Shown: positions 1-64,000 of the stretch, one piece after another
Position numbering within the stretch: the stretch's first letter is position 1
Layout of the letters: each line of letters opens with the position of its first letter
Source of the DNA: Methylomonas rapida
GTDB lineage: Bacteria > Pseudomonadota > Gammaproteobacteria > Methylococcales > Methylomonadaceae
Assembly: GCF_024360925.2 (NCBI RefSeq)
Contig: NZ_CP113517.1
Coordinates: 2,790,001 to 2,854,000 of the forward strand
Direction: 5' to 3'
DNA length: 64,000 bases
The notes under the pieces: model-generated
Database searches by the model: none
What the model was told of the DNA's origin: nothing
What the model saw: the letters and a program-made list of their open reading frames with translations, nothing else
Made by a program: the position numbers and the translations under genes

Positions 1-342
1 CATCCCTCATACTTCCCCCGTTCTTCTGCTATTTCTTTCAGGCAATTCTGCACCTTAACAGAAACAGTATTTTTACAGGCCTCAATAGCGCCACCTACCT
101 CCTGCGTAAGCTGAAACTTCGAGAAAATATTGAGAGTGGTCTCCCGTTCATCCCAATGAGCATATGATGCAAAATGCAATGCAAGTGCTAATGCTGAAAC
201 ACCCAATCCAAGAATTTGCTCTTCTCCAAGGTCCTTCAAACTATTGAGAAGATCGCTAACCCTACCCCTCCATTTATTGTCTCGAAAATCGAAAGAATCA
301 GAGAACATCGTTCTTATGAAACGCTCGGATTCCTCATCATCT
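1..342 (-). pseudogene. SMEK-domain STAND NTPase, C-terminal segment (third piece, continues off the left edge)
   Basis: The minus strand is open from 342 to the window edge, but only when read as the continuation of the segment ending at 2772. Joining across IS66 copy 1 (dropping one copy of the duplicated CATCATCT) gives an uninterrupted frame through the junction, reading SKLDD then EESERFIRTMF. The segment adds about 111 residues of predicted helical sequence with no motif I recognise; it is probably part of the helical sensor region that follows the NTPase in STAND proteins. It has no start of its own and should not be annotated as a separate gene. Confidence 0.75.
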
Positions 343-417
343 GTAAGCGCCCAGCCGTCCCACCTGTGAAAAACATTCGTCCTACGGCATCCTGTGATTT
401 TTTGAACAGGAGCAGGT

Positions 418-711
418 ATGGCCATCACATCGAAATGGCGTCAGCATATTGAAGCGTGGCAACGCAGTGGACTGTCGCAAGCCGAGTATTGCGCAGCGCA
501 GCAGATCAATGTTCGCACGTTCACGGCGCGACTGAGCGACTATCGCAAATTGCCCAAAGCCGATTCGGTTGCATTGATACCCGTCCAGGTTGCGCCTTCT
601 GAGCCCGTCGATGCGGGCATTCTCTTTACCCATGTCCAAGGCCATCGCTTGGCGCTGCCTGCTTCGGTATCAGCGCGCTGGGTGGCGGAGTTGCTGCGAT
701 GCCTGGCCTGA
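418..711 (+). CDS. tnpA: IS66 accessory protein TnpA
   Basis: A 97-residue protein with an N-terminal helix-turn-helix-like region (around W8 to L40, including SGLSQAEYCAAQQINVRTF). This is typical of the small IS66 TnpA protein, which is needed with TnpB for efficient transposition and probably binds DNA. An AGGAGCAG ribosome-binding site precedes the ATG. Its end overlaps the tnpB start by 13 nt, so the two are probably translationally coupled. Identical copies lie in the two other IS66 elements. Confidence 0.9.
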   Translation: MAITSKWRQHIEAWQRSGLSQAEYCAAQQINVRTFTARLSDYRKLPKADSVALIPVQVAPSEPVDAGILFTHVQGHRLALPASVSARWVAELLRCLA

Positions 712-1049
712 TCGGTTATCCAGCGCAGATTTGGATTGCCGTGGCGCCGGTGGACATGCGGCGCGGCCTGGATGGCTTGTCGGCCCTCGTGCAGCACAGT
801 TTGGGGCATGCACCTTGCGCCGGCTCGGCTTTCATCTTCCGCAATCGAGCGGGTAATCGCTTGCGCTTGCTGCTGTGGGATGGCAATGGCGTCTGGTTGT
901 GTCAACGCCGATTGCATCAGGGCAGCTTTGTCTGGCCCAAGGCCCCTGACGCGGTGTTTGCGCTCAGCCAGGCGCAATGGCACTGGTTAGTGGCCGGTGT
1001 CGACTGGCAGCGGTTATCAGCCGTCCCCAAAGCCGAATGGCAGGTTTAA
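699..1049 (+). CDS. tnpB: IS66 accessory protein TnpB
   Basis: A 116-residue protein of the IS66 Orf2 family. The diagnostic stretch APVDMRRGLDGLSALV lies near residues 16-31, and RNRAGNRLRLLLWDGNGVWL follows further on. The start overlaps the end of tnpA. It is required in trans with TnpA and TnpC for normal IS66 transposition; its biochemical role is not established. Length is normal and there are no disruptions. Confidence 0.93.
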   Translation: MPGLIGYPAQIWIAVAPVDMRRGLDGLSALVQHSLGHAPCAGSAFIFRNRAGNRLRLLLWDGNGVWLCQRRLHQGSFVWPKAPDAVFALSQAQWHWLVAGVDWQRLSAVPKAEWQV

Positions 1050-1109
1050 AATGAGGCTGAAAAAGAGGCTCTAAAATCCGGCAAAACCCAATAAAATCAA
1101 GGCATTCAG

Positions 1110-1144
1110 GGGGTTCATGGGGTATAATAAACCCCATGAATCCC
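1110..1144 (+). promoter_or_regulatory. Hairpin covering the IS66 tnpC start codon, with a TATAAT loop
   Basis: Arms at 1110-1123 and 1131-1144 form a near-perfect 14-bp stem (one G-T wobble). The right arm contains the tnpC ATG at 1136-1138. The short loop overlaps a perfect TATAAT at 1123-1128, with no convincing -35 box. On a long transcript the hairpin would bury the start codon. On a transcript begun at the TATAAT the 5' arm would be missing. The same structure is present at 5539-5573 and 11207-11241 in the other copies. Confidence 0.6.
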
Positions 1145-2728
1145 TTGGCCGAACTCGATCAATTGAACCTGGAACCTGCCGCGAAAATCCACGTCACGGC
1201 AATGATTCAGACGCTGGTCGATCAAGCCGCGCAGGATGCGCAAACCATCGCCAAGAAAGACGCCAAAATCGCCGCGCTGACGCACGAATTGGCGTATTAC
1301 AAGCGCATCCGCTTCAGCCACAAGAGTGAAGCCCTGGCGCCGTTGCAACGCGATGTGTTCGAGGAAACCTGGAACACCGACATGTCGGCGATTGAAGCCG
1401 AGGTCGAGCAACTACAGGACAACAGCCCATCCGATACGGTCACTCGGCCCAAACGCCCCCGTGCCGGTCGTCAACCTTTGCCTGAACATCTGCCACGCAT
1501 CGAACACCGTCACGAACCCGAATCCTGCACCTGCGGTCAATGCGGTAAAGACTTGGTCAAGATCGGCGAAGACGTGACCGAGCAACTGGACGTCGAACCC
1601 GCCAAGTTTTTCGTGCATCGCCACATCCGTCCACAATACGCCTGCCGAGCCTGCGAAACCATCACGGCGGCACCGATTCCACCGGCCGTGATCGATGGCG
1701 GCATGGCGGCGATCGGTTTGCTGACTTGGGTCATGATCAGTAAATTCCTGGATCATTTGCCCTTGTACCGACTGGAACAAATCGCCGCCAGGAATGGCGT
1801 GATCCTGTCCCGCTCCACCCTGGCCGATTGGGTCGGACGCATCGGCGTGGCCTTGCTGCCCTTGGCCGATCGCCTGACTTGGCATCTATTGCAACGCGAT
1901 AGCTTGCACGCCGATGAAACCCCGGTGCCACAACTCGATCCGGGCAACGGCAAAACCAAGAAAGCCTATCTGTGGGCCTACCGCAGCAACGACTTGCAAC
2001 CGGGCCCCAAGATCATCGTCTTCGACTATCAAGCCGGTCGCAGCGGCCGGCATGCGCAACAGTTTCTACAAGATTGGCACGGTCACCTGATGGTCGACGA
2101 CTATGGCGGCTATAAGGCCTTGTTTGCCACTGCCCGCGCGCACCCGGAAACCCGACTTCTGCTTGAACCGTGTATCGAACTGGCGTGTTGGACACATGCG
2201 CGCAGAAAGTTCTTCGACCTGTTCCAAGCCAGCCAAAGCCCCGTGGCGCAAGCCGCCTTGCAGCGGATCGGCGCCCTGTATGCCATTGAAGCCGAGGGGC
2301 GAGACATGAGCAGCGACGAGCGCCAACGCCTGCGGGCGGAAAAAAGCCAGCCTGCCTTAACCGAGCTGCACGATTGGCTGCAGAAAACCCGACTGCTGAT
2401 GGCGCCCAACAGCGCAACCGCCAAAGCCATCGATTACAGTCTGAAGCGCTGGCCCGCGCTGACGCGTTACGCCGAAACCGGCGATCTGCCCATCGACAAC
2501 AATCCCGTCGAGAACAGCATTCGACCCATTGCCCTGGGCAAAAAGAATTGGTTGTTCGCAGGCTCGGAACGCGCCGGCCAGCGGGCGGCCGTCATTCAAA
2601 CCCTGCTCGGTACCGCCAAACTCAACGGCCTCGATCCGGCCGCTTGGCTAAGCGACACCCTGGAAAAACTCCCCACCTGGCCCAACAGCCGCATCGACGA
2701 ACTGCTGCCGTTTGCTAACGCCGATTAA
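1136..2728 (+). CDS. tnpC: IS66-family transposase TnpC
   Basis: A 530-residue DDE transposase, full length for the family. An N-terminal coiled-coil region (about residues 10-110) leads to a zinc-finger-like CTCGQCGKDL and a later CRAC pair. The catalytic domain includes HADETPVPQLDPG, MVDDYGGYKALF and, near the C terminus, DNNPVENSIRPIALGKKNWLFAGS, which carries the catalytic Glu. The start lies inside a hairpin. It is not coupled to tnpB, being separated by 86 nt. No frameshift or stop is seen, so the element looks active. Confidence 0.95.
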   Translation: MNPLAELDQLNLEPAAKIHVTAMIQTLVDQAAQDAQTIAKKDAKIAALTHELAYYKRIRFSHKSEALAPLQRDVFEETWNTDMSAIEAEVEQLQDNSPSDTVTRPKRPRAGRQPLPEHLPRIEHRHEPESCTCGQCGKDLVKIGEDVTEQLDVEPAKFFVHRHIRPQYACRACETITAAPIPPAVIDGGMAAIGLLTWVMISKFLDHLPLYRLEQIAARNGVILSRSTLADWVGRIGVALLPLADRLTWHLLQRDSLHADETPVPQLDPGNGKTKKAYLWAYRSNDLQPGPKIIVFDYQAGRSGRHAQQFLQDWHGHLMVDDYGGYKALFATARAHPETRLLLEPCIELACWTHARRKFFDLFQASQSPVAQAALQRIGALYAIEAEGRDMSSDERQRLRAEKSQPALTELHDWLQKTRLLMAPNSATAKAIDYSLKRWPALTRYAETGDLPIDNNPVENSIRPIALGKKNWLFAGSERAGQRAAVIQTLLGTAKLNGLDPAAWLSDTLEKLPTWPNSRIDELLPFANAD

Positions 2729-2771
2729 GTCCTGCCAGCGAGCTGGGGTCGTGGTACCGCTACGCGCTTAC

Positions 2772-3213
2772 CATCATCTAATTTACTAACATGATCGAGC
2801 AAAATTCGAATGTTCAGATGCTCCGAGTCCTCTCTTTTTCTGAACAGGAACCAAGCAACATGTCGGAGATCGTCTTCCGCTGTGTTATCTTTCAAAATGG
2901 CCTCCACACGCTCCACGTCTTCGGGCGTTTGAATGTCTGCTGACAAGAGCGACAGATTATTCAGATAATGCTTTTGGAAGTCTTCAGAAGTCTCACAAGC
3001 GGCCAAAACTGTATCGTTATTTTGCTTGCGTGCGAGAACATAGGCGTAGCGGAAAAAACCTTCATAGATAGGCCACTTGGGAATTTTCTCAAAAATACTG
3101 TTTACTTCTAATGGATTTGACGCCGCAAGCTCCACGACAATATAGTAAGCAAGTAAGAAATCTCGTAGTTCGTCGTATGTAAATGAGAAGTTTTCGATGC
3201 CCAACGACGCAAG
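2772..3213 (-). pseudogene. SMEK-domain STAND NTPase, middle segment (second piece)
   Basis: This segment lies between the right end of IS66 copy 1 and the left end of the ISAs1 element. It reads, after one copy of the ACGACGCAAG duplication, LASLGIENFSFTYDELRDFL onward for about 145 residues, in frame with the N-terminal piece at 8515-10411. The FSFTYDELRDFLLAYYIVVEL stretch resembles the helical region that follows the NTPase core in STAND proteins (inference). An apparent independent ORF here starts inside the duplicated region and ends in IS66 sequence; it is an artefact of the insertions. Confidence 0.8.
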
Positions 3214-3370
3214 CAGGGCAATCGCGCTATGTTGCAGATGTTCCGAAGAGTAATTTAAAGCGATACCTGAATCCGTGACTTAAAAGGTCATCCACGGCCG
3301 CAACGCAATGATTTAAAACGCTTATTCTGGGATAATACCGCTATTCTTCCATTCACCCGGCGAGTGATTC

Positions 3371-4705
3371 ATGAAGCGGTTTATCCTGGAGCAATCTGAA
3401 ACTGAATTTTATACCAGCCATTCTGGATTAGCCTTGGTCGGTTTATGTTTGAATCAATATGGCCAGCTCAATCAGGCGCTGGAAAAAGGTATTCCGCTAC
3501 GGCACGGTATTGCTCACGCCGATATTATCAAAAGCTATATAGGCACCCTTAGCCTGGGCAAAAGCGACTTCGAAGCCATCGAAAACCATCGCGACGACGA
3601 CTATTTCAAAGCCGCGCTCGCCATTCATCAAGTACCCTCCAGCGCTCGCCTCAGACAGCGGCTGGATGAACACGCTGACGCCTTATTACCGATCATTTAT
3701 CAAAGCAACCTCGATTTTCTGGCTCACGCCCAGGTGCCGGTAACGCCGTTAGCCACAGGCCATGTCGCGTTGGATATCGATGTTTACCCCATGAACAACG
3801 AAAAAACCTGCAAAGAAGGCGTCTCCCGAACCTACAAAGGTTTTGACGGCTACGCCCCGATTGCCCTCTATCTGGGTAAAGAGGGCTGGTGTATTGGTAA
3901 TGAACTGCGCGAAGGCAAGCAGCATTGCCAATACGAATTCCGCTATGCGCTGGAGCGCGGACTCGCCGCCGCGAAACGTTTGACGACTTTGCCTTTGTTG
4001 GTCCGGCTGGATGGCGGTCACGACGCGCTCGACAATCGCATCGACTTACACGAAGCCGATCAGGTCGATTTCATCATCAAATGGAACCCGCGTAAACAAG
4101 ATGCCGACGCCTGGCTGGCCTACGCCGAACAACACGGCCAGTGGACCACACCGCGCGAAGGCAAACGCGTGGCCTTGTTCAGTGTCATGGAGCAACACAC
4201 TCGCAACGGTAAAACCTATACCTGTCGCAGGGTCATGCAAATCACCGAGCGCACCATCACGGCTCAAGGCCAAGCCCTCGTGCTACCGGATATCGAAATC
4301 GAAGGCTGGTGGACCAGTCTGCCGGTGGCCGATTACGACGATGCCATGGTTATTGCCCTCTATCGCGACCATGCCACCGCTGAACAATTCCACAGCGAAT
4401 TCAAGACCGATCTGGATATCGAGCGCCTGCCATCCGGCAAGTTTGCCACCAACGACCTGATCATGAGCCTCAGCGCCTATAGCTACAACATCCTGCGCTG
4501 GATAGGCCTGATCGGCTTGCTGGGCGAACAAAGCCCGGTCAGGCATCCTGCCAAGCGGCGGCGTATCAAAACCGTGATCCAGGAACTGATGTATCTGGCC
4601 GCGCGACTCATCCGTAGCGGGCACCGGCTGAAGCTGCGCTTTTCACAGAGCTGTCCCGGTTTCATCGCTTTTGAATCCACCTACGCCAAACTCGCCGCCG
4701 GCTAG
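3371..4705 (+). CDS. IS1380-family DDE transposase
   Basis: A 444-residue transposase, full length for IS1380. The DDE catalytic core is visible as MALDIDVYPM-like (VALDIDVYPM), LVRLDGGHDALDNRI and the C-terminal EQFHSEFKTDLDIERLPSGKF containing the catalytic Glu. That is followed by the conserved NDLIMSLSAYSYNILRW helix. The start at 3371 lies about 100 bp inside the left end of the element, with GATAAT upstream as a possible -10. The gene is undisrupted although the element is split beyond its stop. Confidence 0.92.
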   Translation: MKRFILEQSETEFYTSHSGLALVGLCLNQYGQLNQALEKGIPLRHGIAHADIIKSYIGTLSLGKSDFEAIENHRDDDYFKAALAIHQVPSSARLRQRLDEHADALLPIIYQSNLDFLAHAQVPVTPLATGHVALDIDVYPMNNEKTCKEGVSRTYKGFDGYAPIALYLGKEGWCIGNELREGKQHCQYEFRYALERGLAAAKRLTTLPLLVRLDGGHDALDNRIDLHEADQVDFIIKWNPRKQDADAWLAYAEQHGQWTTPREGKRVALFSVMEQHTRNGKTYTCRRVMQITERTITAQGQALVLPDIEIEGWWTSLPVADYDDAMVIALYRDHATAEQFHSEFKTDLDIERLPSGKFATNDLIMSLSAYSYNILRWIGLIGLLGEQSPVRHPAKRRRIKTVIQELMYLAARLIRSGHRLKLRFSQSCPGFIAFESTYAKLAAG

Positions 4706-4846
4706 CGACTGATCGCTCTGCCATCGATAGCACAACGCCGCAAATTCACAGTGGCTTGGGAATCCTGCGCCGTAAGCGCCCAGCCGTCCCACCTGTGAAA
4801 AACATTCGTCCTACGGCATCCTGTGATTTTTTGAACAGGAGCAGGT

Positions 4847-5140
4847 ATGGCCATCACATCGAAATGGCGTCAGCATATTGAAGCGTGGCAACGCAGTGGA
4901 CTGTCGCAAGCCGAGTATTGCGCAGCGCAGCAGATCAATGTTCGCACGTTCACGGCGCGACTGAGCGACTATCGCAAATTGCCCAAAGCCGATTCGGTTG
5001 CATTGATACCCGTCCAGGTTGCGCCTTCTGAGCCCGTCGATGCGGGCATTCTCTTTACCCATGTCCAAGGCCATCGCTTGGCGCTGCCTGCTTCGGTATC
5101 AGCGCGCTGGGTGGCGGAGTTGCTGCGATGCCTGGCCTGA
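4847..5140 (+). CDS. tnpA: IS66 accessory protein TnpA (copy 2)
   Basis: The translation is identical to the copy 1 TnpA at 418-711, with the same ribosome-binding site and the same 13-nt overlap with tnpB. Intact. Confidence 0.9.
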   Translation: MAITSKWRQHIEAWQRSGLSQAEYCAAQQINVRTFTARLSDYRKLPKADSVALIPVQVAPSEPVDAGILFTHVQGHRLALPASVSARWVAELLRCLA

Positions 5141-5478
5141 TCGGTTATCCAGCGCAGATTTGGATTGCCGTGGCGCCGGTGGACATGCGGCGCGGCCTGG
5201 ATGGCTTGTCGGCCCTCGTGCAGCACAGTTTGGGGCATGCACCTTGCGCCGGCTCGGCTTTCATCTTCCGCAATCGAGCGGGTAATCGCTTGCGCTTGCT
5301 GCTGTGGGATGGCAATGGCGTCTGGTTGTGTCAACGCCGATTGCATCAGGGCAGCTTTGTCTGGCCCAAGGCCCCTGACGCGGTGTTTGCGCTCAGCCAG
5401 GCGCAATGGCACTGGTTAGTGGCCGGTGTCGACTGGCAGCGGTTATCAGCCGTCCCCAAAGCCGAATGGCAGGTTTAA
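5128..5478 (+). CDS. tnpB: IS66 accessory protein TnpB (copy 2)
   Basis: The translation is identical to TnpB of copy 1 at 699-1049. Intact. Confidence 0.92.
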   Translation: MPGLIGYPAQIWIAVAPVDMRRGLDGLSALVQHSLGHAPCAGSAFIFRNRAGNRLRLLLWDGNGVWLCQRRLHQGSFVWPKAPDAVFALSQAQWHWLVAGVDWQRLSAVPKAEWQV

Positions 5479-5564
5479 AATGAGGCTGAAAAAGAGGCTC
5501 TAAAATCCGGCAAAACCCAATAAAATCAAGGCATTCAGGGGGTTCATGGGGTATAATAAACCCC

Positions 5565-7157
5565 ATGAATCCCTTGGCCGAACTCGATCAATTGAACCTG
5601 GAACCTGCCGCGAAAATCCACGTCACGGCAATGATTCAGACGCTGGTCGATCAAGCCGCGCAGGATGCGCAAACCATCGCCAAGAAAGACGCCAAAATCG
5701 CCGCGCTGACGCACGAATTGGCGTATTACAAGCGCATCCGCTTCAGCCACAAGAGTGAAGCCCTGGCGCCGTTGCAACGCGATGTGTTCGAGGAAACCTG
5801 GAACACCGACATGTCGGCGATTGAAGCCGAGGTCGAGCAACTACAGGACAACAGCCCATCCGATACGGTCACTCGGCCCAAACGCCCCCGTGCCGGTCGT
5901 CAACCTTTGCCTGAACATCTGCCACGCATCGAACACCGTCACGAACCCGAATCCTGCACCTGCGGTCAATGCGGTAAAGACTTGGTCAAGATCGGCGAAG
6001 ACGTGACCGAGCAACTGGACGTCGAACCCGCCAAGTTTTTCGTGCATCGCCACATCCGTCCACAATACGCCTGCCGAGCCTGCGAAACCATCACGGCGGC
6101 ACCGATTCCACCGGCCGTGATCGATGGCGGCATGGCGGCGATCGGTTTGCTGACTTGGGTCATGATCAGTAAATTCCTGGATCATTTGCCCTTGTACCGA
6201 CTGGAACAAATCGCCGCCAGGAATGGCGTGATCCTGTCCCGCTCCACCCTGGCCGATTGGGTCGGACGCATCGGCGTGGCCTTGCTGCCCTTGGCCGATC
6301 GCCTGACTTGGCATCTATTGCAACGCGATAGCTTGCACGCCGATGAAACCCCGGTGCCACAACTCGATCCGGGCAACGGCAAAACCAAGAAAGCCTATCT
6401 GTGGGCCTACCGCAGCAACGACTTGCAACCGGGCCCCAAGATCATCGTCTTCGACTATCAAGCCGGTCGCAGCGGCCGGCATGCGCAACAGTTTCTACAA
6501 GATTGGCACGGTCACCTGATGGTCGACGACTATGGCGGCTATAAGGCCTTGTTTGCCACTGCCCGCGCGCACCCGGAAACCCGACTTCTGCTTGAACCGT
6601 GTATCGAACTGGCGTGTTGGACACATGCGCGCAGAAAGTTCTTCGACCTGTTCCAAGCCAGCCAAAGCCCCGTGGCGCAAGCCGCCTTGCAGCGGATCGG
6701 CGCCCTGTATGCCATTGAAGCCGAGGGGCGAGACATGAGCAGCGACGAGCGCCAACGCCTGCGGGCGGAAAAAAGCCAGCCTGCCTTAACCGAGCTGCAC
6801 GATTGGCTGCAGAAAACCCGACTGCTGATGGCGCCCAACAGCGCAACCGCCAAAGCCATCGATTACAGTCTGAAGCGCTGGCCCGCGCTGACGCGTTACG
6901 CCGAAACCGGCGATCTGCCCATCGACAACAATCCCGTCGAGAACAGCATTCGACCCATTGCCCTGGGCAAAAAGAATTGGTTGTTCGCAGGCTCGGAACG
7001 CGCCGGCCAGCGGGCGGCCGTCATTCAAACCCTGCTCGGTACCGCCAAACTCAACGGCCTCGATCCGGCCGCTTGGCTAAGCGACACCCTGGAAAAACTC
7101 CCCACCTGGCCCAACAGCCGCATCGACGAACTGCTGCCGTTTGCTAACGCCGATTAA
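5565..7157 (+). CDS. tnpC: IS66-family transposase TnpC (copy 2)
   Basis: The 530-residue translation is identical to the transposase of copy 1, with the same start-codon hairpin just upstream. Intact. Confidence 0.95.
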   Translation: MNPLAELDQLNLEPAAKIHVTAMIQTLVDQAAQDAQTIAKKDAKIAALTHELAYYKRIRFSHKSEALAPLQRDVFEETWNTDMSAIEAEVEQLQDNSPSDTVTRPKRPRAGRQPLPEHLPRIEHRHEPESCTCGQCGKDLVKIGEDVTEQLDVEPAKFFVHRHIRPQYACRACETITAAPIPPAVIDGGMAAIGLLTWVMISKFLDHLPLYRLEQIAARNGVILSRSTLADWVGRIGVALLPLADRLTWHLLQRDSLHADETPVPQLDPGNGKTKKAYLWAYRSNDLQPGPKIIVFDYQAGRSGRHAQQFLQDWHGHLMVDDYGGYKALFATARAHPETRLLLEPCIELACWTHARRKFFDLFQASQSPVAQAALQRIGALYAIEAEGRDMSSDERQRLRAEKSQPALTELHDWLQKTRLLMAPNSATAKAIDYSLKRWPALTRYAETGDLPIDNNPVENSIRPIALGKKNWLFAGSERAGQRAAVIQTLLGTAKLNGLDPAAWLSDTLEKLPTWPNSRIDELLPFANAD

Positions 7158-7357
7158 GTCCTGCCAGCGAGCTGGGGTCGTGGTACCGCTACGCGCTTAC
7201 CCTGCGCCTAAAGTCCATCAAATTGAATCATGCAGGGAAAATATTCCAGATAATACGCTGCATTTCTAGCCGTTAAACTCGATTGCCTGGACCACACTTT
7301 TAAATTCAGCGAATTTTGGAAGAGTATGACGAATAAAAGGTCTGGCAATATGTGGAG

Positions 7358-8443
7358 TCACGGATTCAGGCGATAGTTATCGTTCAAACATGCTCGCAAC
7401 TTGCGGCGCTTCAAGCTGTCTTTAGTAGGTCCGTTATTTCGTAGTAAATTGAGTGCCATCCGTCGCATCAACGCCAAGTTTTCGGCGGAATGATCTGTTC
7501 TGGCGCGATTCGCATCTTCGCCAAACTGCACATCCAGCACCCAGTGCTGGGAATTTTCTATCGCCCAATGCTGCCGTACCCCTTCGGCAAAGCGCTGCAA
7601 ATCCGTAAACGAACACAAATAGTAGCGACACTCAACCGAGGTCTTGTCACCGAGGGTGCGAATCGATTCAACCCGACCAATGGCTTGTAGCCCGGCCCAG
7701 TCAGGTTTTTGCGTCAACCAAGCAATCTCGCTACTCAAGCTGTAACGGCGTATTTCCAGGCGACCGTGATCTTTGTCGATGGTTTCGTAGACCGGTAAGC
7801 GGTCGTTGGCATTTTCAGTATCCAGCCACAACCTGACATCCTCGCAAAGGTTCGGATGATTATCCTTCAGTGCCAACACGTAATCCGCTTGCGCCGTAAC
7901 GATGGTTTTCGCAATGGCTTTTTGACAACCCATGGCATCGATCGAGATCAGAGCTCCTTTGATGTCCAACATCGACAATAAATCGGGGATCGCCTTGATT
8001 TCGTTAGTCTTCTCATCCACCGCCTGTTGCGCCAACACCCAACGCGCTTCAGCCGCAAAGGCGCTCATCAAATGCACGGCCTTATCCCCTTCGCGGCTGC
8101 CGCGCAAGGTCTTGCCGTCCAAACAGACTTGCTGTCCTGAAAGGCTTGGCAATGCCGCCTGCACCCAACGTTGAAAGGTCTCGGCAAACGCTTGGGGATT
8201 CAGGCGGCCCAAGACATTACTCAGGGTATCGTGCGAGGGAATTCCATTCGGTAATTCCAAAAAGGTCCGCAGCCAATCTTCTTTTTCTTCGGCAAACTCT
8301 TCCATGCCGACCCAATCCTCGATGCCGCTCAATACTGCGCATAAGACGATCATCACGATATCCGTGAGTTTGTGGAGTTTGTTTTTGCCCTCTCGCCGCG
8401 GGTCTGTGAGGTCAGCAAAATAGGGGGTTGGATCTGGGAGCAT
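7358..8443 (-). CDS. ISAs1-family transposase with C terminus replaced by IS1380 sequence
   Basis: A 361-residue ISAs1/H-repeat-type transposase. Recognisable blocks are YFADLTDPRREGKNKHKL-like at the N terminus, QVCLDGKTLRGSREGD (first Asp), SIDAMGCQKAIAKTI (second Asp), LALKDNHPNL and RQHWAIENSQHWVLDVQFGED (catalytic Glu). The last native residues are NDNYR; the reading frame then enters the IS1380 terminal repeat, adds LNP and stops. Removing IS1380 restores NDNYRFKLLFGTSAT and a stop, the usual family ending. The catalytic core is complete, so some activity may remain, but the inner end of the element now lies 4.1 kb away. Confidence 0.9.
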   Translation of the reverse strand: MLPDPTPYFADLTDPRREGKNKLHKLTDIVMIVLCAVLSGIEDWVGMEEFAEEKEDWLRTFLELPNGIPSHDTLSNVLGRLNPQAFAETFQRWVQAALPSLSGQQVCLDGKTLRGSREGDKAVHLMSAFAAEARWVLAQQAVDEKTNEIKAIPDLLSMLDIKGALISIDAMGCQKAIAKTIVTAQADYVLALKDNHPNLCEDVRLWLDTENANDRLPVYETIDKDHGRLEIRRYSLSSEIAWLTQKPDWAGLQAIGRVESIRTLGDKTSVECRYYLCSFTDLQRFAEGVRQHWAIENSQHWVLDVQFGEDANRARTDHSAENLALMRRMALNLLRNNGPTKDSLKRRKLRACLNDNYRLNP

Positions 8444-8514
8444 CTGGGATATTAGGCAAAATCGCTATACTAAACCCCTTGCCCGTGCAAGTGCTACAAA
8501 GCGCGATTGCCCTG

Positions 8515-10411
8515 ACGACGCAAGCCCTACAGACGGGACTTCCCTCCGCAGTATGATATCCTCACCTATCAACCGTTCAATAATTTGTCGCTCTGTGTCA
8601 TCAAAACCCTCAACGGATATGAGAGAAAAATTCTCGTCAGCCAACATTTGGGAGCAAATTTTGTAAAGTGACTTTAAAGCCTTCTGCCTCAAATATGTTG
8701 GAAACCCCTCGACTTTCATAACCAGATATTTTTCGAAAATATCTCCTTTGTATATATCTGGCACATATCCAATATCTTTATCTTCATGGATTTCGGAGAA
8801 AATTCGCAGTAGGATGAGATCGTTTTCTAAGAACTCCGTTGAGCGTTTTGAAAAATTGGCTTTGATTTTAAAATGACGAAGGTAAGAGCTTAGTAGCCGA
8901 GATTTATTGTCTTCTGACATCTCGTTGCGAAGGTCTTTCACACGATACAGATGATCGGAGAATTGACGTTCAAATACGTCCGCGAATTTGTGATCAAAAA
9001 ATTCGCTCCGACAGGTTATGACAATCTTTACGAAATCGTACTGACACAAGGCTTCAAGGAAAACTCGTAGTTCGGCAACAAACCCATCAAGGTCACCAAC
9101 TTCGTTTATTCCATCGATGGCTATTACAAACGGTTTTTGGCATTCCTCGGCAACATTGTTTAGCAATGTGAGAAGGTCGTGGAGGTTTGAGACATCTGGA
9201 GCAAACCGATTGTTTCTGATGTACGACAGAATTCGACTAGGGCGAGGATAGTCGTTCAATGAGCGAGCAGGGATGAAGATTGTGGGAACCTCAAATGCCC
9301 TAAATTGATTTTCGATTAAATCGCAGATGAAGTTTGTTTTTCCTTGTCCCGCCATACCTGTAACTAAAAAAATCTTAGCTTGGGCAATTCCAATTTTCTT
9401 GGAGACCTTCTCAAGCGAACGGAACACTCCGCTTCCGCTTGATTCGATGCTATGCCGGAACACTTCCCAGTAGCCGGTCAAGTAGTCGCTAGGTGCAAAC
9501 CGCTCCGCACGGTCACCATACCAAGAGAATGGAGAAACATGCTCTTGGATAGCTTCAAGCGCAGTTCTTTGTTGAACCAAACGTGCCCGAAGCTCAGACA
9601 GGTTGTTTGGCGCCGTCAAAGTTGTAATTCCGCGTAAATTGTCTGCAACGGGTTCGATTTTGGCCATACCTAGAAGCTCATTGAAATAGGCTAGGTCAAT
9701 TCGTCGTAGATCATCATCGATCTTCCTGTAAAAAAACATCGGGTTCGCAAAATACCTCATCTCTTCCTTCGTTTCTGAAGTTTCCACGAAGACTGACGGA
9801 ATGTATTTTTTTGTTCGCTTCTCATCCTCGATTTTTTGCTGACTGACTCCTAAGAATGCATCCAAGTTATTGCGGAATTGAAGATCGGCGTCCGCCTTCC
9901 TGAACTCCTTTTCAAGATGCTCATTGATGCGTTCAAGCTGCTCGTTAGTGAGTTCACTGAGCTTTTTCGCTAGATCTCGAAAATCCAGAATATTGGTCAA
10001 TGTATCAAACTTAATTGACAGCTTGTTTATGGCTTCCGTCAGATTTTGGGAGATATACGATTTCTGTCTCTCCGTTATTACATATACGTAGAGGCTGTCA
10101 AAATCGCTACCAAGACCGTGAGACGCAAATTTTTCCAAAGTTTCACGAATTTTGCTGCTTGAAGAGTCGGATGTGATTTGAATGGAGGTCCTGCTAGTTG
10201 CGCATCCTAGATCGATGGCTGGGAAGTTCATTTGAATGCGGTTTTGGTTGCACAGATCAGGGCAGTTGAAAGCGATCGAGAAGATCGGGATAAGGAAGTC
10301 CTCCGCGATGGTGTTTATGTCGAATAGCCCCATGGCGTTCGCGACTTTCACCTCGTGCGCAAAACGCGCCAAAAAAGTACTTGATCGTTGTAGGAGTTCT
10401 TGCCGTGTCAT
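8515..10411 (-). pseudogene. SMEK-domain STAND/NACHT-like NTPase, N-terminal segment (first piece)
   Basis: Residues 1 to about 170 match the SMEK domain (FARFAHEVKVANAMGLFDI-like start, then NFPAIDLGC and IQITSDSSSSKIRETLEKF). This is an N-terminal module I associate with large NTPases of probable antiphage function. Around residue 355 is a P-loop, TGMAGQGKTN, followed by a Walker B-like FVIAIDGINEVGD, as in STAND/NACHT NTPases. The ISAs1 insertion cuts the frame after about 630 residues. Rejoined with 2772-3203 and 1-334, the frame stays open for at least 887 residues and runs off the window. As it stands the product is truncated and probably inactive, though SMEK plus NTPase core could still be made. 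Confidence 0.85.
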
Positions 10412-10514
10412 ATTTTTATCAATACACTCGAGTTCTTAGGTAAGCGCCCAGCCGTCCCACCTGTGAAAAACATTCGTCCTACGGCATCCTGTGATTTTTT
10501 GAACAGGAGCAGGT

Positions 10515-10808
10515 ATGGCCATCACATCGAAATGGCGTCAGCATATTGAAGCGTGGCAACGCAGTGGACTGTCGCAAGCCGAGTATTGCGCAGCGCAGCA
10601 GATCAATGTTCGCACGTTCACGGCGCGACTGAGCGACTATCGCAAATTGCCCAAAGCCGATTCGGTTGCATTGATACCCGTCCAGGTTGCGCCTTCTGAG
10701 CCCGTCGATGCGGGCATTCTCTTTACCCATGTCCAAGGCCATCGCTTGGCGCTGCCTGCTTCGGTATCAGCGCGCTGGGTGGCGGAGTTGCTGCGATGCC
10801 TGGCCTGA
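10515..10808 (+). CDS. tnpA: IS66 accessory protein TnpA (copy 3)
   Basis: The translation is identical to TnpA of copies 1 and 2. Intact. Confidence 0.9.
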   Translation: MAITSKWRQHIEAWQRSGLSQAEYCAAQQINVRTFTARLSDYRKLPKADSVALIPVQVAPSEPVDAGILFTHVQGHRLALPASVSARWVAELLRCLA

Positions 10809-11146
10809 TCGGTTATCCAGCGCAGATTTGGATTGCCGTGGCGCCGGTGGACATGCGGCGCGGCCTGGATGGCTTGTCGGCCCTCGTGCAGCACAGTTTG
10901 GGGCATGCACCTTGCGCCGGCTCGGCTTTCATCTTCCGCAATCGAGCGGGTAATCGCTTGCGCTTGCTGCTGTGGGATGGCAATGGCGTCTGGTTGTGTC
11001 AACGCCGATTGCATCAGGGCAGCTTTGTCTGGCCCAAGGCCCCTGACGCGGTGTTTGCGCTCAGCCAGGCGCAATGGCACTGGTTAGTGGCCGGTGTCGA
11101 CTGGCAGCGGTTATCAGCCGTCCCCAAAGCCGAATGGCAGGTTTAA
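10796..11146 (+). CDS. tnpB: IS66 accessory protein TnpB (copy 3)
   Basis: The translation is identical to TnpB of copies 1 and 2. Intact. Confidence 0.92.
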   Translation: MPGLIGYPAQIWIAVAPVDMRRGLDGLSALVQHSLGHAPCAGSAFIFRNRAGNRLRLLLWDGNGVWLCQRRLHQGSFVWPKAPDAVFALSQAQWHWLVAGVDWQRLSAVPKAEWQV

Positions 11147-11232
11147 AATGAGGCTGAAAAAGAGGCTCTAAAATCCGGCAAAACCCAATAAAATCAAGGC
11201 ATTCAGGGGGTTCATGGGGTATAATAAACCCC

Positions 11233-12825
11233 ATGAATCCCTTGGCCGAACTCGATCAATTGAACCTGGAACCTGCCGCGAAAATCCACGTCACGGCAAT
11301 GATTCAGACGCTGGTCGATCAAGCCGCGCAGGATGCGCAAACCATCGCCAAGAAAGACGCCAAAATCGCCGCGCTGACGCACGAATTGGCGTATTACAAG
11401 CGCATCCGCTTCAGCCACAAGAGTGAAGCCCTGGCGCCGTTGCAACGCGATGTGTTCGAGGAAACCTGGAACACCGACATGTCGGCGATTGAAGCCGAGG
11501 TCGAGCAACTACAGGACAACAGCCCATCCGATACGGTCACTCGGCCCAAACGCCCCCGTGCCGGTCGTCAACCTTTGCCTGAACATCTGCCACGCATCGA
11601 ACACCGTCACGAACCCGAATCCTGCACCTGCGGTCAATGCGGTAAAGACTTGGTCAAGATCGGCGAAGACGTGACCGAGCAACTGGACGTCGAACCCGCC
11701 AAGTTTTTCGTGCATCGCCACATCCGTCCACAATACGCCTGCCGAGCCTGCGAAACCATCACGGCGGCACCGATTCCACCGGCCGTGATCGATGGCGGCA
11801 TGGCGGCGATCGGTTTGCTGACTTGGGTCATGATCAGTAAATTCCTGGATCATTTGCCCTTGTACCGACTGGAACAAATCGCCGCCAGGAATGGCGTGAT
11901 CCTGTCCCGCTCCACCCTGGCCGATTGGGTCGGACGCATCGGCGTGGCCTTGCTGCCCTTGGCCGATCGCCTGACTTGGCATCTATTGCAACGCGATAGC
12001 TTGCACGCCGATGAAACCCCGGTGCCACAACTCGATCCGGGCAACGGCAAAACCAAGAAAGCCTATCTGTGGGCCTACCGCAGCAACGACTTGCAACCGG
12101 GCCCCAAGATCATCGTCTTCGACTATCAAGCCGGTCGCAGCGGCCGGCATGCGCAACAGTTTCTACAAGATTGGCACGGTCACCTGATGGTCGACGACTA
12201 TGGCGGCTATAAGGCCTTGTTTGCCACTGCCCGCGCGCACCCGGAAACCCGACTTCTGCTTGAACCGTGTATCGAACTGGCGTGTTGGACACATGCGCGC
12301 AGAAAGTTCTTCGACCTGTTCCAAGCCAGCCAAAGCCCCGTGGCGCAAGCCGCCTTGCAGCGGATCGGCGCCCTGTATGCCATTGAAGCCGAGGGGCGAG
12401 ACATGAGCAGCGACGAGCGCCAACGCCTGCGGGCGGAAAAAAGCCAGCCTGCCTTAACCGAGCTGCACGATTGGCTGCAGAAAACCCGACTGCTGATGGC
12501 GCCCAACAGCGCAACCGCCAAAGCCATCGATTACAGTCTGAAGCGCTGGCCCGCGCTGACGCGTTACGCCGAAACCGGCGATCTGCCCATCGACAACAAT
12601 CCCGTCGAGAACAGCATTCGACCCATTGCCCTGGGCAAAAAGAATTGGTTGTTCGCAGGCTCGGAACGCGCCGGCCAGCGGGCGGCCGTCATTCAAACCC
12701 TGCTCGGTACCGCCAAACTCAACGGCCTCGATCCGGCCGCTTGGCTAAGCGACACCCTGGAAAAACTCCCCACCTGGCCCAACAGCCGCATCGACGAACT
12801 GCTGCCGTTTGCTAACGCCGATTAA
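11233..12825 (+). CDS. tnpC: IS66-family transposase TnpC (copy 3)
   Basis: The 530-residue translation is identical to the transposase of copies 1 and 2. Intact. Confidence 0.95.
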   Translation: MNPLAELDQLNLEPAAKIHVTAMIQTLVDQAAQDAQTIAKKDAKIAALTHELAYYKRIRFSHKSEALAPLQRDVFEETWNTDMSAIEAEVEQLQDNSPSDTVTRPKRPRAGRQPLPEHLPRIEHRHEPESCTCGQCGKDLVKIGEDVTEQLDVEPAKFFVHRHIRPQYACRACETITAAPIPPAVIDGGMAAIGLLTWVMISKFLDHLPLYRLEQIAARNGVILSRSTLADWVGRIGVALLPLADRLTWHLLQRDSLHADETPVPQLDPGNGKTKKAYLWAYRSNDLQPGPKIIVFDYQAGRSGRHAQQFLQDWHGHLMVDDYGGYKALFATARAHPETRLLLEPCIELACWTHARRKFFDLFQASQSPVAQAALQRIGALYAIEAEGRDMSSDERQRLRAEKSQPALTELHDWLQKTRLLMAPNSATAKAIDYSLKRWPALTRYAETGDLPIDNNPVENSIRPIALGKKNWLFAGSERAGQRAAVIQTLLGTAKLNGLDPAAWLSDTLEKLPTWPNSRIDELLPFANAD

Positions 12826-13085
12826 GTCCTGCCAGCGAGCTGGGGTCGTGGTACCGCTACGCGCTTACGTTCTTAGTCTGCATTAGTAGCATCTATGATG
12901 CACTCGAACAGTTTCCAATAACTACTAAATCAGCTTGGTGACCCGCTTACCGCGCGTTTAATCAAGAAGCGCGTCATAAAAGACGCTAACTCGGTTTTTC
13001 GTTCCTCTGCGCCTCCCCCCCCCTGTTCGCCGTTCAACAGGTTGATGGGCACGGGACTTATACCCAGTTTGAACCAAGCTTCATC

Positions 13086-14486
13086 CTAAGAAGGCTTGAA
13101 TTTTTTCGACCTAGTAGCTTTAGCACTTATGGTACCTCCATCCTCTAACCCAAGAGATAGCTGCACTGGAGCTTCTTGGCCCTCTAGAAGCGATCTTGTC
13201 CTAGTAGCCAATCCAATAAATTGGGCTAGAGCGGACTGCAATTCCCTTTCGCGTGCCGTTGCTTCATGCACAGGGCGAGATTCCGATTCTGACGCGCTGC
13301 CCAATGCAAGTCGAAATTGGCAAGTTGCCCCGGGCACAATTTCTACGGAAATCACCTTCGGCATCAGTTTGGGCAGGGTAGAAAAAATTTCGCTCGTATT
13401 AAACGCTTTTGCAAACCAAGCGAACTCTGACCAGCACAAGTCGAACCCAGATGACTCCACCCAATCAAACTTAGAGCGAATTTGTCGTTCAATACCTTTC
13501 ACAGCCCGTGCCCAATATGGATCCCAAGTTCGAGGTCCGGCCAGTGCAGCGATTAGACCAAACCACACAGGAGCTTCAGGAAATGCCCTTCCGACCCGAC
13601 GAAGTAGAAATTCATGAGTCGTACTTCTACCGACTAAGAAGGCGGCGGCGGCAACTATAGCTGAGGCAAAACCATTACGAGGATCGCGTACCGCTGAATG
13701 CATAAGCTCGTTAACTAGCCGCTGAAATACGAGCACACGTTCTTCGATAGAATCGCTGGCGAGTTTGCGATACTCGCTGGACCTCAATATATTTAATGTA
13801 CTAGCCTTAGCATCAGACATATATTTTGCGGCAGCATCCAGCACTAAATCAGCAGCAGCACTCGGCGATAATGGCTCGTTAAAACGAGCTCCCGCCAAAG
13901 CCCATATTGGAAGCAGATCTTCTACAGAAACGGAACGTTTTACAAATCGGCGGTCGGCTTCAATTTGCCGCAGCCGGTTGGCGCATGTACGAGTCGCATC
14001 ATCAGTTCCATGTATGGATGCGGCGCGGGCAATCGCAGTGGTGAAACAACCAGAAGCGCGTGATAGCGGGAGGAAGGCCAATTCTACATCTGCCTCACCC
14101 TGAGCAAGTGCTTCTCCAACGATTACGGATGCCCATATATCCTCCCTCAGAACTTTTTGTTTATAGTGGTTGTTCGCGTTGAATGTTTTCCAATCATCAT
14201 TTGAGATGACTCTTGCGAACTGACTTAATGGCGAGGTCTCAGGGGCGTAGACTCTCAGCCAAGAAAATGTTTCTGCCGCAGATTCTTCATCCAAAACCAA
14301 TATACCAGGTGGGGCGTAATCTGAGCCCTGACGAGTCACCGGGTAACCGACGGCAATATTTTCCTTCTTAATCTCATAGATATCTAAGTTGTGATACCCC
14401 TTTAGCTTGTGAGACTCAACACCGAAAAGAACTTCAGGAAGCAAATCTCGGGGGAATATTTGCCAATGGAGAATGTTGTTGTTCAT
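13086..14486 (-). CDS. Uncharacterised protein, third gene of the kinase-helicase operon
   Basis: A 466-residue protein I do not recognise. There is no signal peptide, membrane segment or P-loop. The middle is helical and rich in Ala and Arg; the C terminus ends in a basic tail (KATRSKKFKPS). Its ATG overlaps the helicase stop in an ATGA junction, so it is translationally coupled to the gene at 14483. That coupling and the shared minus-strand operon argue that it works with the helicase and the kinase. It may be an effector or sensor; the sequence does not decide which. It lies between disrupted and intact defence genes. Confidence 0.8.
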   Translation of the reverse strand: MNNNILHWQIFPRDLLPEVLFGVESHKLKGYHNLDIYEIKKENIAVGYPVTRQGSDYAPPGILVLDEESAAETFSWLRVYAPETSPLSQFARVISNDDWKTFNANNHYKQKVLREDIWASVIVGEALAQGEADVELAFLPLSRASGCFTTAIARAASIHGTDDATRTCANRLRQIEADRRFVKRSVSVEDLLPIWALAGARFNEPLSPSAAADLVLDAAAKYMSDAKASTLNILRSSEYRKLASDSIEERVLVFQRLVNELMHSAVRDPRNGFASAIVAAAAFLVGRSTTHEFLLRRVGRAFPEAPVWFGLIAALAGPRTWDPYWARAVKGIERQIRSKFDWVESSGFDLCWSEFAWFAKAFNTSEIFSTLPKLMPKVISVEIVPGATCQFRLALGSASESESRPVHEATARERELQSALAQFIGLATRTRSLLEGQEAPVQLSLGLEDGGTISAKATRSKKFKPS

Positions 14487-15643
14487 ACATCACCTGGCAA
14501 AAGATCATCAAGGTCAAAATGACGTGGCTCTGCAAATGCATTATCGAGCGGTTTATTTGTCTCACCTGTTAGGTAGGCATTCAATGAGGTCTTTGCACGA
14601 GTAATGGCTGTGAATCCAAGGCGTCGTCTATTTAGCGGAAAATTTGCCAAATCCTCCACCCCATACATATGAACGGCTCGGAATTCGGTACCTTTTGCGC
14701 CGTGAATGGTAAGTGCATGTATTGGACGTCCCCCCATAAAGCTAGAGTCTTCATCAATGCCATGTACAGCGATTGAATCTTCAAGGTCTGTTCCGTTGAA
14801 GCGCTCTCTTATTTCTGCCAACGTTTCCCTGGTACCACAGAATATCCCTATTGTGTCGTCTTTGAAGGCATCCAATTGAATGCGTATAAAGTCCTGCATA
14901 GTTGAGAATTGATCGTCACGACTTGCACAAACATGCATTTTTGCACTGGATTCGCCTTGCTCTTTTGAGTTGTAGTTTGATGAAGATTCGAGTGCCGCAG
15001 AGCTCTCTTCGGCTGGCATCAACCTATCTGCGACCCGCGCAATTTTTTGGCCGATGCGAAAGTGCCGTTGCAGTCTGTGTTGTTGTAGATCTAGCTTTGT
15101 CGCTATGTCCAAGCCATCACGGTTATAAATGCCTTGGCGGGCATCTCCACAAATACACACGTTATCGCTCAAATTCAAAAGCGCTTCTAGCTCATCAATA
15201 GTCAAATCTTGCGCTTCATCGACAAATATTGCGCTATATAGTTTGGGTGTTGGTAGCTTAGCATTGGCTTCTTTCACCATTTCGAGGATATCTATACGAG
15301 CTTTCTCGTCGAAATCTGCACCTTTGGGTATGGCACGGAGTCCGAGATATTGAAAAATGTGGTCAGTTGCCCATGAATGGTAAGTGCGAATTTGATTTGG
15401 AGAAATCAATCCGGTGACTCCAATACCTGAACGAATAAAATCAGCCAAAGCCTTGGTGTATGTCACAATGAGAATGTTTTTCTCGCCTGAACCAGCCAGA
15501 AACTGGGCTCGTAAGAGGAGGAGATTTGTCTTTCCTGATCCAGGGGGGCCGACGAGCGAATGGCGACCATGCGCAGGCAATCGAATAAATGCTTTCTGAT
15601 CTTCATCAAGCTCTTTCTGTGAACGGAACCATCCCTTATTCAT
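14483..15643 (-). CDS. Short UvrD/Rep-like superfamily 1 helicase
   Basis: A 386-residue protein with SF1 helicase motifs: Walker A VGPPGSGKTN (residues 31-40), LIVTYTKALADFI, Walker B SAIFVDEAQDL (near 143), NVCICGDARQGIY (motif III type), QRHFRIGQKI (motif IV type), ALTIHGAKGTEFRAVHM (motif V) and GFTAITRAKTSLNAYL (motif VI). It is much shorter than housekeeping UvrD or Rep and lacks their large 1B/2B insertions. It is coupled by ATGA overlap to the unknown gene downstream and lies 12 nt after the kinase gene, so the three form one operon. Role by inference: ATP-dependent DNA translocation or unwinding in a defence module. Confidence 0.88.
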   Translation of the reverse strand: MNKGWFRSQKELDEDQKAFIRLPAHGRHSLVGPPGSGKTNLLLLRAQFLAGSGEKNILIVTYTKALADFIRSGIGVTGLISPNQIRTYHSWATDHIFQYLGLRAIPKGADFDEKARIDILEMVKEANAKLPTPKLYSAIFVDEAQDLTIDELEALLNLSDNVCICGDARQGIYNRDGLDIATKLDLQQHRLQRHFRIGQKIARVADRLMPAEESSAALESSSNYNSKEQGESSAKMHVCASRDDQFSTMQDFIRIQLDAFKDDTIGIFCGTRETLAEIRERFNGTDLEDSIAVHGIDEDSSFMGGRPIHALTIHGAKGTEFRAVHMYGVEDLANFPLNRRRLGFTAITRAKTSLNAYLTGETNKPLDNAFAEPRHFDLDDLLPGDV

Positions 15644-15655
15644 TTTTTCTCCAGT

Positions 15656-17080
15656 TTATTTTTGTAGCTGCAAATCAGTGCCGTGTAGTTTTGTGTGGTC
15701 CTCGGTAGCCTCTATTAAGTCCAATGCGTTTACTGCGACGTCTGCGATTGCATTAGCGACACCAATTGCCGACTCAGCTTCGTTTTCGGAAATTGTTAAG
15801 ACTGAGATAGTCTTTGAATTGAGCACGCCAGTATGCTCGTCGAAACCATTACAAACCAATCTTGCATCTAACTGAATATTTGCGACCCGTTCGTATAGTT
15901 GCTCTTGCCAAGCAAAGTGTAGAGTGCAATCGATAGACAATTGCTTATCAACTGTTAATGAGAACCGAGCGTGCGGAGTTTCCCCGGGTACTGACGGTTT
16001 TACGGAAAGAGGAAGGTTCGTACCACAGGTTGGAAGCAACTCAGAACGTACTCTATCAATAAAAGTTCTAAAACATTCATTTCGCTCGAATTCGAGCCTT
16101 GATGCAGCTGCCTCATTTGAATGCCCGCTGGCGCTTAGCCGTCCTTTTGTCAATCGAGCACGAAGATTAGTTAGAGGATCTTTAGCCCCTTCCAATATAA
16201 AGTCTTCCCATCCAACAAATTGCAAACGTGTATCTAGGTCCTTAACCAAACAACGTGCGGAAAGAGCTTTCAGTTTGGCTAGCCGTTCGGGGGTACCTTC
16301 AGCAAAACTAGGGACCTTAGTTAGCACAGCCTTGGCGACTAGCCAGCGATTACCAAGGCTTACCTCGTGTTGGAAAATAGGCTGTTTCATTATTAGGTCG
16401 TGTAATACCGCACCTAGTTGGTAAAAATTAAGGCCTTTCCATAATTTGAGAGAAGGTTCATCTAATCGAAAGAGATATTCTGGAGAACTATATTGCGCTG
16501 TAGCGAGGAATGGACGAAGTGCCCCATGATCAGTAGCTGAAGCCTCTTCATCATCTAGAATTTCAAGTTCACGTGCCACACCCAAATCAAGGAGCTTGAG
16601 GTTGGCAAAGTCAGGGGAGACATGAATGTTCTCTGGTTTGATATCGCGGTGAACGATATTGTTTGCATCCAAGAATTTGACTGCATCTACAAGCTGGGTA
16701 ATCAGCGGAATAACCGATTCGTCGGGAATGGACGGAAGCATCAAAGCCAGCTGGGGCCAGGGGACAAACTCCATCTCCAGAAAGGCCGTCCCTACGGCCT
16801 CCTCAACTCGGTATGCTTTTACTAAAGATGGGCATTGATGGCCAATTAAGCGGCGCTGAATCTCAAGACGGCGACGCTCAGCCGCTCCTCCAGGTCCATT
16901 AAGGAATTGCGGGTTGAAGGCTTTGAAAGCCCGTAGCCCCATCTCACACTCCACCTCGAAGACTGCAGCAGATCCCCCGGAGTTCAAGAACTGGGGCTCA
17001 CCATATCCGCCTAGGCTCTTCAAGAAGGTCTTGAGACGTTCGGATAGGTCATCAACAACAATTTGGTCTAGCGCTGGCAT
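15656..17080 (-). CDS. Eukaryotic-like serine/threonine protein kinase
   Basis: About 474 residues from the ATG at 17080, which I prefer over an in-frame start 69 nt upstream because GCAGGAGA sits just before it. Kinase landmarks are a glycine-rich loop LNSGGSAAVFEVE (near residue 33), the ATP-binding Lys in LRAFKAFNP, the catalytic loop NIVHRDIKPENI (near 145), LLDLGVARE in the DFG position (DLG here) and QYSSPEYLF in the APE position. The C-terminal half (from about residue 300) is not kinase and resembles nothing I know. First gene of an operon with the short helicase and the unknown protein. It could phosphorylate one of its partners or a host factor on phage sensing. Confidence 0.85.
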   Translation of the reverse strand: MPALDQIVVDDLSERLKTFLKSLGGYGEPQFLNSGGSAAVFEVECEMGLRAFKAFNPQFLNGPGGAAERRRLEIQRRLIGHQCPSLVKAYRVEEAVGTAFLEMEFVPWPQLALMLPSIPDESVIPLITQLVDAVKFLDANNIVHRDIKPENIHVSPDFANLKLLDLGVARELEILDDEEASATDHGALRPFLATAQYSSPEYLFRLDEPSLKLWKGLNFYQLGAVLHDLIMKQPIFQHEVSLGNRWLVAKAVLTKVPSFAEGTPERLAKLKALSARCLVKDLDTRLQFVGWEDFILEGAKDPLTNLRARLTKGRLSASGHSNEAAASRLEFERNECFRTFIDRVRSELLPTCGTNLPLSVKPSVPGETPHARFSLTVDKQLSIDCTLHFAWQEQLYERVANIQLDARLVCNGFDEHTGVLNSKTISVLTISENEAESAIGVANAIADVAVNALDLIEATEDHTKLHGTDLQLQK

Positions 17081-17322
17081 AAGAATCTCCTGCATTGATA
17101 ATATCAGTATCCACAATGATTTGATACCGCCAGCCTTGTCCAATGACACATGAGCCTGAAGAGAGGGCCGTCATTCCAATGTGATATGAGTCTGAAGGAT
17201 TGAAAGTTGGGATCATGAGGACATGATCGTGACTTTACAAACCACTGGAATAAAAACACTGGAGCAGGTACAGCCACATTCCGGGCCGTTATGCCAAACT
17301 TGTTTAGTTTTTTTCATACCAT

Positions 17323-20300
17323 TCACAAGAGCACAATATTTACATGCTTGCCAAACACCGCTTGCACCGTTGGAATCAGATGGTCATGGTGGCTCAGGAA
17401 GATGACTTGAGTCTGTTCGGACAATGCCTTAAGGGCCTCAAACCCCGCTTTTGAGCGGACATCATCGTAGTTGATAAATAGATCGTCGGCGACGAATGGC
17501 AACGGCATGGCCTGTTCCAGGTGCATTTCCAGGGCCGCCAGTCGCAGTGCCAAATAAAGCTGATCTCGTGTGCCGTCGCTCATACCCGAAATACCGACTA
17601 GCTTGCCATCGGAACGTAGCCCTTCCAACACCATCGGTTCCCGTTCAAAATCCACAATCAGCTTACTAAACGATCCGGACGTTAATGTCGAAAAGATCGT
17701 ACCCGCGCGTTGTAACAGTGGCCCCTGCTTCTCTTCTCGATAGCGGTCAATTGACCAACGCAACAAACGCCCGGCGGTAAAAACTTTTACATAACGTTCG
17801 GCGGCATCCGACATTTGCGCAAGTGCTTCTTGGCGTTGGGCCTCCGCCTGTGTGGCCGCGTCTGATCCACCGATTTCGGACAAAGCCCGTAAGGCATTCG
17901 CATGGTCAGCCGAAAGCGTCGTTTGCTGCTGCACTGCATCAGCAATTTCATCGTTGATGTGTGCGAGTTCAACAGCCAGCTGAACTAGGTTAGCTGCATC
18001 AATCTCCGCTTCGATTTGCCTCCGCGTTAGGCCATCTCCCCCATTGAGAAGAGTAGTATTAGCCTCTGCCAGCTCGGCATTTAGGCGACGCTGCTCGTCA
18101 GATCGACCAATTGCTTCATTCAACAAAGTCGTGGTGTCGACGCCTGCTTTTTCCAATAAGGGTTTCAAACTCGCCATGGCGGTTTGACTGGATTCCTTGG
18201 CTTCCAATACCTGGCTGTTTGCAATACGCAGGGCTTCTTTAAGCCGACTGCTTTCCGCAAAAGACTCGCGGGCTCGATCTAAACGATGGGCTAATGTCAG
18301 AGCAATTTGCTCGGCCGGCTGATCTTTGAGCTCAGCAGCAACGATTTGCGCAAGTCGATTCGCTTCAATAGAAAACGTCTTCAGATCAGCGTTCATGGTG
18401 TCGATACGCTCGACTTGAATCTGCCGCATCTTGTCTAATTTTTCGGCGATTTGCTCAATGAGCTCAAGAGCCCCTTCCACCGTGCCAGTATCGCTGTCAG
18501 GGGATAACCCCGTCTTGGTGAGCGTCGTAGACCAGGCCTCAGACCAGCGGCTTACCTCCGCTTTCGCATCCTCAGTGACTTGCTTTAACGTTGTGGCCAG
18601 TGACTGCGCAGCAAGTAATTGAGCCGATAGGGTTTCGTGCCGAATTTTAGCGCTGTCGATGGCTTGGATATGCTGTTCCGCATGAACGCACAGCACGGAC
18701 AAACTATCCGTCTCGACCACAGGCAGCCCGGCTTCTTGTAAGGCCTTGGCGAGGGATAATCTGGATGCTGCAATTGATTGAGACAATGACTCCAGGTCAC
18801 TCTGTGCTTCTTGATAGGTAATGCCAGCAGACAGCGCCCTCTCCCGCCTAAGCATCCAGGCACCCATGTCTTCTAAGTTCATGCCGGCCAAATCCATGCT
18901 GACTGCCTCTTGTGCCCATTGGTCATCGAATAAGTGAAGCTCTGCTTCCAATTGCGAACATTGGCCTTCGATCAGCGTTAGGCTCTGCTGCTCCCGTTCC
19001 AGCAGCTGATTCAAGCTTTGTAGTTCGGTTGCTTCTTCGACATCGTCAAGCCGTCTATCGGCCACTTGGTCGGCATAGGCCATCTTCTCTTCAAATACTA
19101 TTCCCTCTCGCTGCAGATCAATTTCACCGGTTTTTATCGACCCCCACAATACATCTCGTTCAGCCCGCGCTTCAATCACCGCCTCCAGTGTCGTGGGATG
19201 ATGAAGTGCTTTAAACTGGGCAATTTGCAATTCAATTCGGGCAACCTCGGCGGTTTGATTTTTTAGTCGCAGTAAGTCAGCTTTTCGATCCGCAATAAGG
19301 GCCTGCCGCTCTTGCATCAAACGGGTTAGTTTTTCTTGGCTAGGCGGCTGTAGTGCTATTAACTCAGGTAAGGGCTTGCGCCATTGCCCCAAGTCCAACA
19401 ATAAACCGTCCAACGCTGACTTGGTCCTGGTCAACGTGGATTGTAGCTTTTGGAGGGCTATTTCCGTGTCACCCAATGATTTGGCGTTTGCTAACGCCGC
19501 ACGTAGCGCGGGCTTGATCTCACCCATTTGCAAGTCAGCCAGTTGAGCTGATAGCGTTTTGATTTCAGAATTCTTGGTCTTTTCGGCCTGTTCTGCTGCC
19601 CGTAATGTCTGAAAAATGCCGCCACGGTCGCGGACCAGTTGCCTGAGTTCCCGGCGTATCAGCAGTGTGGGTAGGCGCTGGGCAATTGCGCTTTCAGAGT
19701 CTTGGGCCCAACCCAGCTGAATACAGGCTTGACCAACCGCTTGCCAAAGTGCGGCTATTTCCTTTTTTCGTTGGACGATATCGCCTTCATAGGCGCTGTA
19801 TTGCAGGCGAAGGTTATCCAGTTTGGTTATGTCGGCAGCCAGTTCAAGTACGGCTTCGTCTAATTCGATGTGTGATAGCGCTTCCGTGAGGTTTTCAGCC
19901 TCGCCATTGCGCAGCTCCAGGCGCTCAAGGGCGATAGCCAGCTCGCGTTCTGCGCTTGCGAGAGTGGCCGCGGCCTCTGCCGGCAGTTCTATCACCTCGC
20001 CCAGTTCAGCCAGTTTCTGTTCGTTTTCCCTAAGCGTTATCAGAAATGGGGCTAGCCTGCGGATGCGTTCCAGGCTGTTGCGCTCGCTTTGGCGTTGCTG
20101 ATGACGTTTTCGCTCATGACTGAGCGCTTCGTGCAGAGATTCGACTTTACTATTGGCGTCCACCCAGACTTTAGTGCGAACAGTGGCTTCTTTTAACGCG
20201 TTGGTCGCCTTATCGAGCTGATCTGAAGCGATGTAATAGGCCCGCTCATTGGATTTTCGGGGAGCCCAAAGCTTATCCGCCTCGGCGACTAACGCATCAC

Positions 20301-20781
20301 GGATTTTGCCCAGGCTGGCAACGCCGGCGGCCGATTGAAACAGTATCTGACCCACGTCGTTCTCGGCATTGAGGATGCTATTACCGCCGGACACCAAGCG
20401 GGTATGGTCAAGACCGAACATTTGGTCAAAGAAACTTCTATCCGCAGTCCCAAGGAACGGTGTCAGCGCGGAATCCGACAAGATAGCATCCACTGGCGAG
20501 CGCAGGGTATGTTTTTGCGCTTTAGCGCGCTGAAATTCAAGCGTGTCTGCGGCATTGCCAATGTAAGCCCCTAAGCGCAATTCGTTAAGCGGGTGCAGAA
20601 AGCTATGAACGGAACGCGGCGGGATACCGAACAATAAATCAACAATGGCGGCCCGCAAGGTGGACTTGCCGGCCTCGTTGGGCCCGACAATCAGATGAAA
20701 GTCCTGTTTGGCCACGGGAAACACAACCGAGCGGTCAGAGAATTTGCCATATTTGATCAGGTCCAAGCGGTGGAATCGCAT
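17323..20781 (-). CDS. YhaN-like SMC/Rad50-type ATPase
   Basis: A 1,152-residue ATPase. The N terminus, MRFHRLDLIKYGKFSDRSV, and Walker A IVGPNEAGKST (about 32-41) are typical of YhaN, a relative of SbcC/Rad50. The middle is long coiled coil broken near the centre. The C terminus carries the signature GISGMSDGTRDQLYLALRLAA and Walker B PLPFVADDLFINYDD. It follows the YhaO-like nuclease by 7 nt, so the pair is one operon and probably one complex, processing DNA ends or foreign DNA by analogy with SbcCD. The region between its stop and the kinase gene holds no ORF I can support. Confidence 0.9.
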   Translation of the reverse strand: MRFHRLDLIKYGKFSDRSVVFPVAKQDFHLIVGPNEAGKSTLRAAIVDLLFGIPPRSVHSFLHPLNELRLGAYIGNAADTLEFQRAKAQKHTLRSPVDAILSDSALTPFLGTADRSFFDQMFGLDHTRLVSGGNSILNAENDVGQILFQSAAGVASLGKIRDALVAEADKLWAPRKSNERAYYIASDQLDKATNALKEATVRTKVWVDANSKVESLHEALSHERKRHQQRQSERNSLERIRRLAPFLITLRENEQKLAELGEVIELPAEAAATLASAERELAIALERLELRNGEAENLTEALSHIELDEAVLELAADITKLDNLRLQYSAYEGDIVQRKKEIAALWQAVGQACIQLGWAQDSESAIAQRLPTLLIRRELRQLVRDRGGIFQTLRAAEQAEKTKNSEIKTLSAQLADLQMGEIKPALRAALANAKSLGDTEIALQKLQSTLTRTKSALDGLLLDLGQWRKPLPELIALQPPSQEKLTRLMQERQALIADRKADLLRLKNQTAEVARIELQIAQFKALHHPTTLEAVIEARAERDVLWGSIKTGEIDLQREGIVFEEKMAYADQVADRRLDDVEEATELQSLNQLLEREQQSLTLIEGQCSQLEAELHLFDDQWAQEAVSMDLAGMNLEDMGAWMLRRERALSAGITYQEAQSDLESLSQSIAASRLSLAKALQEAGLPVVETDSLSVLCVHAEQHIQAIDSAKIRHETLSAQLLAAQSLATTLKQVTEDAKAEVSRWSEAWSTTLTKTGLSPDSDTGTVEGALELIEQIAEKLDKMRQIQVERIDTMNADLKTFSIEANRLAQIVAAELKDQPAEQIALTLAHRLDRARESFAESSRLKEALRIANSQVLEAKESSQTAMASLKPLLEKAGVDTTTLLNEAIGRSDEQRRLNAELAEANTTLLNGGDGLTRRQIEAEIDAANLVQLAVELAHINDEIADAVQQQTTLSADHANALRALSEIGGSDAATQAEAQRQEALAQMSDAAERYVKVFTAGRLLRWSIDRYREEKQGPLLQRAGTIFSTLTSGSFSKLIVDFEREPMVLEGLRSDGKLVGISGMSDGTRDQLYLALRLAALEMHLEQAMPLPFVADDLFINYDDVRSKAGFEALKALSEQTQVIFLSHHDHLIPTVQAVFGKHVNIVLL

Positions 20782-20788
20782 CGTCAGT

Positions 20789-22045
20789 TCACTCCACCTT
20801 GGCTAAATGAGACAACAGGCCCGGACGGACTTCACGAACCAAATCCACTAACTCGCCTGAGCGGATGGCTTTAAAGTAAGGGACGCTAGTTTGTAATTCC
20901 AGGGGCGCCTTGTTGACTAAGCTCAACAGATCATCTTGCAAGCTGTTAAGAAAGTCTGCATCTGATTCAGCGGCCTGAAGCAGGTCCTGTAAATCGGATA
21001 AGGCATCGGCTCGTGCTCGCAGCGCCTCGCCGTCATCTGCCGCCGAAGTGGCCACCCTCACCTTTTCAATCCAAAGTCGCTCCCCCCCCATGGCGACAGC
21101 CAAGGCCAAGACTTCGGCGCGCAGTTGCGACTCCAGTCCGAAAAGATCACCGTGCGCGGCTGTTTTGCCGGTGACGGTGATCCTAACAGCTATAGGGATG
21201 GTCGACGGGCTGCTTTCTACCAGTTCGTCGAGCGCTTTGCCTATCCTGGACACTACTTCCGATAGCGTTTTGCACTCGGTGACATCGACTTCCAGACTGG
21301 CCCAGCGCAGAACATCGACGAACAGACGCTGAATGTCCTGAATGCCCTGCTCGTCTGCCGTCACCATCACGGCGCCACGTGGTCCGGTCTCCCGGATATG
21401 ACGACCTTGAAGATTGCCAGGGAAAACCACTGTCGAAGCACCTTCCCATATTTGATATTCATGTACATGACCCAGTGCCCAGTAGTGGTAGCCCTTGGCA
21501 TGCAGTTCATCCAAACAGCATGGGGCATAGGTGGCATGCGCTGCGTTGCCCTCCAGCGCGGTGTGTAGCACGCCAATATTGAACATGCCTGGTACCGGGG
21601 CTGGATAGCCTGTGACGAGGTTTTCTAAAGTCTCTTTTTCCCTAAAGCTGCGGCCATGTAGGGCAACCTTTAGGTTATCCAGACGAAACGTGTTGGGTTT
21701 TCGGGTGTCGAAGGCAAAGACGTTGTCAGGCAGTTGCAGTTTCTTGGTCATCTCACTTTCGGCATCGTGGTTGCCGAACAGCAGATACACCGGAATGCCG
21801 GCTTTTTTCAGGCGCCCCATTTCTTTACAGAAATAAATGCCGGTGTTGTGATCCTTCCAGGTGCCATCATAGAGGTCGCCGGCAATCACCATGAAGTCAA
21901 CCGCTTGCTCAATCGCTTCGGTCACCAGGTTGGAAAAAGCATCGCGCGTTGCTGTGCGCAGCATTTCCACCGGGGCATCGGCGTAAGCGCTCAATCCGGT
22001 TAAGGGGCTGTCCAGGTGTATGTCTGCCGCATGGATGAATTTCAC
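20789..22045 (-). CDS. YhaO-like SbcD/Mre11-type metallophosphoesterase
   Basis: A 418-residue calcineurin-like phosphoesterase with all Mre11-type metal motifs: FIHAADIHLD (residues 3-12), VIAGDLYDG (about 53-61), LLFGNHDAES (near 90), and GVLHTAL and ALGHVHEYQIW (near 160-205). Length and C-terminal region fit the YhaO/SbcD family. It is the first gene of a two-gene operon with the YhaN-like ATPase. Predicted cytoplasmic nuclease acting on double-strand ends. About 155 bp upstream holds no gene and would contain its promoter. Confidence 0.9.
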   Translation of the reverse strand: MKFIHAADIHLDSPLTGLSAYADAPVEMLRTATRDAFSNLVTEAIEQAVDFMVIAGDLYDGTWKDHNTGIYFCKEMGRLKKAGIPVYLLFGNHDAESEMTKKLQLPDNVFAFDTRKPNTFRLDNLKVALHGRSFREKETLENLVTGYPAPVPGMFNIGVLHTALEGNAAHATYAPCCLDELHAKGYHYWALGHVHEYQIWEGASTVVFPGNLQGRHIRETGPRGAVMVTADEQGIQDIQRLFVDVLRWASLEVDVTECKTLSEVVSRIGKALDELVESSPSTIPIAVRITVTGKTAAHGDLFGLESQLRAEVLALAVAMGGERLWIEKVRVATSAADDGEALRARADALSDLQDLLQAAESDADFLNSLQDDLLSLVNKAPLELQTSVPYFKAIRSGELVDLVREVRPGLLSHLAKVE

Positions 22046-22202
22046 TAACCTTGCCTTTTGCTGGGTATTACGAATCTTCCTGGTGTGCTTCCAGGAGATG
22101 TTATTGACGTCTAAACCGATTGATCACGGTAAAAAACAGCCTATTTTGGGAAGCCAAAAACAAGCTAAATATTTTATTGGATAACTCAAAGGTGACGCTT
22201 TT

Positions 22203-23201
22203 TTATCCTCGTTTTACGGGTTCGAAGAACATAGACCAGTAGTATTCGGCAGCTCCTTGGTGTGTAAGTGGACCTTTGTCGGCACGTTGTAAATTCGATA
22301 TTCCCATTCCCATTGGCTCCAATCCAAGCATGTTGCCGGTATCCTTCACGCTCATACTTTCGTTAAAACTATTTCCTTGTCCAAGTCCCGCATAGCTATA
22401 AATTATCGACGATAATCCGCTTGAACCAAACGGAGCGCCGAGCCAAATACCACATTTAGATATTTGTTTTCCATTGCGGTAGATTATGGCCTCGAATGAT
22501 CGAGCATCTACTTTTTGGAAACGTATATTGATTTCTGGATTACGATCTTGGATTTCTTTAAGCGAGTTCTCAAAAAAACTAGCCATGTAATGGAAAGCAT
22601 CTGTAACAAAAGTGTCTCGATCGTGATCGGAAAAGGTTTTTGATATGGCTAGATTACTTGAGCGAGGCAACTCTGATCTGAATGTCGCGGGCGTAGCTAT
22701 TGCCGCTTTCCCAAACAAGATATCAGCAGCTGCAGGCATTGCAGGCGATGAATTGCTAGATGTAGAAATTCGCTTTGCGATGGCTTCAATGCCCTGCGTA
22801 ATTTCAAGGAATGCATCATCCAAACTTGGATATTTTTCAACTGGCCTACCGTCTCTGGTAGCTGCTTGTAATTTGCCAAAGGGAAGGCCTGTCCAGTGGC
22901 ATGGGCGAAGAATGACCGGAATGACTACAGCCTCGCGACGATCATGGCGAGCGAGTGCTTCAGTCATTTCCAACTCGTAGCAATAACGTGAGGCAATGAA
23001 ATCTGAGCTCACCAACAAAAGTATGATGTCTGCTTTGCGCAGCTCATCGTCAATGCGGTTCGCCCATTCTTCTCCCGCAACAATGCGTCGGTCATGCCAC
23101 GATTCTATAATTCCTTGATGCTTAAGGCTCATCAAATGTTTTTCGAGTTCGTTGCGGTAGTTTTCGTCAGCGTGCGAATAGGAAAAGAAAACTCTAATCA
23201 T
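22203..23201 (-). CDS. TIR-domain protein
   Basis: A 332-residue protein. Residues 1 to about 145 form a TIR domain: IRVFFSYSHADENYRNEL, DRRIVAGEEWANRIDDELRKA-type region, DIILLLVSSDFIASRYCYELEM with the likely catalytic Glu at position 76, and VVIPVILRPCHW. Bacterial TIR domains are commonly NAD-degrading effectors in antiphage systems. The C-terminal half (from about 175) has no domain I recognise and may be the sensor. It stands alone, with gaps of about 150-165 bp on both sides. A solitary TIR-sensor protein is the likeliest reading. Confidence 0.85.
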   Translation of the reverse strand: MIRVFFSYSHADENYRNELEKHLMSLKHQGIIESWHDRRIVAGEEWANRIDDELRKADIILLLVSSDFIASRYCYELEMTEALARHDRREAVVIPVILRPCHWTGLPFGKLQAATRDGRPVEKYPSLDDAFLEITQGIEAIAKRISTSSNSSPAMPAAADILFGKAAIATPATFRSELPRSSNLAISKTFSDHDRDTFVTDAFHYMASFFENSLKEIQDRNPEINIRFQKVDARSFEAIIYRNGKQISKCGIWLGAPFGSSGLSSIIYSYAGLGQGNSFNESMSVKDTGNMLGLEPMGMGISNLQRADKGPLTHQGAAEYYWSMFFEPVKRG

Positions 23202-23365
23202 GTTTGGTAATTTAAATAAAAATTTGTTGTTAAATTGACTTCAAAGTTTGCAGTGCATGACGTGCTTCGTGCGCTTAGTTTTTCATCTCGGCTACTTTGC
23301 TTTGGATGTGTCAGAAGCTTGCTGATTAGCTAATCCGGAAATGGGAGTTCGAATTGCCATCGACC

Positions 23366-24355
23366 TCAGGTATCCAGCATGTCCCAATCCTCGCCAAGAA
23401 CCCAACGTAGGGCAGACAGTTTGCCATTAAGCATTCCCCATTCGAAGTCATCCCAGCCCAGATTTTCCCTGCCATACTTGCGTTCTATCCGTTCCGCTGC
23501 CTGCTTCGCCTTTTCCAGGATAGGTTTTTGCCCCTCTGTCAATTCGTCTTCCCCAGTTTCCAGACGATACAGCCAATTCTGGTGGCGGTTCCACCAAACC
23601 TTATTAATAAGTTCGTCGATTACATCAGTGATTTCCGTCAGCCGCCTAGGCTCTTCAACCCATTCTTGCTCAATCATCAAATCGGCAAATTGTGCTGGCT
23701 GGATGCGACGTAGAGCCTCGCCAAGAGTAATAAAATAGAGCGACTTTACTCGCGAAAATAAGGATGCAATGTCCGGATGTGGTTGCTTGTTCGTTGCGCT
23801 CGGATGGCTAAAATCCTTCGTGTTATGGGAAATAAAAGCAAACCGGCTTTTAACCGTTGTTTTTGTACCAATCTCATCTGCGTATAGCTCAATTAAAATG
23901 GCATCATCAATGCCATTGCGTTGTCTATGGAACGGTGCGCGTTTATCAATTGCACGTTATGCCGCGCGTAGCTTCACCGCATCTGAAATTTCAATAATGG
24001 GCGTACGCTCGAATAGCTTCTCAATGCGACCGACAGTGCCAACTGCGGCATCACCCAAAGTTGGAAGCCGGTGATCAACTTCGTTGAGCTGGTTTAGGAC
24101 AGTCAGCTTTAGCTCTGGTTCGCCAAACTTTTCCACGACCTCCTTAGTACGCTTCAGGGTACTCGACAGACTGCGACTGCTCTCTTCGATGACCCGAGCT
24201 TTGTTGCGGTCGAATTCATCAACGACTGTGCGGCGAAGGATCAATGCTATATCTCCCTGCCGAACCAGTTCTTCGAGAGCGTTCAGAATAGCTTGCTGCT
24301 GGTAATCTTTGGCGAGGTCGAGCCATACGCAGGTATCAATAAGAATCCTAAACAT
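23366..24355 (-). pseudogene. PIN-domain (DUF4935-like) protein split by one in-frame stop
   Basis: From the ATG at 24355 the frame reads MFRILIDTCVWLDLAKDYQQ, a PIN-domain start with an acidic Asp, and stops at a TAA (23957-23959). The same frame continues past the stop without interruption: [20 protein letters not shown], then [20 protein letters not shown], and on to 23366. These are the conserved second half of PIN proteins of this type (the DDA acidic pair and an SHNTKDF motif). The full protein would be 329 codons with one TAA, consistent with CAA to TAA. The apparent separate 104-residue ORF at 23366-23680 is just the tail. Either a recent pseudogene or a readthrough case. Confidence 0.8.
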
Positions 24356-24417
24356 GGGATGTTTTACTCATGCGGCCTGACACTCAATATAAACCTTCCA
24401 TTGCGCAGTAAACTCCA

Positions 24418-26460
24418 TTATTCAACCCCCAGCGCCTTAAAAACCGCATCAACAGGGTCAGAGTAAAAACTGGTTTGGAATTTGGCAAACAACTCACCCG
24501 GCACGGTCGGAATATCTGTTACGCTCGACATCGGTAGCAAAATGCGTTTTGCACCTGCATCGAAAGCGACCTGAAGGCTCTCTGCGAGATTTCTGACCTG
24601 GACAATAGTGCCGCCCAAACTCATATCGCCCATAACGACCATCTGTGATTGCATGGGCTTAACTAATGCAGCGGAGCACAGCGCTATAAAGCCGGCAAGG
24701 GTTAATGCATCCGGCGTACCGGTATTTTGGAGTTCGACAAGGTGTAAGTGAAAGTCATGCTCGCCACTTTTTATGGAAGCACTCACTCTCGACGCATTGG
24801 CTTTGAAGTAATCGAAGGCCACTTTGACCGATTCCCGTGGCGCAAGACCTGAGACGTTGATCTTGCCGTTGCCGTTGATCGATTGTATTTCCAGGCGATA
24901 AGTGCCTGGCATTTCAGACGAACCCATGCTGATGGTATGTAGGGTGCCAGGTTGCAAGCGGCCTTCCGGAATCAGTGCGCCACTGGATTGTTCCGGCACG
25001 GTAATAAAACGTTCCTGAGCCTCTTCAAGATCGATGTAACTGAAATGCACATCGTAAAACTCCATGCCGCCGATTTTTTTCAGTTGCTCTTTGACCCGCC
25101 GCCGTGTTTCCAAGGCATATTCTAGGCACTTGCGAACGATCTCTTTATCGTAATCGCCGTTCGGGCAAAGCAACTTCAATAAGCCTGATGTCGTGCGCCG
25201 TACTGCAATCGTATCCCGCTGATTCAGGTTGTTACCCAGCTTAAACCACTTGTCGATTGCGTCCGCAAAATTTCGCTTACGCATTTCCCGCAAAAACTCG
25301 GCCAGATAGTCGACGATCATGCCGTACTGGTTGGTAAAGAACTCAGGCCGCATTTTGGGAATTTCCCAACCCGGCACATAGGCGTGGAACCGGTCAAAGA
25401 ATGCAGAATCGATCATCACTTCCGGAAACGGGGCCAACAGATGTGATGTTTTGACCAGGGACTCGACACTTTGATTGATGTTACCGATAAACACCATGGA
25501 CGCATTGGCATTGATCGATTCCCGACCACGGCTGAAGGAGCCCGAGGCCATGTAATCCTTCATGATCTGGATGCCGTCCTTGTCTTTAAAATTGATGCCG
25601 GCGACTTCATCGAACGCCACGACATCCCATAAGCCCACCAACCCGACCTTGCGAGCGCTCATGTTGTAGAACAAGTTGGCTACCGTGGTTTGCCCACCGG
25701 ACACTAGGATGCTATTCGGGCTGATCTCTTTGTAGATGTGGCTTTTACCGGTGCCACGCGGCCCCAGTTCGCAGTAGTTGTAATTGTTTTCGACTAACGG
25801 AATCATCCTTGCCAATAAGTGCCACTTCGCCCGTTCCTTAAAACAGGAAGGTTCCATCCCCGTGGAACGCAGTAGTGCGTCTATCCATTGCTCATGGGAA
25901 AACAGCTTCCGGCTTTCGAACAATTCCTGCATGTCCATATTGGGCATCTGGATGGGCTTTAATTCCGTGACGATGAACGGTGAGCCCTTCTGATTTTCCT
26001 CGAACTGGTAACGCACGGTGACAATACACCAAATACCGCCCACCAATAACTTCTCAAAATCACGGACAAAGCGATCCGAGATTTCCGCATTTTTTACGCC
26101 AAGGTTTGCCAGCAATGCCTCATAAACATCCCGCTTTTCGTTGAGCTTGACCGTGACTTTATCGATAACCTTGTAGGTGCTGCTTTCCCTTATCTTCGAC
26201 TTCACCTTTTCGGCTTCGTCAGGACGCACATAGTTTTCCGCCAAGATACGTTTGACGTTTTTTAAACCGGCCTGAATCGTCTCATCGTCGTCACTCGCGC
26301 AGTACATGCCCAGCAAATATTCCAACACATAGACCGGTACGTTCGCGCCTTCTTTGATCAGTTTGGTTAAGTCTTTGCGGACCACCTTGCCGGCAAAGTG
26401 CTGGTTTAGCAGCTTATCTAGGCTGGTATCCATGTCGACGGGATTTACAGTTTCGTTCAT
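24418..26460 (-). CDS. brxL: BREX protein BrxL, Lon-like AAA ATPase
   Basis: A 680-residue protein, normal for BrxL. The AAA+ core has Walker A ELGPRGTGKSHIYKE (near residue 233), Walker B LWDVVAFDEVAGI and MVFIGNINQSVESL. The C-terminal Lon-type region includes DALTLAGFIALCSAALVKP and VVMGDMSLGGTIVQV. It is the last gene of the BREX operon, 8 nt after pglZ. In type I BREX, BrxL takes part in blocking phage replication and acts on DNA as a ring-shaped ATPase. Confidence 0.93.
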   Translation of the reverse strand: MNETVNPVDMDTSLDKLLNQHFAGKVVRKDLTKLIKEGANVPVYVLEYLLGMYCASDDDETIQAGLKNVKRILAENYVRPDEAEKVKSKIRESSTYKVIDKVTVKLNEKRDVYEALLANLGVKNAEISDRFVRDFEKLLVGGIWCIVTVRYQFEENQKGSPFIVTELKPIQMPNMDMQELFESRKLFSHEQWIDALLRSTGMEPSCFKERAKWHLLARMIPLVENNYNYCELGPRGTGKSHIYKEISPNSILVSGGQTTVANLFYNMSARKVGLVGLWDVVAFDEVAGINFKDKDGIQIMKDYMASGSFSRGRESINANASMVFIGNINQSVESLVKTSHLLAPFPEVMIDSAFFDRFHAYVPGWEIPKMRPEFFTNQYGMIVDYLAEFLREMRKRNFADAIDKWFKLGNNLNQRDTIAVRRTTSGLLKLLCPNGDYDKEIVRKCLEYALETRRRVKEQLKKIGGMEFYDVHFSYIDLEEAQERFITVPEQSSGALIPEGRLQPGTLHTISMGSSEMPGTYRLEIQSINGNGKINVSGLAPRESVKVAFDYFKANASRVSASIKSGEHDFHLHLVELQNTGTPDALTLAGFIALCSAALVKPMQSQMVVMGDMSLGGTIVQVRNLAESLQVAFDAGAKRILLPMSSVTDIPTVPGELFAKFQTSFYSDPVDAVFKALGVE

Positions 26461-26468
26461 CGGCTATC

Positions 26469-29075
26469 CTAGAAATCGTTGCTAAAGGCCAAATCAACTT
26501 TTAGCGGCACTCTCAATACCTCCACTTTCGTCGTAGCATCGCGAGCAACTAGGAAGTAATCTTTGTTGCGATTATATGCGCCTGACAACACGGTCAGCAT
26601 CAATGACCGCTTGCGCTCATCCAGCAGTTGCGAGCTACTATCAAAAGTAACGGTCTGTTCGTTACTGATGGACTTATCGCCGTCGCGCAGTGAAATCACC
26701 ACCGACCGCGCTAACACCCGTTCAGAAACCGCCTCATTCTGAATAAACTCAAACCGCTGGGTATTGGTGACAACCTTATTGGAAGCGCCCAACAAGCTGA
26801 TGCTGACTGTCTTGGTTTTGGTCGCTTCCGACTCGCTTTCGCGAATGGCTATCACGGGAACCACGACTTCTTGAGGCATAGCACTACCATGAACAAATCG
26901 TGCCCCACCGGCAAAATGGAAACGACTGGCTCCCTTCGGCACCCAAAAATCGAGACTACCCTCCCGTTCGGTACCTGCCGTCAACGCCGTATTTCCGGAC
27001 CAAGCCTTGTTGGTACTACCAAGATTATGGCCTAGCATATAACGCTTTTTCGCCCGTAAAGTCCCTTCCGGTTTATCGCTTAGTACGGATTTATCCGCTT
27101 CTTCCAGCGCGGATTCCTGATACATAAAGCCGTGGTCCGCCGTTACCAGCACATTCGAGCCATTCAGGCTGTTCACAATAAAACTGACTAACTGCGCAAG
27201 TTCGGTGACCGTATCGGCGGCCGCTTCAAAGGTTTTGCTCTCGGATGATTGCTTATCGCCAATCAGATCGATACGATCATGGTAGATGTAGATCAGTTGC
27301 CGATCCTTTACGAACTCCCGGCCCTTATCTTTGCCCATCACCAGCAAGTCTTCGGCTTTAATGGCGACGCCGGCATAAGCCGCTAAATGCCCGCTACGTT
27401 GTTCTATTGACGATACCGGCTTGCCATCGGCGACAAGATCCAGATTCGCATTGGTTTTGTAAGACAGTGTTTGATGAGGTAGCAAAGCCGCCATACCTAA
27501 GCCGGTATAGCTCGGCAAAACGCCTAATAGGCTGGAAAGGTTAGCTTTGAGTCGGCTTTTACTGTTAATGACCTGAACCAATTCCTCAGCAACTTCATAG
27601 CGGAAGGCATCGGAAATCACCACAAACATCCGTTTGGCACCGCCATCCGATAACGGGCTGACAACCTTGGCGAAAAAGTCTTGCTGATTAATAACAGCCG
27701 GTAGTCGCCAGGTGGACAGCAAACCGGCTTCGCCCTCCAATACGCTATCCCATGCCGAACTCAGCTGAGGAATAAACCAGCCGGAATAATTGGCTTCAAT
27801 CCGTTGTCGTAATTCATGTAAAACCGCCCAGCCCATCGGTTCGACGTATTCCGCCGCGCGATTGAAATGCCGATACAGTTGATCGAAACGAAATAGCTCA
27901 GCTTGATATGCGGAAAACCCTGCCTCGGCGGAAGCGAAACTAAAACCATCCGGATACTGCGCCTTAAGGCTTAGAAATTGCGTACCCGCTTCCAAAGCAT
28001 CATAACTGGCCGCCAATGCTCGACTCACGTCATTCGCATTGGCCAGAATAGAATTAGCCCAATGACCTTCCCGGCGACGGCCAATCAAGGTAAACACCGA
28101 CTCCATCATAGCGCCGGCGCCGCCGAGAACCCTATCTTTCAAGTCGCTGATGATACGCCGCTCGACTTCTTCAAAAGTCATCACTTCAACCAGGTCATCC
28201 GCAGAAAATCCGCTCAGAATCCGATTAAGCTCCAAATCCCTTTCCACAGCGGCGGAAATCAGGTTGTAACTACTGTAATGGCTTAAATCAGAACGCCAGC
28301 GGGACGTAAACACCGAGGCATTGGCGGCCAGATTGCGTTCCGGCAGAATAAAATGCTTTAAAGACTCAGCTGGATCGCATAGCAACGACCGGCAAAAATC
28401 GGTAACCAGGATGCGGAACAGTAAATCGCGCAAGCTGGGGTCGGTTTCCGTGTAGCCGAATAAAGCTTTTGCCAACAACCAAAACGCGTCGCTCAAGTCA
28501 TTGCTGACAATGTCTTGCCATAGTTTCGGCTGAGCATTCAAATCAACATTGCCGTCACTCACCAGCGCAGCAAACAAGCGCTGGAGTATGGAAAACAACT
28601 CTGGCTGGTCTGCGCGAGTCAGAACTGCCAACATTTTACGGTCAAGATCGTCAGCGTTATCGCTGGCAACCACCAAGCGCTTCAAACGTTCAACCCGGTC
28701 TTTGGATCGTAAGAATTTGGCTCGTTCCTTCAAATAGCCACGCAGGCTTTGCGACACTAACCCCAAATCATCCAGCAAGATCGATGTCGAATCGGCTTTA
28801 AAGGATTTACTACGAAGCCGAATATCCAACAGCCAGTCGTGGTGTGGATCAGGCTCGACTTGTTGGCTATAAAGCAACCAGCGTTGATCGAGCTGCCGTT
28901 CAATATCGATTTTGACTTGTAGTGCCGGCGTCTCATTCAGACGAACCAGATTGACGTTTTCCAAGGCAAGGTTGCCAACTGATGCGGAAAACTCGCCATC
29001 TACATCATTCCAGAAAACGATGGCATATGAGGCAAACAGGGTGTTTAACGATTCCGTAATGCGTTGCAAGCTCAA
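26469..29075 (-). CDS. pglZ: BREX phosphatase-like protein PglZ
   Basis: An 868-residue PglZ, full length. The alkaline-phosphatase-like domain shows RMFVVISDAFRYEVAEEL (near residue 485, metal-binding Asp) and NVLVTADHGFMYQ (near 645), with SRFHFAGGARFVHG and the MPQEVVVPVIAI motif further on. The N-terminal third is helical. It is the only BREX enzyme of this fold and is essential in studied type I systems. It lies 12 nt downstream of the TOPRIM-like guest gene, so it still belongs to the same transcript. Confidence 0.93.
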   Translation of the reverse strand: MSLQRITESLNTLFASYAIVFWNDVDGEFSASVGNLALENVNLVRLNETPALQVKIDIERQLDQRWLLYSQQVEPDPHHDWLLDIRLRSKSFKADSTSILLDDLGLVSQSLRGYLKERAKFLRSKDRVERLKRLVVASDNADDLDRKMLAVLTRADQPELFSILQRLFAALVSDGNVDLNAQPKLWQDIVSNDLSDAFWLLAKALFGYTETDPSLRDLLFRILVTDFCRSLLCDPAESLKHFILPERNLAANASVFTSRWRSDLSHYSSYNLISAAVERDLELNRILSGFSADDLVEVMTFEEVERRIISDLKDRVLGGAGAMMESVFTLIGRRREGHWANSILANANDVSRALAASYDALEAGTQFLSLKAQYPDGFSFASAEAGFSAYQAELFRFDQLYRHFNRAAEYVEPMGWAVLHELRQRIEANYSGWFIPQLSSAWDSVLEGEAGLLSTWRLPAVINQQDFFAKVVSPLSDGGAKRMFVVISDAFRYEVAEELVQVINSKSRLKANLSSLLGVLPSYTGLGMAALLPHQTLSYKTNANLDLVADGKPVSSIEQRSGHLAAYAGVAIKAEDLLVMGKDKGREFVKDRQLIYIYHDRIDLIGDKQSSESKTFEAAADTVTELAQLVSFIVNSLNGSNVLVTADHGFMYQESALEEADKSVLSDKPEGTLRAKKRYMLGHNLGSTNKAWSGNTALTAGTEREGSLDFWVPKGASRFHFAGGARFVHGSAMPQEVVVPVIAIRESESEATKTKTVSISLLGASNKVVTNTQRFEFIQNEAVSERVLARSVVISLRDGDKSISNEQTVTFDSSSQLLDERKRSLMLTVLSGAYNRNKDYFLVARDATTKVEVLRVPLKVDLAFSNDF

Positions 29076-29087
29076 AGCTGATTCCCT

Positions 29088-29822
29088 TTAAGTGGTTAAA
29101 TCGTCCAGTGCGAGTTTGAGATCATCCTTAAATGATTTAAAGCTCGGCATTGCTGCGGCGCGGTTAATATCGAATGGAGACTCAGCCAACCAGTCGCATA
29201 GACCATCGGCAGATTTATGTTCGCCAAACGCATCGTCCAATTTTTTCTTGGGATGGTTAGCGGACTCCACATTACCTGGCAGTTCCTCAAGTTGTGCGCA
29301 ACTTTGGTAGTGCTGCGGTTTGGCGGCGCAAAGCCACCACACTTCCGAAGTGGGTTTGGGTAAACAGGGTACGCCACGGCTGAATTGTGAAAATTTAAAG
29401 CCATCGACCATCGATTTCCGCTTGTTTTCCCATGCACCTGCATGCGCAGAACGGGTGGAATCGCAGTCTCTGTGCAAAATGGCTATAGCTTGTTGCCCGC
29501 TTTGAGTTTCCAATTCTTTGGCAATTACACCTAATGCAATAGCGTTGCCAAAGAAATAGCCGGTCTCGGCCTCCTTCTTTTTACTACGCGCGGGTTGCAG
29601 GCGGCCGGGAAGAGTTTTGGCTTTCTCTCGTAAAAATGCCTCGCTACGATAATAAAGCGACTCGCGATTATCCAGGACCGAATGCCCCTTCAACATAGTA
29701 ATCATCTGATCGACCAACACCGTTAATGGTCCAAGAGTAATATCCTCGCCGCTACACCGCCCTAGCGCATTGCTGCAAGCCCCAAAGTCAGTTGGGCCTT
29801 CTCCGCTTAAAACCAAAATCAT
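29088..29822 (-). CDS. TOPRIM-like (DUF4276/RloB-type) nuclease candidate, guest in the BREX operon
   Basis: A 244-residue protein. The acidic motifs fit a TOPRIM fold: VLSGEGPTDFGA with Glu at residue 8, and AIAILHRDCDSTRSA with a DxD near residue 118. This suggests a Mg-dependent nuclease; the family call is from motifs only. Its ATG overlaps the stop of the ATPase gene in an ATGA junction, so the two are translationally coupled. The pair resembles other ATPase-plus-TOPRIM defence pairs (OLD family, and PARIS AriA/AriB by arrangement). It interrupts the usual pglX-pglZ adjacency. Confidence 0.72.
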   Translation of the reverse strand: MILVLSGEGPTDFGACSNALGRCSGEDITLGPLTVLVDQMITMLKGHSVLDNRESLYYRSEAFLREKAKTLPGRLQPARSKKKEAETGYFFGNAIALGVIAKELETQSGQQAIAILHRDCDSTRSAHAGAWENKRKSMVDGFKFSQFSRGVPCLPKPTSEVWWLCAAKPQHYQSCAQLEELPGNVESANHPKKKLDDAFGEHKSADGLCDWLAESPFDINRAAAMPSFKSFKDDLKLALDDLTT

Positions 29823-30979
29823 CCTTGCTTTTCCTGAGCAGACTTTGTTTCCAAGCGATCCAACTCAATGCATTCCTGCGTCAGAGACTCAAGATTGGTA
29901 TCTACAAAAGCATCACCCGGCCCCATGTAACTCAGTTTTTCGCCGATGCGAGGAATGTCGAAGAACCGTCGAATGCGCGATTCGCCCTGTGGTGATTTGT
30001 AAATAAACTGCACCGACTCCCGCGCTAAGTCATCGTCGAGAAAATTTAGAATCAATGGGCTGTGGGTAGTAACCAGTATTTGCTGCGGGCTGGCGACCAA
30101 GGTATCCACTAACTTTTCAATAATTTCTTGATTGATGCCGTTTTCAATCTCGTCCAACAGAATCAAAGAACGATCGGAGTCCGATTGTGCTAAGACCGCA
30201 AGAATACGCAGTAATCCATCGCTTAGATGTGTGGCGTCGGTTTCTAGTCGATGCCCTTCAAACTGTTCTATCACCGAAAGCTTCTTCCAGCCGGCGCGTT
30301 GATTGGTTACCTTGAAATCTTCGAGCTTGGGATAAAAGGTTTGTAATAACTTGACCAATTTTTTTCTGGGTTCGCCTTTGATGCTGTGTAGATAACCCGC
30401 CAACTTTTCGCCACCAGAACCGATGTCGACATCATGGGTACGGGCACTCTTGCGCATAAGTTGCGGCGAAAGCAATTCCAATGAGCGTATGCGCCTTACA
30501 GAATCCCGAAACTCCAATATTGAAGACGGTAACTCTGAGTCTTTTAAAACCGATAACAATGAACCTTGATAAACAAAAGTAATGTTTTGTTTAGGCTGCT
30601 TTTCAATTCGAAACTGCGTACCAGTTGATCTGAAAATATTTTCGCCATCCAAAGTGATAATTTCACCTTTACATTGCAATGCATATCGATTGAAGCTGGC
30701 TCGCCAAATCAGCTTTTGTCCAGTCTTTGTCTCGAATCGCACACCAACATTTAGATTTGTCTCGTTTAGTAATTTAGATTTCAAATCATGGATATCCCAT
30801 CCTCGACTACCCAGCCAATCCTCAATTTGACCGATCATGAGTTGAGAAATGAAATCTAGGCCTTGCAAAACTGTGCTTTTCCCTGACCCATTCATGCCTA
30901 TCAAACAATTGAACTTGTCCAATGGCATTGAAACATCAACAAGCGACTTAAAATTTTGAATTTGAATTTTCTTAATCAT
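29819..30979 (-). CDS. ABC-type AAA ATPase, guest in the BREX operon
   Basis: About 386 residues from ATG 30979 (MIKKIQIQNFKSL); an upstream GTG start is possible but lies deeper in pglX. The gene overlaps the pglX stop by 8 nt. N-terminal LVDVSMPLDKFNCLIGMNGSGKSTVLQG holds Walker A; THLSDGLLRILAVLAQ is signature-like; SLILLDEIENGINQEIIEKL is Walker B; ILVTTHSPLILNFL is the H-loop. This is the AAA_15/AAA_21 ABC-like class used as phage sensors in OLD, Gabija-like and PARIS-like systems. It is coupled to the TOPRIM-like gene and probably forms a complex with it. Confidence 0.85.
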   Translation of the reverse strand: MIKKIQIQNFKSLVDVSMPLDKFNCLIGMNGSGKSTVLQGLDFISQLMIGQIEDWLGSRGWDIHDLKSKLLNETNLNVGVRFETKTGQKLIWRASFNRYALQCKGEIITLDGENIFRSTGTQFRIEKQPKQNITFVYQGSLLSVLKDSELPSSILEFRDSVRRIRSLELLSPQLMRKSARTHDVDIGSGGEKLAGYLHSIKGEPRKKLVKLLQTFYPKLEDFKVTNQRAGWKKLSVIEQFEGHRLETDATHLSDGLLRILAVLAQSDSDRSLILLDEIENGINQEIIEKLVDTLVASPQQILVTTHSPLILNFLDDDLARESVQFIYKSPQGESRIRRFFDIPRIGEKLSYMGPGDAFVDTNLESLTQECIELDRLETKSAQEKQG

Positions 30980-33900
30980 CGCTAGCGCCACCAGTCACTG
31001 CTTTCACCTCAGCCAATAAATCGCCAAACTTGCCATAGTTGACCTTTACGCCGTCGTCGAGGTCGAGCTGGATGCGGCGGTCGGCGTAGTGGCGGAGTTT
31101 TTCGTCGTAGGCGAGCAGTTCAACGTGCTTTTTCTTGAGCTTTTCGATGTCTTTGTTCAGTTTGTTGCGGGCGGCATTGGATGATGCGGCAATGGCGTCC
31201 TTTTCCAGCATTTCGATGCGGGACTGGATTTTGCCGGTGAGCGGTACCACGTACTCGGCGCGCATTCGGGCCAAGGTACCTTCGTGATAGCGGTGCAGGT
31301 AGACCAATGCCTGGAATGCGCCTTGTTTGCCACTGGAAAACAGCCAGTAAATCGGGCGTTTTTTGTAGGTTTGCAGATGGTCTTTAAAGAAGCTGCCGGC
31401 CAGATAGCGGCGGATGGTTTCTTCCGGGGTTTCGTTGGCTTTTTGGCCCAGGCTTTCCGCCAACCAGGCTAGGTTCTCCTCCAGAGTTTCCGCGCCCCAG
31501 ACCGCGAGTAAAAATTCGCGGATGCGATTAGCGGCATCATCTTCAAACCAGAGTTCGTCGGTGATCGGCACGATGCCATCGGCGTCGGCGGGAAATGTGT
31601 TGTAGCGATCAGGATCAAAACCGACATTACCGGCGTGTGCATAAATCAGGCCCGGCTCATCCAGGCTGTAGCGACCCATCATGCAACCTATGGCATAGGA
31701 AATCAGGCGTTGGCAGTCTTTTTCCCGGTCGGCTCTGGCGAGGGAAATTTGCTCTTCTGGGACTTCGGGGGAAAGCTCGTCTTGCAGACCATAGGCCTCG
31801 ATGAACAGACGGTTGTTTTGCTCTTCCATCTGTTGTAGATACTTTATATCTGAATAGTTAGAAATCTTGTGCCGTTCCCATGATAGTTCTAGTGTATTAG
31901 ACTTCAGATTACCGGCCAACCAACTTAAAGTTAGAAAATCCCAAGATAGTTCAGACTGATCCCAGTCAGCTTTTGCAATTTTAACCATATTACTTACTAG
32001 ATGTTCGCAAGCGACATCAATATATGGCAATCTACCAACATCCCCTGATTGAGCAGTTAGTGTTGGGTTTATAATTCCGAGTAAATAATTTGCAACTCGG
32101 GAATTCAAGAAGCCAAGCGTATTTAATACGCTTTTAGTACTTGGGTATAACGCACCACTAGCACTTTCACAGAAAAAATTCTCTTCAAAAACTCTAAAGG
32201 AATTCAAGGAGCTTGTAATACGTCCCCACTCAATTCCAGGCTTGAACAAAAAATCTTTATTTCTGATTGTTGCTTTACCATTGTTTACGATTTCCTTTCC
32301 ATCAGCCCCCCAATTAATCAAATACTCCCTGTTGCCGTACCATCGTCTGTAAGCTCCACCCTTCAAGCATTTTTTCCAATTACTGTTTGCGCAGCTAGAT
32401 ATTTCAAACCATAAGCGTAAAAACTTTTCATTATCACCAATCGTTGATCCCTGTTTAGGATTTGCAAGGCGGCTAATATTTTCCTTAAGTCTGAATAGGT
32501 TTCTAGTTTTATCATTTATCCAATATGCAATAGGGGCTCCTTCAATTGAAGAAAAGTCACACTGCTCAACGGCATAATACTTTTTATTTGAAAGAAAAGT
32601 TTCTCTTTTATCAGAGGATTGCCCAGTATTGTTGAGGTTGACATAGATACCGCCATGTCTCATTAGCGAGGAATTTAATATACTAAAAGAACATGCTTGG
32701 GCTATCTTTGAATTCATCTCTGGAAAACTGTTATAGCCAATTTGCACCAAATTCAGAATGGTTTTTGAATTTATTAATTTCTCTCTGAAACTCTCAAAAC
32801 AAGAAAGAAACATCCAGCTCTGCATCGTCACCATACTGTTAAAGCCAGATGGTTTACACCAGTCAAAGCCACGCTCTATAAACATTGCAAACAAATCCGA
32901 TTTACTATCAGGAAATTGACGTTTGGCATAATCCTTCAAGGACACATTCATGCCTTTGCCACCCATATACGGCGGATTCGCTACCACTGCATCAAACTCC
33001 ATTCCTATAATTTGTGCCTGCCGTACCAATGGCAATAAATCAAACGCTGCTGCATGAGTAAACAGATCGCCGCTTTGAATGGCTTGTTGTAAAGCGTCCT
33101 CCAGTGCCGGCAGTTGTGCATTCAATTCCGCCGGAATTTGAATCAAGGAGCCGAAGGTCTTGGCGTGAGTAAAAATTTCCAGCAAAGAGTTGAGCGTAGG
33201 TTGGGTTAGCGCAGCGTAACCCAACATGTCGGATTTGGAAGCGCTGTCTGCTCCCATTGTTGGGTTACGCCCTCCGCTTTGCTGCGGGCTAACCCAACCT
33301 ACGGAGCCTACGAAACCCGCTAAATGGATGGTCAATTCATCGGGATCCAATCCCTTGCTGTCCTGCAAAGCCAATACATTTAGTTTGGGTGGATTGTCGA
33401 GCAGGCGACGGTCGTCGGCGCGGGCCTTCATCAACAAGGCAAATCCAGCCAATTGTGCAGCTCGGTCGTCAATGTCCAGGCCGTAGAGATTCTTTTCCAG
33501 AATCAAACGCGGAATACTGCGAGGTTGGTAGCCGCGTTCGAGATAAATCGACTTCAATACTTCATAGGCTTCCACCAGGATATGGCCTGATCCGCAAGCC
33601 GGATCGAGGACGGTCAGAGTTTCCGGATTCAGACTGCCGCCATCCTCTGCCATCCGCGTTTGAATCAAGGCGTCTAGTTGGGCTTGTACTTCTGGAGTTT
33701 GTTCGGCAGGCTCGATGTAATAGGGCCAATCATTTTTTAATGTGGATGCAGGATTGGCCATCAACCACAGCCGGCCGACACTGTTTTGCACCAGATATTG
33801 CACGATCCAGTTAGGGGTAAATAACTGGGTGGCGGCCGGAATGTCTTCGGATTTAACCACCTTGCCGATGACCTGATCCTTTCTATCGCTGATGTAAAAC

Positions 33901-34556
33901 TGATACAGCCAGCCGATGATCTCGACCTGGCTCCAGTCTTCCTCCGGAATGGCCTCCACCAGCTTGGCAATGACCGAATCGGTCAGCAGCAAATTGTCGG
34001 GCAACAGTAATTCGGTTTCGTCGTCAATGCGCTCGAATAAAAACGGCATGGCCTTGGATAGCGCGTTACATTGGGCAATCAGTGTCCAACGGTAAAGTTC
34101 GCCATCCTGATCCCCGGCCAATTTGAGTTCGATAGCTCGTTGTGGATTAAGACCCGGAAGATCGCCGCTTTGCGCCAGTTCCGGAGCGTGGCCGAGTATT
34201 TCCGGTAAACCGCCTTCGCGACTGGATAAAACCCGATAGCCATGGTTGAGGTAATCGTGGATCTCCATATACCGCAACGCCGCGAAACGGTTAAACCAGG
34301 TGTAGGCGACGTTCTCCAGGGTTTGAGCAAATCCGTGCTTTTGCATCAACCCGATGAGATTATCGCGTTGCCGGCTGATTTTGGCCGGCCAGGATTGCCC
34401 AGCAATGATCACCAAGTCGCCGGCTTTTTCCGCCGGCGCGATGTTTAGCTGACCGCCTTGTTCGGATAAACCCAGCCTATGCGCACGGGCGGTAACGGCG
34501 GCGATGAAATCTTTACGGGCTTGGGGGGCGTAGGTTTTGAGTTTGGCTTTGTTCAC
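30972..34556 (-). CDS. pglX: BREX adenine-specific DNA methyltransferase PglX
   Basis: A 1,194-residue N6-adenine methyltransferase, full length. SAM motif TVLDPACGSGHILVEAYE lies near residue 318 and the catalytic NPPY in DAVVANPPYMGGKG near 528. The target-recognition half (residues about 540-905, nucleotides 31.8-32.9 kb) is visibly AT-rich compared with the rest, suggesting exchange of the specificity region. Residues near 420-455 are encoded by a palindromic repeat pair (33195-33303) that keeps the frame. In BREX, PglX marks self DNA and is needed for restriction. It is coupled on both sides: 4-nt overlap with the PIN gene, 8-nt overlap with the ATPase. Confidence 0.95.
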   Translation of the reverse strand: MNKAKLKTYAPQARKDFIAAVTARAHRLGLSEQGGQLNIAPAEKAGDLVIIAGQSWPAKISRQRDNLIGLMQKHGFAQTLENVAYTWFNRFAALRYMEIHDYLNHGYRVLSSREGGLPEILGHAPELAQSGDLPGLNPQRAIELKLAGDQDGELYRWTLIAQCNALSKAMPFLFERIDDETELLLPDNLLLTDSVIAKLVEAIPEEDWSQVEIIGWLYQFYISDRKDQVIGKVVKSEDIPAATQLFTPNWIVQYLVQNSVGRLWLMANPASTLKNDWPYYIEPAEQTPEVQAQLDALIQTRMAEDGGSLNPETLTVLDPACGSGHILVEAYEVLKSIYLERGYQPRSIPRLILEKNLYGLDIDDRAAQLAGFALLMKARADDRRLLDNPPKLNVLALQDSKGLDPDELTIHLAGFVGSVGWVSPQQSGGRNPTMGADSASKSDMLGYAALTQPTLNSLLEIFTHAKTFGSLIQIPAELNAQLPALEDALQQAIQSGDLFTHAAAFDLLPLVRQAQIIGMEFDAVVANPPYMGGKGMNVSLKDYAKRQFPDSKSDLFAMFIERGFDWCKPSGFNSMVTMQSWMFLSCFESFREKLINSKTILNLVQIGYNSFPEMNSKIAQACSFSILNSSLMRHGGIYVNLNNTGQSSDKRETFLSNKKYYAVEQCDFSSIEGAPIAYWINDKTRNLFRLKENISRLANPKQGSTIGDNEKFLRLWFEISSCANSNWKKCLKGGAYRRWYGNREYLINWGADGKEIVNNGKATIRNKDFLFKPGIEWGRITSSLNSFRVFEENFFCESASGALYPSTKSVLNTLGFLNSRVANYLLGIINPTLTAQSGDVGRLPYIDVACEHLVSNMVKIAKADWDQSELSWDFLTLSWLAGNLKSNTLELSWERHKISNYSDIKYLQQMEEQNNRLFIEAYGLQDELSPEVPEEQISLARADREKDCQRLISYAIGCMMGRYSLDEPGLIYAHAGNVGFDPDRYNTFPADADGIVPITDELWFEDDAANRIREFLLAVWGAETLEENLAWLAESLGQKANETPEETIRRYLAGSFFKDHLQTYKKRPIYWLFSSGKQGAFQALVYLHRYHEGTLARMRAEYVVPLTGKIQSRIEMLEKDAIAASSNAARNKLNKDIEKLKKKHVELLAYDEKLRHYADRRIQLDLDDGVKVNYGKFGDLLAEVKAVTGGASDD
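33195..33303. repeat. Palindromic repeat pair inserted in frame within pglX
   Basis: Two inverted units: GTAGGTTGGGTTAGC...GCGTAACCCAACA at 33196-33225 and TGTTGGGTTACG...CTAACCCAACCTAC at 33258-33302. Each unit is itself a hairpin (9-bp GTTGGGTTA / TAACCCAAC stem), and the two face each other, as in REP/BIME-type palindromic elements. The pair lies inside the pglX reading frame and adds about 36 residues without a stop or frameshift. No other copy is present in the window. Confidence 0.75.
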
Positions 34557-34975
34557 TCGGTGTAATCCTTTAGTAGCAAAATCCGACCACTTCCTTCAGC
34601 TTTTCGGTAATAGACGTTATCGGCGGTAATCAACGTCGCACCAGGCGTGTTTAATGCGACGGCGTGATAGAGGGTATCGAACAGGTGATGCCGATAACGG
34701 GCGGCAAGGTCGATGGCGGTAATATAGATTCCGGGGTCATCAGCGATACGACTTTCAATGTTTAATAAATCAAACAGATCGTCTTCCGCTTCGTCGGGCT
34801 TTTCTCGGGTCAACACCGCCGCTACTTCGGCAATAAAATGCGGCGGCTGAAGGAGGCGTATGCGCCCCTCGTCGACACCATCAAGAAGGGTTAAAGCTCG
34901 ATCACAATCGGCTTCGTTTTCTCGGTCTTGGAAGAACCATTTCAGCGCAACACTGGCATCTACCACCAATATCAT
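34553..34975 (-). CDS. PIN-domain toxin, VapC-like
   Basis: A 140-residue PIN-domain protein with the expected acidic residues: LVVDASVALKWFF at the N terminus, HFIAEVAAVL, LFDTLYHAVAL and TLITADNVYYRK. Predicted Mg-dependent RNase toxin. The start overlaps the antitoxin stop (ATGA) and its end overlaps the pglX start by 4 nt, so the toxin-antitoxin pair is stitched into the BREX transcript. It could act as an addiction module stabilising the operon. Confidence 0.85.
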   Translation of the reverse strand: MILVVDASVALKWFFQDRENEADCDRALTLLDGVDEGRIRLLQPPHFIAEVAAVLTREKPDEAEDDLFDLLNIESRIADDPGIYITAIDLAARYRHHLFDTLYHAVALNTPGATLITADNVYYRKAEGSGRILLLKDYTE

Positions 34976-35205
34976 GGACGACCGTCTTCACGTGCTGCAC
35001 GAATCTGTTCATTTGTTAGCGCCGGCGCGTGTTTGCGTCGTTCCACGATTCTCGCGATTGCTTGGTGACTACGTTGTTTGCGTTCCGCGCGTTCGACGGC
35101 CTCGCGCATTAAATCAGCAATCACGGCACTTTTGTTTTGTCCTTGATAGGCGGCATTGAACGCATCTTTGACGTCGTCGGGAACGCTGAAATTCACGGTA
35201 GCCAT
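34972..35205 (-). CDS. Ribbon-helix-helix antitoxin
   Basis: A 77-residue protein. The N-terminal strand ATVNFSVPDDVKDAFNAAY and the following helices fit a ribbon-helix-helix DNA-binding domain; the basic C-terminal tail would contact the toxin. A GAGTGAG stretch precedes the ATG. It lies 82 nt downstream of brxC and directly before the PIN toxin. The gap contains TTGTTGAAGATTTCAACAA-type dyad sequence (35219-35238), a plausible operator for autoregulation. Confidence 0.8.
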   Translation of the reverse strand: MATVNFSVPDDVKDAFNAAYQGQNKSAVIADLMREAVERAERKQRSHQAIARIVERRKHAPALTNEQIRAAREDGRP

Positions 35206-35218
35206 GACTCACTCCTGG

Positions 35219-35238
35219 ATTGTTGAAGATTTCAACAA
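35219..35238. promoter_or_regulatory. Inverted repeat upstream of the RHH/PIN pair
   Basis: TTGTTGAAgattTCAACAAA: the arms TTGTTGA and TCAACAA flank a short spacer, 14 bp before the antitoxin start. Ribbon-helix-helix antitoxins usually bind such dyads to repress their own operon, so this is a likely operator giving the cassette its own promoter inside the BREX transcript. Confidence 0.5.
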
Positions 35239-35287
35239 ATTATTAGCCATTGCCATGGAAAGTGCAACGATTTATAGACAGTCGCCT

Positions 35288-38200
35288 TTATTGAATCCGG
35301 GCTCTTTTACCTTCTTGCAGGGCGGTTAATAGCTCATGTCTAAGTTTGGCTAAATAGGCGTCAACTTCGGCTTCAGTTTCCAGATAGCTTTTACTGCTTA
35401 ACGCCTGGGCGCGAATGACCTTGACGGGTTTTGCTACCGGGACAGCGACTGGTTTTGACGTGTCTCCTGGTATTTGATTGCCCGCTCCGGGTTCTTTAAC
35501 TCCTGCTGATGCTTGCTTTTGCGAGGCGGCGATAGCATCCATGGCCGAATCCAGATGCACATCGGTTTGTTCGGCCAAGTAACGGATTTTAGGTATGCTG
35601 ACCAGTCCCGCAATACTGGCTTTTAGCTGTTGCATGGGATACAAGGCTTTATTACGTAGTGCGGCATCCGCATGCACTTGATCCAGCGCCACTTCAATTT
35701 CAGACAGTTTTTGTTCGATCGCCAATAAGGCGATTCCCCTTTCTCTGCCGGCCAAGCGCTCATTTACTGTTTCCACCGTACTCAGCAATGGATCGATGCG
35801 GTTGATTTGCCCGTAAGGGCTTGCGTTATCGCGGATAGCGTTGAGTTGCTTAATGGCCTCGGCGGCATCCGCATCCTGCTGCAAGGCTTCATGGTTGTCG
35901 GCAAACGCCGTCATGGCCTCCAACATGCGTTGCCAAGTGGGGAGTTGGGTTTTGTAAAAACTGATGACATCGTGAATGTCATCGGCCAAATCCAACCAAT
36001 CGTTTTTTCCGGTTAACAAGGTTTCGATGAATTCGAAACTATCGCGAATAGCCAGTTGTTTGCCAATACGGATAAGGGCTTGCTCGATGACCGATTTACC
36101 TGGGTAGTATCGATTAGCGGCGGTATGGCTGTAACTTTTGAGTTCGGTTTGCCAATGGCTCAGGCTGTCGCGAAAATCGGCGACCAACGCGTCTTCCACT
36201 TCTCGGGGTAGTTTGGCAAATAGCTTACGATGTAAGTCACGAGCGCGTTTTAACGACACGGTATCGGCGGATTTACGTTTCAGAATGGAAACCTGCCGAA
36301 AGCGAACCGACTTGGTTAAAGGATCAATCGCTGAACCTGGATCGAGGTCTGATCCTTCCAGCATTAATTTGATCTCGCCGGCCATGAACAACCTGGCGAC
36401 CAGTAAGACTATTTCCCAATCCGGTTTCCATCCCCAAGGGATACCGGTAAAGCGGTCGACAATATCCGATAACAACACGCGATTTTCTGAGGCTGTCAGT
36501 AACAGGTATTGGCGCAGTTCGTTGAGTGCCAGAGGATTAAGTTCTTCGATATTGGTATCGAGCGACTGTTGTTTGACGTCATCTGCGGTTAAAACCGCTT
36601 TGATTTCGGCGACGGGATCGGCACAGCGGTATTTGAGATAGGGCAGTTTGCTGTAGGTATTGGCGACCAAATAATTGATCAATTCATCCAGTAGGCTGGT
36701 CGGATGCAAGCCGGGTTTAATGTCGGGCTTTTGACCCAGCACATAATAATCCCCCATCGACATCAGGTTGCCGAGTTGCTCGACCAGGCGCAGCCTTCGC
36801 TCACGGTTTTCTTCCTTGCGGTCGGAAAGAATGCGTTTTAGCGATGGCGTGGCTTGATCCGCCTTTGGGCTGATGATGTATTTTTCAATCTGCAGGTAAA
36901 GGTTCAATTCTTCAAAAAGCCGTTGTCCTTCTGCCATACGAATGATGGCTCGCCCGGTACCCTCGGCGCTACGCATGATGCAAGTCGCTTCCTGCATCCT
37001 GTCATACTCGTCGCCCAAGGGACTCAGAATTTCCAATGACAGGGCGTGGCTAGCCGTTTTCCAGGGTGCTCCATCCAGCAGGCGGTTAAAGTCATAATCG
37101 CCTTTGGAATCGCGATGGCGTATTTTGGTTTGGCTTCTAAGAATGTCTTCAAAAATCAACTCAGACAGTAAGCGAGTCCGTTCAGCGGAGGAGACTTCAA
37201 CATGGCCCAATTCTCTGGCAACATCTCGTTCCTCGTTGGTCAGGAAAAACCACAAGTCACCGTTACGACTGACCAGTTGTTGTTGTTCCAAGCGAGCCAG
37301 AGATTCTTGAATACGGCGTTTCAGTGCAAGCTTGTCGGCATCGACTTCTTCGACACATAGGGTTGCCAGGTTATCGATGGTGGGTTTGACGGTTTCCGTG
37401 ATGTACCGTATTAGGAACAAGGCTTTGAGCAACTGAGTGTCGTAGGGCTCTAGCGCTTCGTTGTAAGGTGCTTGGTCAATTGATCGCTTGGCGACACTAT
37501 CAATAAAGCTTTCGATGGACGGATAAAAGTCATACAGCGGTATCAATGCATCGGTAGTTTTGCCGGCATTTTGTATGGCGGCAGATTGAAACGCATCGAG
37601 CAAAGAACGTTCACCGCGCGATAAATGTTTGCCGGTAGCGCCGACTTTACGAATCGACTCGAAGATTTTTTGCAGCAGTTGAAACTGATAGGGCGCAAAT
37701 GGATAGTAGGCCACAAATTCAGCGGCATCCCGGTAGCCGCGCAAATTGACGGCATTACCGAGAAAGGACAGTTGGTTGTTAATGATGTCGCCCTTTTGCG
37801 CGAAGGTATCGCGTAAGGTGACATGAGCCTGCTCGGTTTTTGACAGCAAACGCTCGCCGATGACCTCGTCGGTGTTGGAACTGGCTAAAGACAAACGAGT
37901 ATGAAAACGGGCTTGAATCTTGGAGAAATCCTGGGACTTGGCTTTGTTGGCTTCGCCAATCGCCGCATCGATGTCTTCCTGACTGGTCACTATCACCCAG
38001 GCACGGCCTTGGCAGAGTGTCCCCAACTGCTCAATGATGGTTTGCAAGCTCAGCATCAGTTGGGTGTTGTCACCGATAAACTGGCCAACTTCATCGACCA
38101 GAAAGATGACCCGATGGTCGGCTGGCTTGGTTTCCAGGTATTCGCGTATCAGTTTGGCAAAACCTTCGATGTTAATCCGGTAATCGTCGCGGGCATTGTC

Positions 38201-38908
38201 AAACCAACGGCCGGCAGATTCTTCGGTCATATTCAGCGACTGTGCCAAGGCGGCCACTACGTCGTCACGTAGAAAATCGACGGCGTCGCGCTCTTGTTCC
38301 CAGGCGCTGCCATTTCTGCTTTGAAAAACGGTTTTGAAGGTGTCGTAGGCGCCTTTGGAAATTAAATACCGCTCCATTTCGGCGATATGAGGCGCATCGC
38401 CACAAAGGCCGAGCTTTTCATTGAAGACACGTAGAAATACCTGAACAATGGCATCACGGTCGGTTTTGGCATCGGCTTTAGCATCGATGTTAAACAGCAT
38501 GACATCGGCGGTGCCTTTGATGGCTCGATGAATATCAGCCAGAAGCAAAGGGTCTTTGATCTTGTGCTCATCAAAAAACTCTGCCGCTTTCTTATGGGCG
38601 CCGGTTTTGGGATCGATGGCCTCAATATTTTCCAGCAGGTAAGACAGAATTTTGATGTAGTGGGATTTACCGGAACCAAAGAAACCGGATACCCAAACCC
38701 CCATGCGTGCGGTGATGGTCGGGTCTTTGGCTTTTTCGGCGGCCGCGAGATAAGCATCGAAAAAGCGCCGAAAGTATTCGGTTAGCTGTTTAGTTACAAC
38801 GTACTCTTCCAATTCCTGCCAAACGCTTTCGGCATCTAATTGGTCGGCCTTGATGACACCATTGATGGGACGGTCGATAGGCTTGGTGAATAAATCCCTT
38901 ATTTCCAT
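35288..38908 (-). CDS. brxC: BREX P-loop ATPase BrxC
   Basis: A 1,206-residue BrxC, full length. Walker A VSGFFGSGKSHYIKIL lies at about residues 74-89, followed by DVMLFNIDAKADAKTDRDAI; a second ATPase-like segment HRVIFLVDEVGQFIGDN lies near residue 275. The C-terminal part has long helices and a low-complexity linker (KPVAVPVAKPVKV). Part of the BREX complex that recognises and blocks incoming phage DNA. It is 26 nt downstream of brxB in the same operon. Confidence 0.94.
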   Translation of the reverse strand: MEIRDLFTKPIDRPINGVIKADQLDAESVWQELEEYVVTKQLTEYFRRFFDAYLAAAEKAKDPTITARMGVWVSGFFGSGKSHYIKILSYLLENIEAIDPKTGAHKKAAEFFDEHKIKDPLLLADIHRAIKGTADVMLFNIDAKADAKTDRDAIVQVFLRVFNEKLGLCGDAPHIAEMERYLISKGAYDTFKTVFQSRNGSAWEQERDAVDFLRDDVVAALAQSLNMTEESAGRWFDNARDDYRINIEGFAKLIREYLETKPADHRVIFLVDEVGQFIGDNTQLMLSLQTIIEQLGTLCQGRAWVIVTSQEDIDAAIGEANKAKSQDFSKIQARFHTRLSLASSNTDEVIGERLLSKTEQAHVTLRDTFAQKGDIINNQLSFLGNAVNLRGYRDAAEFVAYYPFAPYQFQLLQKIFESIRKVGATGKHLSRGERSLLDAFQSAAIQNAGKTTDALIPLYDFYPSIESFIDSVAKRSIDQAPYNEALEPYDTQLLKALFLIRYITETVKPTIDNLATLCVEEVDADKLALKRRIQESLARLEQQQLVSRNGDLWFFLTNEERDVARELGHVEVSSAERTRLLSELIFEDILRSQTKIRHRDSKGDYDFNRLLDGAPWKTASHALSLEILSPLGDEYDRMQEATCIMRSAEGTGRAIIRMAEGQRLFEELNLYLQIEKYIISPKADQATPSLKRILSDRKEENRERRLRLVEQLGNLMSMGDYYVLGQKPDIKPGLHPTSLLDELINYLVANTYSKLPYLKYRCADPVAEIKAVLTADDVKQQSLDTNIEELNPLALNELRQYLLLTASENRVLLSDIVDRFTGIPWGWKPDWEIVLLVARLFMAGEIKLMLEGSDLDPGSAIDPLTKSVRFRQVSILKRKSADTVSLKRARDLHRKLFAKLPREVEDALVADFRDSLSHWQTELKSYSHTAANRYYPGKSVIEQALIRIGKQLAIRDSFEFIETLLTGKNDWLDLADDIHDVISFYKTQLPTWQRMLEAMTAFADNHEALQQDADAAEAIKQLNAIRDNASPYGQINRIDPLLSTVETVNERLAGRERGIALLAIEQKLSEIEVALDQVHADAALRNKALYPMQQLKASIAGLVSIPKIRYLAEQTDVHLDSAMDAIAASQKQASAGVKEPGAGNQIPGDTSKPVAVPVAKPVKVIRAQALSSKSYLETEAEVDAYLAKLRHELLTALQEGKRARIQ

Positions 38909-38934
38909 CTTATTCTTCTTAATTGATAGGTGAG

Positions 38935-39522
38935 TTATTGCGCTTCAGGAACTAATCTGAAAGCACGGTAATAATGATCTTCGGAGAGTTTGTTAAACAA
39001 ACGCAGAGAGTAGCCGTCATATCGGCCAGGGTAAAACATCAGCAAAGGAGTCCTACCCATCAATGGATGGAGCGCTGATAGCAACGTGTGGGTTCGAAGC
39101 ATGGGATAAGCGCTTCCGACGCCGCAAAGAATTAGCAAGTCGATGTTATCCAAATCTACTAAGGACACGACTTTCTGAGCCAATTTATCTTCTTTAAGAA
39201 CCGGGCGTAAAGCGGCCATAACTGCGTCATCACCTTTGTTACGCTGCATGTCGACAGCCTTATCCAACAACTTGCGTTCTTCAAGTAGCTGTATGACTAA
39301 ATCAAATAGATTGATGACGCCGGTTCGGATAGGCGGCTGGGCTTTATGCAGGCTGGTGAGAACCGTTCTGCTTAGAAAGTCTCGCATCTCCAGCTCCCTC
39401 TCGGGAGGGTAATCGAATATCCAGAAACCAATTTCATTACCCAGTCCTTTGCTGTTTAGGAAGTCATCGGAACTGATTTTTGGCAGAATTTGATTAAGTC
39501 GCTCCTCAAAAGTCAAAGCCAT
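38935..39522 (-). CDS. brxB: BREX protein BrxB (DUF1788)
   Basis: A 195-residue protein of normal length. LDNIDLLILCGVGSAYPMLRTHTLLSAL and PLLMFYPGRYDGYSLRLFNKL are conserved in the BrxB/DUF1788 family, which is found only with BREX. Molecular function is unclear. The start overlaps the brxA stop by 1 nt, consistent with translational coupling. Confidence 0.9.
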   Translation of the reverse strand: MALTFEERLNQILPKISSDDFLNSKGLGNEIGFWIFDYPPERELEMRDFLSRTVLTSLHKAQPPIRTGVINLFDLVIQLLEERKLLDKAVDMQRNKGDDAVMAALRPVLKEDKLAQKVVSLVDLDNIDLLILCGVGSAYPMLRTHTLLSALHPLMGRTPLLMFYPGRYDGYSLRLFNKLSEDHYYRAFRLVPEAQ

Positions 39523-40115
39523 TAGGCTCGCTCCAATAATGACATCACATAAGTGTTACCACTTGTTGAGAGATAACGCTTCACTTCTGGGTGTAATGAT
39601 TGTGGTGTTAGCTTCATGTTGCGAGTGCTTTCAATATATTTGGCCTCAGCCAGGATACGAATTATGACTTGGAATAGTTTAATCTGGGTTGATGCCGACC
39701 ATTGGTTAACCGATGAATCCTTATGACTGCATTCGGTGAGGAATCCATCCCAATTACCCGGCAAAATGGCTAAGTCTAAGCGGCGCTGGTGATCGATGTA
39801 AACATGCTCAATGAAATCGGCTAACAGTTGGCTATGCTTAACTGCTGCTACCAATAACAATTGGATAGACACTTCTTGCTCACGGGTAGCGATCATTGCC
39901 CAGGCCGTTGCATCAAGTGTTTCAAGCCGTTTTCTAATTAATTTGGCTTGCCTAAGTGCAGTAGCTGGCGATCTTTTTTGCAGTAGATTGTCTTCGACCA
40001 ATGCTCGCCGCCAAACGGATTCGTTTGGTTGAGTTATTAGAAATGCCGCAATTCGGCGGCTTTCTAAGGGCATGAGGGAACCTGCAGAGATTTCTGCGTT
40101 GTATATGTTAGTCAC
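39522..40115 (-). CDS. brxA: BREX protein BrxA (DUF1819)
   Basis: A 197-residue protein with the BrxA/DUF1819 pattern: YNAEISAGSLMPLESRRIA at the N terminus and YVMSLLERA-type C terminus. Described BrxA proteins are small, helical and DNA binding, with a NusB-like fold. It is the first gene of the BREX operon, and its promoter must lie in the 140 bp upstream, which is AT-rich. Possible -35/-10 sequences are present but I could not choose one with confidence. Confidence 0.9.
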   Translation of the reverse strand: MTNIYNAEISAGSLMPLESRRIAAFLITQPNESVWRRALVEDNLLQKRSPATALRQAKLIRKRLETLDATAWAMIATREQEVSIQLLLVAAVKHSQLLADFIEHVYIDHQRRLDLAILPGNWDGFLTECSHKDSSVNQWSASTQIKLFQVIIRILAEAKYIESTRNMKLTPQSLHPEVKRYLSTSGNTYVMSLLERA

Positions 40116-40258
40116 TTATAAGGATTGGATACGAAAACCATCAGAGCATTTTATGTGAAAAGTGAAAATTTTAGCCGCTAAAAAATGAGATGCGTCGAAG
40201 GAAGTCAATTTAGAATAAGCGCTTCCGCAGATAGTGCCGGATACAAGCAATCGACATA

Positions 40259-40498
40259 GTGATTTGGCTGTACAAACGTTTTTCTGATGGGAAACCGCTT
40301 GATTATCATTCTGCACAGCTAATAAATTATGTGATTAAAAACGCCTATCAAAGCGACTTTTCATTCAAAAATTTGGAAAAAACATTGAATGAATACTTTT
40401 CTATAAAAAAGCCGCCTACTGCTGAGGAATTGAAAAAAGCGAAAGTGTTTTTAGAAAAAGAATATGTACAAGAACGCATAGGGCAAACAAAGATCTAG
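40259..40498 (+). CDS. Small hypothetical protein, possibly 5'-truncated
   Basis: A 79-residue frame starting at GTG with no clear ribosome-binding site; it stays open upstream to a stop at 40232-40234 without an ATG. The composition (VIWLYKRFSDGKPLDYHSAQ, then an amphipathic Lys/Glu-rich tail) looks coding rather than random. It is convergent with the WGR gene, with stops 2 nt apart. No family recognised. Confidence 0.4.
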   Translation: MIWLYKRFSDGKPLDYHSAQLINYVIKNAYQSDFSFKNLEKTLNEYFSIKKPPTAEELKKAKVFLEKEYVQERIGQTKI

Positions 40499-40500
40499 CA

Positions 40501-40743
40501 TCATTTACCTGTGCGAATAGCGTAATAGCCCTTTTTACATTTAGCAGCACACAACTTCTTTCCGGCGACGATGGCGTCTTCCTGGGTGTCGAACCACTCC
40601 TTTCTGACGGTACCCGGTGAACCAACCCTACCCCATTCCTTTATCAGCGACCAATCGTCAAACAAGCCAGGTGTCACAAACATCTGATAAAAACGATGCA
40701 TGTTGTTTTCGGTATCGTGCCTTTCCAGATATAGATGATTCAT
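40501..40743 (-). CDS. Small WGR-domain protein
   Basis: An 80-residue protein that is essentially one WGR domain: HRFYQMFVTPGLFDDWSLIKEWGRVGSPGTVRKEWF with the Trp-Gly-Arg motif near residue 37. WGR domains bind nucleic acid ends in PARP-type proteins and occur as lone proteins in bacteria. A second, larger WGR protein lies at 48023 in the element core. It lies just downstream (minus strand) of a helix-turn-helix fragment. Confidence 0.8.
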   Translation of the reverse strand: MNHLYLERHDTENNMHRFYQMFVTPGLFDDWSLIKEWGRVGSPGTVRKEWFDTQEDAIVAGKKLCAAKCKKGYYAIRTGK

Positions 40744-40746
40744 CAG

Positions 40747-40965
40747 TTACTCTCCAGAAGAGTGGATTGTATTGTCGACTTTTTGTGCTTTCAACGCAGC
40801 TTCCCTAATCCGCATAATGGTTTGCCGGGTGGTTTTGAATTCCCGAGCCAACTCCGAAACGTTGCTGCCAGCGGCCAATCGTTTGACAACTTCAGCACGA
40901 TCTTCCGTTATACACAAGTCGTCCAGGCTAGATGAATCAGGGACTTCTCGACAAGCAGAACCTGA
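40747..40965 (-). pseudogene. Helix-turn-helix fragment resembling a resolvase C terminus
   Basis: The minus strand is open without an ATG and reads EDRAEVVKRLAAGSNVSELA then REFKTTRQTIMRIREAALKA. This is a Hin/resolvase-like helix-turn-helix of the kind found at serine recombinase C termini or in small DNA-binding proteins. An upstream stop and the lack of a catalytic domain suggest a remnant, although a TTG or GTG start for a small regulator cannot be excluded. It ends 4 nt before the WGR gene. Confidence 0.4.
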
Positions 40966-41085
40966 TTAGCTCGGCAACGGGTTCACGAAAAATCAAGGGG
41001 TTGTAACCTGCCTGCTTCTCGTTCTGCTGACTTGTGTATAAGGGTATGGGCTAAAGGTGGTGTCGATGCCGTTCGTGTGAAAAAA

Positions 41086-41247
41086 ATGACACTCAAGGAT
41101 TTTTTATTGAAATCCGACAAACTGGTCATCGCTAAGCTACTGGAACTGGGTAAAACCCAGGCCTTAGATTTGAAAGCCAAGGAAATTAAAAAGCTGACAT
41201 TTTCAACAATCAGTAAAAACAGCATCAAAAAGTTGATCGGCGAATGA
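41086..41247 (+). CDS. Very small hypothetical protein
   Basis: A 53-residue Lys/Leu-rich frame (MTLKDFLLKSDKLVIAKLLE and on) starting at ATG 41086; an in-frame TTG lies at 41032. No good ribosome-binding site and no family recognised. It could be a helical antitoxin-like peptide or chance. Confidence 0.25.
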   Translation: MTLKDFLLKSDKLVIAKLLELGKTQALDLKAKEIKKLTFSTISKNSIKKLIGE

Positions 41248-41367
41248 AGCAGGATAAAAATCGGTGGAGGATGGAGCCAACGACTCAACTTGCGCGTAAA
41301 TGCTCACCTTCAATGCAGCTTTTGTAACTATTGCCCACTAATGGGGTTAATACACATGGTTTCGACC

Positions 41368-41868
41368 TCATGCTTCGAGAGAACGGCGTAAATCCTTGAT
41401 GAGACGGTAAAGGTGCAAGGGGTCAGTCGGCGAGGGGACAAAACCAAACCGCTCGTAGAACTGTTTAGCCGACTCGTCCTTGGCGTGAACAGCAAAAGCA
41501 CGAATACCGCCAATGTCGGCAGCCTGCAATGTGCGTAGCATGGCGTCTTTTAATAGGCCGGAACCCATCTTGCGGCCTTGCCATGGGGTACTTACAGCCA
41601 ACCGTGCTAACAACATGACGGGAACAGGGTGACGGGCCAAGCCTTTGGTCAAGCGCTCCGGCGCATCGCCAAAGGCGACTTCGCCCACAACCAGGCTGTA
41701 GAAGCCGATGACCTCCTGGTCATGCAGACCGATATAGGTTTGCGAAGCGTTGGCTTGCTGATTGCCTAGCGCATAGCGAATAAGAAAGCGATCAAGTTCA
41801 TCGCGCCCACAGGTAAAGCTATCAACGGGATGATCGCGCCGTAGCTTCTCAATACGAAACCCCGTCAT
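41368..41868 (-). CDS. tacT: GNAT acetyltransferase toxin, TacT-like
   Basis: A 166-residue GNAT-fold protein. The acetyl-CoA loop is seen in VSTPWQGRKMGSGLLKDAML, and DSFTCGRDELDRFLIRYA plus FYERFGFVPSP are characteristic of TacT/AtaT-type toxins, which acetylate aminoacyl-tRNA and stop translation. The start overlaps the antitoxin stop (ATGA). It forms a two-gene autoregulated operon with the DUF1778 antitoxin. Confidence 0.9.
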   Translation of the reverse strand: MTGFRIEKLRRDHPVDSFTCGRDELDRFLIRYALGNQQANASQTYIGLHDQEVIGFYSLVVGEVAFGDAPERLTKGLARHPVPVMLLARLAVSTPWQGRKMGSGLLKDAMLRTLQAADIGGIRAFAVHAKDESAKQFYERFGFVPSPTDPLHLYRLIKDLRRSLEA

Positions 41869-42155
41869 TCGGTCGTCGGCAGCTCAAAGGGACTCGGCTC
41901 GCGAAACAAACGCTGAATCTGGGGCACAACTTGCGGCGGCGCATCGAGTGCAGCCATGAAATGTTCCCATTGCTCTGCATTGAGTTCAAAGCGTTGTCGC
42001 TCGCTAAGCGTTTCGGCGGCGCGTGACAAGGCACTCGCCAATACAAACTGACTGACGGAGCAATGGGCTGCTTTTGCCGCCGCGCTCAAGGTTTGCTTTG
42101 CTTCGGGCGATAAGCGCAGGTCAAGTTTGGTGGTGCGTGTCGATTGAGTGGCCAT
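41865..42155 (-). CDS. tacA: DUF1778 ribbon-helix-helix antitoxin, TacA-like
   Basis: A 96-residue protein from the ATG at 42155 (MATQSTRTTKLDLRLSPEAK). This start is chosen over an in-frame ATG 18 nt upstream because AAGGGAGGT lies between the two and is the obvious ribosome-binding site. It has the DUF1778 pattern: RLSPEAKQTL followed by SVSQFVLASALSRA. Binds its own promoter as a ribbon-helix-helix and neutralises the acetyltransferase. Confidence 0.9.
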   Translation of the reverse strand: MATQSTRTTKLDLRLSPEAKQTLSAAAKAAHCSVSQFVLASALSRAAETLSERQRFELNAEQWEHFMAALDAPPQVVPQIQRLFREPSPFELPTTE

Positions 42156-42181
42156 AATACCTCCCTTAGGCATAGATGAGC

Positions 42182-42210
42182 AGTATAGCTGCCAGACGTT
42201 GTCATGACAA
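42182..42210 (-). promoter_or_regulatory. tacAT promoter with overlapping palindromic operator
   Basis: On the minus strand, TTGTCA (-35, at 42205-42210) and TATACT (-10, at 42182-42187) are spaced by exactly 17 bp, about 30 bp before the tacA ATG. The -35 box is half of the perfect palindrome TTGTCATGACAA at 42199-42210, which is well placed as the antitoxin operator. Confidence 0.7.
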
Positions 42211-42279
42211 TAAGAAGCTAAACGGTTTACGCAAGATCGACTCGGTGACGAACTGTCTATTTTTCACCAAGTGCTTGAG

Positions 42280-42924
42280 TCAAATGTGACATTCCTCCTT
42301 CGGCAAATCGGTATCCAACTTGGATTCCGGCTCCACATTCAAGCCTGATTCCAATCTAGCAATTTTTAATTCCTCTCCATGACCTTGTTCATACGCCGCC
42401 TGGTGCGCATGCCGTTCCATCGTCACTATTTTATTGGCTAGTCGCTGCAATCGCTGCTGCCACTGATAGCGGGCCTCGATGCAATGTTTGTTGGAGATGA
42501 CCTGGCACAGCCACAAGGTGTCCATCACGATCATCAATTGATCCAGCAAACGAATCAACTCGACGAATTGGGCTATCTGCGGCGAGGCAATCTTGGCCAA
42601 AAATTCCCTGGGGTGCGTGTAGGTCGGCGTTTCAGTGATGCCGTTGTCAGCCTTGAGTTTTTCCAGTCGACTCTTTTCCTGCTGCAGCTGCTCCGCGCAC
42701 TCGGCAATCATCTGACTGACGATGCTTTCGACTTCATCGACCGTTTCCTCCCGGCCGATGATGCGCAGGATCACGTCAATCGCATACAAGGACACCATCA
42801 GTCGGTGATAGCTATCACGAATGACTCGAATGGCTTGTTCGCTGTTGATGCTAAACGTACGCTCAAATATCGGGCGACTGATCGTGTGTCGTTTGCTTTT
42901 GGGTTGAACCGGACTTTCTGCCAT
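42280..42924 (-). CDS. Conjugative-element accessory protein (AcaB/DUF1845-like)
   Basis: A 214-residue, strongly helical protein. The block VDEVESIVSQMIAECAEQLQ, QEKSRLEKLKADNGITETPT, then ITSPQIAQF-like (IASPQIAQFVELIRLLDQLM) and TLWLCQVISNKHCIEARYQW resembles DUF1845-type proteins that accompany ssb and bet in integrative conjugative elements. Role unknown; a structural or regulatory DNA-associated protein is likely. It is divergent from ssb and does not carry the pseudoknot leader seen on the plus-strand genes. Confidence 0.6.
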   Translation of the reverse strand: MAESPVQPKSKRHTISRPIFERTFSINSEQAIRVIRDSYHRLMVSLYAIDVILRIIGREETVDEVESIVSQMIAECAEQLQQEKSRLEKLKADNGITETPTYTHPREFLAKIASPQIAQFVELIRLLDQLMIVMDTLWLCQVISNKHCIEARYQWQQRLQRLANKIVTMERHAHQAAYEQGHGEELKIARLESGLNVEPESKLDTDLPKEECHI

Positions 42925-42986
42925 ATCAGCACCTGTTTGGGAAGATTAACGATAGCCCAATCATACGGTGTCTGTTTCCAATGCCT

Positions 42987-43024
42987 GTTCGCGAAAGCTC
43001 GATAATTGTCGAGCTTTCGCGAAC
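42987..43024. repeat. Perfect 16-bp inverted repeat between divergent genes
   Basis: Arms GTTCGCGAAAGCTCGA (42987-43002) and its exact complement (43009-43024) are separated by TAATTG. There is no T run after it, so it is not an intrinsic terminator. Its position between the divergent DUF1845-like gene and ssb fits an operator, a replication or transfer-related cruciform, or a protein-bound RNA hairpin. Confidence 0.8.
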
Positions 43025-43087
43025 GACTCTTCCAAAAAATCTGCTCCAATGACATCACAGTTCATGAGGTGTTTGCTCACGTCATGA

Positions 43088-43166
43088 TCCGACTTCGGTC
43101 GGCGTTCCGTTATTAAGCGGCGACGGTGGTTGTCCATCGGCGTGTCAGGTGCGTCAAGCCTGATGT
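43088..43166 (+). ncRNA. Four-hairpin leader RNA, copy 1 (upstream of ssb)
   Basis: Hairpins in order: CCGAC-TTCG-GTCGG (43089-43102), CCGTT-ATTA-AGCGG, a variable GGTGG-TTGT-CCATC, and TCAGG-TGCGTCAAG-CCTGA ending near 43163. It is followed by a T-rich tract and then the pseudoknot leader of ssb. Two further copies (46606, 52152) keep every stem by compensatory change. Function unknown. Confidence 0.75.
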
Positions 43167-43181
43167 GAGTTTTTATTGTTT

Positions 43182-43296
43182 AACCCTGCCGGGCGTCTCG
43201 ATTCCCTCAGGGATTCGGCGTTCCGGCATGCCCATCGCCGCGCCGCTGGGTATTGTTATCGTTGAGTCGGGCGCGGCCGACAGGAGGAATGTCATC
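43182..43296 (+). promoter_or_regulatory. Pseudoknot leader of ssb
   Basis: P1 pairs CCCT (43184-43187) with AGGG (43209-43212). P2 pairs TGCCGG (43187-43192) with CCGGCA (43223-43228). The P2 3' side region GGCGTTCC (43217-43224) can instead pair with GGAATGTC (43286-43293), which overlaps the ribosome-binding site. This is the longest leader of the set, with an extra GCCGCGCC/GGCGCGGC hairpin between P2 and the ribosome-binding site. Confidence 0.6.
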
Positions 43297-43728
43297 ATGG
43301 CCAATCGCGGCGTGAACAAAGTCATCTTGCTAGGCCGGCTCGGCGCCGATCCGGACGTTCGTTATATGCCAAATAACGGCGGCAAAGTCGTTGCCATCCG
43401 TTTGGCAACCAGCGAAGTCTGGAACGATCCCAAAAACGGCAAACAGGAGCGGACCGAATGGCATCGGGTCGTGTTTTTCAAAAAACTCGCCGATACCGCC
43501 GAACAGTATTTGCGTAAAGGCAGCAAGGTCTATGTGGAAGGCACTCTTCGCACCCAGCAATGGGATAAGAACGGCGAAAAACGCTACCGCACGGAAGTGG
43601 TTGTGCATGATTTGCAACTGCTCGACCGCCCTGCCCCGTCAACACCTACCAATGGTTCATCAACATCGAACCCGGCCGCCGAGGACGCCGACTGGGATGA
43701 CGACTACAGCGATATGCCCATGCATTAA
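43297..43728 (+). CDS. ssb: Single-stranded DNA-binding protein
   Basis: 143 residues from the ATG at 43297, chosen over an upstream frame because CAGGAGGA lies directly before it and [20 protein letters not shown] is the normal SSB N terminus. The OB fold is complete ([36 protein letters not shown]). The acidic tail ends [10 protein letters not shown] rather than the usual DDIPF, so binding to SSB-interacting host proteins may be altered. First gene of the element's recombination block, supporting the Bet/exonuclease pair. Confidence 0.95.
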
Positions 43729-43803
43729 ACCCCAGCACGCCGATCATTGGCGTTCGTTGGTTTAACCGTTACACCGCCGACCCGTTTCAGGTTTCGGTAT
43801 TTC

Positions 43804-43870
43804 AACCCCCTGGGGAACACCATTCCCTAGCGGGCGATGGCGTTCCCTTTTTTATTGAAGGAGAGCCACC
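43804..43870 (+). promoter_or_regulatory. Pseudoknot leader of the bet gene
   Basis: P1 pairs CCC (within 43805-43810) with GGG (43832-43834). P2 pairs GGGAAC-CCAT (43813-43823) with ATGG-GTTCCC (43837-43847), one of the strongest stems of the set. The P2 3' strand can instead pair ATGG (43837-43840) with CCAT at the start codon (43869-43872), and CCTT (43846-43849) with AAGG of the ribosome-binding site (43858-43861). Confidence 0.6.
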
Positions 43871-44926
43871 ATGAACCCAAACAACCGTAATACCTTACCC
43901 AAAACCCGCGACCTGCCGATGCCGGTAGCCGCGCAACAAAGCTATGGACTGTCGGAGCAGTCCTGGAAAGTGCTGACCGAAGTCACCTTTCCCACGGCGA
44001 AAACCCCGGAAGCCATCCTGATGGCGCTGGATTACTGCAAAGCCCGCAAGCTCGACATCTTCAAAAAGCCGGTACATATCGTGCCGATGTGGAGCGCGGG
44101 GTTGGGCCGCAATATCGAAACCGTCTGGCCGTCCATCATGGAAATCCAGACCACTGCGTCGCGGACCGGTGTTTGGGCCGGCATGGATAGGCCCGCCTGG
44201 GGTCCGGATGTCACCAAAACCTTTACCGGTCGCTACAAGGACGATAACGAGCAATGGCAGGAATCCAGTATCACCGTGACCTTTCCCGAATGGGTGGCGG
44301 TTACTGTGTACCGGATCGTCGGCGGCAAACGTTGCGCCTTTACCGAGGAAGTCTACTGGCTGGAGGCTTATAGCACCGCCGGCGGTAAAAACTCGCAAGT
44401 CCCAACCGCCATGTGGATCAAACGCCCCAAAGGGCAGTTGGCCAAATGCGGTAAAGCAGCGTCGCTCAGGGCCGCCTTTCCGGAGGAATGCGGTTATGCC
44501 GCCGAGGAAATGGATGGCAAAACCCTTGACGATATTGCCGACGGTAGCGTGATCGATGGCAGTGCCACGGTTGTCAATGCAACCGAAGCTGACAATGAAG
44601 ATCGCGTTTGGGCGGGCGATGCAGGCGTTGATGCAAACCGCGTCATCGATCTGTCGCAAATCCATCCCAAGGTGCAAAAAGCCGTGGCGGAACTGGTAAG
44701 GCGTACAGCAGCGGCCGGCGCCTGGAAAGCCGCCTACGACTATGCCAACCAGAAGTTCAAAGGCATCGACCTGACCTTTGCCTTGGCCGAGTTGGACAAG
44801 GTATCGGAAATTGCCCCCAATGCCACACAAGTCTTGGGCCAAGCCGACAGTACCGCCATGCCACCATTGTCACCCAAAGAGATGGCCATGACTCAGGCGC
44901 GTCAGGCTTTGGGTGCCAACCGGTAG
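43871..44926 (+). CDS. bet: Bet/RecT-family single-strand annealing protein
   Basis: A 351-residue phage recombination protein of the Bet (RecT) family. AILMALDYCKARKLDIFKKP and VHIVPMWSAGLGRNIETVWP are family signatures, and KCGKAASLRAAFPEECGYAA ends the core. The C terminus (from about 220) is a variable linker. It works with the SSB upstream and the YqaJ-type exonuclease downstream as a Red-like homologous recombination system, as in SXT/R391 elements. GAAGGAG precedes the ATG. Confidence 0.93.
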   Translation: MNPNNRNTLPKTRDLPMPVAAQQSYGLSEQSWKVLTEVTFPTAKTPEAILMALDYCKARKLDIFKKPVHIVPMWSAGLGRNIETVWPSIMEIQTTASRTGVWAGMDRPAWGPDVTKTFTGRYKDDNEQWQESSITVTFPEWVAVTVYRIVGGKRCAFTEEVYWLEAYSTAGGKNSQVPTAMWIKRPKGQLAKCGKAASLRAAFPEECGYAAEEMDGKTLDDIADGSVIDGSATVVNATEADNEDRVWAGDAGVDANRVIDLSQIHPKVQKAVAELVRRTAAAGAWKAAYDYANQKFKGIDLTFALAELDKVSEIAPNATQVLGQADSTAMPPLSPKEMAMTQARQALGANR

Positions 44927-45030
44927 TCATATCGCTGGACAGGGCTTTGCCGTTGCTTAATCGGATTACGGGTTAGGCCATTTTCAATCGGGCGTCTGCT
45001 GGCTTTTCAGCATCCGTCACATTCAACTAC

Positions 45031-45102
45031 CACCCCTTCAGGGCGTCATGACTCGCCCGTGGGGGATTCATGATGCTCTGAATTTCTTCATAAGGAGAGA
45101 TC
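45031..45102 (+). promoter_or_regulatory. Pseudoknot leader of the gene at 45103
   Basis: P2 pairs TTCAG-GC-TCATGA (45037-45051) with TCATGA-GC-CTGAA (45068-45082). P1 pairs CCCC (45033-45036) with GGGG (45061-45065). The alternative pairing is the clearest of all: TCATGAT and CTCT (45068-45079) with AGAG and ATCATGA (45096-45106), which buries both ribosome-binding site and start codon. Confidence 0.65.
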
Positions 45103-45438
45103 ATGAATGCTATCGATCAATCATTGAACCGCGTGCCCTGTCATACCGACTGGCAACGTTACGATTCACCCACGGTATTACGCCGTCACGGCCGGGGGTT
45201 TCTGGAACGCCTATGGCGACCCCAGCACTGCGAGCGCAATCCGCAGCCCTTGAGCCGACCAGAACTAACGACACTGGCCGAGAGTTTTGGCGGAGTCTGT
45301 CTGCCGGCGCAAGACGAACTGCTGTTGCTGTTCGGTGATGGCCATTGGGCCCGGCGCTGCCAGACCCAGTTGCACAAGCTCGGCATCGAGACCGTGCGCT
45401 TCGGTTGCCAGGTACAGTTGACCGGATTTTCGCGATGA
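45103..45438 (+). CDS. Conserved element protein of unknown function, upstream of the exonuclease
   Basis: A 111-residue protein with no domain I can name; basic in the N-terminal half (RRHGRGFLERLWRPQHCER). The start has an AAGGAG ribosome-binding site and the pseudoknot leader. Its stop overlaps the exonuclease ATG (ATGA), so it is translationally coupled and probably co-regulated with the recombination genes. Confidence 0.7.
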   Translation: MNAIDQSLNRVPCHTDWQRYDSPTVLRRHGRGFLERLWRPQHCERNPQPLSRPELTTLAESFGGVCLPAQDELLLLFGDGHWARRCQTQLHKLGIETVRFGCQVQLTGFSR

Positions 45439-46436
45439 AGGTCGTCGACGTATCGCAACGTTCCGATGCCTGGCGGCAATGGCGTTCACAAGGCGTCAGT
45501 GCCAGTGAAGCGGCCATCGTCATGAACCGCTCACCGTATAAAAGCTATTGGCGACTCTGGGCAGAAAAGATTGGTCTGGTGTTGGAAGCCAGTTTGGACA
45601 ACAACCCGTTGATCCGCGCCGGCATCCAGCAAGAGCCCGAGGCCCTGCAACGCTTCGAGGATAAACACGAGCTGATGCTATTGCCACTGTGCGGCGAGTC
45701 GGAGCAGTTTCCTTTGATACGGGCTTCGTTCGACGGCTTGTCCGAACACCAAGAACCCGTCGAAATCAAATGTCCGCACGAGACCACGTTTCTGGATGTG
45801 GTGTTGAACCGGGAAGCCTCGGCTGCCTATCAATTGTATTGGTGCCAAGTGCAACAGCAACTCTTGGTCGCCGAAGCACAACGCGGTTTTTTGTTTTTCT
45901 ATCACCAAGGCCAGGATGTGGAATTTGAGATTCAGCGCGATGAGACCTTTCTCACCGCCCTGGTCGAGTCCGCGATGGACTTCTGGTCGGCGGTGAAATC
46001 GAAAAAGGAACCACATAAGGATCCCGAACGCGATTTGTATTTGCCGCAAGGCGATGCAGAACGGCAATGGCAACAACTGGCGGCAACGTATCGACAGCGG
46101 GCGTTGACTATCCAAGATCTCAAAAGCCATCTCAACCAGTTGGAGGACGAGCAGTCGCGCATTGAAGACACCTTGGTGACATTGATGGGCGATTACGTGG
46201 CCGCAGAGCATTCCGGGTTGCGTATCAGCCGGTTTCAAAGCCAGGGTGCCATCGATTACAAGGCGGCACTGCAAGCCTTGCAACCGGATGTTCAGGCTGA
46301 GGCGCTGGAAGTCTATCGAAAACCGTCCACCACACGGGTCCGCGTGACCTGCCGGGACGACGACGGCAAGCATGCCGAAGTGCCGTTTGATGCTCAAGCC
46401 TTGAAAGACCTGGTGGGCGTGGACTTTTGGTTTTGA
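45435..46436 (+). CDS. YqaJ-type recombination exonuclease
   Basis: 333 residues from the ATG at 45435, which overlaps the preceding stop. The lambda-exonuclease-like core shows WRQWRSQGVSASEAAIVMNR, LIRASFDGLSEHQEPVEIKC with the D and ExK catalytic residues, and YYHQGQDVEF-type strands. It resects double-stranded ends for the Bet protein encoded upstream. The C-terminal third (from about 230) is a coiled-coil and beta region conserved in element-borne versions. It has no pseudoknot leader of its own, being coupled. Confidence 0.9.
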   Translation: MKVVDVSQRSDAWRQWRSQGVSASEAAIVMNRSPYKSYWRLWAEKIGLVLEASLDNNPLIRAGIQQEPEALQRFEDKHELMLLPLCGESEQFPLIRASFDGLSEHQEPVEIKCPHETTFLDVVLNREASAAYQLYWCQVQQQLLVAEAQRGFLFFYHQGQDVEFEIQRDETFLTALVESAMDFWSAVKSKKEPHKDPERDLYLPQGDAERQWQQLAATYRQRALTIQDLKSHLNQLEDEQSRIEDTLVTLMGDYVAAEHSGLRISRFQSQGAIDYKAALQALQPDVQAEALEVYRKPSTTRVRVTCRDDDGKHAEVPFDAQALKDLVGVDFWF

Positions 46437-46457
46437 GTCTTGATGGTTCGTTTAACG

Positions 46458-46488
46458 ACATCCTGTAACCCTGGTGGTTACGGGATGT
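46458..46488 (+). terminator. Strong hairpin downstream of the exonuclease gene
   Basis: ACATCC-GTAACC pairs with GGTTAC-GGATGT around a 5-nt loop (one mismatch in 13). It lies 22 nt after the stop. No long T run follows, so it may stabilise the transcript or terminate weakly. Confidence 0.5.
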
Positions 46489-46605
46489 TCATTCATTGAC
46501 GTCATGATTGATTCGGTTCGGGCATGTCGGTTTTAGGCTGGGCTTTTAAAAAAAGTCCAACCCAAAACCCGCATCGTTCAGGCATTCCCTTCGTGGAATC
46601 CCGAA

Positions 46606-46680
46606 TCCGGTTTCGACCGGCGTTCCGTTGTTAAGCGGCATGAGCGTTTGCCTCGTGTGCCAGGTGCGTCAAGCCTGGTG
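46606..46680 (+). ncRNA. Four-hairpin leader RNA, copy 2
   Basis: CCGGT-TTCG-ACCGG (46607-46620), CCGTT-GTTA-AGCGG, CATGAG-CGTTTGC-CTCGTG and CCAGG-TGCGTCAAG-CCTGG. Compared with copy 1, two pairs of the first stem and one of the last have changed on both sides. A T run (46681-46685) follows the last hairpin, so it could act as an intrinsic terminator or attenuator before the next leader. Confidence 0.75.
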
Positions 46681-46689
46681 TTTTTGTTT

Positions 46690-46755
46690 GTCCCGTTGGG
46701 GTTCATCACCTTTGCGGGACTTGGTGACCCCTTTTATTGATTGAAGGAGGTCATT
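46690..46755 (+). promoter_or_regulatory. Pseudoknot leader of the gene at 46756
   Basis: P1 pairs GTCCCG (46690-46695) with CGGGAC (46715-46720), six perfect pairs. P2 pairs GGGGT (46698-46702) with ACCCC (46727-46731), and CACC (46707-46710) with GGTG (46723-46726). Alternative: GTGACC (46724-46729) with GGTCAT (46749-46754), overlapping the ribosome-binding site GGAGG. Confidence 0.65.
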
Positions 46756-46968
46756 ATGAATCACGACTTTTGGAAAACTTTTCAATGCTGGTTGAACGTT
46801 GCGCATAACGATGACATCCAGGTCAAAAAGCGGTTGTTGCTGGACATGCACCGTCAACTCTCGGACCCCGGTTTGAGAAGCGACATTCAGCGCATTCTGC
46901 GTTTGATGGATCGGGAGCTATTGGCCCGTGCCGAATGGGCGATGTACTGCGTCATGCAGCTACGTTGA
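46756..46968 (+). CDS. Small helical protein of unknown function
   Basis: 70 residues, all predicted helix (MNHDFWKTFQCWLNVAHNDD and on), no domain recognised. It has an excellent ribosome-binding site (AAGGAGG) and its own pseudoknot leader, the same control as the large neighbouring genes, which argues that it is a real gene. Confidence 0.65.
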   Translation: MNHDFWKTFQCWLNVAHNDDIQVKKRLLLDMHRQLSDPGLRSDIQRILRLMDRELLARAEWAMYCVMQLR

Positions 46969-46981
46969 TTTTTTAATCCAT

Positions 46982-47000
46982 CCTGGTTGACCAGGGCTTT
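46982..47000 (+). terminator. Short hairpin with T-rich tail before the CbbQ-like gene
   Basis: CCTGGT-TG-ACCAGG (46982-46995) followed by GCTTTATT. A weak intrinsic terminator or attenuator lying directly upstream of the next pseudoknot leader. Confidence 0.4.
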
Positions 47001-47003
47001 ATT

Positions 47004-47078
47004 CACCCGTTGGGGCTCATCACCCCTCGGGACCGGTGCGCCCCTTGTTATTTGAGGCTAGTCCTCGAGGAGCTCACC
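47004..47078 (+). promoter_or_regulatory. Pseudoknot leader of the CbbQ-like ATPase gene
   Basis: P1 pairs CCCG (47006-47009) with CGGG (47028-47031). P2 pairs GGGGC (47012-47016) with GCCCC (47040-47044), and CACC (47021-47024) with GGTG (47035-47038). GGTG can instead pair with CACC right before the ATG (47075-47078); this is the weakest alternative of the set. A CCTCGAGG palindrome covers the ribosome-binding site. Confidence 0.5.
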
Positions 47079-48020
47079 ATGTATCAATCCTATTCCATTG
47101 CCGACACCTTCGGCATTCAGGCCCCGGCGTCCATGAAAGTGGAAGGCTTTGCCCCGGCCAATAACCCTTATGTGCCGGCTATCAAGCCGTATGTGTTTCG
47201 CAAGGATCACTTGCGGGATGTGTTGGCGTTTTTAGGCGCTCATAATGGCGATGGCTTATACCTGACTGGTCCGACCGGTTCCGGTAAAACCTCGTTGTTG
47301 GAACAAGTCGCGGCGCGTCTCAACTGGGGCGTGCATTCGGTCACCGGTCACGGTCGACTGGAACTCAATGATCTGCTCGGCCAGTATATGCTGGTCGACG
47401 GCGGCGGCATGAAGTGGATCGATGGTCCGTTGACCCTGGCGGTTCGCCTGGGCCATGTGCTGTTGATCAACGAAATCGATGCCATCGATCCAGCCGAACT
47501 GATTGGCTTGAATGAAATTGTTGAAGGAAAACCTCTAACGATTCCGCAAACCGGCGATGTGATTGCTCCGCATCCCAAGTTTCGTTTGGTGGCCACCGGC
47601 AATAGTGCTGGATCGGGTGATCAATCGGGATTGTATCAAGGGGTGTTGCGGCAAAACTTGGCGTTTTTAGACAGGTTTCGCTTGATGGAAGTCGGTTACC
47701 CCGAACCGGAAGACGAAATGAAGTTGTTGGCCGATGTGGTGCCAACCATGCCGGAATCGGTACGGGAAAGCATGATCAAAGTCGCCAATCAGATTCGTAA
47801 AGTCTTCATCGGCGGTGCGGATGGCGGCGGTATGTTGTCGGTGACCTTATCGACGCGCGGTTTAGTGCGCTGGGCTTCGTTGGTCGCCACCTTTAAAAGT
47901 GCGCCCAATGCCCTCGCCTATTCGTTGGATCGGGCCTTGACCTTCCGAGCCGAACCCGCCGAACGCGAAGCGATTCATCGCATCGCCAAGGATGTGTTCG
48001 GAGACGATTGGGCGGTGTAG
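47079..48020 (+). CDS. MoxR/CbbQ (CobS-like) AAA+ ATPase
   Basis: 313 residues from ATG 47079 after GAGGAG. Walker A YLTGPTGSGKTSLLEQ, Walker B VLLINEIDAIDPAELIGLNE and RLVATGNSAGSGDQSGLYQG mark a MoxR-class AAA+ protein. In metal chelatases and CbbQ/CbbO systems such ATPases act with a VWA protein; here the VWA partner is very likely the CobT-like gene at 50176. This ATPase/VWA pair recurs in SXT/R391-like elements near bet and exo. The WGR gene follows after 2 nt. Confidence 0.9.
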   Translation: MYQSYSIADTFGIQAPASMKVEGFAPANNPYVPAIKPYVFRKDHLRDVLAFLGAHNGDGLYLTGPTGSGKTSLLEQVAARLNWGVHSVTGHGRLELNDLLGQYMLVDGGGMKWIDGPLTLAVRLGHVLLINEIDAIDPAELIGLNEIVEGKPLTIPQTGDVIAPHPKFRLVATGNSAGSGDQSGLYQGVLRQNLAFLDRFRLMEVGYPEPEDEMKLLADVVPTMPESVRESMIKVANQIRKVFIGGADGGGMLSVTLSTRGLVRWASLVATFKSAPNALAYSLDRALTFRAEPAEREAIHRIAKDVFGDDWAV

Positions 48021-48022
48021 CC

Positions 48023-48757
48023 ATGAGCGCCTGGACTTTATACCGTCACCGTAATGCTGACGGCAGTTCCAAAGACTGGGCGGTCACCACCAATGCTGAC
48101 GGTTCGATCTCGACGCGTTGGGGCAAGACAGCTTCTCGTCTGCCGAGCATCAATACGCGAACGGGAATACGCCAGCACGATATCGAACGGCAAAAACAGG
48201 CCAAGGGTTATGTGTTTGTCGGAGAAGTCGAAATCGATGATGACGGCAATATCCGGTTACCCCGGTCCGCGCCCATGCTGACCGAAACGCCACCGATCAC
48301 GGTCGACAAGCTGTATTGGCATGTCGATTGCCGTGCCGGGCACGCGACCTTGCTCGATATGGGTAGCGCGCTACGACGTTGGTTGGGAGATCTGGAAGCC
48401 TGGTCTCAGGCTCAAGGCCTTGCCGCAAGCGACTGGTCCGGTTGGCAACGGTTGGTCGATGCCAGCCTGGGCAAAGAGGCTTTTGATCTCAGCGGGCAAA
48501 TCCACCGTGAACACGGAATATTGCCTTGGCTGTGGTTGATGGCCTTGAAGCAGGCTGCCTTTCCTGGCGTTTCGGTCGGCATTGCGACCGAAAGCGGCCG
48601 CGACGTGTCGGCGGACTTGAAAGCCGAAACCGAGGTATTGGCGTTATTCGATACCAACGTCGAAGTGCTTAGGCCGTTGGCGGAAAGCCTGGGGCTTTTG
48701 AAACCGAGGCTCAACCTGGCATTGGCCATGGCGGATCACACCGATCATTGGTTTTGA
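48023..48757 (+). CDS. WGR-domain protein
   Basis: 244 residues from ATG 48023, 2 nt after the ATPase stop, so coupled to it and without its own pseudoknot leader. Residues 1-75 form a WGR domain (WTLYRHRNADGSSKDWAVTT, then STRWGKTAS, where the WGR motif reads WGK). The C-terminal domain is helical with no recognised fold. Probably a nucleic-acid-binding partner of the ATPase. Ends DHTDHWF; the neighbouring DUF3150 and exonuclease proteins also end in a WF or WF-like motif (QDYWF, VDFWF). Confidence 0.75.
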   Translation: MSAWTLYRHRNADGSSKDWAVTTNADGSISTRWGKTASRLPSINTRTGIRQHDIERQKQAKGYVFVGEVEIDDDGNIRLPRSAPMLTETPPITVDKLYWHVDCRAGHATLLDMGSALRRWLGDLEAWSQAQGLAASDWSGWQRLVDASLGKEAFDLSGQIHREHGILPWLWLMALKQAAFPGVSVGIATESGRDVSADLKAETEVLALFDTNVEVLRPLAESLGLLKPRLNLALAMADHTDHWF

Positions 48758-48772
48758 TTCTCTGAAGGCCCA

Positions 48773-48811
48773 GCCTTGTATTCCTATATCGGGTTCGATA
48801 CAGGCATTTTT
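48773..48811 (+). terminator. Intrinsic terminator or attenuator upstream of the DUF3150 gene
   Basis: GCCT-GTAT (48773-48781, one bulge) pairs with ATAC-AGGC (48798-48805) and is followed by ATTTTT. It ends 8 nt before the next pseudoknot leader. Confidence 0.55.
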
Positions 48812-48818
48812 AACAATC

Positions 48819-48878
48819 ACCCGGAAGGGGCCATTCGCCCCAGCGGGGTCGGTGTGCCTTCTTCCCAAGGAGGCACTC
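48819..48878 (+). promoter_or_regulatory. Pseudoknot leader of the DUF3150 gene
   Basis: P1 pairs CCCG (48820-48823) with CGGG (48844-48847). P2 pairs GAAGG (48824-48828) with CCTTC (48857-48861). Alternative: GTGCC (48854-48858) with GGCAC (48872-48876), which overlaps the AAGGAGG ribosome-binding site. A competing GGGGC/GCCCC hairpin lies inside the loop. Confidence 0.55.
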
Positions 48879-50087
48879 ATGACACACACCCAACTCATTC
48901 TGGACCAAGTGGTCTTGATCAAAGTCGACGCCACGATTTACGGCGCGCGCAAGAAGCTCAACAAGGAGGATCTGGTACTGGCCGATGGGAGCAAGTTGCC
49001 ACCGGAGGATTTGGCCAGTTTGGGCTCGAAGCGCTTGCTCGACCCGGATCGGCTTTCGGTGTTCAACCGGCTAAAGAAGGAAGCAGAACGCATTTGTTTG
49101 CGCGTCGGCACCCGATTTCTCGGCGGCTTCATCGTACCGGTGGCGGCAGCGGCGCAGGTCACGGCGGAACTGGATCGCATCGCCAGGGATTTTGCCCAGG
49201 CACGGGCCGAGTTTCTGGATGGCTACGATGCGGCGGTACAAGACTGGATGGTCAAACATCCGGAATTTGCCGGCATCATCGAAAAGGCCATCGACTCAAT
49301 GGCCTTGGTCGCCACCCGCTTGGCGTTTGATTACCTGGTGGTCTCGGTCGCTTTACCCGAACAGATACCAACACAGGAGGTCGAACGCCTGGAAAGCAAA
49401 CTCGGTTCGTTGAGCGAGCAGATGTTCCATGAAATCGCGGTGGACGCCAACTTGCTGGTCGAGCAATCGTTACTCGGCAAGGAACAAGTCACCCGCAACG
49501 CGCTCAGGCCGATCAAACGCATCCGCGACAAACTCGATGGTTTGAGTTTTCTGGATCATCGGGTGGCGCCTGTGGTAGCAACCATTGACGACTTGCTCGG
49601 CAAGATCCCGAATCGGGGATCGATCGAAGGCAGTTTACTGCAAGAAATCCTCGCCACGGCGATGTTGCTGGCCGATCCGGATAAAACCCGGCGGCACGGT
49701 GAAGGTTTGTTGGCGGCGCAAGCGCCTGCACCGAAGCTAGCGACCGATACTGACGTTGATGTCGAAGAAACCGTCGATCCAACGGAACCCGAGTCATCCG
49801 AATTGCCAGCATCACCAACACCCGTCATCCCTGTCATTGCAGAGTCCGTTTCGAGCGATCCGGATTTTACCGATCTGTTTGACGGCATCTTTGATGATGA
49901 TCTGGAAGCGGAATCGGCAACGGAAGACTGGGCTTTGGAGGTCTTGCTGATTAACCATCAGTCTGATCTGGAAGCCGGTCATGATGCAGATAAACCTAAT
50001 CACTCTGAAGCTCCTGCAGAACCGATAACGGTGACTGCGGGAAACGATGAGGAAACCGACGATTCCGACCAGGATTACTGGTTCTGA
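48879..50087 (+). CDS. DUF3150-domain protein
   Basis: 402 residues from ATG 48879 after AAGGAGG; an in-frame ATG 27 nt upstream lies inside the leader and is rejected. Residues 1 to about 290 match DUF3150 proteins of conjugative elements (LDQVVLIKVDATIYGARKKL, then LADGSKLPPEDLASLGSK). The last 110 residues are an acidic low-complexity tail ending DQDYWF. Found between the ATPase/WGR pair and the CobT-like gene; function unknown but conserved with them. Confidence 0.78.
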   Translation: MTHTQLILDQVVLIKVDATIYGARKKLNKEDLVLADGSKLPPEDLASLGSKRLLDPDRLSVFNRLKKEAERICLRVGTRFLGGFIVPVAAAAQVTAELDRIARDFAQARAEFLDGYDAAVQDWMVKHPEFAGIIEKAIDSMALVATRLAFDYLVVSVALPEQIPTQEVERLESKLGSLSEQMFHEIAVDANLLVEQSLLGKEQVTRNALRPIKRIRDKLDGLSFLDHRVAPVVATIDDLLGKIPNRGSIEGSLLQEILATAMLLADPDKTRRHGEGLLAAQAPAPKLATDTDVDVEETVDPTEPESSELPASPTPVIPVIAESVSSDPDFTDLFDGIFDDDLEAESATEDWALEVLLINHQSDLEAGHDADKPNHSEAPAEPITVTAGNDEETDDSDQDYWF

Positions 50088-50112
50088 ATGCGCTGAAACC
50101 CTTTAACACTAA

Positions 50113-50175
50113 ACCCACGGGGGCAAAGTCATGTCCCGCTGGGGCCATGGTTTGCCCCCACAATTGGAGCACACC
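50113..50175 (+). promoter_or_regulatory. Pseudoknot leader of the CobT-like gene
   Basis: P2 pairs GGGGGCAAA (50119-50127) with TTTGCCCCC (50151-50159), nine perfect pairs, extended by CATG/CATG. P1 pairs CCCA (50114-50117) with TGGG (50140-50143). Alternative: CATGGT (50146-50151) with ACCATG (50173-50178), which contains the start codon. Confidence 0.65.
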
Positions 50176-51996
50176 ATGAAAAATAGAACCTTACACAACG
50201 CCTTTCCCATCGTTGCGGCGGCCATTGGCAATCGCTTTGGCGTCAAAGTCAGCGTCGGTGGTGAACAAGCTTATACCGATGGCAAATCGATTCAATTGCC
50301 GGCCTATGAGGGCGACGATCCGGATTATCAGGATGTCGCCTGGGGTCTGTTAGCGCATGAAGCGGCGCATATTCGCTATTCGGATTTTACGCTGCGCTAT
50401 GGGCATTCGGTCTTACGTCGGCGGCTTTGCAATGCCATTGAAGATGTCCGCATCGAGCACGAATTGGCCAAAGACTTTCCGGGGACTCGACTGACGATAC
50501 GTACGGTCATCGAAAAGATGATTGCCAAAGGCGACTTTGTCGCCAGCCGTATCGACGAACATCCAGCTAATATTCTGTACAGCTATGTCTTGAAAAGCTT
50601 GCGTGCCAGTGTATTGGGTCAGTCGGCGTTACGGCCGTTGGTCGAGGAAACCGAAATCGCATTGAAGGCAACGTTTCCAAACGGTGCGGTGACGCGGCTG
50701 AAAGGCTTGCTGTCCGAAGTACCGGAAGGTTTGCAATCGGAGTCCGATTGCCTGCATTTGACCGATCGCATCCTGACCATGATCGAGGAAGCATTCGAGC
50801 AACAACGGCAGCGGAATCAGGCGCAACAATCTGAAAATGAGGAAGGTTCGCCTGAATCGGATGATGCGGATCAAGACGCAGACTCAGAAGATTCGGACGA
50901 TTCGAATGACCAGGATTCCCAAGATGAAGTGGAACCCGATGAACGATTACCCAACGATACTGACGACAATACGTCTTCAGAACCGGCGGGTAATGATGAT
51001 TCGAATCCCAAAAATCCTGACGATGAACCGACAACGCCATCCGACAGTTCGACATCCGACCCGCAAGGTGAAGATGAAGAAAACACGGAGATTGCCGATC
51101 CGATTGGCATCTTGCAAACCCTATTGTCCGCCGAAGACGCTGACATCGAGCAGGATATATTCGAGTCATTGAAATCGGCGTTGTCGTTGACGGCGGAAAA
51201 CGTGTCGGAACTGCTGATGCCCAGTGGCCTCGAACCGCCCATGGACGAACGAGCCGGTGCGATTTTACTGCGCAAGGTGCAAGGCGAATCGGGAAAAATC
51301 CGTGCCGCGCTGCAAGGCATCGTGCAATCGCAAACCCTGAGCCGCACGCAACATGCCTGTCGTGGTCGGCGGCTGGATGGCAAGCGTTTGCATCGCCTGC
51401 CTCTCGGTGAAATCAGGGTATTTCAACGTCAACAGGCGAAAGCGGCACCGAATACGGCGATTCATTTATTACTCGATAAATCCGAAAGCATGGGTTATCA
51501 GGTGACAGATAGCCAAGGGCAACCGATTGGATCGCGTATGCCGATTGCGTTGGAAGCGACCTTAGCGCTGGCCTTGGCCTTTGAAGAGATTCCGGGGGTT
51601 AATCCCGGCGTCACCGCGTTTCCAGGGCGTCAGGACGATTCGGTCTATCGCTTGCTGGAACATGGTCAACGTGTGAATGCTCGAACCGGTGCCTTTTCGG
51701 TAGCCGCCGCCGGCAGTACACCAATGACTGAAGCGATTTGGTTTGGTGTGGCGTCACTGCTGCGATGCAGGGAACCGCGCAAAGTGTTGATGGTGATGAC
51801 CGATGGTCAGCCCAACGAGTCACTGAGCACACTGGAGTTGTTGCAGCGCTGCCGCGATAGCGGTATTGAAACCGTCGGTGTGGGGTTGGGACTGGATGTC
51901 AGTCATCTCTTCCCGGTTGCCATCACCATTAACGATCTTTCAGAGCTGAGAGCGCAATTGTTCGAGCTCTCGAAAGCGGTGTTGTTAGCGGCGTAA
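50176..51996 (+). CDS. CobT-like VWA-domain protein with HExxH motif
   Basis: 606 residues from ATG 50176. The N-terminal domain contains WGLLAHEAAHIRYSDF (HEAAH, a metalloprotease-like zinc site). Residues about 215-330 are an extremely acidic Asp/Glu/Ser linker. The C-terminal VWA domain has AIHLLLDKSESMGYQ (MIDAS) and VLMVMTDGQPNE. The layout is that of cobaltochelatase CobT-like proteins, whose partner is a MoxR/CobS ATPase, here at 47079. In these elements the pair has no cobalamin context and probably remodels DNA-bound complexes; that is inference. Confidence 0.85.
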   Translation: MKNRTLHNAFPIVAAAIGNRFGVKVSVGGEQAYTDGKSIQLPAYEGDDPDYQDVAWGLLAHEAAHIRYSDFTLRYGHSVLRRRLCNAIEDVRIEHELAKDFPGTRLTIRTVIEKMIAKGDFVASRIDEHPANILYSYVLKSLRASVLGQSALRPLVEETEIALKATFPNGAVTRLKGLLSEVPEGLQSESDCLHLTDRILTMIEEAFEQQRQRNQAQQSENEEGSPESDDADQDADSEDSDDSNDQDSQDEVEPDERLPNDTDDNTSSEPAGNDDSNPKNPDDEPTTPSDSSTSDPQGEDEENTEIADPIGILQTLLSAEDADIEQDIFESLKSALSLTAENVSELLMPSGLEPPMDERAGAILLRKVQGESGKIRAALQGIVQSQTLSRTQHACRGRRLDGKRLHRLPLGEIRVFQRQQAKAAPNTAIHLLLDKSESMGYQVTDSQGQPIGSRMPIALEATLALALAFEEIPGVNPGVTAFPGRQDDSVYRLLEHGQRVNARTGAFSVAAAGSTPMTEAIWFGVASLLRCREPRKVLMVMTDGQPNESLSTLELLQRCRDSGIETVGVGLGLDVSHLFPVAITINDLSELRAQLFELSKAVLLAA

Positions 51997-52151
51997 TCCT
52001 CAGTCCGTTATCCGTAGCCCAATCCTTGGCTTAATGCCTTGGATTATGGCTACGGGTAGCTGATTGCAACCGCATATTGTCGAATGCACTCAATTCCTGG
52101 AGTCCATTCGACAAGCAGACATTTCATGCGTTCTTTTCGAAGGATGCTGAA
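51997..52151 (+). other. Intergenic region with two hairpins
   Basis: CCGTAGCC (with inner ATCC) pairs with GGAT and GGCTACGG (52012-52055), just after the CobT-like stop. GTCGAATG pairs with CATTCGAC (52079-52112). No T run follows either. No ORF is supported. The region precedes the third four-hairpin RNA. Confidence 0.55.
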
Positions 52152-52230
52152 TCCGACTTCGGTCGGCGTTCCGTCGTTAGGCGGCGAGCACGTTAAACCG
52201 TGATCGTGTCGGGTGCGTCAAGCCCGATGT
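52152..52230 (+). ncRNA. Four-hairpin leader RNA, copy 3
   Basis: CCGAC-TTCG-GTCGG (52153-52166), CCGTC-GTTA-GGCGG, CACG-TTAAAC-CGTG (with outer CGA/TCG) and TCGGG-TGCGTCAAG-CCCGA. The second and fourth stems differ from copies 1 and 2 by paired changes. Not followed by a T run, unlike the other two. Confidence 0.75.
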
Positions 52231-52264
52231 AAAGCGCAGGGGTATGAACTGCTGCAAATCTAAA

Positions 52265-52341
52265 ACCCGCTTCGGGCGACCATCGCCCGGCCGGGTGCTG
52301 TTCATTCGAAGTGTTTCTTAAATTTTCAAAGGAGAACTTCA
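52265..52341 (+). promoter_or_regulatory. Pseudoknot leader of the gene at 52342
   Basis: P1 pairs ACCCG (52265-52269) with CGGGT (52292-52296). P2 pairs CTTCG (52270-52274) with CGAAG (52307-52311). Alternative: GAAGTGTTTCTT (52308-52319) with AAGGAGAACTTC (52329-52340), eleven of twelve positions including two G-U pairs, covering the whole ribosome-binding site. Confidence 0.65.
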
Positions 52342-52875
52342 ATGAACTTTGTTTTCGGCATCATTATTTTGGCGCTGTTCATCCTCGCCTTGCGGGTAAT
52401 CTGGGCAACGGCGTTGCAACTGCTGAGCACATTGAAACACGTGTCTCAAATGTTTCGCAGCTATCAAAGCAAGCGCCAAGCACGTAACCGGCTACCGGTC
52501 ATCATGCCACGTAGCCGCGAGGGCATGGATTGGTTGGCGATATCGGATTCGGTGCGTCAGGAAATTCAGACACGCAATCACGGTGTCAATCGTGAGGATG
52601 TCCGACTGGAAGCGCAATTACAGGCGAAGTTAAAAACCATCGAGATCTACGAGGCGGATATTCAAATCGCCAAACTGGAACGGGAGTTATTGAAAATCAA
52701 ACCAGTGATCGAAAGTCCCGAGCCTGAAGTCAAAAAACCTCGGCGCTCGAAAAAGCAATCGCTTGCGGTTGCTGGTGTAGAAACTCAGAAAGTTCCGCAT
52801 CAGGTATCCCAATTACGGGCAGCACTGAAAGGCAACGGTTTATCGACGCCAGTCAGTGAGTCTGTCCGCCATTGA
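52342..52875 (+). CDS. Membrane-anchored protein of unknown function
   Basis: 177 residues. The first 25 (FVFGIIILALFILALRVIWA) form one transmembrane helix; the rest is cytoplasmic, basic and coiled-coil prone (LEAQLQAKLKTIEIYEADIQ), with a KKPRRSKK stretch. No family recognised. It has AAAGGAGA before the ATG and the pseudoknot leader. It overlaps an opposing ORF at its 3' end by 23 nt. Confidence 0.7.
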   Translation: MNFVFGIIILALFILALRVIWATALQLLSTLKHVSQMFRSYQSKRQARNRLPVIMPRSREGMDWLAISDSVRQEIQTRNHGVNREDVRLEAQLQAKLKTIEIYEADIQIAKLERELLKIKPVIESPEPEVKKPRRSKKQSLAVAGVETQKVPHQVSQLRAALKGNGLSTPVSESVRH

Positions 52876-53227
52876 AAACCGCAAGCGTCGCGCCGTTTTG
52901 TGTTATCACGGTGCGTACTGGCTTAGCCAAGTCAACCGTGGGTTCGTCGAAGCGAAAGCCGTCCGGCAACAGCGACTGGAGATCCTCAAAGGTTTCCCGT
53001 CGCAATTGCCGGACATTGCTCAACAACGTCCAGGCTCGCTTCGGATAGTCGATGTTTTGCAACACATCGGCTTCCGCGGCATCCAACTTGGTCAAAATTG
53101 TTTTGCAAAGATTTAACGCATTCAGTCTGGGATCGAGTGGTATTGCCATCGGTTTTCGTACTGCTTGCGTACTCTCGGTCTGCTTAGGACTGAGAAAATC
53201 AAAAATGCGCAAAATATCGTCAAACAT
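52853..53227 (-). CDS. Hypothetical protein on the opposite strand
   Basis: 124 residues, composition coding-like (NLCKTILTKLDAAEADVLQN, a helical Leu/Asp-rich pattern). It is convergent with the membrane protein gene, overlapping it by 23 nt. The ribosome-binding site is weak (GCAGAGA). It is the only minus-strand candidate in this block and lacks the leader found on its neighbours. No family recognised. Confidence 0.5.
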   Translation of the reverse strand: MFDDILRIFDFLSPKQTESTQAVRKPMAIPLDPRLNALNLCKTILTKLDAAEADVLQNIDYPKRAWTLLSNVRQLRRETFEDLQSLLPDGFRFDEPTVDLAKPVRTVITQNGATLAVFNGGQTH

Positions 53228-53292
53228 GGCTATTTCTCTGCTTTTTAATGAGTTTTAGTCACCATATACCGATTTTTACGCGAATTCAACCC

Positions 53293-53331
53293 CGCTGCAT
53301 GAGCCAGATTTAGGCTTAATGCAGCGTTTTT
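53293..53331 (+). terminator. Intrinsic terminator or attenuator before the zinc-ribbon gene
   Basis: CGCTGCAT (53293-53300) pairs perfectly with ATGCAGCG (53319-53326), followed by five T. The T run abuts the next pseudoknot leader (ACCC at 53333), so it may be an attenuator for that gene. Confidence 0.65.
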
Positions 53332-53332
53332 A

Positions 53333-53392
53333 ACCCTGCAGGAACCTCATCCTGTCGGGTGGTCGCTCCTGCATTTTTTGGAGGACATGACC
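53333..53392 (+). promoter_or_regulatory. Pseudoknot leader of the zinc-ribbon gene
   Basis: P1 pairs ACCC (53333-53336) with GGGT (53357-53360). P2 pairs TGCAGGA (53337-53343) with TCCTGCA (53367-53373), extended by ACC/GGT. Alternative: GGTC and CTCC (53361-53369) with GGAG of the ribosome-binding site (53380-53383) and GACC (53389-53392) just before the ATG. Confidence 0.65.
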
Positions 53393-53593
53393 ATGAAAAC
53401 AATCAACCAACCCAGAGTTGGCACAACCTCTGCCGAAAACAGCACGGTTCGCTATCTGAATCAGTACCGCTGTCCTTACTGCCAAACCGAATGGGAGGAT
53501 ATATGGGATTGCGGCTGTAACGATCGCTGTCCAGACTGCAACAAGGAGATCGAGCCTTATGAAAGCGCATTGATCGAGGGTGAATCGGTGTAA
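53393..53593 (+). CDS. Small zinc-ribbon protein
   Basis: 66 residues from ATG 53393; an ATG 15 nt upstream is rejected because GGAGGA would overlap it. A double Cys-x2-Cys ribbon is visible: YRCPYCQTEW and CGCNDRCPDCNKEI. Small nucleic-acid or protein-binding zinc protein typical of conjugative elements. The same frame continues after its TAA into the next ORF. Confidence 0.7.
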   Translation: MKTINQPRVGTTSAENSTVRYLNQYRCPYCQTEWEDIWDCGCNDRCPDCNKEIEPYESALIEGESV

Positions 53594-53635
53594 ACCGAAT
53601 CGCCAGTCGAAGACCCCGCCTACGCCAATGTCACG

Positions 53636-53887
53636 GTGAAGGGTGTAAATCGGCTCTTCGTTGTTTCCTACGAAATCGACTATGTTCACCGCGTGTCGAT
53701 TGGCATCACCGCGGATAGTCCGGAAACGGCACAACAGATTGCCGAGCAGGCATTCAACGATGCCACCCTTTGGGATGACACCGCCGCCATGCCGTTATCG
53801 TTAGCATTCTGGACGATTTGCGCCAGGATCGCCGGGAGGCCGACGATGTGGCGGGCGAGTTTCAACTGCCCCATGAGTTGGCCTTGA
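53636..53887 (+). pseudogene. DpnD/PcfM-like small protein, probably frameshifted
   Basis: The frame reads LFVVSYEIDYVHRVSIGITA, then DSPETAQQIAEQAFNDATLW and DDTAAMPL, which resembles small element proteins that normally go on with an acidic LLDDYEE-type tail. Here the matching tail (ILDDLRQDRREADDVAGEF) lies in another frame and runs straight into the DUF4942 gene. There is no ribosome-binding site; the frame is the in-frame continuation of the zinc-ribbon ORF after its TAA. A frameshift near 53800 is likely. Confidence 0.4.
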
Positions 53888-55017
53888 CGAATGCCTTCAT
53901 CGATAACGCGGTGTTGATGTTCAATGCCGCGGTCGAAGCAGCGCGACAGGCCGTGGTCAGTGAAGCCCGAGCCAGCCGTTATCGGACCATGCTGGGCAAA
54001 ACGCTCGGCGAACTGAGCGGTGGCGGTATCAGTAGTGAAGACGACTCGTCATCGGATGCGGTGAAGCGGTCGCTGTTCAAACGTTATCACGATCTGAAGA
54101 ATCGGGCCTGGGCCAGCATCTTACGCTCGACACAGGTCACTTCGCGCTTGTCATCGGCGGCGCAGAAACGCTTGGAGTCGGATTTCGAAACGGTGAAATC
54201 CTTGGAATTTACCGTGTCGAATATCTACGGCTTTCTGCAAGGCATCATCGATCAGCAAGGTGAAATTCAACTGAGCATGGTGTGCGATGTGTTTGATTTG
54301 ATCACCCGCTATTACAGTGACAATGCAGTGTTTTACATGGGCTGGAAAAGCAATGACAAACATCGCACGCTGGGGATGCGGATCAAAACCACGCGTTTCG
54401 TTCTACCAGGGCACAAAGTTGAGTCTTATCATAACAGTCTGAACTGGGAGTCGGAACGTCTGTTAGCGGATTTCGACAAGGTGTTTGCGTTGCTCGATGG
54501 TAAGACCGAAGCGGACGTGAGTTTGGTGTCGGTGTTTCGGCAGCATTTTCATGAACTTCGGGCTGGAAAACGGATCAGCGGCAGTTATTTTGACGTTCGC
54601 TATTATCCAGGCGTCGGCACCATCCACTTTTTTCCAAAGAGCAAAACCTTGATCGACCGCATGAACCGTTGGGTCGGTCGCCAGCGCCGCTGGTTACCGC
54701 CTGTAGATACTCAAGCCGGACAAGGCTTCTGGCAGCAGTTCGAACAGGCAGAATCGTTCGACAGAGCGTTTCACAGCGAAGTGAACAGGCAGTGTCCTCG
54801 CAGTAGCCGGCATATCCATTTCGATCCCTTTTGGGCGATCAAGCACGGCGGCGAGTCGGAACGGGAAAGAGGTCATCGTCTGTTAACCCAGGCGATGAGC
54901 ACGGTACTTGCCAGCCGAGGCATCGATCCCGATGCGGTATTGGAAAACGAACCATCCAGCTTGCTGGAATGGACTGGCTCATTACCATCTTCTACCGACC
55001 TGGCTTTGGCATCGTAA
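53818..55017 (+). CDS. DUF4942-domain protein
   Basis: About 399 residues if started at the TTG at 53818, but the first 20 residues may belong to the preceding frameshifted gene, and no ribosome-binding site is visible. The body fits DUF4942 proteins of SXT/R391-like elements: IDNAVLMFNAAVEAA, FKRYHDLKNRAWASILRSTQ, DVFDLITRYYSDNAVFY and YFDVRYYPGVGTIHFFPKSK. Function unknown. Without a leader of its own, it may depend on translation from upstream. Confidence 0.7.
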   Translation: MRQDRREADDVAGEFQLPHELALTNAFIDNAVLMFNAAVEAARQAVVSEARASRYRTMLGKTLGELSGGGISSEDDSSSDAVKRSLFKRYHDLKNRAWASILRSTQVTSRLSSAAQKRLESDFETVKSLEFTVSNIYGFLQGIIDQQGEIQLSMVCDVFDLITRYYSDNAVFYMGWKSNDKHRTLGMRIKTTRFVLPGHKVESYHNSLNWESERLLADFDKVFALLDGKTEADVSLVSVFRQHFHELRAGKRISGSYFDVRYYPGVGTIHFFPKSKTLIDRMNRWVGRQRRWLPPVDTQAGQGFWQQFEQAESFDRAFHSEVNRQCPRSSRHIHFDPFWAIKHGGESERERGHRLLTQAMSTVLASRGIDPDAVLENEPSSLLEWTGSLPSSTDLALAS

Positions 55018-55065
55018 TCCGGTGTTATACAGGTCTTTAACTTAACCACTGGCCTAGCCAGTACT

Positions 55066-55149
55066 ACCCGCCTCGGGGAGATGATCCGTTCTCCCCGTCG
55101 GGGTTGGACTGTGTCGTTTCCTCGGGGCTTTTTTATTTGAGGAACTCAC
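55066..55149 (+). promoter_or_regulatory. Pseudoknot leader of the GHKL ATPase gene
   Basis: P1 pairs ACCCG (55066-55070) with CGGGGT (55099-55104). P2 pairs CGGGGAGA (55074-55081) with TTTCCTCG (55117-55124, two G-U). Alternative: GTG and GTTTCCTC (55111-55123) with GAGGAAC and CAC (55139-55149), covering the ribosome-binding site. A local GGGGAG/CTCCCC hairpin competes with P2. Confidence 0.55.
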
Positions 55150-56745
55150 ATGAACACCACACAATTATCGGTAAACCCCGAAAAACTGATCAACAACCTA
55201 CGCTTCAGCTTTACCCAGTCCACCACGGTACTGGGAGAGCTGATGCAAAATGCCCGCCGTGCCGGCGCCACGTTCGTCAGCTTCGAGTATTCGGAAGACG
55301 CTCGAACCTTGACGGTGTGTGACGATGGCTGCGGCATTGCCTGTTTGAAAACGTTACTCACCGTAGCTGAGTCCGGCTGGGATGTTGAGGTCATCGAACG
55401 GGAACATCCGTTTGGATTGGGATTTTTGTCGGCAATCTTTGCCTGCGATGCCATCAGCGTCGACAGCAAAGGCGGTCGATTTTCGGTGGGTACAGCCAAG
55501 CTTTTGGCCTTCCAACCGATTGCGATCGAACCCGCGGACTGGCAAGGCATCACGCGTTTGACGTTGACCCAGTTCAAACCGGAAGCGGATCGGATTGAAT
55601 CCCAGTTGCGTCGCTTGGCACGGGGATATCCGATTGAGGTGCGCTTTAACGGTGTCAGTCTGGATCGGCCGCGAGCGGTTAACTCAACATTACCGTTCAT
55701 CAAGACCGAACTGGGTGAGCTGTATTTGTATGGTTTGTCCCAGGGCGAAGACTGGTTACGACAGTCGGAGTATTTTCATCTGTATCTGCAAGGCTTGCCG
55801 GTCTATCACAGTCATCACGAACGAGACCCCGGTCATGTGATCCATTTGGATTCAAGCCGGTTTTTCGCGCGGTTGCCGGATCGGGATAAGTTGATTGATG
55901 AAGCACAGGTGATAGCCGAGGTTAAGCAGGTTCTGCAACGGGAAGCCAGGCAACGCCTGGAAGCGATCAAGCACCAGCTGTCGGCGGTGGCGTTTGTACA
56001 GGGCTACAACGCACTGAAAACCTACCGCTGCCTGGATTTACTGAATGACGTACCGTTATTGCCCCAACAGGTATTGGCGATTATTCAGGACTATCCGATC
56101 AAGGAAGGTTGCAGCAATGTGAATTTGACAGCGGTTTCACAACCGGTCAGTCGAAGCGATGTGGAAAACGGCCTTGTCAAAGTCGCCGACCTGGATGATC
56201 TCGATGAGGTCGGTGCGCTACGCTGGATGTTTGCTTGGCACAGGGATTATCGGGTGTTTCGGCCGGGGTTGGATGCCAGGCATTGGCTGTTTTCGTACCT
56301 GGTCGATTTGAACGCGCCGGTCATCACCCTAGACATCGTCAACGAAACGCACCGCGCGTTTTTTGAAGGGCAATGGGTGAGTGGTCAGGCGGTATTTTGT
56401 GAAAAATACCGGTTAACCCTGAATGGCGAGTCTGTTGACATCGATCACGATGCCGTCTATGACGAGGATCAGGACTGCTTCATCGTACCCAGTCGGGAGA
56501 CATCCGGATTGGTGGTTTGCCAGGCATCGTCCTACTACGACGAATGGGATACGTTCATGGAATCCGCCAAGGAAGCCGATGAATGGGATTTTCATAACTT
56601 CGTGGTGGCCAATACGGCTGACAAACCAGCGGACGCATTGCAACGACTGTTGCCGACCTTTAACAGTTGTCCGGCGCTGTTTTCCAGGACCTTTCAAATC
56701 GTGCTCGGCAATGATGGCGATGTCGTCACCGTTGCGGAAATGTAG
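55150..56745 (+). CDS. GHKL-type (GyrB/Hsp90-like) ATPase
   Basis: 531 residues. The Bergerat ATP-binding fold is at the N terminus: VLGELMQNARRAGATFVSFE (N box with E and N), LTVCDDGCGIACLK (DxGxG) and EHPFGLGFLSAIFACD. The rest is unassigned, acidic at the C terminus. Similar solitary GHKL proteins sit in the core of SXT/R391-like elements; their role is unknown. GAGGAAC precedes the ATG. Confidence 0.82.
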   Translation: MNTTQLSVNPEKLINNLRFSFTQSTTVLGELMQNARRAGATFVSFEYSEDARTLTVCDDGCGIACLKTLLTVAESGWDVEVIEREHPFGLGFLSAIFACDAISVDSKGGRFSVGTAKLLAFQPIAIEPADWQGITRLTLTQFKPEADRIESQLRRLARGYPIEVRFNGVSLDRPRAVNSTLPFIKTELGELYLYGLSQGEDWLRQSEYFHLYLQGLPVYHSHHERDPGHVIHLDSSRFFARLPDRDKLIDEAQVIAEVKQVLQREARQRLEAIKHQLSAVAFVQGYNALKTYRCLDLLNDVPLLPQQVLAIIQDYPIKEGCSNVNLTAVSQPVSRSDVENGLVKVADLDDLDEVGALRWMFAWHRDYRVFRPGLDARHWLFSYLVDLNAPVITLDIVNETHRAFFEGQWVSGQAVFCEKYRLTLNGESVDIDHDAVYDEDQDCFIVPSRETSGLVVCQASSYYDEWDTFMESAKEADEWDFHNFVVANTADKPADALQRLLPTFNSCPALFSRTFQIVLGNDGDVVTVAEM

Positions 56746-56947
56746 TCGAAACCCAATTGGCAATGGCTGCGGCTGTGTTAGCCCGTGGCTATTGGCGGGT
56801 TTTCTGGCGAACGACCGCTTAACAAGCACGCATTCCAAAACACCTGACGCAGTAATGTCGCCAGCTTAAGCGTCTTTAGTGAAATGTGCTCTGCCGACGG
56901 TCAACGTCTGCAGGCATCGCTAACGACGCTTTGAACATTTTTGACAA

Positions 56948-57018
56948 CCCTTCCGGAGAAAGTCCACCCCGGAAGGGGACGGCTTTCTCCAAATTTTTTA
57001 GATTACGGGAGAAAGCCC
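56948..57018 (+). promoter_or_regulatory. Pseudoknot leader of radC
   Basis: The best example of the family. P1 pairs CCCTTCC (56948-56954) with GGAAGGG (56971-56977). P2 pairs GGAGAAAG (56955-56962) with CTTTCTCC (56983-56990). The same CTTTCTCC is an exact 8-bp complement of GGAGAAAG at 57008-57015, the ribosome-binding site of radC, so the two pairings exclude each other. Confidence 0.75.
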
Positions 57019-57395
57019 ATGTTATTCATTCGAGGAACCAATAATCGTTACCGTATGGCCGATGAACAGGATGTCATCTTCGAGACGATTCAGATCTACA
57101 ACCGCACGTTCAGTCGAGGCGAAACCTTGACTAGTCCGGACAAGGCGAAGGACTGTATCAAATTGAAATTGGCGCCATACGAGCACGAAGTATTTGTGTG
57201 TCTGTTCTTGACAATCAACACCGCATCATCGCTTGCGATGAATTATTCCGGGGTACGATTGATGGCGCTAGCGTGTACCCGCGCGAAGTCGTCAAAGCGG
57301 CGCTGTACTATAATGCGGCGGCGCTAATCATGGCCCATTTTGTGGCGCGCCACAAAATGGGCCTTATGTGCCCCGTTAATTTATGTGCCTGTTAG
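57019..57395 (+). pseudogene. radC: RadC-family JAB-domain protein, frameshifted and truncated
   Basis: From ATG 57019 the frame reads MLFIRGTNNRYRMADEQDVI and later [15 protein letters not shown], then goes out of frame. The next frame continues [40 protein letters not shown] and MAHF. Exactly one base is missing near 57208 (TTGACAAT for TTGGACAAT). The gene is then cut at a 32-bp palindrome before the HNHPSG metal site of the JAB domain, so the product cannot be active. It is the last gene of the element core block. Confidence 0.88.
57332..57363. repeat. Perfect 32-bp palindrome at the radC truncation point
   Basis: GGCCCATTTTGTGGCG followed immediately by its exact complement, with no spacer. 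The radC coding sequence breaks off here, and the sequence beyond (TTATGTGCCCC, then TTATGTGCC) is unrelated to radC. It looks like the end of an inserted or recombined unit belonging with the tyrosine recombinase fragment. Confidence 0.7.
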
Positions 57396-57575
57396 CTGCG
57401 ACGCTAAGACAATTCAGGGGTTTCATTTCGGATTTGGACACATAACGCTCCAGACATCAAAACGGAGAATGGCTGCTCTCATCTCAGAGGGATGGTTGTT
57501 TCGTCTACCCCAAAATCTGGGCGGTCAAAATCATCACCAATACCGCCCCTATAAAAAGCACAGACTATAAGGAGG

Positions 57576-57851
57576 TCAGCCAGGCCAACATTCCAACATC
57601 GTCTTGCCTCGCAGGTTTGCGTGCCCGGCACCCACGTTTGCTACAACCGGTTCGCAGAGTTCCAAAGCGTCAGCCTTCGTGCGGATGGTGATTTCAGCAT
57701 ATCTGTTGGTCGTGTTCAGACTGACGTGCCCCAACCATCCCCTGATAACATTTACCTCGACACCCGCCTCCAGCAGATGGACTGCAAGGGTATGGCAGAA
57801 TATGTGAGGAGTGATTCTAATCTGAGACGGGGCTTTGCCGAAGCTTCCCAA
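57576..57851 (-). pseudogene. Tyrosine recombinase (phage integrase) C-terminal fragment
   Basis: The frame carries TPHIFCHTLAVHLLEAGVEV and NVIRGWLGHVSLNTTNRYAE, a typical XerC-like/transposon tyrosine recombinase C terminus. Box II normally reads H-x-x-R-H, but here it is HIFCH, so the catalytic Arg is Cys (one C-to-T change). The N-terminal half is absent, with a stop just upstream. The Tyr of TNRYAEI is retained. A dead remnant between radC and the tRNA. Confidence 0.8.
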
Positions 57852-57879
57852 GGTTTCGACTTGCTCAATCTGAATTGAT

Positions 57880-58109
57880 TAGCTGTAGATTGGGAAAGTT
57901 TTCGAGGGAAACTTAGTCTGGACGAGATAGGTTATGTATCAATTCAATTCCGCCGTCAGAAACGACTTCACCGAATTGGAAGCATCAAGGACAAAACATG
58001 CTGCACTGTTCGGGATACAAGGCAGAGAAAAATGTATCCCGGAATGTATCCCGAAAATCAAAAAATGCGAACGATCAATTTACAGGCTTCTATAACTTAT
58101 TGATTTAAT
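57880..58109. other. Noncoding junction between the island and tRNA-Pro
   Basis: No ORF is supported. Contains a short direct repeat, ATGTATCCCG (58029 and 58041). If the island inserted at the 3' end of tRNA-Pro, one attachment site is within or next to this stretch; I see no second copy of the tRNA 3' end elsewhere in the window. Confidence 0.45.
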
Positions 58110-58187
<78 letters not shown>

Positions 58188-58255
58188 TGAAGAATGGTAT
58201 GATTTTTGTCGAGATCAACAAAGAGATGCAATCATACCATATTGCAAGGAAAATG

Positions 58256-58609
58256 TTACTTCAAAAGTTCCAAAATATCCTCTAACTCACCTATCATTTG
58301 GTGTATCAACTGCTTTGTGCGCAGGGAATCTTCCTTGGCGTGATCGCTTGCCAAATGCGCCCGGGCACCGCCTATGGTGTAGCCTTGCTCATATAACAAG
58401 GCGCGTATCTGCCGAATCAGCAGAACATCGTGCCGTTGGTAATAACGGCGATTGCCTCGCCGCTTGACCGGGCTCAGTTCACTGAATTCCTGTTCCCAGT
58501 AACGCAGGACGTGTGGTTTGACGCCACACAAATCACTGACCTCACCGATAGTGAAATATCTTTTTGCCGGTATGACCGGCAATTCATTATTATTACTGGG
58601 TTCCAGCAT
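58256..58609 (-). CDS. MerR-family transcriptional regulator
   Basis: A 117-residue MerR protein. The winged-helix [20 protein letters not shown], then [20 protein letters not shown], is at residues 18-58, followed by a dimerisation helix and no C-terminal effector cysteine pattern. The start overlaps the end of ihfA. This MerR-ihfA pair downstream of pheT is conserved across Gammaproteobacteria; the ligand is unknown. Confidence 0.93.
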
Positions 58610-58889
58610 AGGCTTCTACTCGAGCTTTTAGTTTTTGGCCGGTTCTAAATGTCACGACGCGGCGAGGCGTAATCGGAATTTCCTCGCCCGTTTTCGGGTT
58701 ACGCCCGGGGCGCCCGCTTTTATCGCGTAATTCGAATTTGCCGAAACCGGAGATTTTGACTTGTTCGCCGCATTCAAGCGAGCGTTTGATTTCTTCAAAA
58801 AACAGCTCGACGATTTCTTTGGCTTCACGTTTATTCAAACCGAGATCTTCGAACAGTTTTTCAGCAATATCTGCTTTGGTTAATGCCAC
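58593..58889 (-). CDS. ihfA: Integration host factor subunit alpha
   Basis: 98 residues from the GTG at 58889, giving [20 protein letters not shown], the normal IHF-alpha start with GAGGGA at good spacing. An alternative GTG lies two codons upstream and overlaps the pheT stop. The DNA-intercalating Pro region [20 protein letters not shown] is intact. DNA-bending protein, also needed by many integrases; it lies directly after pheT as in E. coli. Confidence 0.96.
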
Positions 58890-58891
58890 AA

Positions 58892-61267
58892 TCACTCCCT
58901 CAATTTTGCATCTAGTTGTGCCGACAATTTTTCCAGCAACCTGCGAAATATAGCATCAATTTCAGAGTCAGTGAGCGTTTGCGCGAAATCTTGCAACACA
59001 AGACTCAACGCGACACTTTTAAAACCCTCTTCTATGCCCTTGCCTTGATAAACATCGAATATAGACACGTCCCGCACCGACGCTTCTCGACTGCTTTCAA
59101 TGCAATCCAGAATTTGCTTGGCCGAAATTTCCTGCCGAACCAATAAGGCCACATCTCTACGTACGGATGGAAATTTAGACAACGGCGCAAATTTAGGCAC
59201 CTCGCGTTGCAAAATTTTATCCTGAATCAATTCAAACAGAAAAACAGGACCATCGAAACCTAGCTGCTTTTCCAGATTAGGATGCAACATGCCAATCAAG
59301 CCGACAAAATCCGCGTTAGCGTCAACGATTTCAGCCGTCTGTCCTGGATGTAATGCGGGGTGTTGCGACGGCTGAAAACTCAAACCACTGCCAGACAAAG
59401 CCAGCAACGCTTCCACATCGGCTTTCACATCAAAAAAGTCGATGTCTCTGCTCTTTTCACCCCATTGCTCGGCGTAAGCGCTACCTAAAGCCAGACCGGC
59501 CAGCATTTTTTGTTGCAGTGTCTCGCCATTGTGCCGAATGAAACGCAAACCTGTTTCAAACAAACGCACGCGTGTTTGTTGGCGATTGACGTTGTACAGC
59601 GCGGCATCCAACAAACCGCTCCACAATGTCGTACGCATTACCGCCAATTCCGAAGAAATCGGGTTTTGTAGACGAATGAACTCGTCATTCGGCGCCACGG
59701 CCTTTTGCATGGCTTCGTCGACAAAACTATACGTAATTGCTTCCTGATAGCCCCTGTCGACCAGGCAATCCTGCAATCTTGCCATCGGCAGCAAGGCTTC
59801 GGTGGCGTTTCCCAGTTTGGTACGCATCATTAGCGTGCGCGTGGGCAAATTGTCATAGCCTACGATACGACCGACCTCTTCCAGTAGATCTTCTTCGATT
59901 GCGATATCGAAACGAAAACCGGGTGGGGTGATTTCCCAGCCATCGGCGGATTCGATGACCTGCATGCCCAGACCTTGGAATAGACTGCTAATTTCTGCGT
60001 TCGATCGTGTAATGCCGAGTAGTTTTTCCAGACGTTGTTTGCGCAACTTGACCGGCTGCCGTGCCGGCAAATGCGTTTCGCAGACGACCGCATTGATTGG
60101 ACCAACACTGCCGCCGGCGATTTCGACGATCAGCTGCGTGGCCCGCTCGATTGCGCGTTGCTGCAAGGTAAAATCGACGCCACGCTCGAAACGGTGCGAC
60201 GAATCGGTATGCAAACCAAAACCCCGCGCCTTGCCGGCAATGCTGCGCGGCGTGAAAAATGCGCATTCCAGGAAAATGTCCTGCGTGCTGTCGGACACGG
60301 CGCTGGCACTGCCGCCCATCACGCCGGCCAGGGCCAGGGCTTGTTTCTGGTCGGCGATGACCAAGGCTTCGCCGACCAGCTCGATGGTCTGATCGTTCAA
60401 CAAAGCCAGGCTTTCACCTTTACGGCTGTTGCGAACCACGATGGGCGCTGCCAATTTGGCGGCGTCGAAGGCGTGCAAGGGCTGGCCCAGCTCCAACAAC
60501 ACATAATTGGTGACATCGACCACCGGGCTCAGACTACGAATCCCCGAACGGCGCAGGCGTTCCTGCATCCATAATGGCGTTTGCGCGTTTTGATCGATGC
60601 CTTTGATCAAACGACCTAGATAAACCGGACAGGCTTCGGGCGCTTCGACCTTGATTTCCAAGGTCTCTTGATGAACGACCGCTGCCGGTTCGACAGCAAG
60701 GTTCTGGAACGCCAGCTTATTCAACACAGCCGCTTCACGAGCCACGCCTTCGACGCTCAAACAATCCGCCCGATTCGGCGTCAAACCCAGTTCGATGACA
60801 TTATCGTTCAACATCAAATAATTGCGAATGTCCGTGCCGACAGGCGCATCGTCGGGCAATTCCATCAAGCCGCTGGAACTCGTCGCCAAGCCCAATTCGG
60901 TTTCAGAGCACAGCATGCCGAATGACAATTCGCCGCGCAGCTTGGATTGCTTGATCTTGAAATCGCCCGGCAAGACCGCGCCAATGAGAGCGGCGGGAAT
61001 TTTCAGCCCCGGACGCACATTGCTGGCGCCGCAGACGATTTGCAAAGGCTCCGCTTGGCCGACATTGACCTGGCAAACCCTAAGTTTGTCAGCATTCGGA
61101 TGTTGCTCGGTGCTGAGCACCTGCCCCACCACGACGCCGCCGAACTCGGCCGCAACGGGCGTTACCGCATCGACCTCCAAACCGGCCATAGTCAATTGGG
61201 CGACCAATTGTTCTGTGTTGACGGGTGGATTGATCAGTTCCCTCAACCACGCTTCACTTACTTGCAT
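58892..61267 (-). CDS. pheT: Phenylalanine-tRNA ligase beta subunit
   Basis: A 791-residue PheT, full length. tRNA-binding domain at the N terminus ([20 protein letters not shown]), B3/B4 editing domain with [14 protein letters not shown], and the C-terminal anticodon-binding domain ([12 protein letters not shown]). Forms the alpha2-beta2 synthetase with PheS, encoded 14 nt upstream. Confidence 0.97.
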
Positions 61268-61281
61268 GACTCAAACCACTC

Positions 61282-62304
<1,023 letters not shown>

Positions 62305-62364
62305 TCAGCTCACTTTGTTGAATGGGGGGATGACACGGCGGACATTTTTTCTGTAGGCCGCTCG

Positions 62365-62389
62365 AAAAACTCCCCGCATGAGCGGGGAG
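62365..62389 (-). terminator. Intrinsic terminator between rplT and pheS
   Basis: On the minus strand, CTCCCCGC-TCAT-GCGGGGAG is followed by TTTTT. Perfect 8-bp GC-rich stem. Ends the infC-rpmI-rplT transcript, or attenuates pheST as in enteric relatives. Confidence 0.85.
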
Positions 62390-62431
62390 TCAATTTCTTC
62401 CAGTTGCCGTGAAACCGGCAAGCAATAGCTA

Positions 62432-62794
62432 TTAAGGCTTGCTTTGGTTGGCAATGGCGATCTTGGCGATTTCGCCGAACGCTTCGATATCGCGCACGGC
62501 CAAATCGGCCAGCACTTTACGATCGATCGCCACGTTGGCTTTGTTCAAGCCATTGATCATACGGCTATAAGAAATGCCGAATTGACGTGCGGCAGCGTTG
62601 ATACGCACGATCCACAGGGCACGAAATTGGCGTTTTTTCTGTTTACGGTCGCGATAGGCATATTGACCGGCCTTGATGACGGCTTGTTTCGCTACGCGAT
62701 AAACCCGGCTACGGGCACCATAATAGCCTTTTGCCAGCTTTAAAATCTTTTTGTGTCTTGCTCTAGCGGTGACGCCGCGTTTTACTCTAGCCAT
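62432..62794 (-). CDS. rplT: 50S ribosomal protein L20
   Basis: A 120-residue L20: [20 protein letters not shown] and [20 protein letters not shown] are diagnostic. Early assembly protein that also represses its own operon by binding the leader mRNA. 29 nt after rpmI. Confidence 0.97.
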
Positions 62795-62823
62795 GTTCTA
62801 CTCTCTTCAATAACGGTGACAAA

Positions 62824-63021
62824 TCAACTGTACGGCAGCATGCGTGCTACCAATGGCGTATCTGAAGGATGCAGGATGGCTGTTTTACGCAGTTGTCTTT
62901 TACGTTTGGTGGTTTTTTTGGTCAGGATATGACGCTTGTGCGATTGCTTGCACTTGAATCCACCTGAACCGGTTTTCTTGAAGCGCTTGCCTGCGCCGCT
63001 ATGGCTTTTCAATTTTGGCAT
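62824..63021 (-). CDS. rpmI: 50S ribosomal protein L35
   Basis: 65 residues from ATG 63021 ([20 protein letters not shown]), the universal L35 start, with GGAGAAAAC upstream. A longer in-frame start is rejected because it adds 23 non-family residues. Confidence 0.96.
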
Positions 63022-63214
63022 TTGTTTTCTCCAATGATTAAAGTTAAGTCCCTGAGATAAAACCCAGTGAGGCAAAATGCTTGGCCCCATTGAATTTTTG
63101 GCGTAAATCCGCCAATAGACGCTTCATCCTGAAGCGCCAGTTGTTTAACGAAACAACTAAAATTTATCGGGTCAGCCTTCGGCGTAACCCGAATTATCTA
63201 GGATTAGGATGGTC
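63022..63214 (-). promoter_or_regulatory. rpmI-rplT leader region
   Basis: Between infC and rpmI the minus strand forms CGGGTT/GACCCG and AGTTGTTT-CGTT-AAACAACT hairpins. Its position matches the L20-binding translational operator of other gammaproteobacteria; I did not identify the binding site itself. Confidence 0.45.
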
Positions 63215-63747
63215 TTATTTTTTCTTTTTAGGTCCCATGACCATGACCATTTGCCGGCCTTCCAGCTTGGGAAATTGCTCGACGGCGGCGATTTCTTCCA
63301 GGTCGGTTTCGATGCGCTTCAACAGATCCATGCCCAATTCACGATGACTCAACTCGCGCCCTTTGAAGCGCACAGTGATTTTGGTCTTGTCACCCTCGTT
63401 CAGGAATTTGATCAAGCTGCGCAATTTGACCTGGTAGTCACCTTCTTCGGTGCCTGGCCTGAATTTGATTTCCTTGATCTGGATTTGCTTCTGCTTTTTC
63501 TTGGCGGCTTGCAGTTTTTTGTTTTGTTCAAACTGGTATTTGCCGTAATCCATGACTTTACAAACCGGCGGATCCGCGTTGGGCGAAATCTCGACCAAGT
63601 CCATGCTTGCATCATAAGCAGTTTGTAATGCTTCGGCGATCGAAACAACCCCGACTTGTTCCCCTTCGGCACCTATCAAGCGAACCCGTCTGGCGGTGAT
63701 TTCGTCGTTTAGGCGCGTTGCATCTTTTTTAGAGCTGATACCCTAAT
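63215..63747 (-). CDS. infC: Translation initiation factor IF-3
   Basis: IF-3 with complete N and C domains: [60 protein letters not shown] and a PKKKK end. There is no in-frame ATG upstream of LIGAEGE, and the family sequence clearly extends further. The likeliest start is the ATT at 63745-63747 ([14 protein letters not shown]), matching the unusual AUU start by which IF-3 limits its own synthesis in E. coli. GGAGG lies immediately next to this ATT, unusually close, so the exact codon is uncertain. Confidence 0.9.
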
Positions 63748-63761
63748 CCTCCAAGTTGTTA

Positions 63762-64000
63762 TTATTTTCTGTCCGCAATCTCGGTTTTCAAGCGTTCGAT
63801 CAACTCGTTGACTGCCAGACTCCCCAGGTCTTCACCTTTTTGGGTGCGAACTGCTACGGTTTGATTTTCCATTTCTTTGTCACCGATAATCAAAAGATAT
63901 GGCACACGCTGCATGGAATGCTCACGGATTTTAAAGCCTATCTTCTCATTTCTCAAGTCAATTTTGACTCTAATGCCCTGTTTTTCCAGTTCTCGCCTAA
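63762..64000 (-). CDS. thrS: Threonine-tRNA ligase, C-terminal part
   Basis: Only the last 79 codons are in the window. [20 protein letters not shown], then [20 protein letters not shown] and [19 protein letters not shown] is the ThrS anticodon-binding domain. The stop is 14 nt before the infC start, as in other gammaproteobacteria. The gene continues beyond the right edge. Confidence 0.95.

Follow-up and report, generated by a model that had tools for sequence, protein, structure and literature searches.

According to our analysis, most genes in the core block of a mobile element of Methylomonas rapida are preceded by leaders that probably represent a new family of translational attenuators, bistable and OFF by default, which act throughout such elements. 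The window, that is, the whole stretch of DNA analysed here, comprises 64,000 nt of this genome (NZ_CP113517.1, GCF_024360925.2). The initial annotation had proposed eleven pseudoknot leaders with one architecture and little shared sequence; nine of them are genuine, that of gene 55150 is probable and that of ssb is not supported. The strands it had assigned could be read back in the sequence for ten genes. We name the strands A, B, B', A', C and R, R running from the Shine-Dalgarno sequence to the start codon, and the helices P1 (A:A'), P2 (B:C), P3 (C:RBS/start) and P4 (B:B').

The covariance model R1, built from 40 training leaders of which only that of gene 50176 lies in the window, finds nine of the eleven claimed leaders at E<=0.05 (2.6e-12 to 0.048), every match ending at a start codon. 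The claim of a common architecture with sparse sequence similarity is borne out. Each leader was also scored with a strict descriptor against 200 dinucleotide shuffles, counting the shuffles that scored at least as high as the native sequence. The leaders are listed with their R1 E-values and these counts.

43180..43299, + strand: ssb upstream region, membership doubtful (either a diverged leader or none at all)
43802..43873, + strand: bet (RecT) leader; A 43806-43808, B 43812-43818, A' 43832-43834, C 43842-43848, RBS strand 43860-43873; E 3.6e-10 (outside the training set), 7/200
45030..45105, + strand: gene 45103 leader; A 45033-45037, B 45038-45048, A' 45061-45065, C 45071-45081, RBS strand 45092-45105; E 3.5e-6, 0/200
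46688..46758, + strand: gene 46756 leader; A 46690-46696, B 46698-46703, A' 46714-46720, C 46726-46731, RBS strand 46745-46758; E 1.8e-6, 0/200
47002..47081, + strand: AAA ATPase gene 47079 leader; A 47006-47009, B 47012-47016, A' 47028-47031, C 47040-47044, RBS strand 47067-47081; E 0.008, 7/200
48817..48881, + strand: DUF3150 gene 48879 leader; A 48819-48822, B 48823-48828, A' 48846-48849, C 48857-48862, RBS strand 48868-48881; E 4.8e-7, 5/200
50110..50178, + strand: VWA gene 50176 leader; A 50114-50117, B 50119-50127, A' 50140-50143, C 50151-50159, RBS strand 50166-50178; E 2.6e-12 (training-set member), 1/200
52263..52344, + strand: gene 52342 leader; A 52265-52268, B 52269-52276, A' 52293-52296, C 52305-52312, RBS strand 52330-52344; E 0.048, 4/200
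53331..53395, + strand: gene 53393 leader; A 53333-53336, B 53337-53343, A' 53357-53360, C 53367-53373, RBS strand 53380-53395; E 0.00089, 0/200
55064..55152, + strand: gene 55150 probable leader, weak; A 55067-55070, B 55076-55085, A' 55099-55102, C 55113-55122, RBS strand 55138-55152; E 1.3 (at 55090-55152), 3/200
56945..57021, + strand: leader of the broken radC-like gene 57019; A 56948-56956, B 56957-56964, A' 56969-56977, C 56981-56988, RBS strand 57007-57021; E 9e-6, 0/200

With a loose descriptor the separation was far weaker than these 0-7 per 200 (37/100 shuffles as good for bet, 61/100 for 47079 and 25/100 for 52342). Because several leaders could not be told from shuffles in this way, single leaders are weak evidence and the case is comparative. 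Among orthologs anchored by gene homology and counted as unique leaders, strong leaders were found in 30/34 for VWA (vs 1.2% of shuffles), 21/25 for 45103, 14/17 for 46756, 23/32 for DUF3150, 24/39 for the AAA ATPase (36/39 matched), 16/27 for bet (25/27 matched) and 5/5 for 57019, compared with 0-2.4% of shuffles across these genes. For 53393 and 55150 the proportions were 8/19 and 5/16, and for 52342 the descriptor matched 17/18 orthologs, only 2 of them strongly.

The ssb region of the window reached an R1 E-value of 0.1 with default filters and gave no match with the filters off; 3 of 27 orthologs were strong, and the ssb gene of IncC has a clear leader (E 1.3e-4). The strict descriptor found no match at the ssb, exo, WGR and DUF4942 starts of the window. 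The absence of a leader from exo and WGR had been correctly noted, as had that from DUF4942, whose leader is missing here because the stretch that bears it in pLM6 is missing; the DUF4942 gene of pLM6 carries one. None of 15 DUF4942 orthologs was strong; a shortened query had placed their starts wrongly.

A second structured RNA element, R2, occurs beside some of these genes and shows covariation; the following three copies belong to the training set of the R2 model.

43073..43173, + strand: R2 element upstream of ssb; E 9.5e-28
46591..46688, + strand: R2 element abutting the 46756 leader; E 4.1e-26
52137..52237, + strand: R2 element 25 nt upstream of the 52342 leader; E 3e-28

The H-type pseudoknot strands (P1 and P2) of the initial annotation are supported, with strong covariation of P2 and weak covariation of P1. 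In a partner-swap test, the stacking energy of the native partners was compared with that of swapped ones. For 71 non-redundant leaders from 12 loci, none of them from the training set, the native and swapped values were -14.00 and -9.17 for P2 (11.1 sd; model-fitted), -15.36 and -12.21 for P4 (9.3 sd), -11.83 and -9.49 for P3 (6.8 sd), and -10.56 and -9.50 for P1 (4.0 sd). Among 59 leaders of the IncC/Methylomonas type, P2, P3, P4 and P1 reached 12.9, 9.2, 7.8 and 2.5 sd, the near-invariant P1 being weak in this set (4/500 swaps as low). In the ten window leaders the C:RBS energy was -11.30, compared with -8.69 after exchange of the RBS strands (sd 0.69; fraction as low 0.0005), which upholds the claim that the 3' strand of P2 may alternatively pair with the ribosome-binding site or start codon. 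The native C:R pairing beats its swapped versions in both leader sets and also among the window leaders taken by themselves, and this makes it very unlikely that the leaders are protein-binding or RNA-stability elements in which the RBS pairing is incidental. That reading draws on CCC upstream of B (130/130 non-redundant leaders) and GGG between B and C (125/130), which are more constant than pairing demands, though the descriptor and the model favour these letters.

Pair counts were obtained from 109 distinct rows. In P2, 88.5% of cells were paired and 130 had changed on both sides, compared with 43 in shuffles; in P3, 72.0% were paired (64.6% in shuffles, 30-50% when slid) and 77 had changed on both sides, compared with 37. 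The covariation scores of P2 and P3 were reached by none of 500 shuffles. Counting instead how many pairs had a two-sided change at all, the native leaders did not exceed shuffles: their value was reached in 162/500 for P2, 318/500 for P3 and 481/500 for P1 and P4 together. Scores of P2 on alignments A3 and A4 are model-fitted and were never used alone. Because alignment A2 puts P1 one column off in some rows, A3 served for counting P1 and P4; on it a one-column slide still pairs 76.5% vs 78.7% of cells, with 65 vs 55 two-sided cells. Overall, the comparison shows four predicted helices that would compete for strands, P1 being the least strongly supported. The two-state model of the initial annotation, pseudoknot against RBS pairing, stands in part: it had missed P4, which competes for the 5' strand of P2.

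G-U and A-C pairs were counted in 125 leaders chosen by gene homology only, with both types scored alike. The ratio of G-U to A-C in P2 was 59.8:16.0 (45.7:9.4 and 39.3:6.6 with other settings), and 1.0-1.2 to 1 for swapped partners; an earlier count of 70:5 was set aside as biased, since A-C, unlike G-U, is not accepted by the descriptor and the model. Since G-U lies far above A-C in the native helix only, the comparison shows P2 to behave as RNA, on the coding strand. We reject on this count a DNA-level role, namely a single-stranded structure (promoter or origin) acting in conjugation, which is now scarcely credible: a four- to sixfold excess, found by a descriptor blind to the difference, is expected for coding-strand RNA only. 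Such a role would accord with the kinds of some leader-bearing genes (ssb, a methyltransferase), described as enriched in plasmid leading regions in the available text of one study (PMC11541004), with the discussion of STAXI as a possible ssDNA structure in part of another (PMC2864571), and with the lack of a G-U excess in P3 (50.4:43.8, 21.6:27.5 and 32.6:29.0; 8:15 in the earlier biased count). With no wobble excess and 28% of its cells unpaired in a fixed register, P3 draws its support from the energy swaps and the compensatory changes.

The predicted leaders have the mutually exclusive pairings, one of them over the ribosome-binding site, of the translational attenuator class. In the OFF state, A:A' and B:B' would form a single 5' hairpin and C:R would hide the ribosome-binding site, giving two nested hairpins as the predicted default fold. 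In the ON state, C would be captured by B, which tends to resemble R, and B' and R would be released; with A:A' retained, this would be an H-type pseudoknot on which ribosomes could load. We infer both the OFF resting state and the direction of switching. The nested minimum-energy fold is OFF in 43/47 leaders and, among the 71 distant ones, OFF in 55 and ON in 14. When P1 is left out, P2 falls short of the minimum-energy fold by a mean of 7.7 kcal/mol in stability, and the ON state would therefore need P1, a partner or kinetics. If the switch has a common trigger, the likeliest candidate would be a trans-acting factor or a host-supplied state, since the leader is carried by elements with few or no genes in common.

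The predominance of the OFF fold would also suit an attenuator that senses nothing and simply keeps translation low, B:C being a folding intermediate that fixes a leak. No ligand pocket was seen in the leaders, whose well conserved positions are nearly all paired or in the Shine-Dalgarno sequence or start codon, with little conservation elsewhere; this sparse conservation argues against a metabolite riboswitch and is compatible with the absence of sensing, as is the description of the bet leader as a strong attenuator in the available part of a review (PMC4542580). However, P2 is the best supported helix, and a plain attenuator needs no B that tracks C; we consider this explanation possible but unlikely.

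Improbable, too, is translational coupling, in which a ribosome finishing the upstream gene would open the 5' hairpin, letting B capture C and so turning on the gene that follows. Some leaders do start at the upstream stop codon, and of the 23 IncC genes that carry a leader and whose intergenic gap was measured, 13 have a gap of 57-77 nt, about one leader length. However, in 109 distinct leaders from the best 150 matches, counting only frames of at least 60 codons, upstream stop codons have no fixed position: they lie 0-20 nt from strand A in 19 and farther away in 78, and in 12 no such frame ends within 150 nt. For frames of this length, the distances indicate that coupling to upstream translation is not general.

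The candidate family is not special to the element in the window. Matches numbered 350 across 48 element loci totalling 926 kb, and they are concentrated in mobile-element blocks, four of these in the Methylomonas rapida genome; the comparison shows the predicted leaders to be positioned at start codons in such blocks. On the IncC plasmid pSN254b, 24 of 37 genes in one block have leaders, the IncC bet gene carries one (E 1.3e-4), and leaders also occur in pKLC102 and other Gammaproteobacteria. Three of 75 loci from a viral collection (L049-L051; IncC-like, AAA identity 51-54%) bear leaders and were counted as positives; the 72 viral contigs with distant AAA relatives (943 kb) gave no match at E<=0.05.

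An Rfam scan of the searched stretches (window, L001-L003, L181-L195) revealed no family that accounts for the leaders. The radC RNA (RF01754), with no match in the window, precedes leaders in L185 and pKLC102 (L193), one match overlapping its leader by 34 nt, and is distinct in structure. Translational attenuators of the ermC type have mutually exclusive hairpins, one of which hides the ribosome-binding site. The leaders share this feature; unlike in the ermC type, B belongs to the first hairpin's 5' arm, which would make ON a 1:3 pairing (pseudoknot) rather than 2:3, and the layout does not require a stalled leader peptide. In repZ of IncI-type plasmids, likewise, a pseudoknot keeps the RBS-hiding stem open, but that system governs a single gene through antisense RNA and translation of a leader, whereas here many genes are involved and no antisense RNA is known.

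STAXI (RF01728) had been named as the nearest comparison. Both are pseudoknots near ssb and other DNA-handling genes, according to the available text on STAXI (PMC2864571). RF01728 had no match at the gathering threshold in the window, L001-L003 and L181-L195, and none at E<=5 in window positions 42900-57700. STAXI is described there as a pseudoknot repeated two or three times, whereas the window has one match per start codon, and the leaders occur singly, extend as far as the start codon and, unlike STAXI, include an RBS-hiding alternative.

The initial annotation knew of no description of such leaders. In the literature searched by title and abstract the family is indeed undescribed, most subscription papers being outside reach. 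However, a strong translational attenuator upstream of bet, also found in IncA/C plasmids, is reported for SXT in the available part of the review (PMC4542580). It is said to hinder translation of a highly transcribed operon, as the leaders would, and it fits a default-OFF leader, its putative identity with the bet leader being judged from position. The described attenuator is a single one, at bet, whereas the leaders constitute a family with a predicted four-helix switch, stand before as many as two dozen genes of a single element and also occur in other element families.

The recurrence of the leaders in other conjugative plasmids and integrative elements suggests a shared, so far undescribed gene-block switch. 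Somewhat speculatively, one host signal, perhaps reflecting stress or the recent arrival of the element in the cell, might open many leaders at once as a general RNA-level induction system of mobile elements. Several conjugative families might then, to put it no less tentatively, have adopted the same switch for blocks of recombination, methylation and other DNA-handling genes, and such blocks might conceivably stay translationally silent until the element moves. If the proposed mechanism is true, one RNA family would control the translation of many genes, those for Bet/Exo recombination among them, across IncC plasmids, elements of the pKLC102 type and methanotroph elements, and many hypothetical genes would be tied together by shared control. 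The trigger could be sought with simple leader reporters, and the reported puzzle of SXT, whose bet and exo are highly transcribed yet poorly expressed, could be explained.

According to our analysis, the leaders share one order of strands. Read 5' to 3', strand A (ACCC) and a few nucleotides are followed by B (GGGGC...), a loop containing B' (CCC), A' (GGG), a few further nucleotides and C (...GCCCC); downstream of C lie a spacer rich in T (47%) and the strand R (GGAG...ATG), the stretch from the Shine-Dalgarno sequence to the start codon, with a median of 21 nt between the end of C and the start codon. B may pair with B' (helix P4) or with C (P2), and C with B or with R (P3), while the A:A' helix (P1) is compatible with both the proposed OFF state (P1, P4 and P3) and the proposed ON pseudoknot (P1 and P2). 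Of 130 non-redundant leaders, 126 fold their 5' part as P1 and P4; the hairpin is continuous in 81 and symmetric to within 1 nt in 115. The resemblance of B to R is slightly above that of swapped partners (5.16 vs. 4.71 of 8; longest common word, 4.01 vs. 3.68). As R needs GGAG, C needs CC, B needs GG and B' needs CC; much of the conserved core would be a consequence of the Shine-Dalgarno sequence itself, and the CCC/GGG of P1 would not be explained by it.

The window (bases 2790001–2854000 of the 4.59 Mb single-contig genome) carries a block comprising ssb, bet (RecT), 45103, exo (YqaJ), 46756, an AAA ATPase gene, WGR, DUF3150, VWA, 52342, 53393, DUF4942, 55150 and a broken radC-like gene, the numbers being window start positions. 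The gene initially named WGR had no Pfam match. The same kind of block is present on IncC plasmids, and the top plasmid match of the AAA gene is on Methylomonas koyamae pLM6 (73.5%). A strict descriptor (CCC, five or more pairs in P2, GGG, order A-B-A'-C) scored at 10 of the 14 start codons of the block, those of ssb, exo, WGR and DUF4942 being unscored. Since a looser descriptor did not separate several leaders from shuffled sequences, we turned to a comparison with relatives, in which starts were placed by protein homology in 47 related loci and three short loci of the same genome, and unique sequences were counted.

Strong leaders among unique orthologs of the block genes
VWA, 30 of 34
45103, 21 of 25
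46756, 14 of 17
DUF3150, 23 of 32
AAA, 24 of 39
bet, 16 of 27
57019 (radC-like), 5 of 5
53393, 8 of 19
55150, 5 of 16
52342, 2 of 18
exo, 7 of 34
ssb, 3 of 27
WGR, 0 of 26
DUF4942, 0 of 15

The count for DUF4942 should not be taken at face value, since the truncated copy in the window led to wrong starts. This gene and the preceding one (window 53393–55017) are shortened relative to pLM6, with matches stopping at residue 108 of 193 and restarting at residue 181 of 589; thus, the leader that pLM6 DUF4942 carries (18613–18680 of the fetched locus) is absent from the window. The initial annotation had described eleven pseudoknot leaders that could hide ribosome-binding sites in this block. Nine of them hold and that of 55150 is probable; the ssb leader is unsupported by the strict descriptor and by its orthologs. 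The radC-like gene (window 57019–57395) is broken, as its match to the RadC domain is partial and is out of frame with the start at 57019; an inverted repeat seen by eye near 57338 adjoins this match. The BREX genes brxA, brxB and brxC (35288–40115, minus strand) had no leader matches at E ≤ 5, and this cargo seems to be outside leader control.

A covariance model of the leader, built from P2 alone, was run on 48 loci (926 kb) and gave 350 matches at E ≤ 0.1; the best 300 of these all lay on the same strand as the element genes. Among 228 aligned matches, 224 ended on a start codon, which is partly built in, as the model itself ends in ATG, and 225 opened a frame of 30 codons or more. In the host genome, where the element's AAA gene has three further copies, there were 28 matches at E ≤ 0.1, of which 27 fell into four clusters with one AAA copy each and one was solitary. 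At E ≤ 0.05, the IncC plasmid pSN254b gave 26 matches (25 of them plus-strand), every one within 79.7–106.8 kb, where leaders stand at the starts of 24 of 37 annotated genes; six of the 13 leaderless genes overlap the upstream gene or begin at most 13 nt after it. The end of one strong match, at 80141–80206 (E 1.4e-7), coincides with no entry in the gene table used, a sign that IncC annotations may lack a gene at this position. Plasmid pKLC102 had seven matches at E ≤ 0.05, and in its fetched part nine of ten among the matches listed at E ≤ 1 have their end at the start of an annotated gene. Searches at E ≤ 1 of stretches from A. aromaticum plasmid 1 and from pKAM330_2 found no leader.

Matches at E ≤ 0.001 were found in 26 of 369 gammaproteobacterial genomes, the host included (about 0.4 expected by chance), and 12 of these had three or more. 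A phylum-wide draw gave 13 of 398 genomes with a match, two of them outside the class and two shared with the gammaproteobacterial set. No matches at E ≤ 0.05 were obtained in 72 viral contigs (943 kb in total) that carry distant AAA relatives; three other contigs of the viral collection, with IncC-like AAA genes, have leaders. Families among 20 leader-bearing proteins scanned from 12 fetched clusters were RecT, RadC, DUF4942, cytosine methyltransferase, DUF6094, DUF6573, DUF6927, DUF3275, DUF3577, DUF932 and SNF2/helicase. In three of the 12 clusters (L182, L188 and L191), tblastn with selected window, IncC core and transfer proteins gave no match.

As the model was given only P2, the helices P1, P3 and P4 can be judged on alignments that were not fitted to them. 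In an alignment of the best 150 matches (109 distinct rows), all 500 shuffles, which ignore relatedness, were exceeded for P2, P3 and P1 with P4, both in covariation score and in cells changed on both sides; the count of pairs with at least one such change showed no excess, being reached by 162 (P2), 318 (P3) and 481 (P1 with P4) of the 500. Partner swaps across loci back all four helices in two sets of leaders, 71 from 12 loci that were not used for training and 59 from the original set; P1 was weakest (4 of 500 swaps equally low in the original set). An earlier partner test with 126 leaders gave −11.47 vs. −8.41 for P3 and −16.07 vs. −9.48 for P2. When G-U and A-C were scored alike in 125 homology-anchored leaders, P2 had 59.8 G-U to 16.0 A-C (swapped partners, 123.3 to 104.7), which argues that P2 is selected as RNA. 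P3 had no wobble signature (50.4 to 43.8; swapped, 138.6 to 124.8) and therefore should not be ranked as equally proven. The alternative pairing of strand C with the ribosome-binding site or start codon, as initially proposed, is supported by partner swaps and covariation, with the G-U excess absent.

The suggested comparison with Rfam revealed no family accounting for the leaders in the stretches scanned (the window and loci L001–L003 and L181–L195). Other structured RNAs were found upstream of them:

L185 (a fetched locus), 10078–10226, 11586–11738 and 13331–13476: Rfam radC RNA (RF01754), immediately upstream of leaders, two found by the model and the third by eye
pKLC102 (L193), 11884–12031, 12961–13111 and 15489–15626: radC RNA (RF01754), directly upstream of leaders in two of three
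Window, 43073–43173, 46591–46688 and 52137–52237: a structured RNA designated R2, 0–25 nt upstream of a leader region

R2, separate from both radC RNA and the leaders, occupies the place of radC RNA in the window, where it had no Rfam match. It consists of four hairpins, the last loop bearing a conserved GTGCGTCAA, with both-sided changes in 14 of 24 predicted pairs. Twelve copies were found in the host genome and 71 matches in the 56 sources searched; the matches come from loci of Methylococcales and from a few MAGs, of which one is labelled Methyloversatilis. Together with the leaders, these upstream RNAs may act as a single regulatory unit. On IncC and Vibrio plasmids, a repeated sequence with GATAGCTGGTC and CAAACAGC, a candidate promoter or other structured element, was seen by eye upstream of several leaders:

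L002, upstream of genes 8963, 9992, 14827 and 18647, and similarly in L003

For 43 of 47 leaders in one set and 55 of 71 in another, nested folding predicted the OFF state with its two hairpins; P2 alone was on average 7.7 kcal/mol worse, a deficit that P1 within the pseudoknot could, by our estimate, partly offset. During transcription the 5' hairpin could form first and C:R next, so that OFF would be the likely default. Such a default would fit a review (PMC4542580), according to which a strong translational attenuator precedes bet in SXT and also occurs in IncA/C plasmids. Opening of the switch by upstream ribosomes is not a general answer; the favoured candidate is a host factor or host state, as the leader occurs in elements that have few or no genes in common. 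Overall, the switch reading is well supported by sequence comparison, and this leader family, placed in no named RNA family, would work like a translational attenuator.
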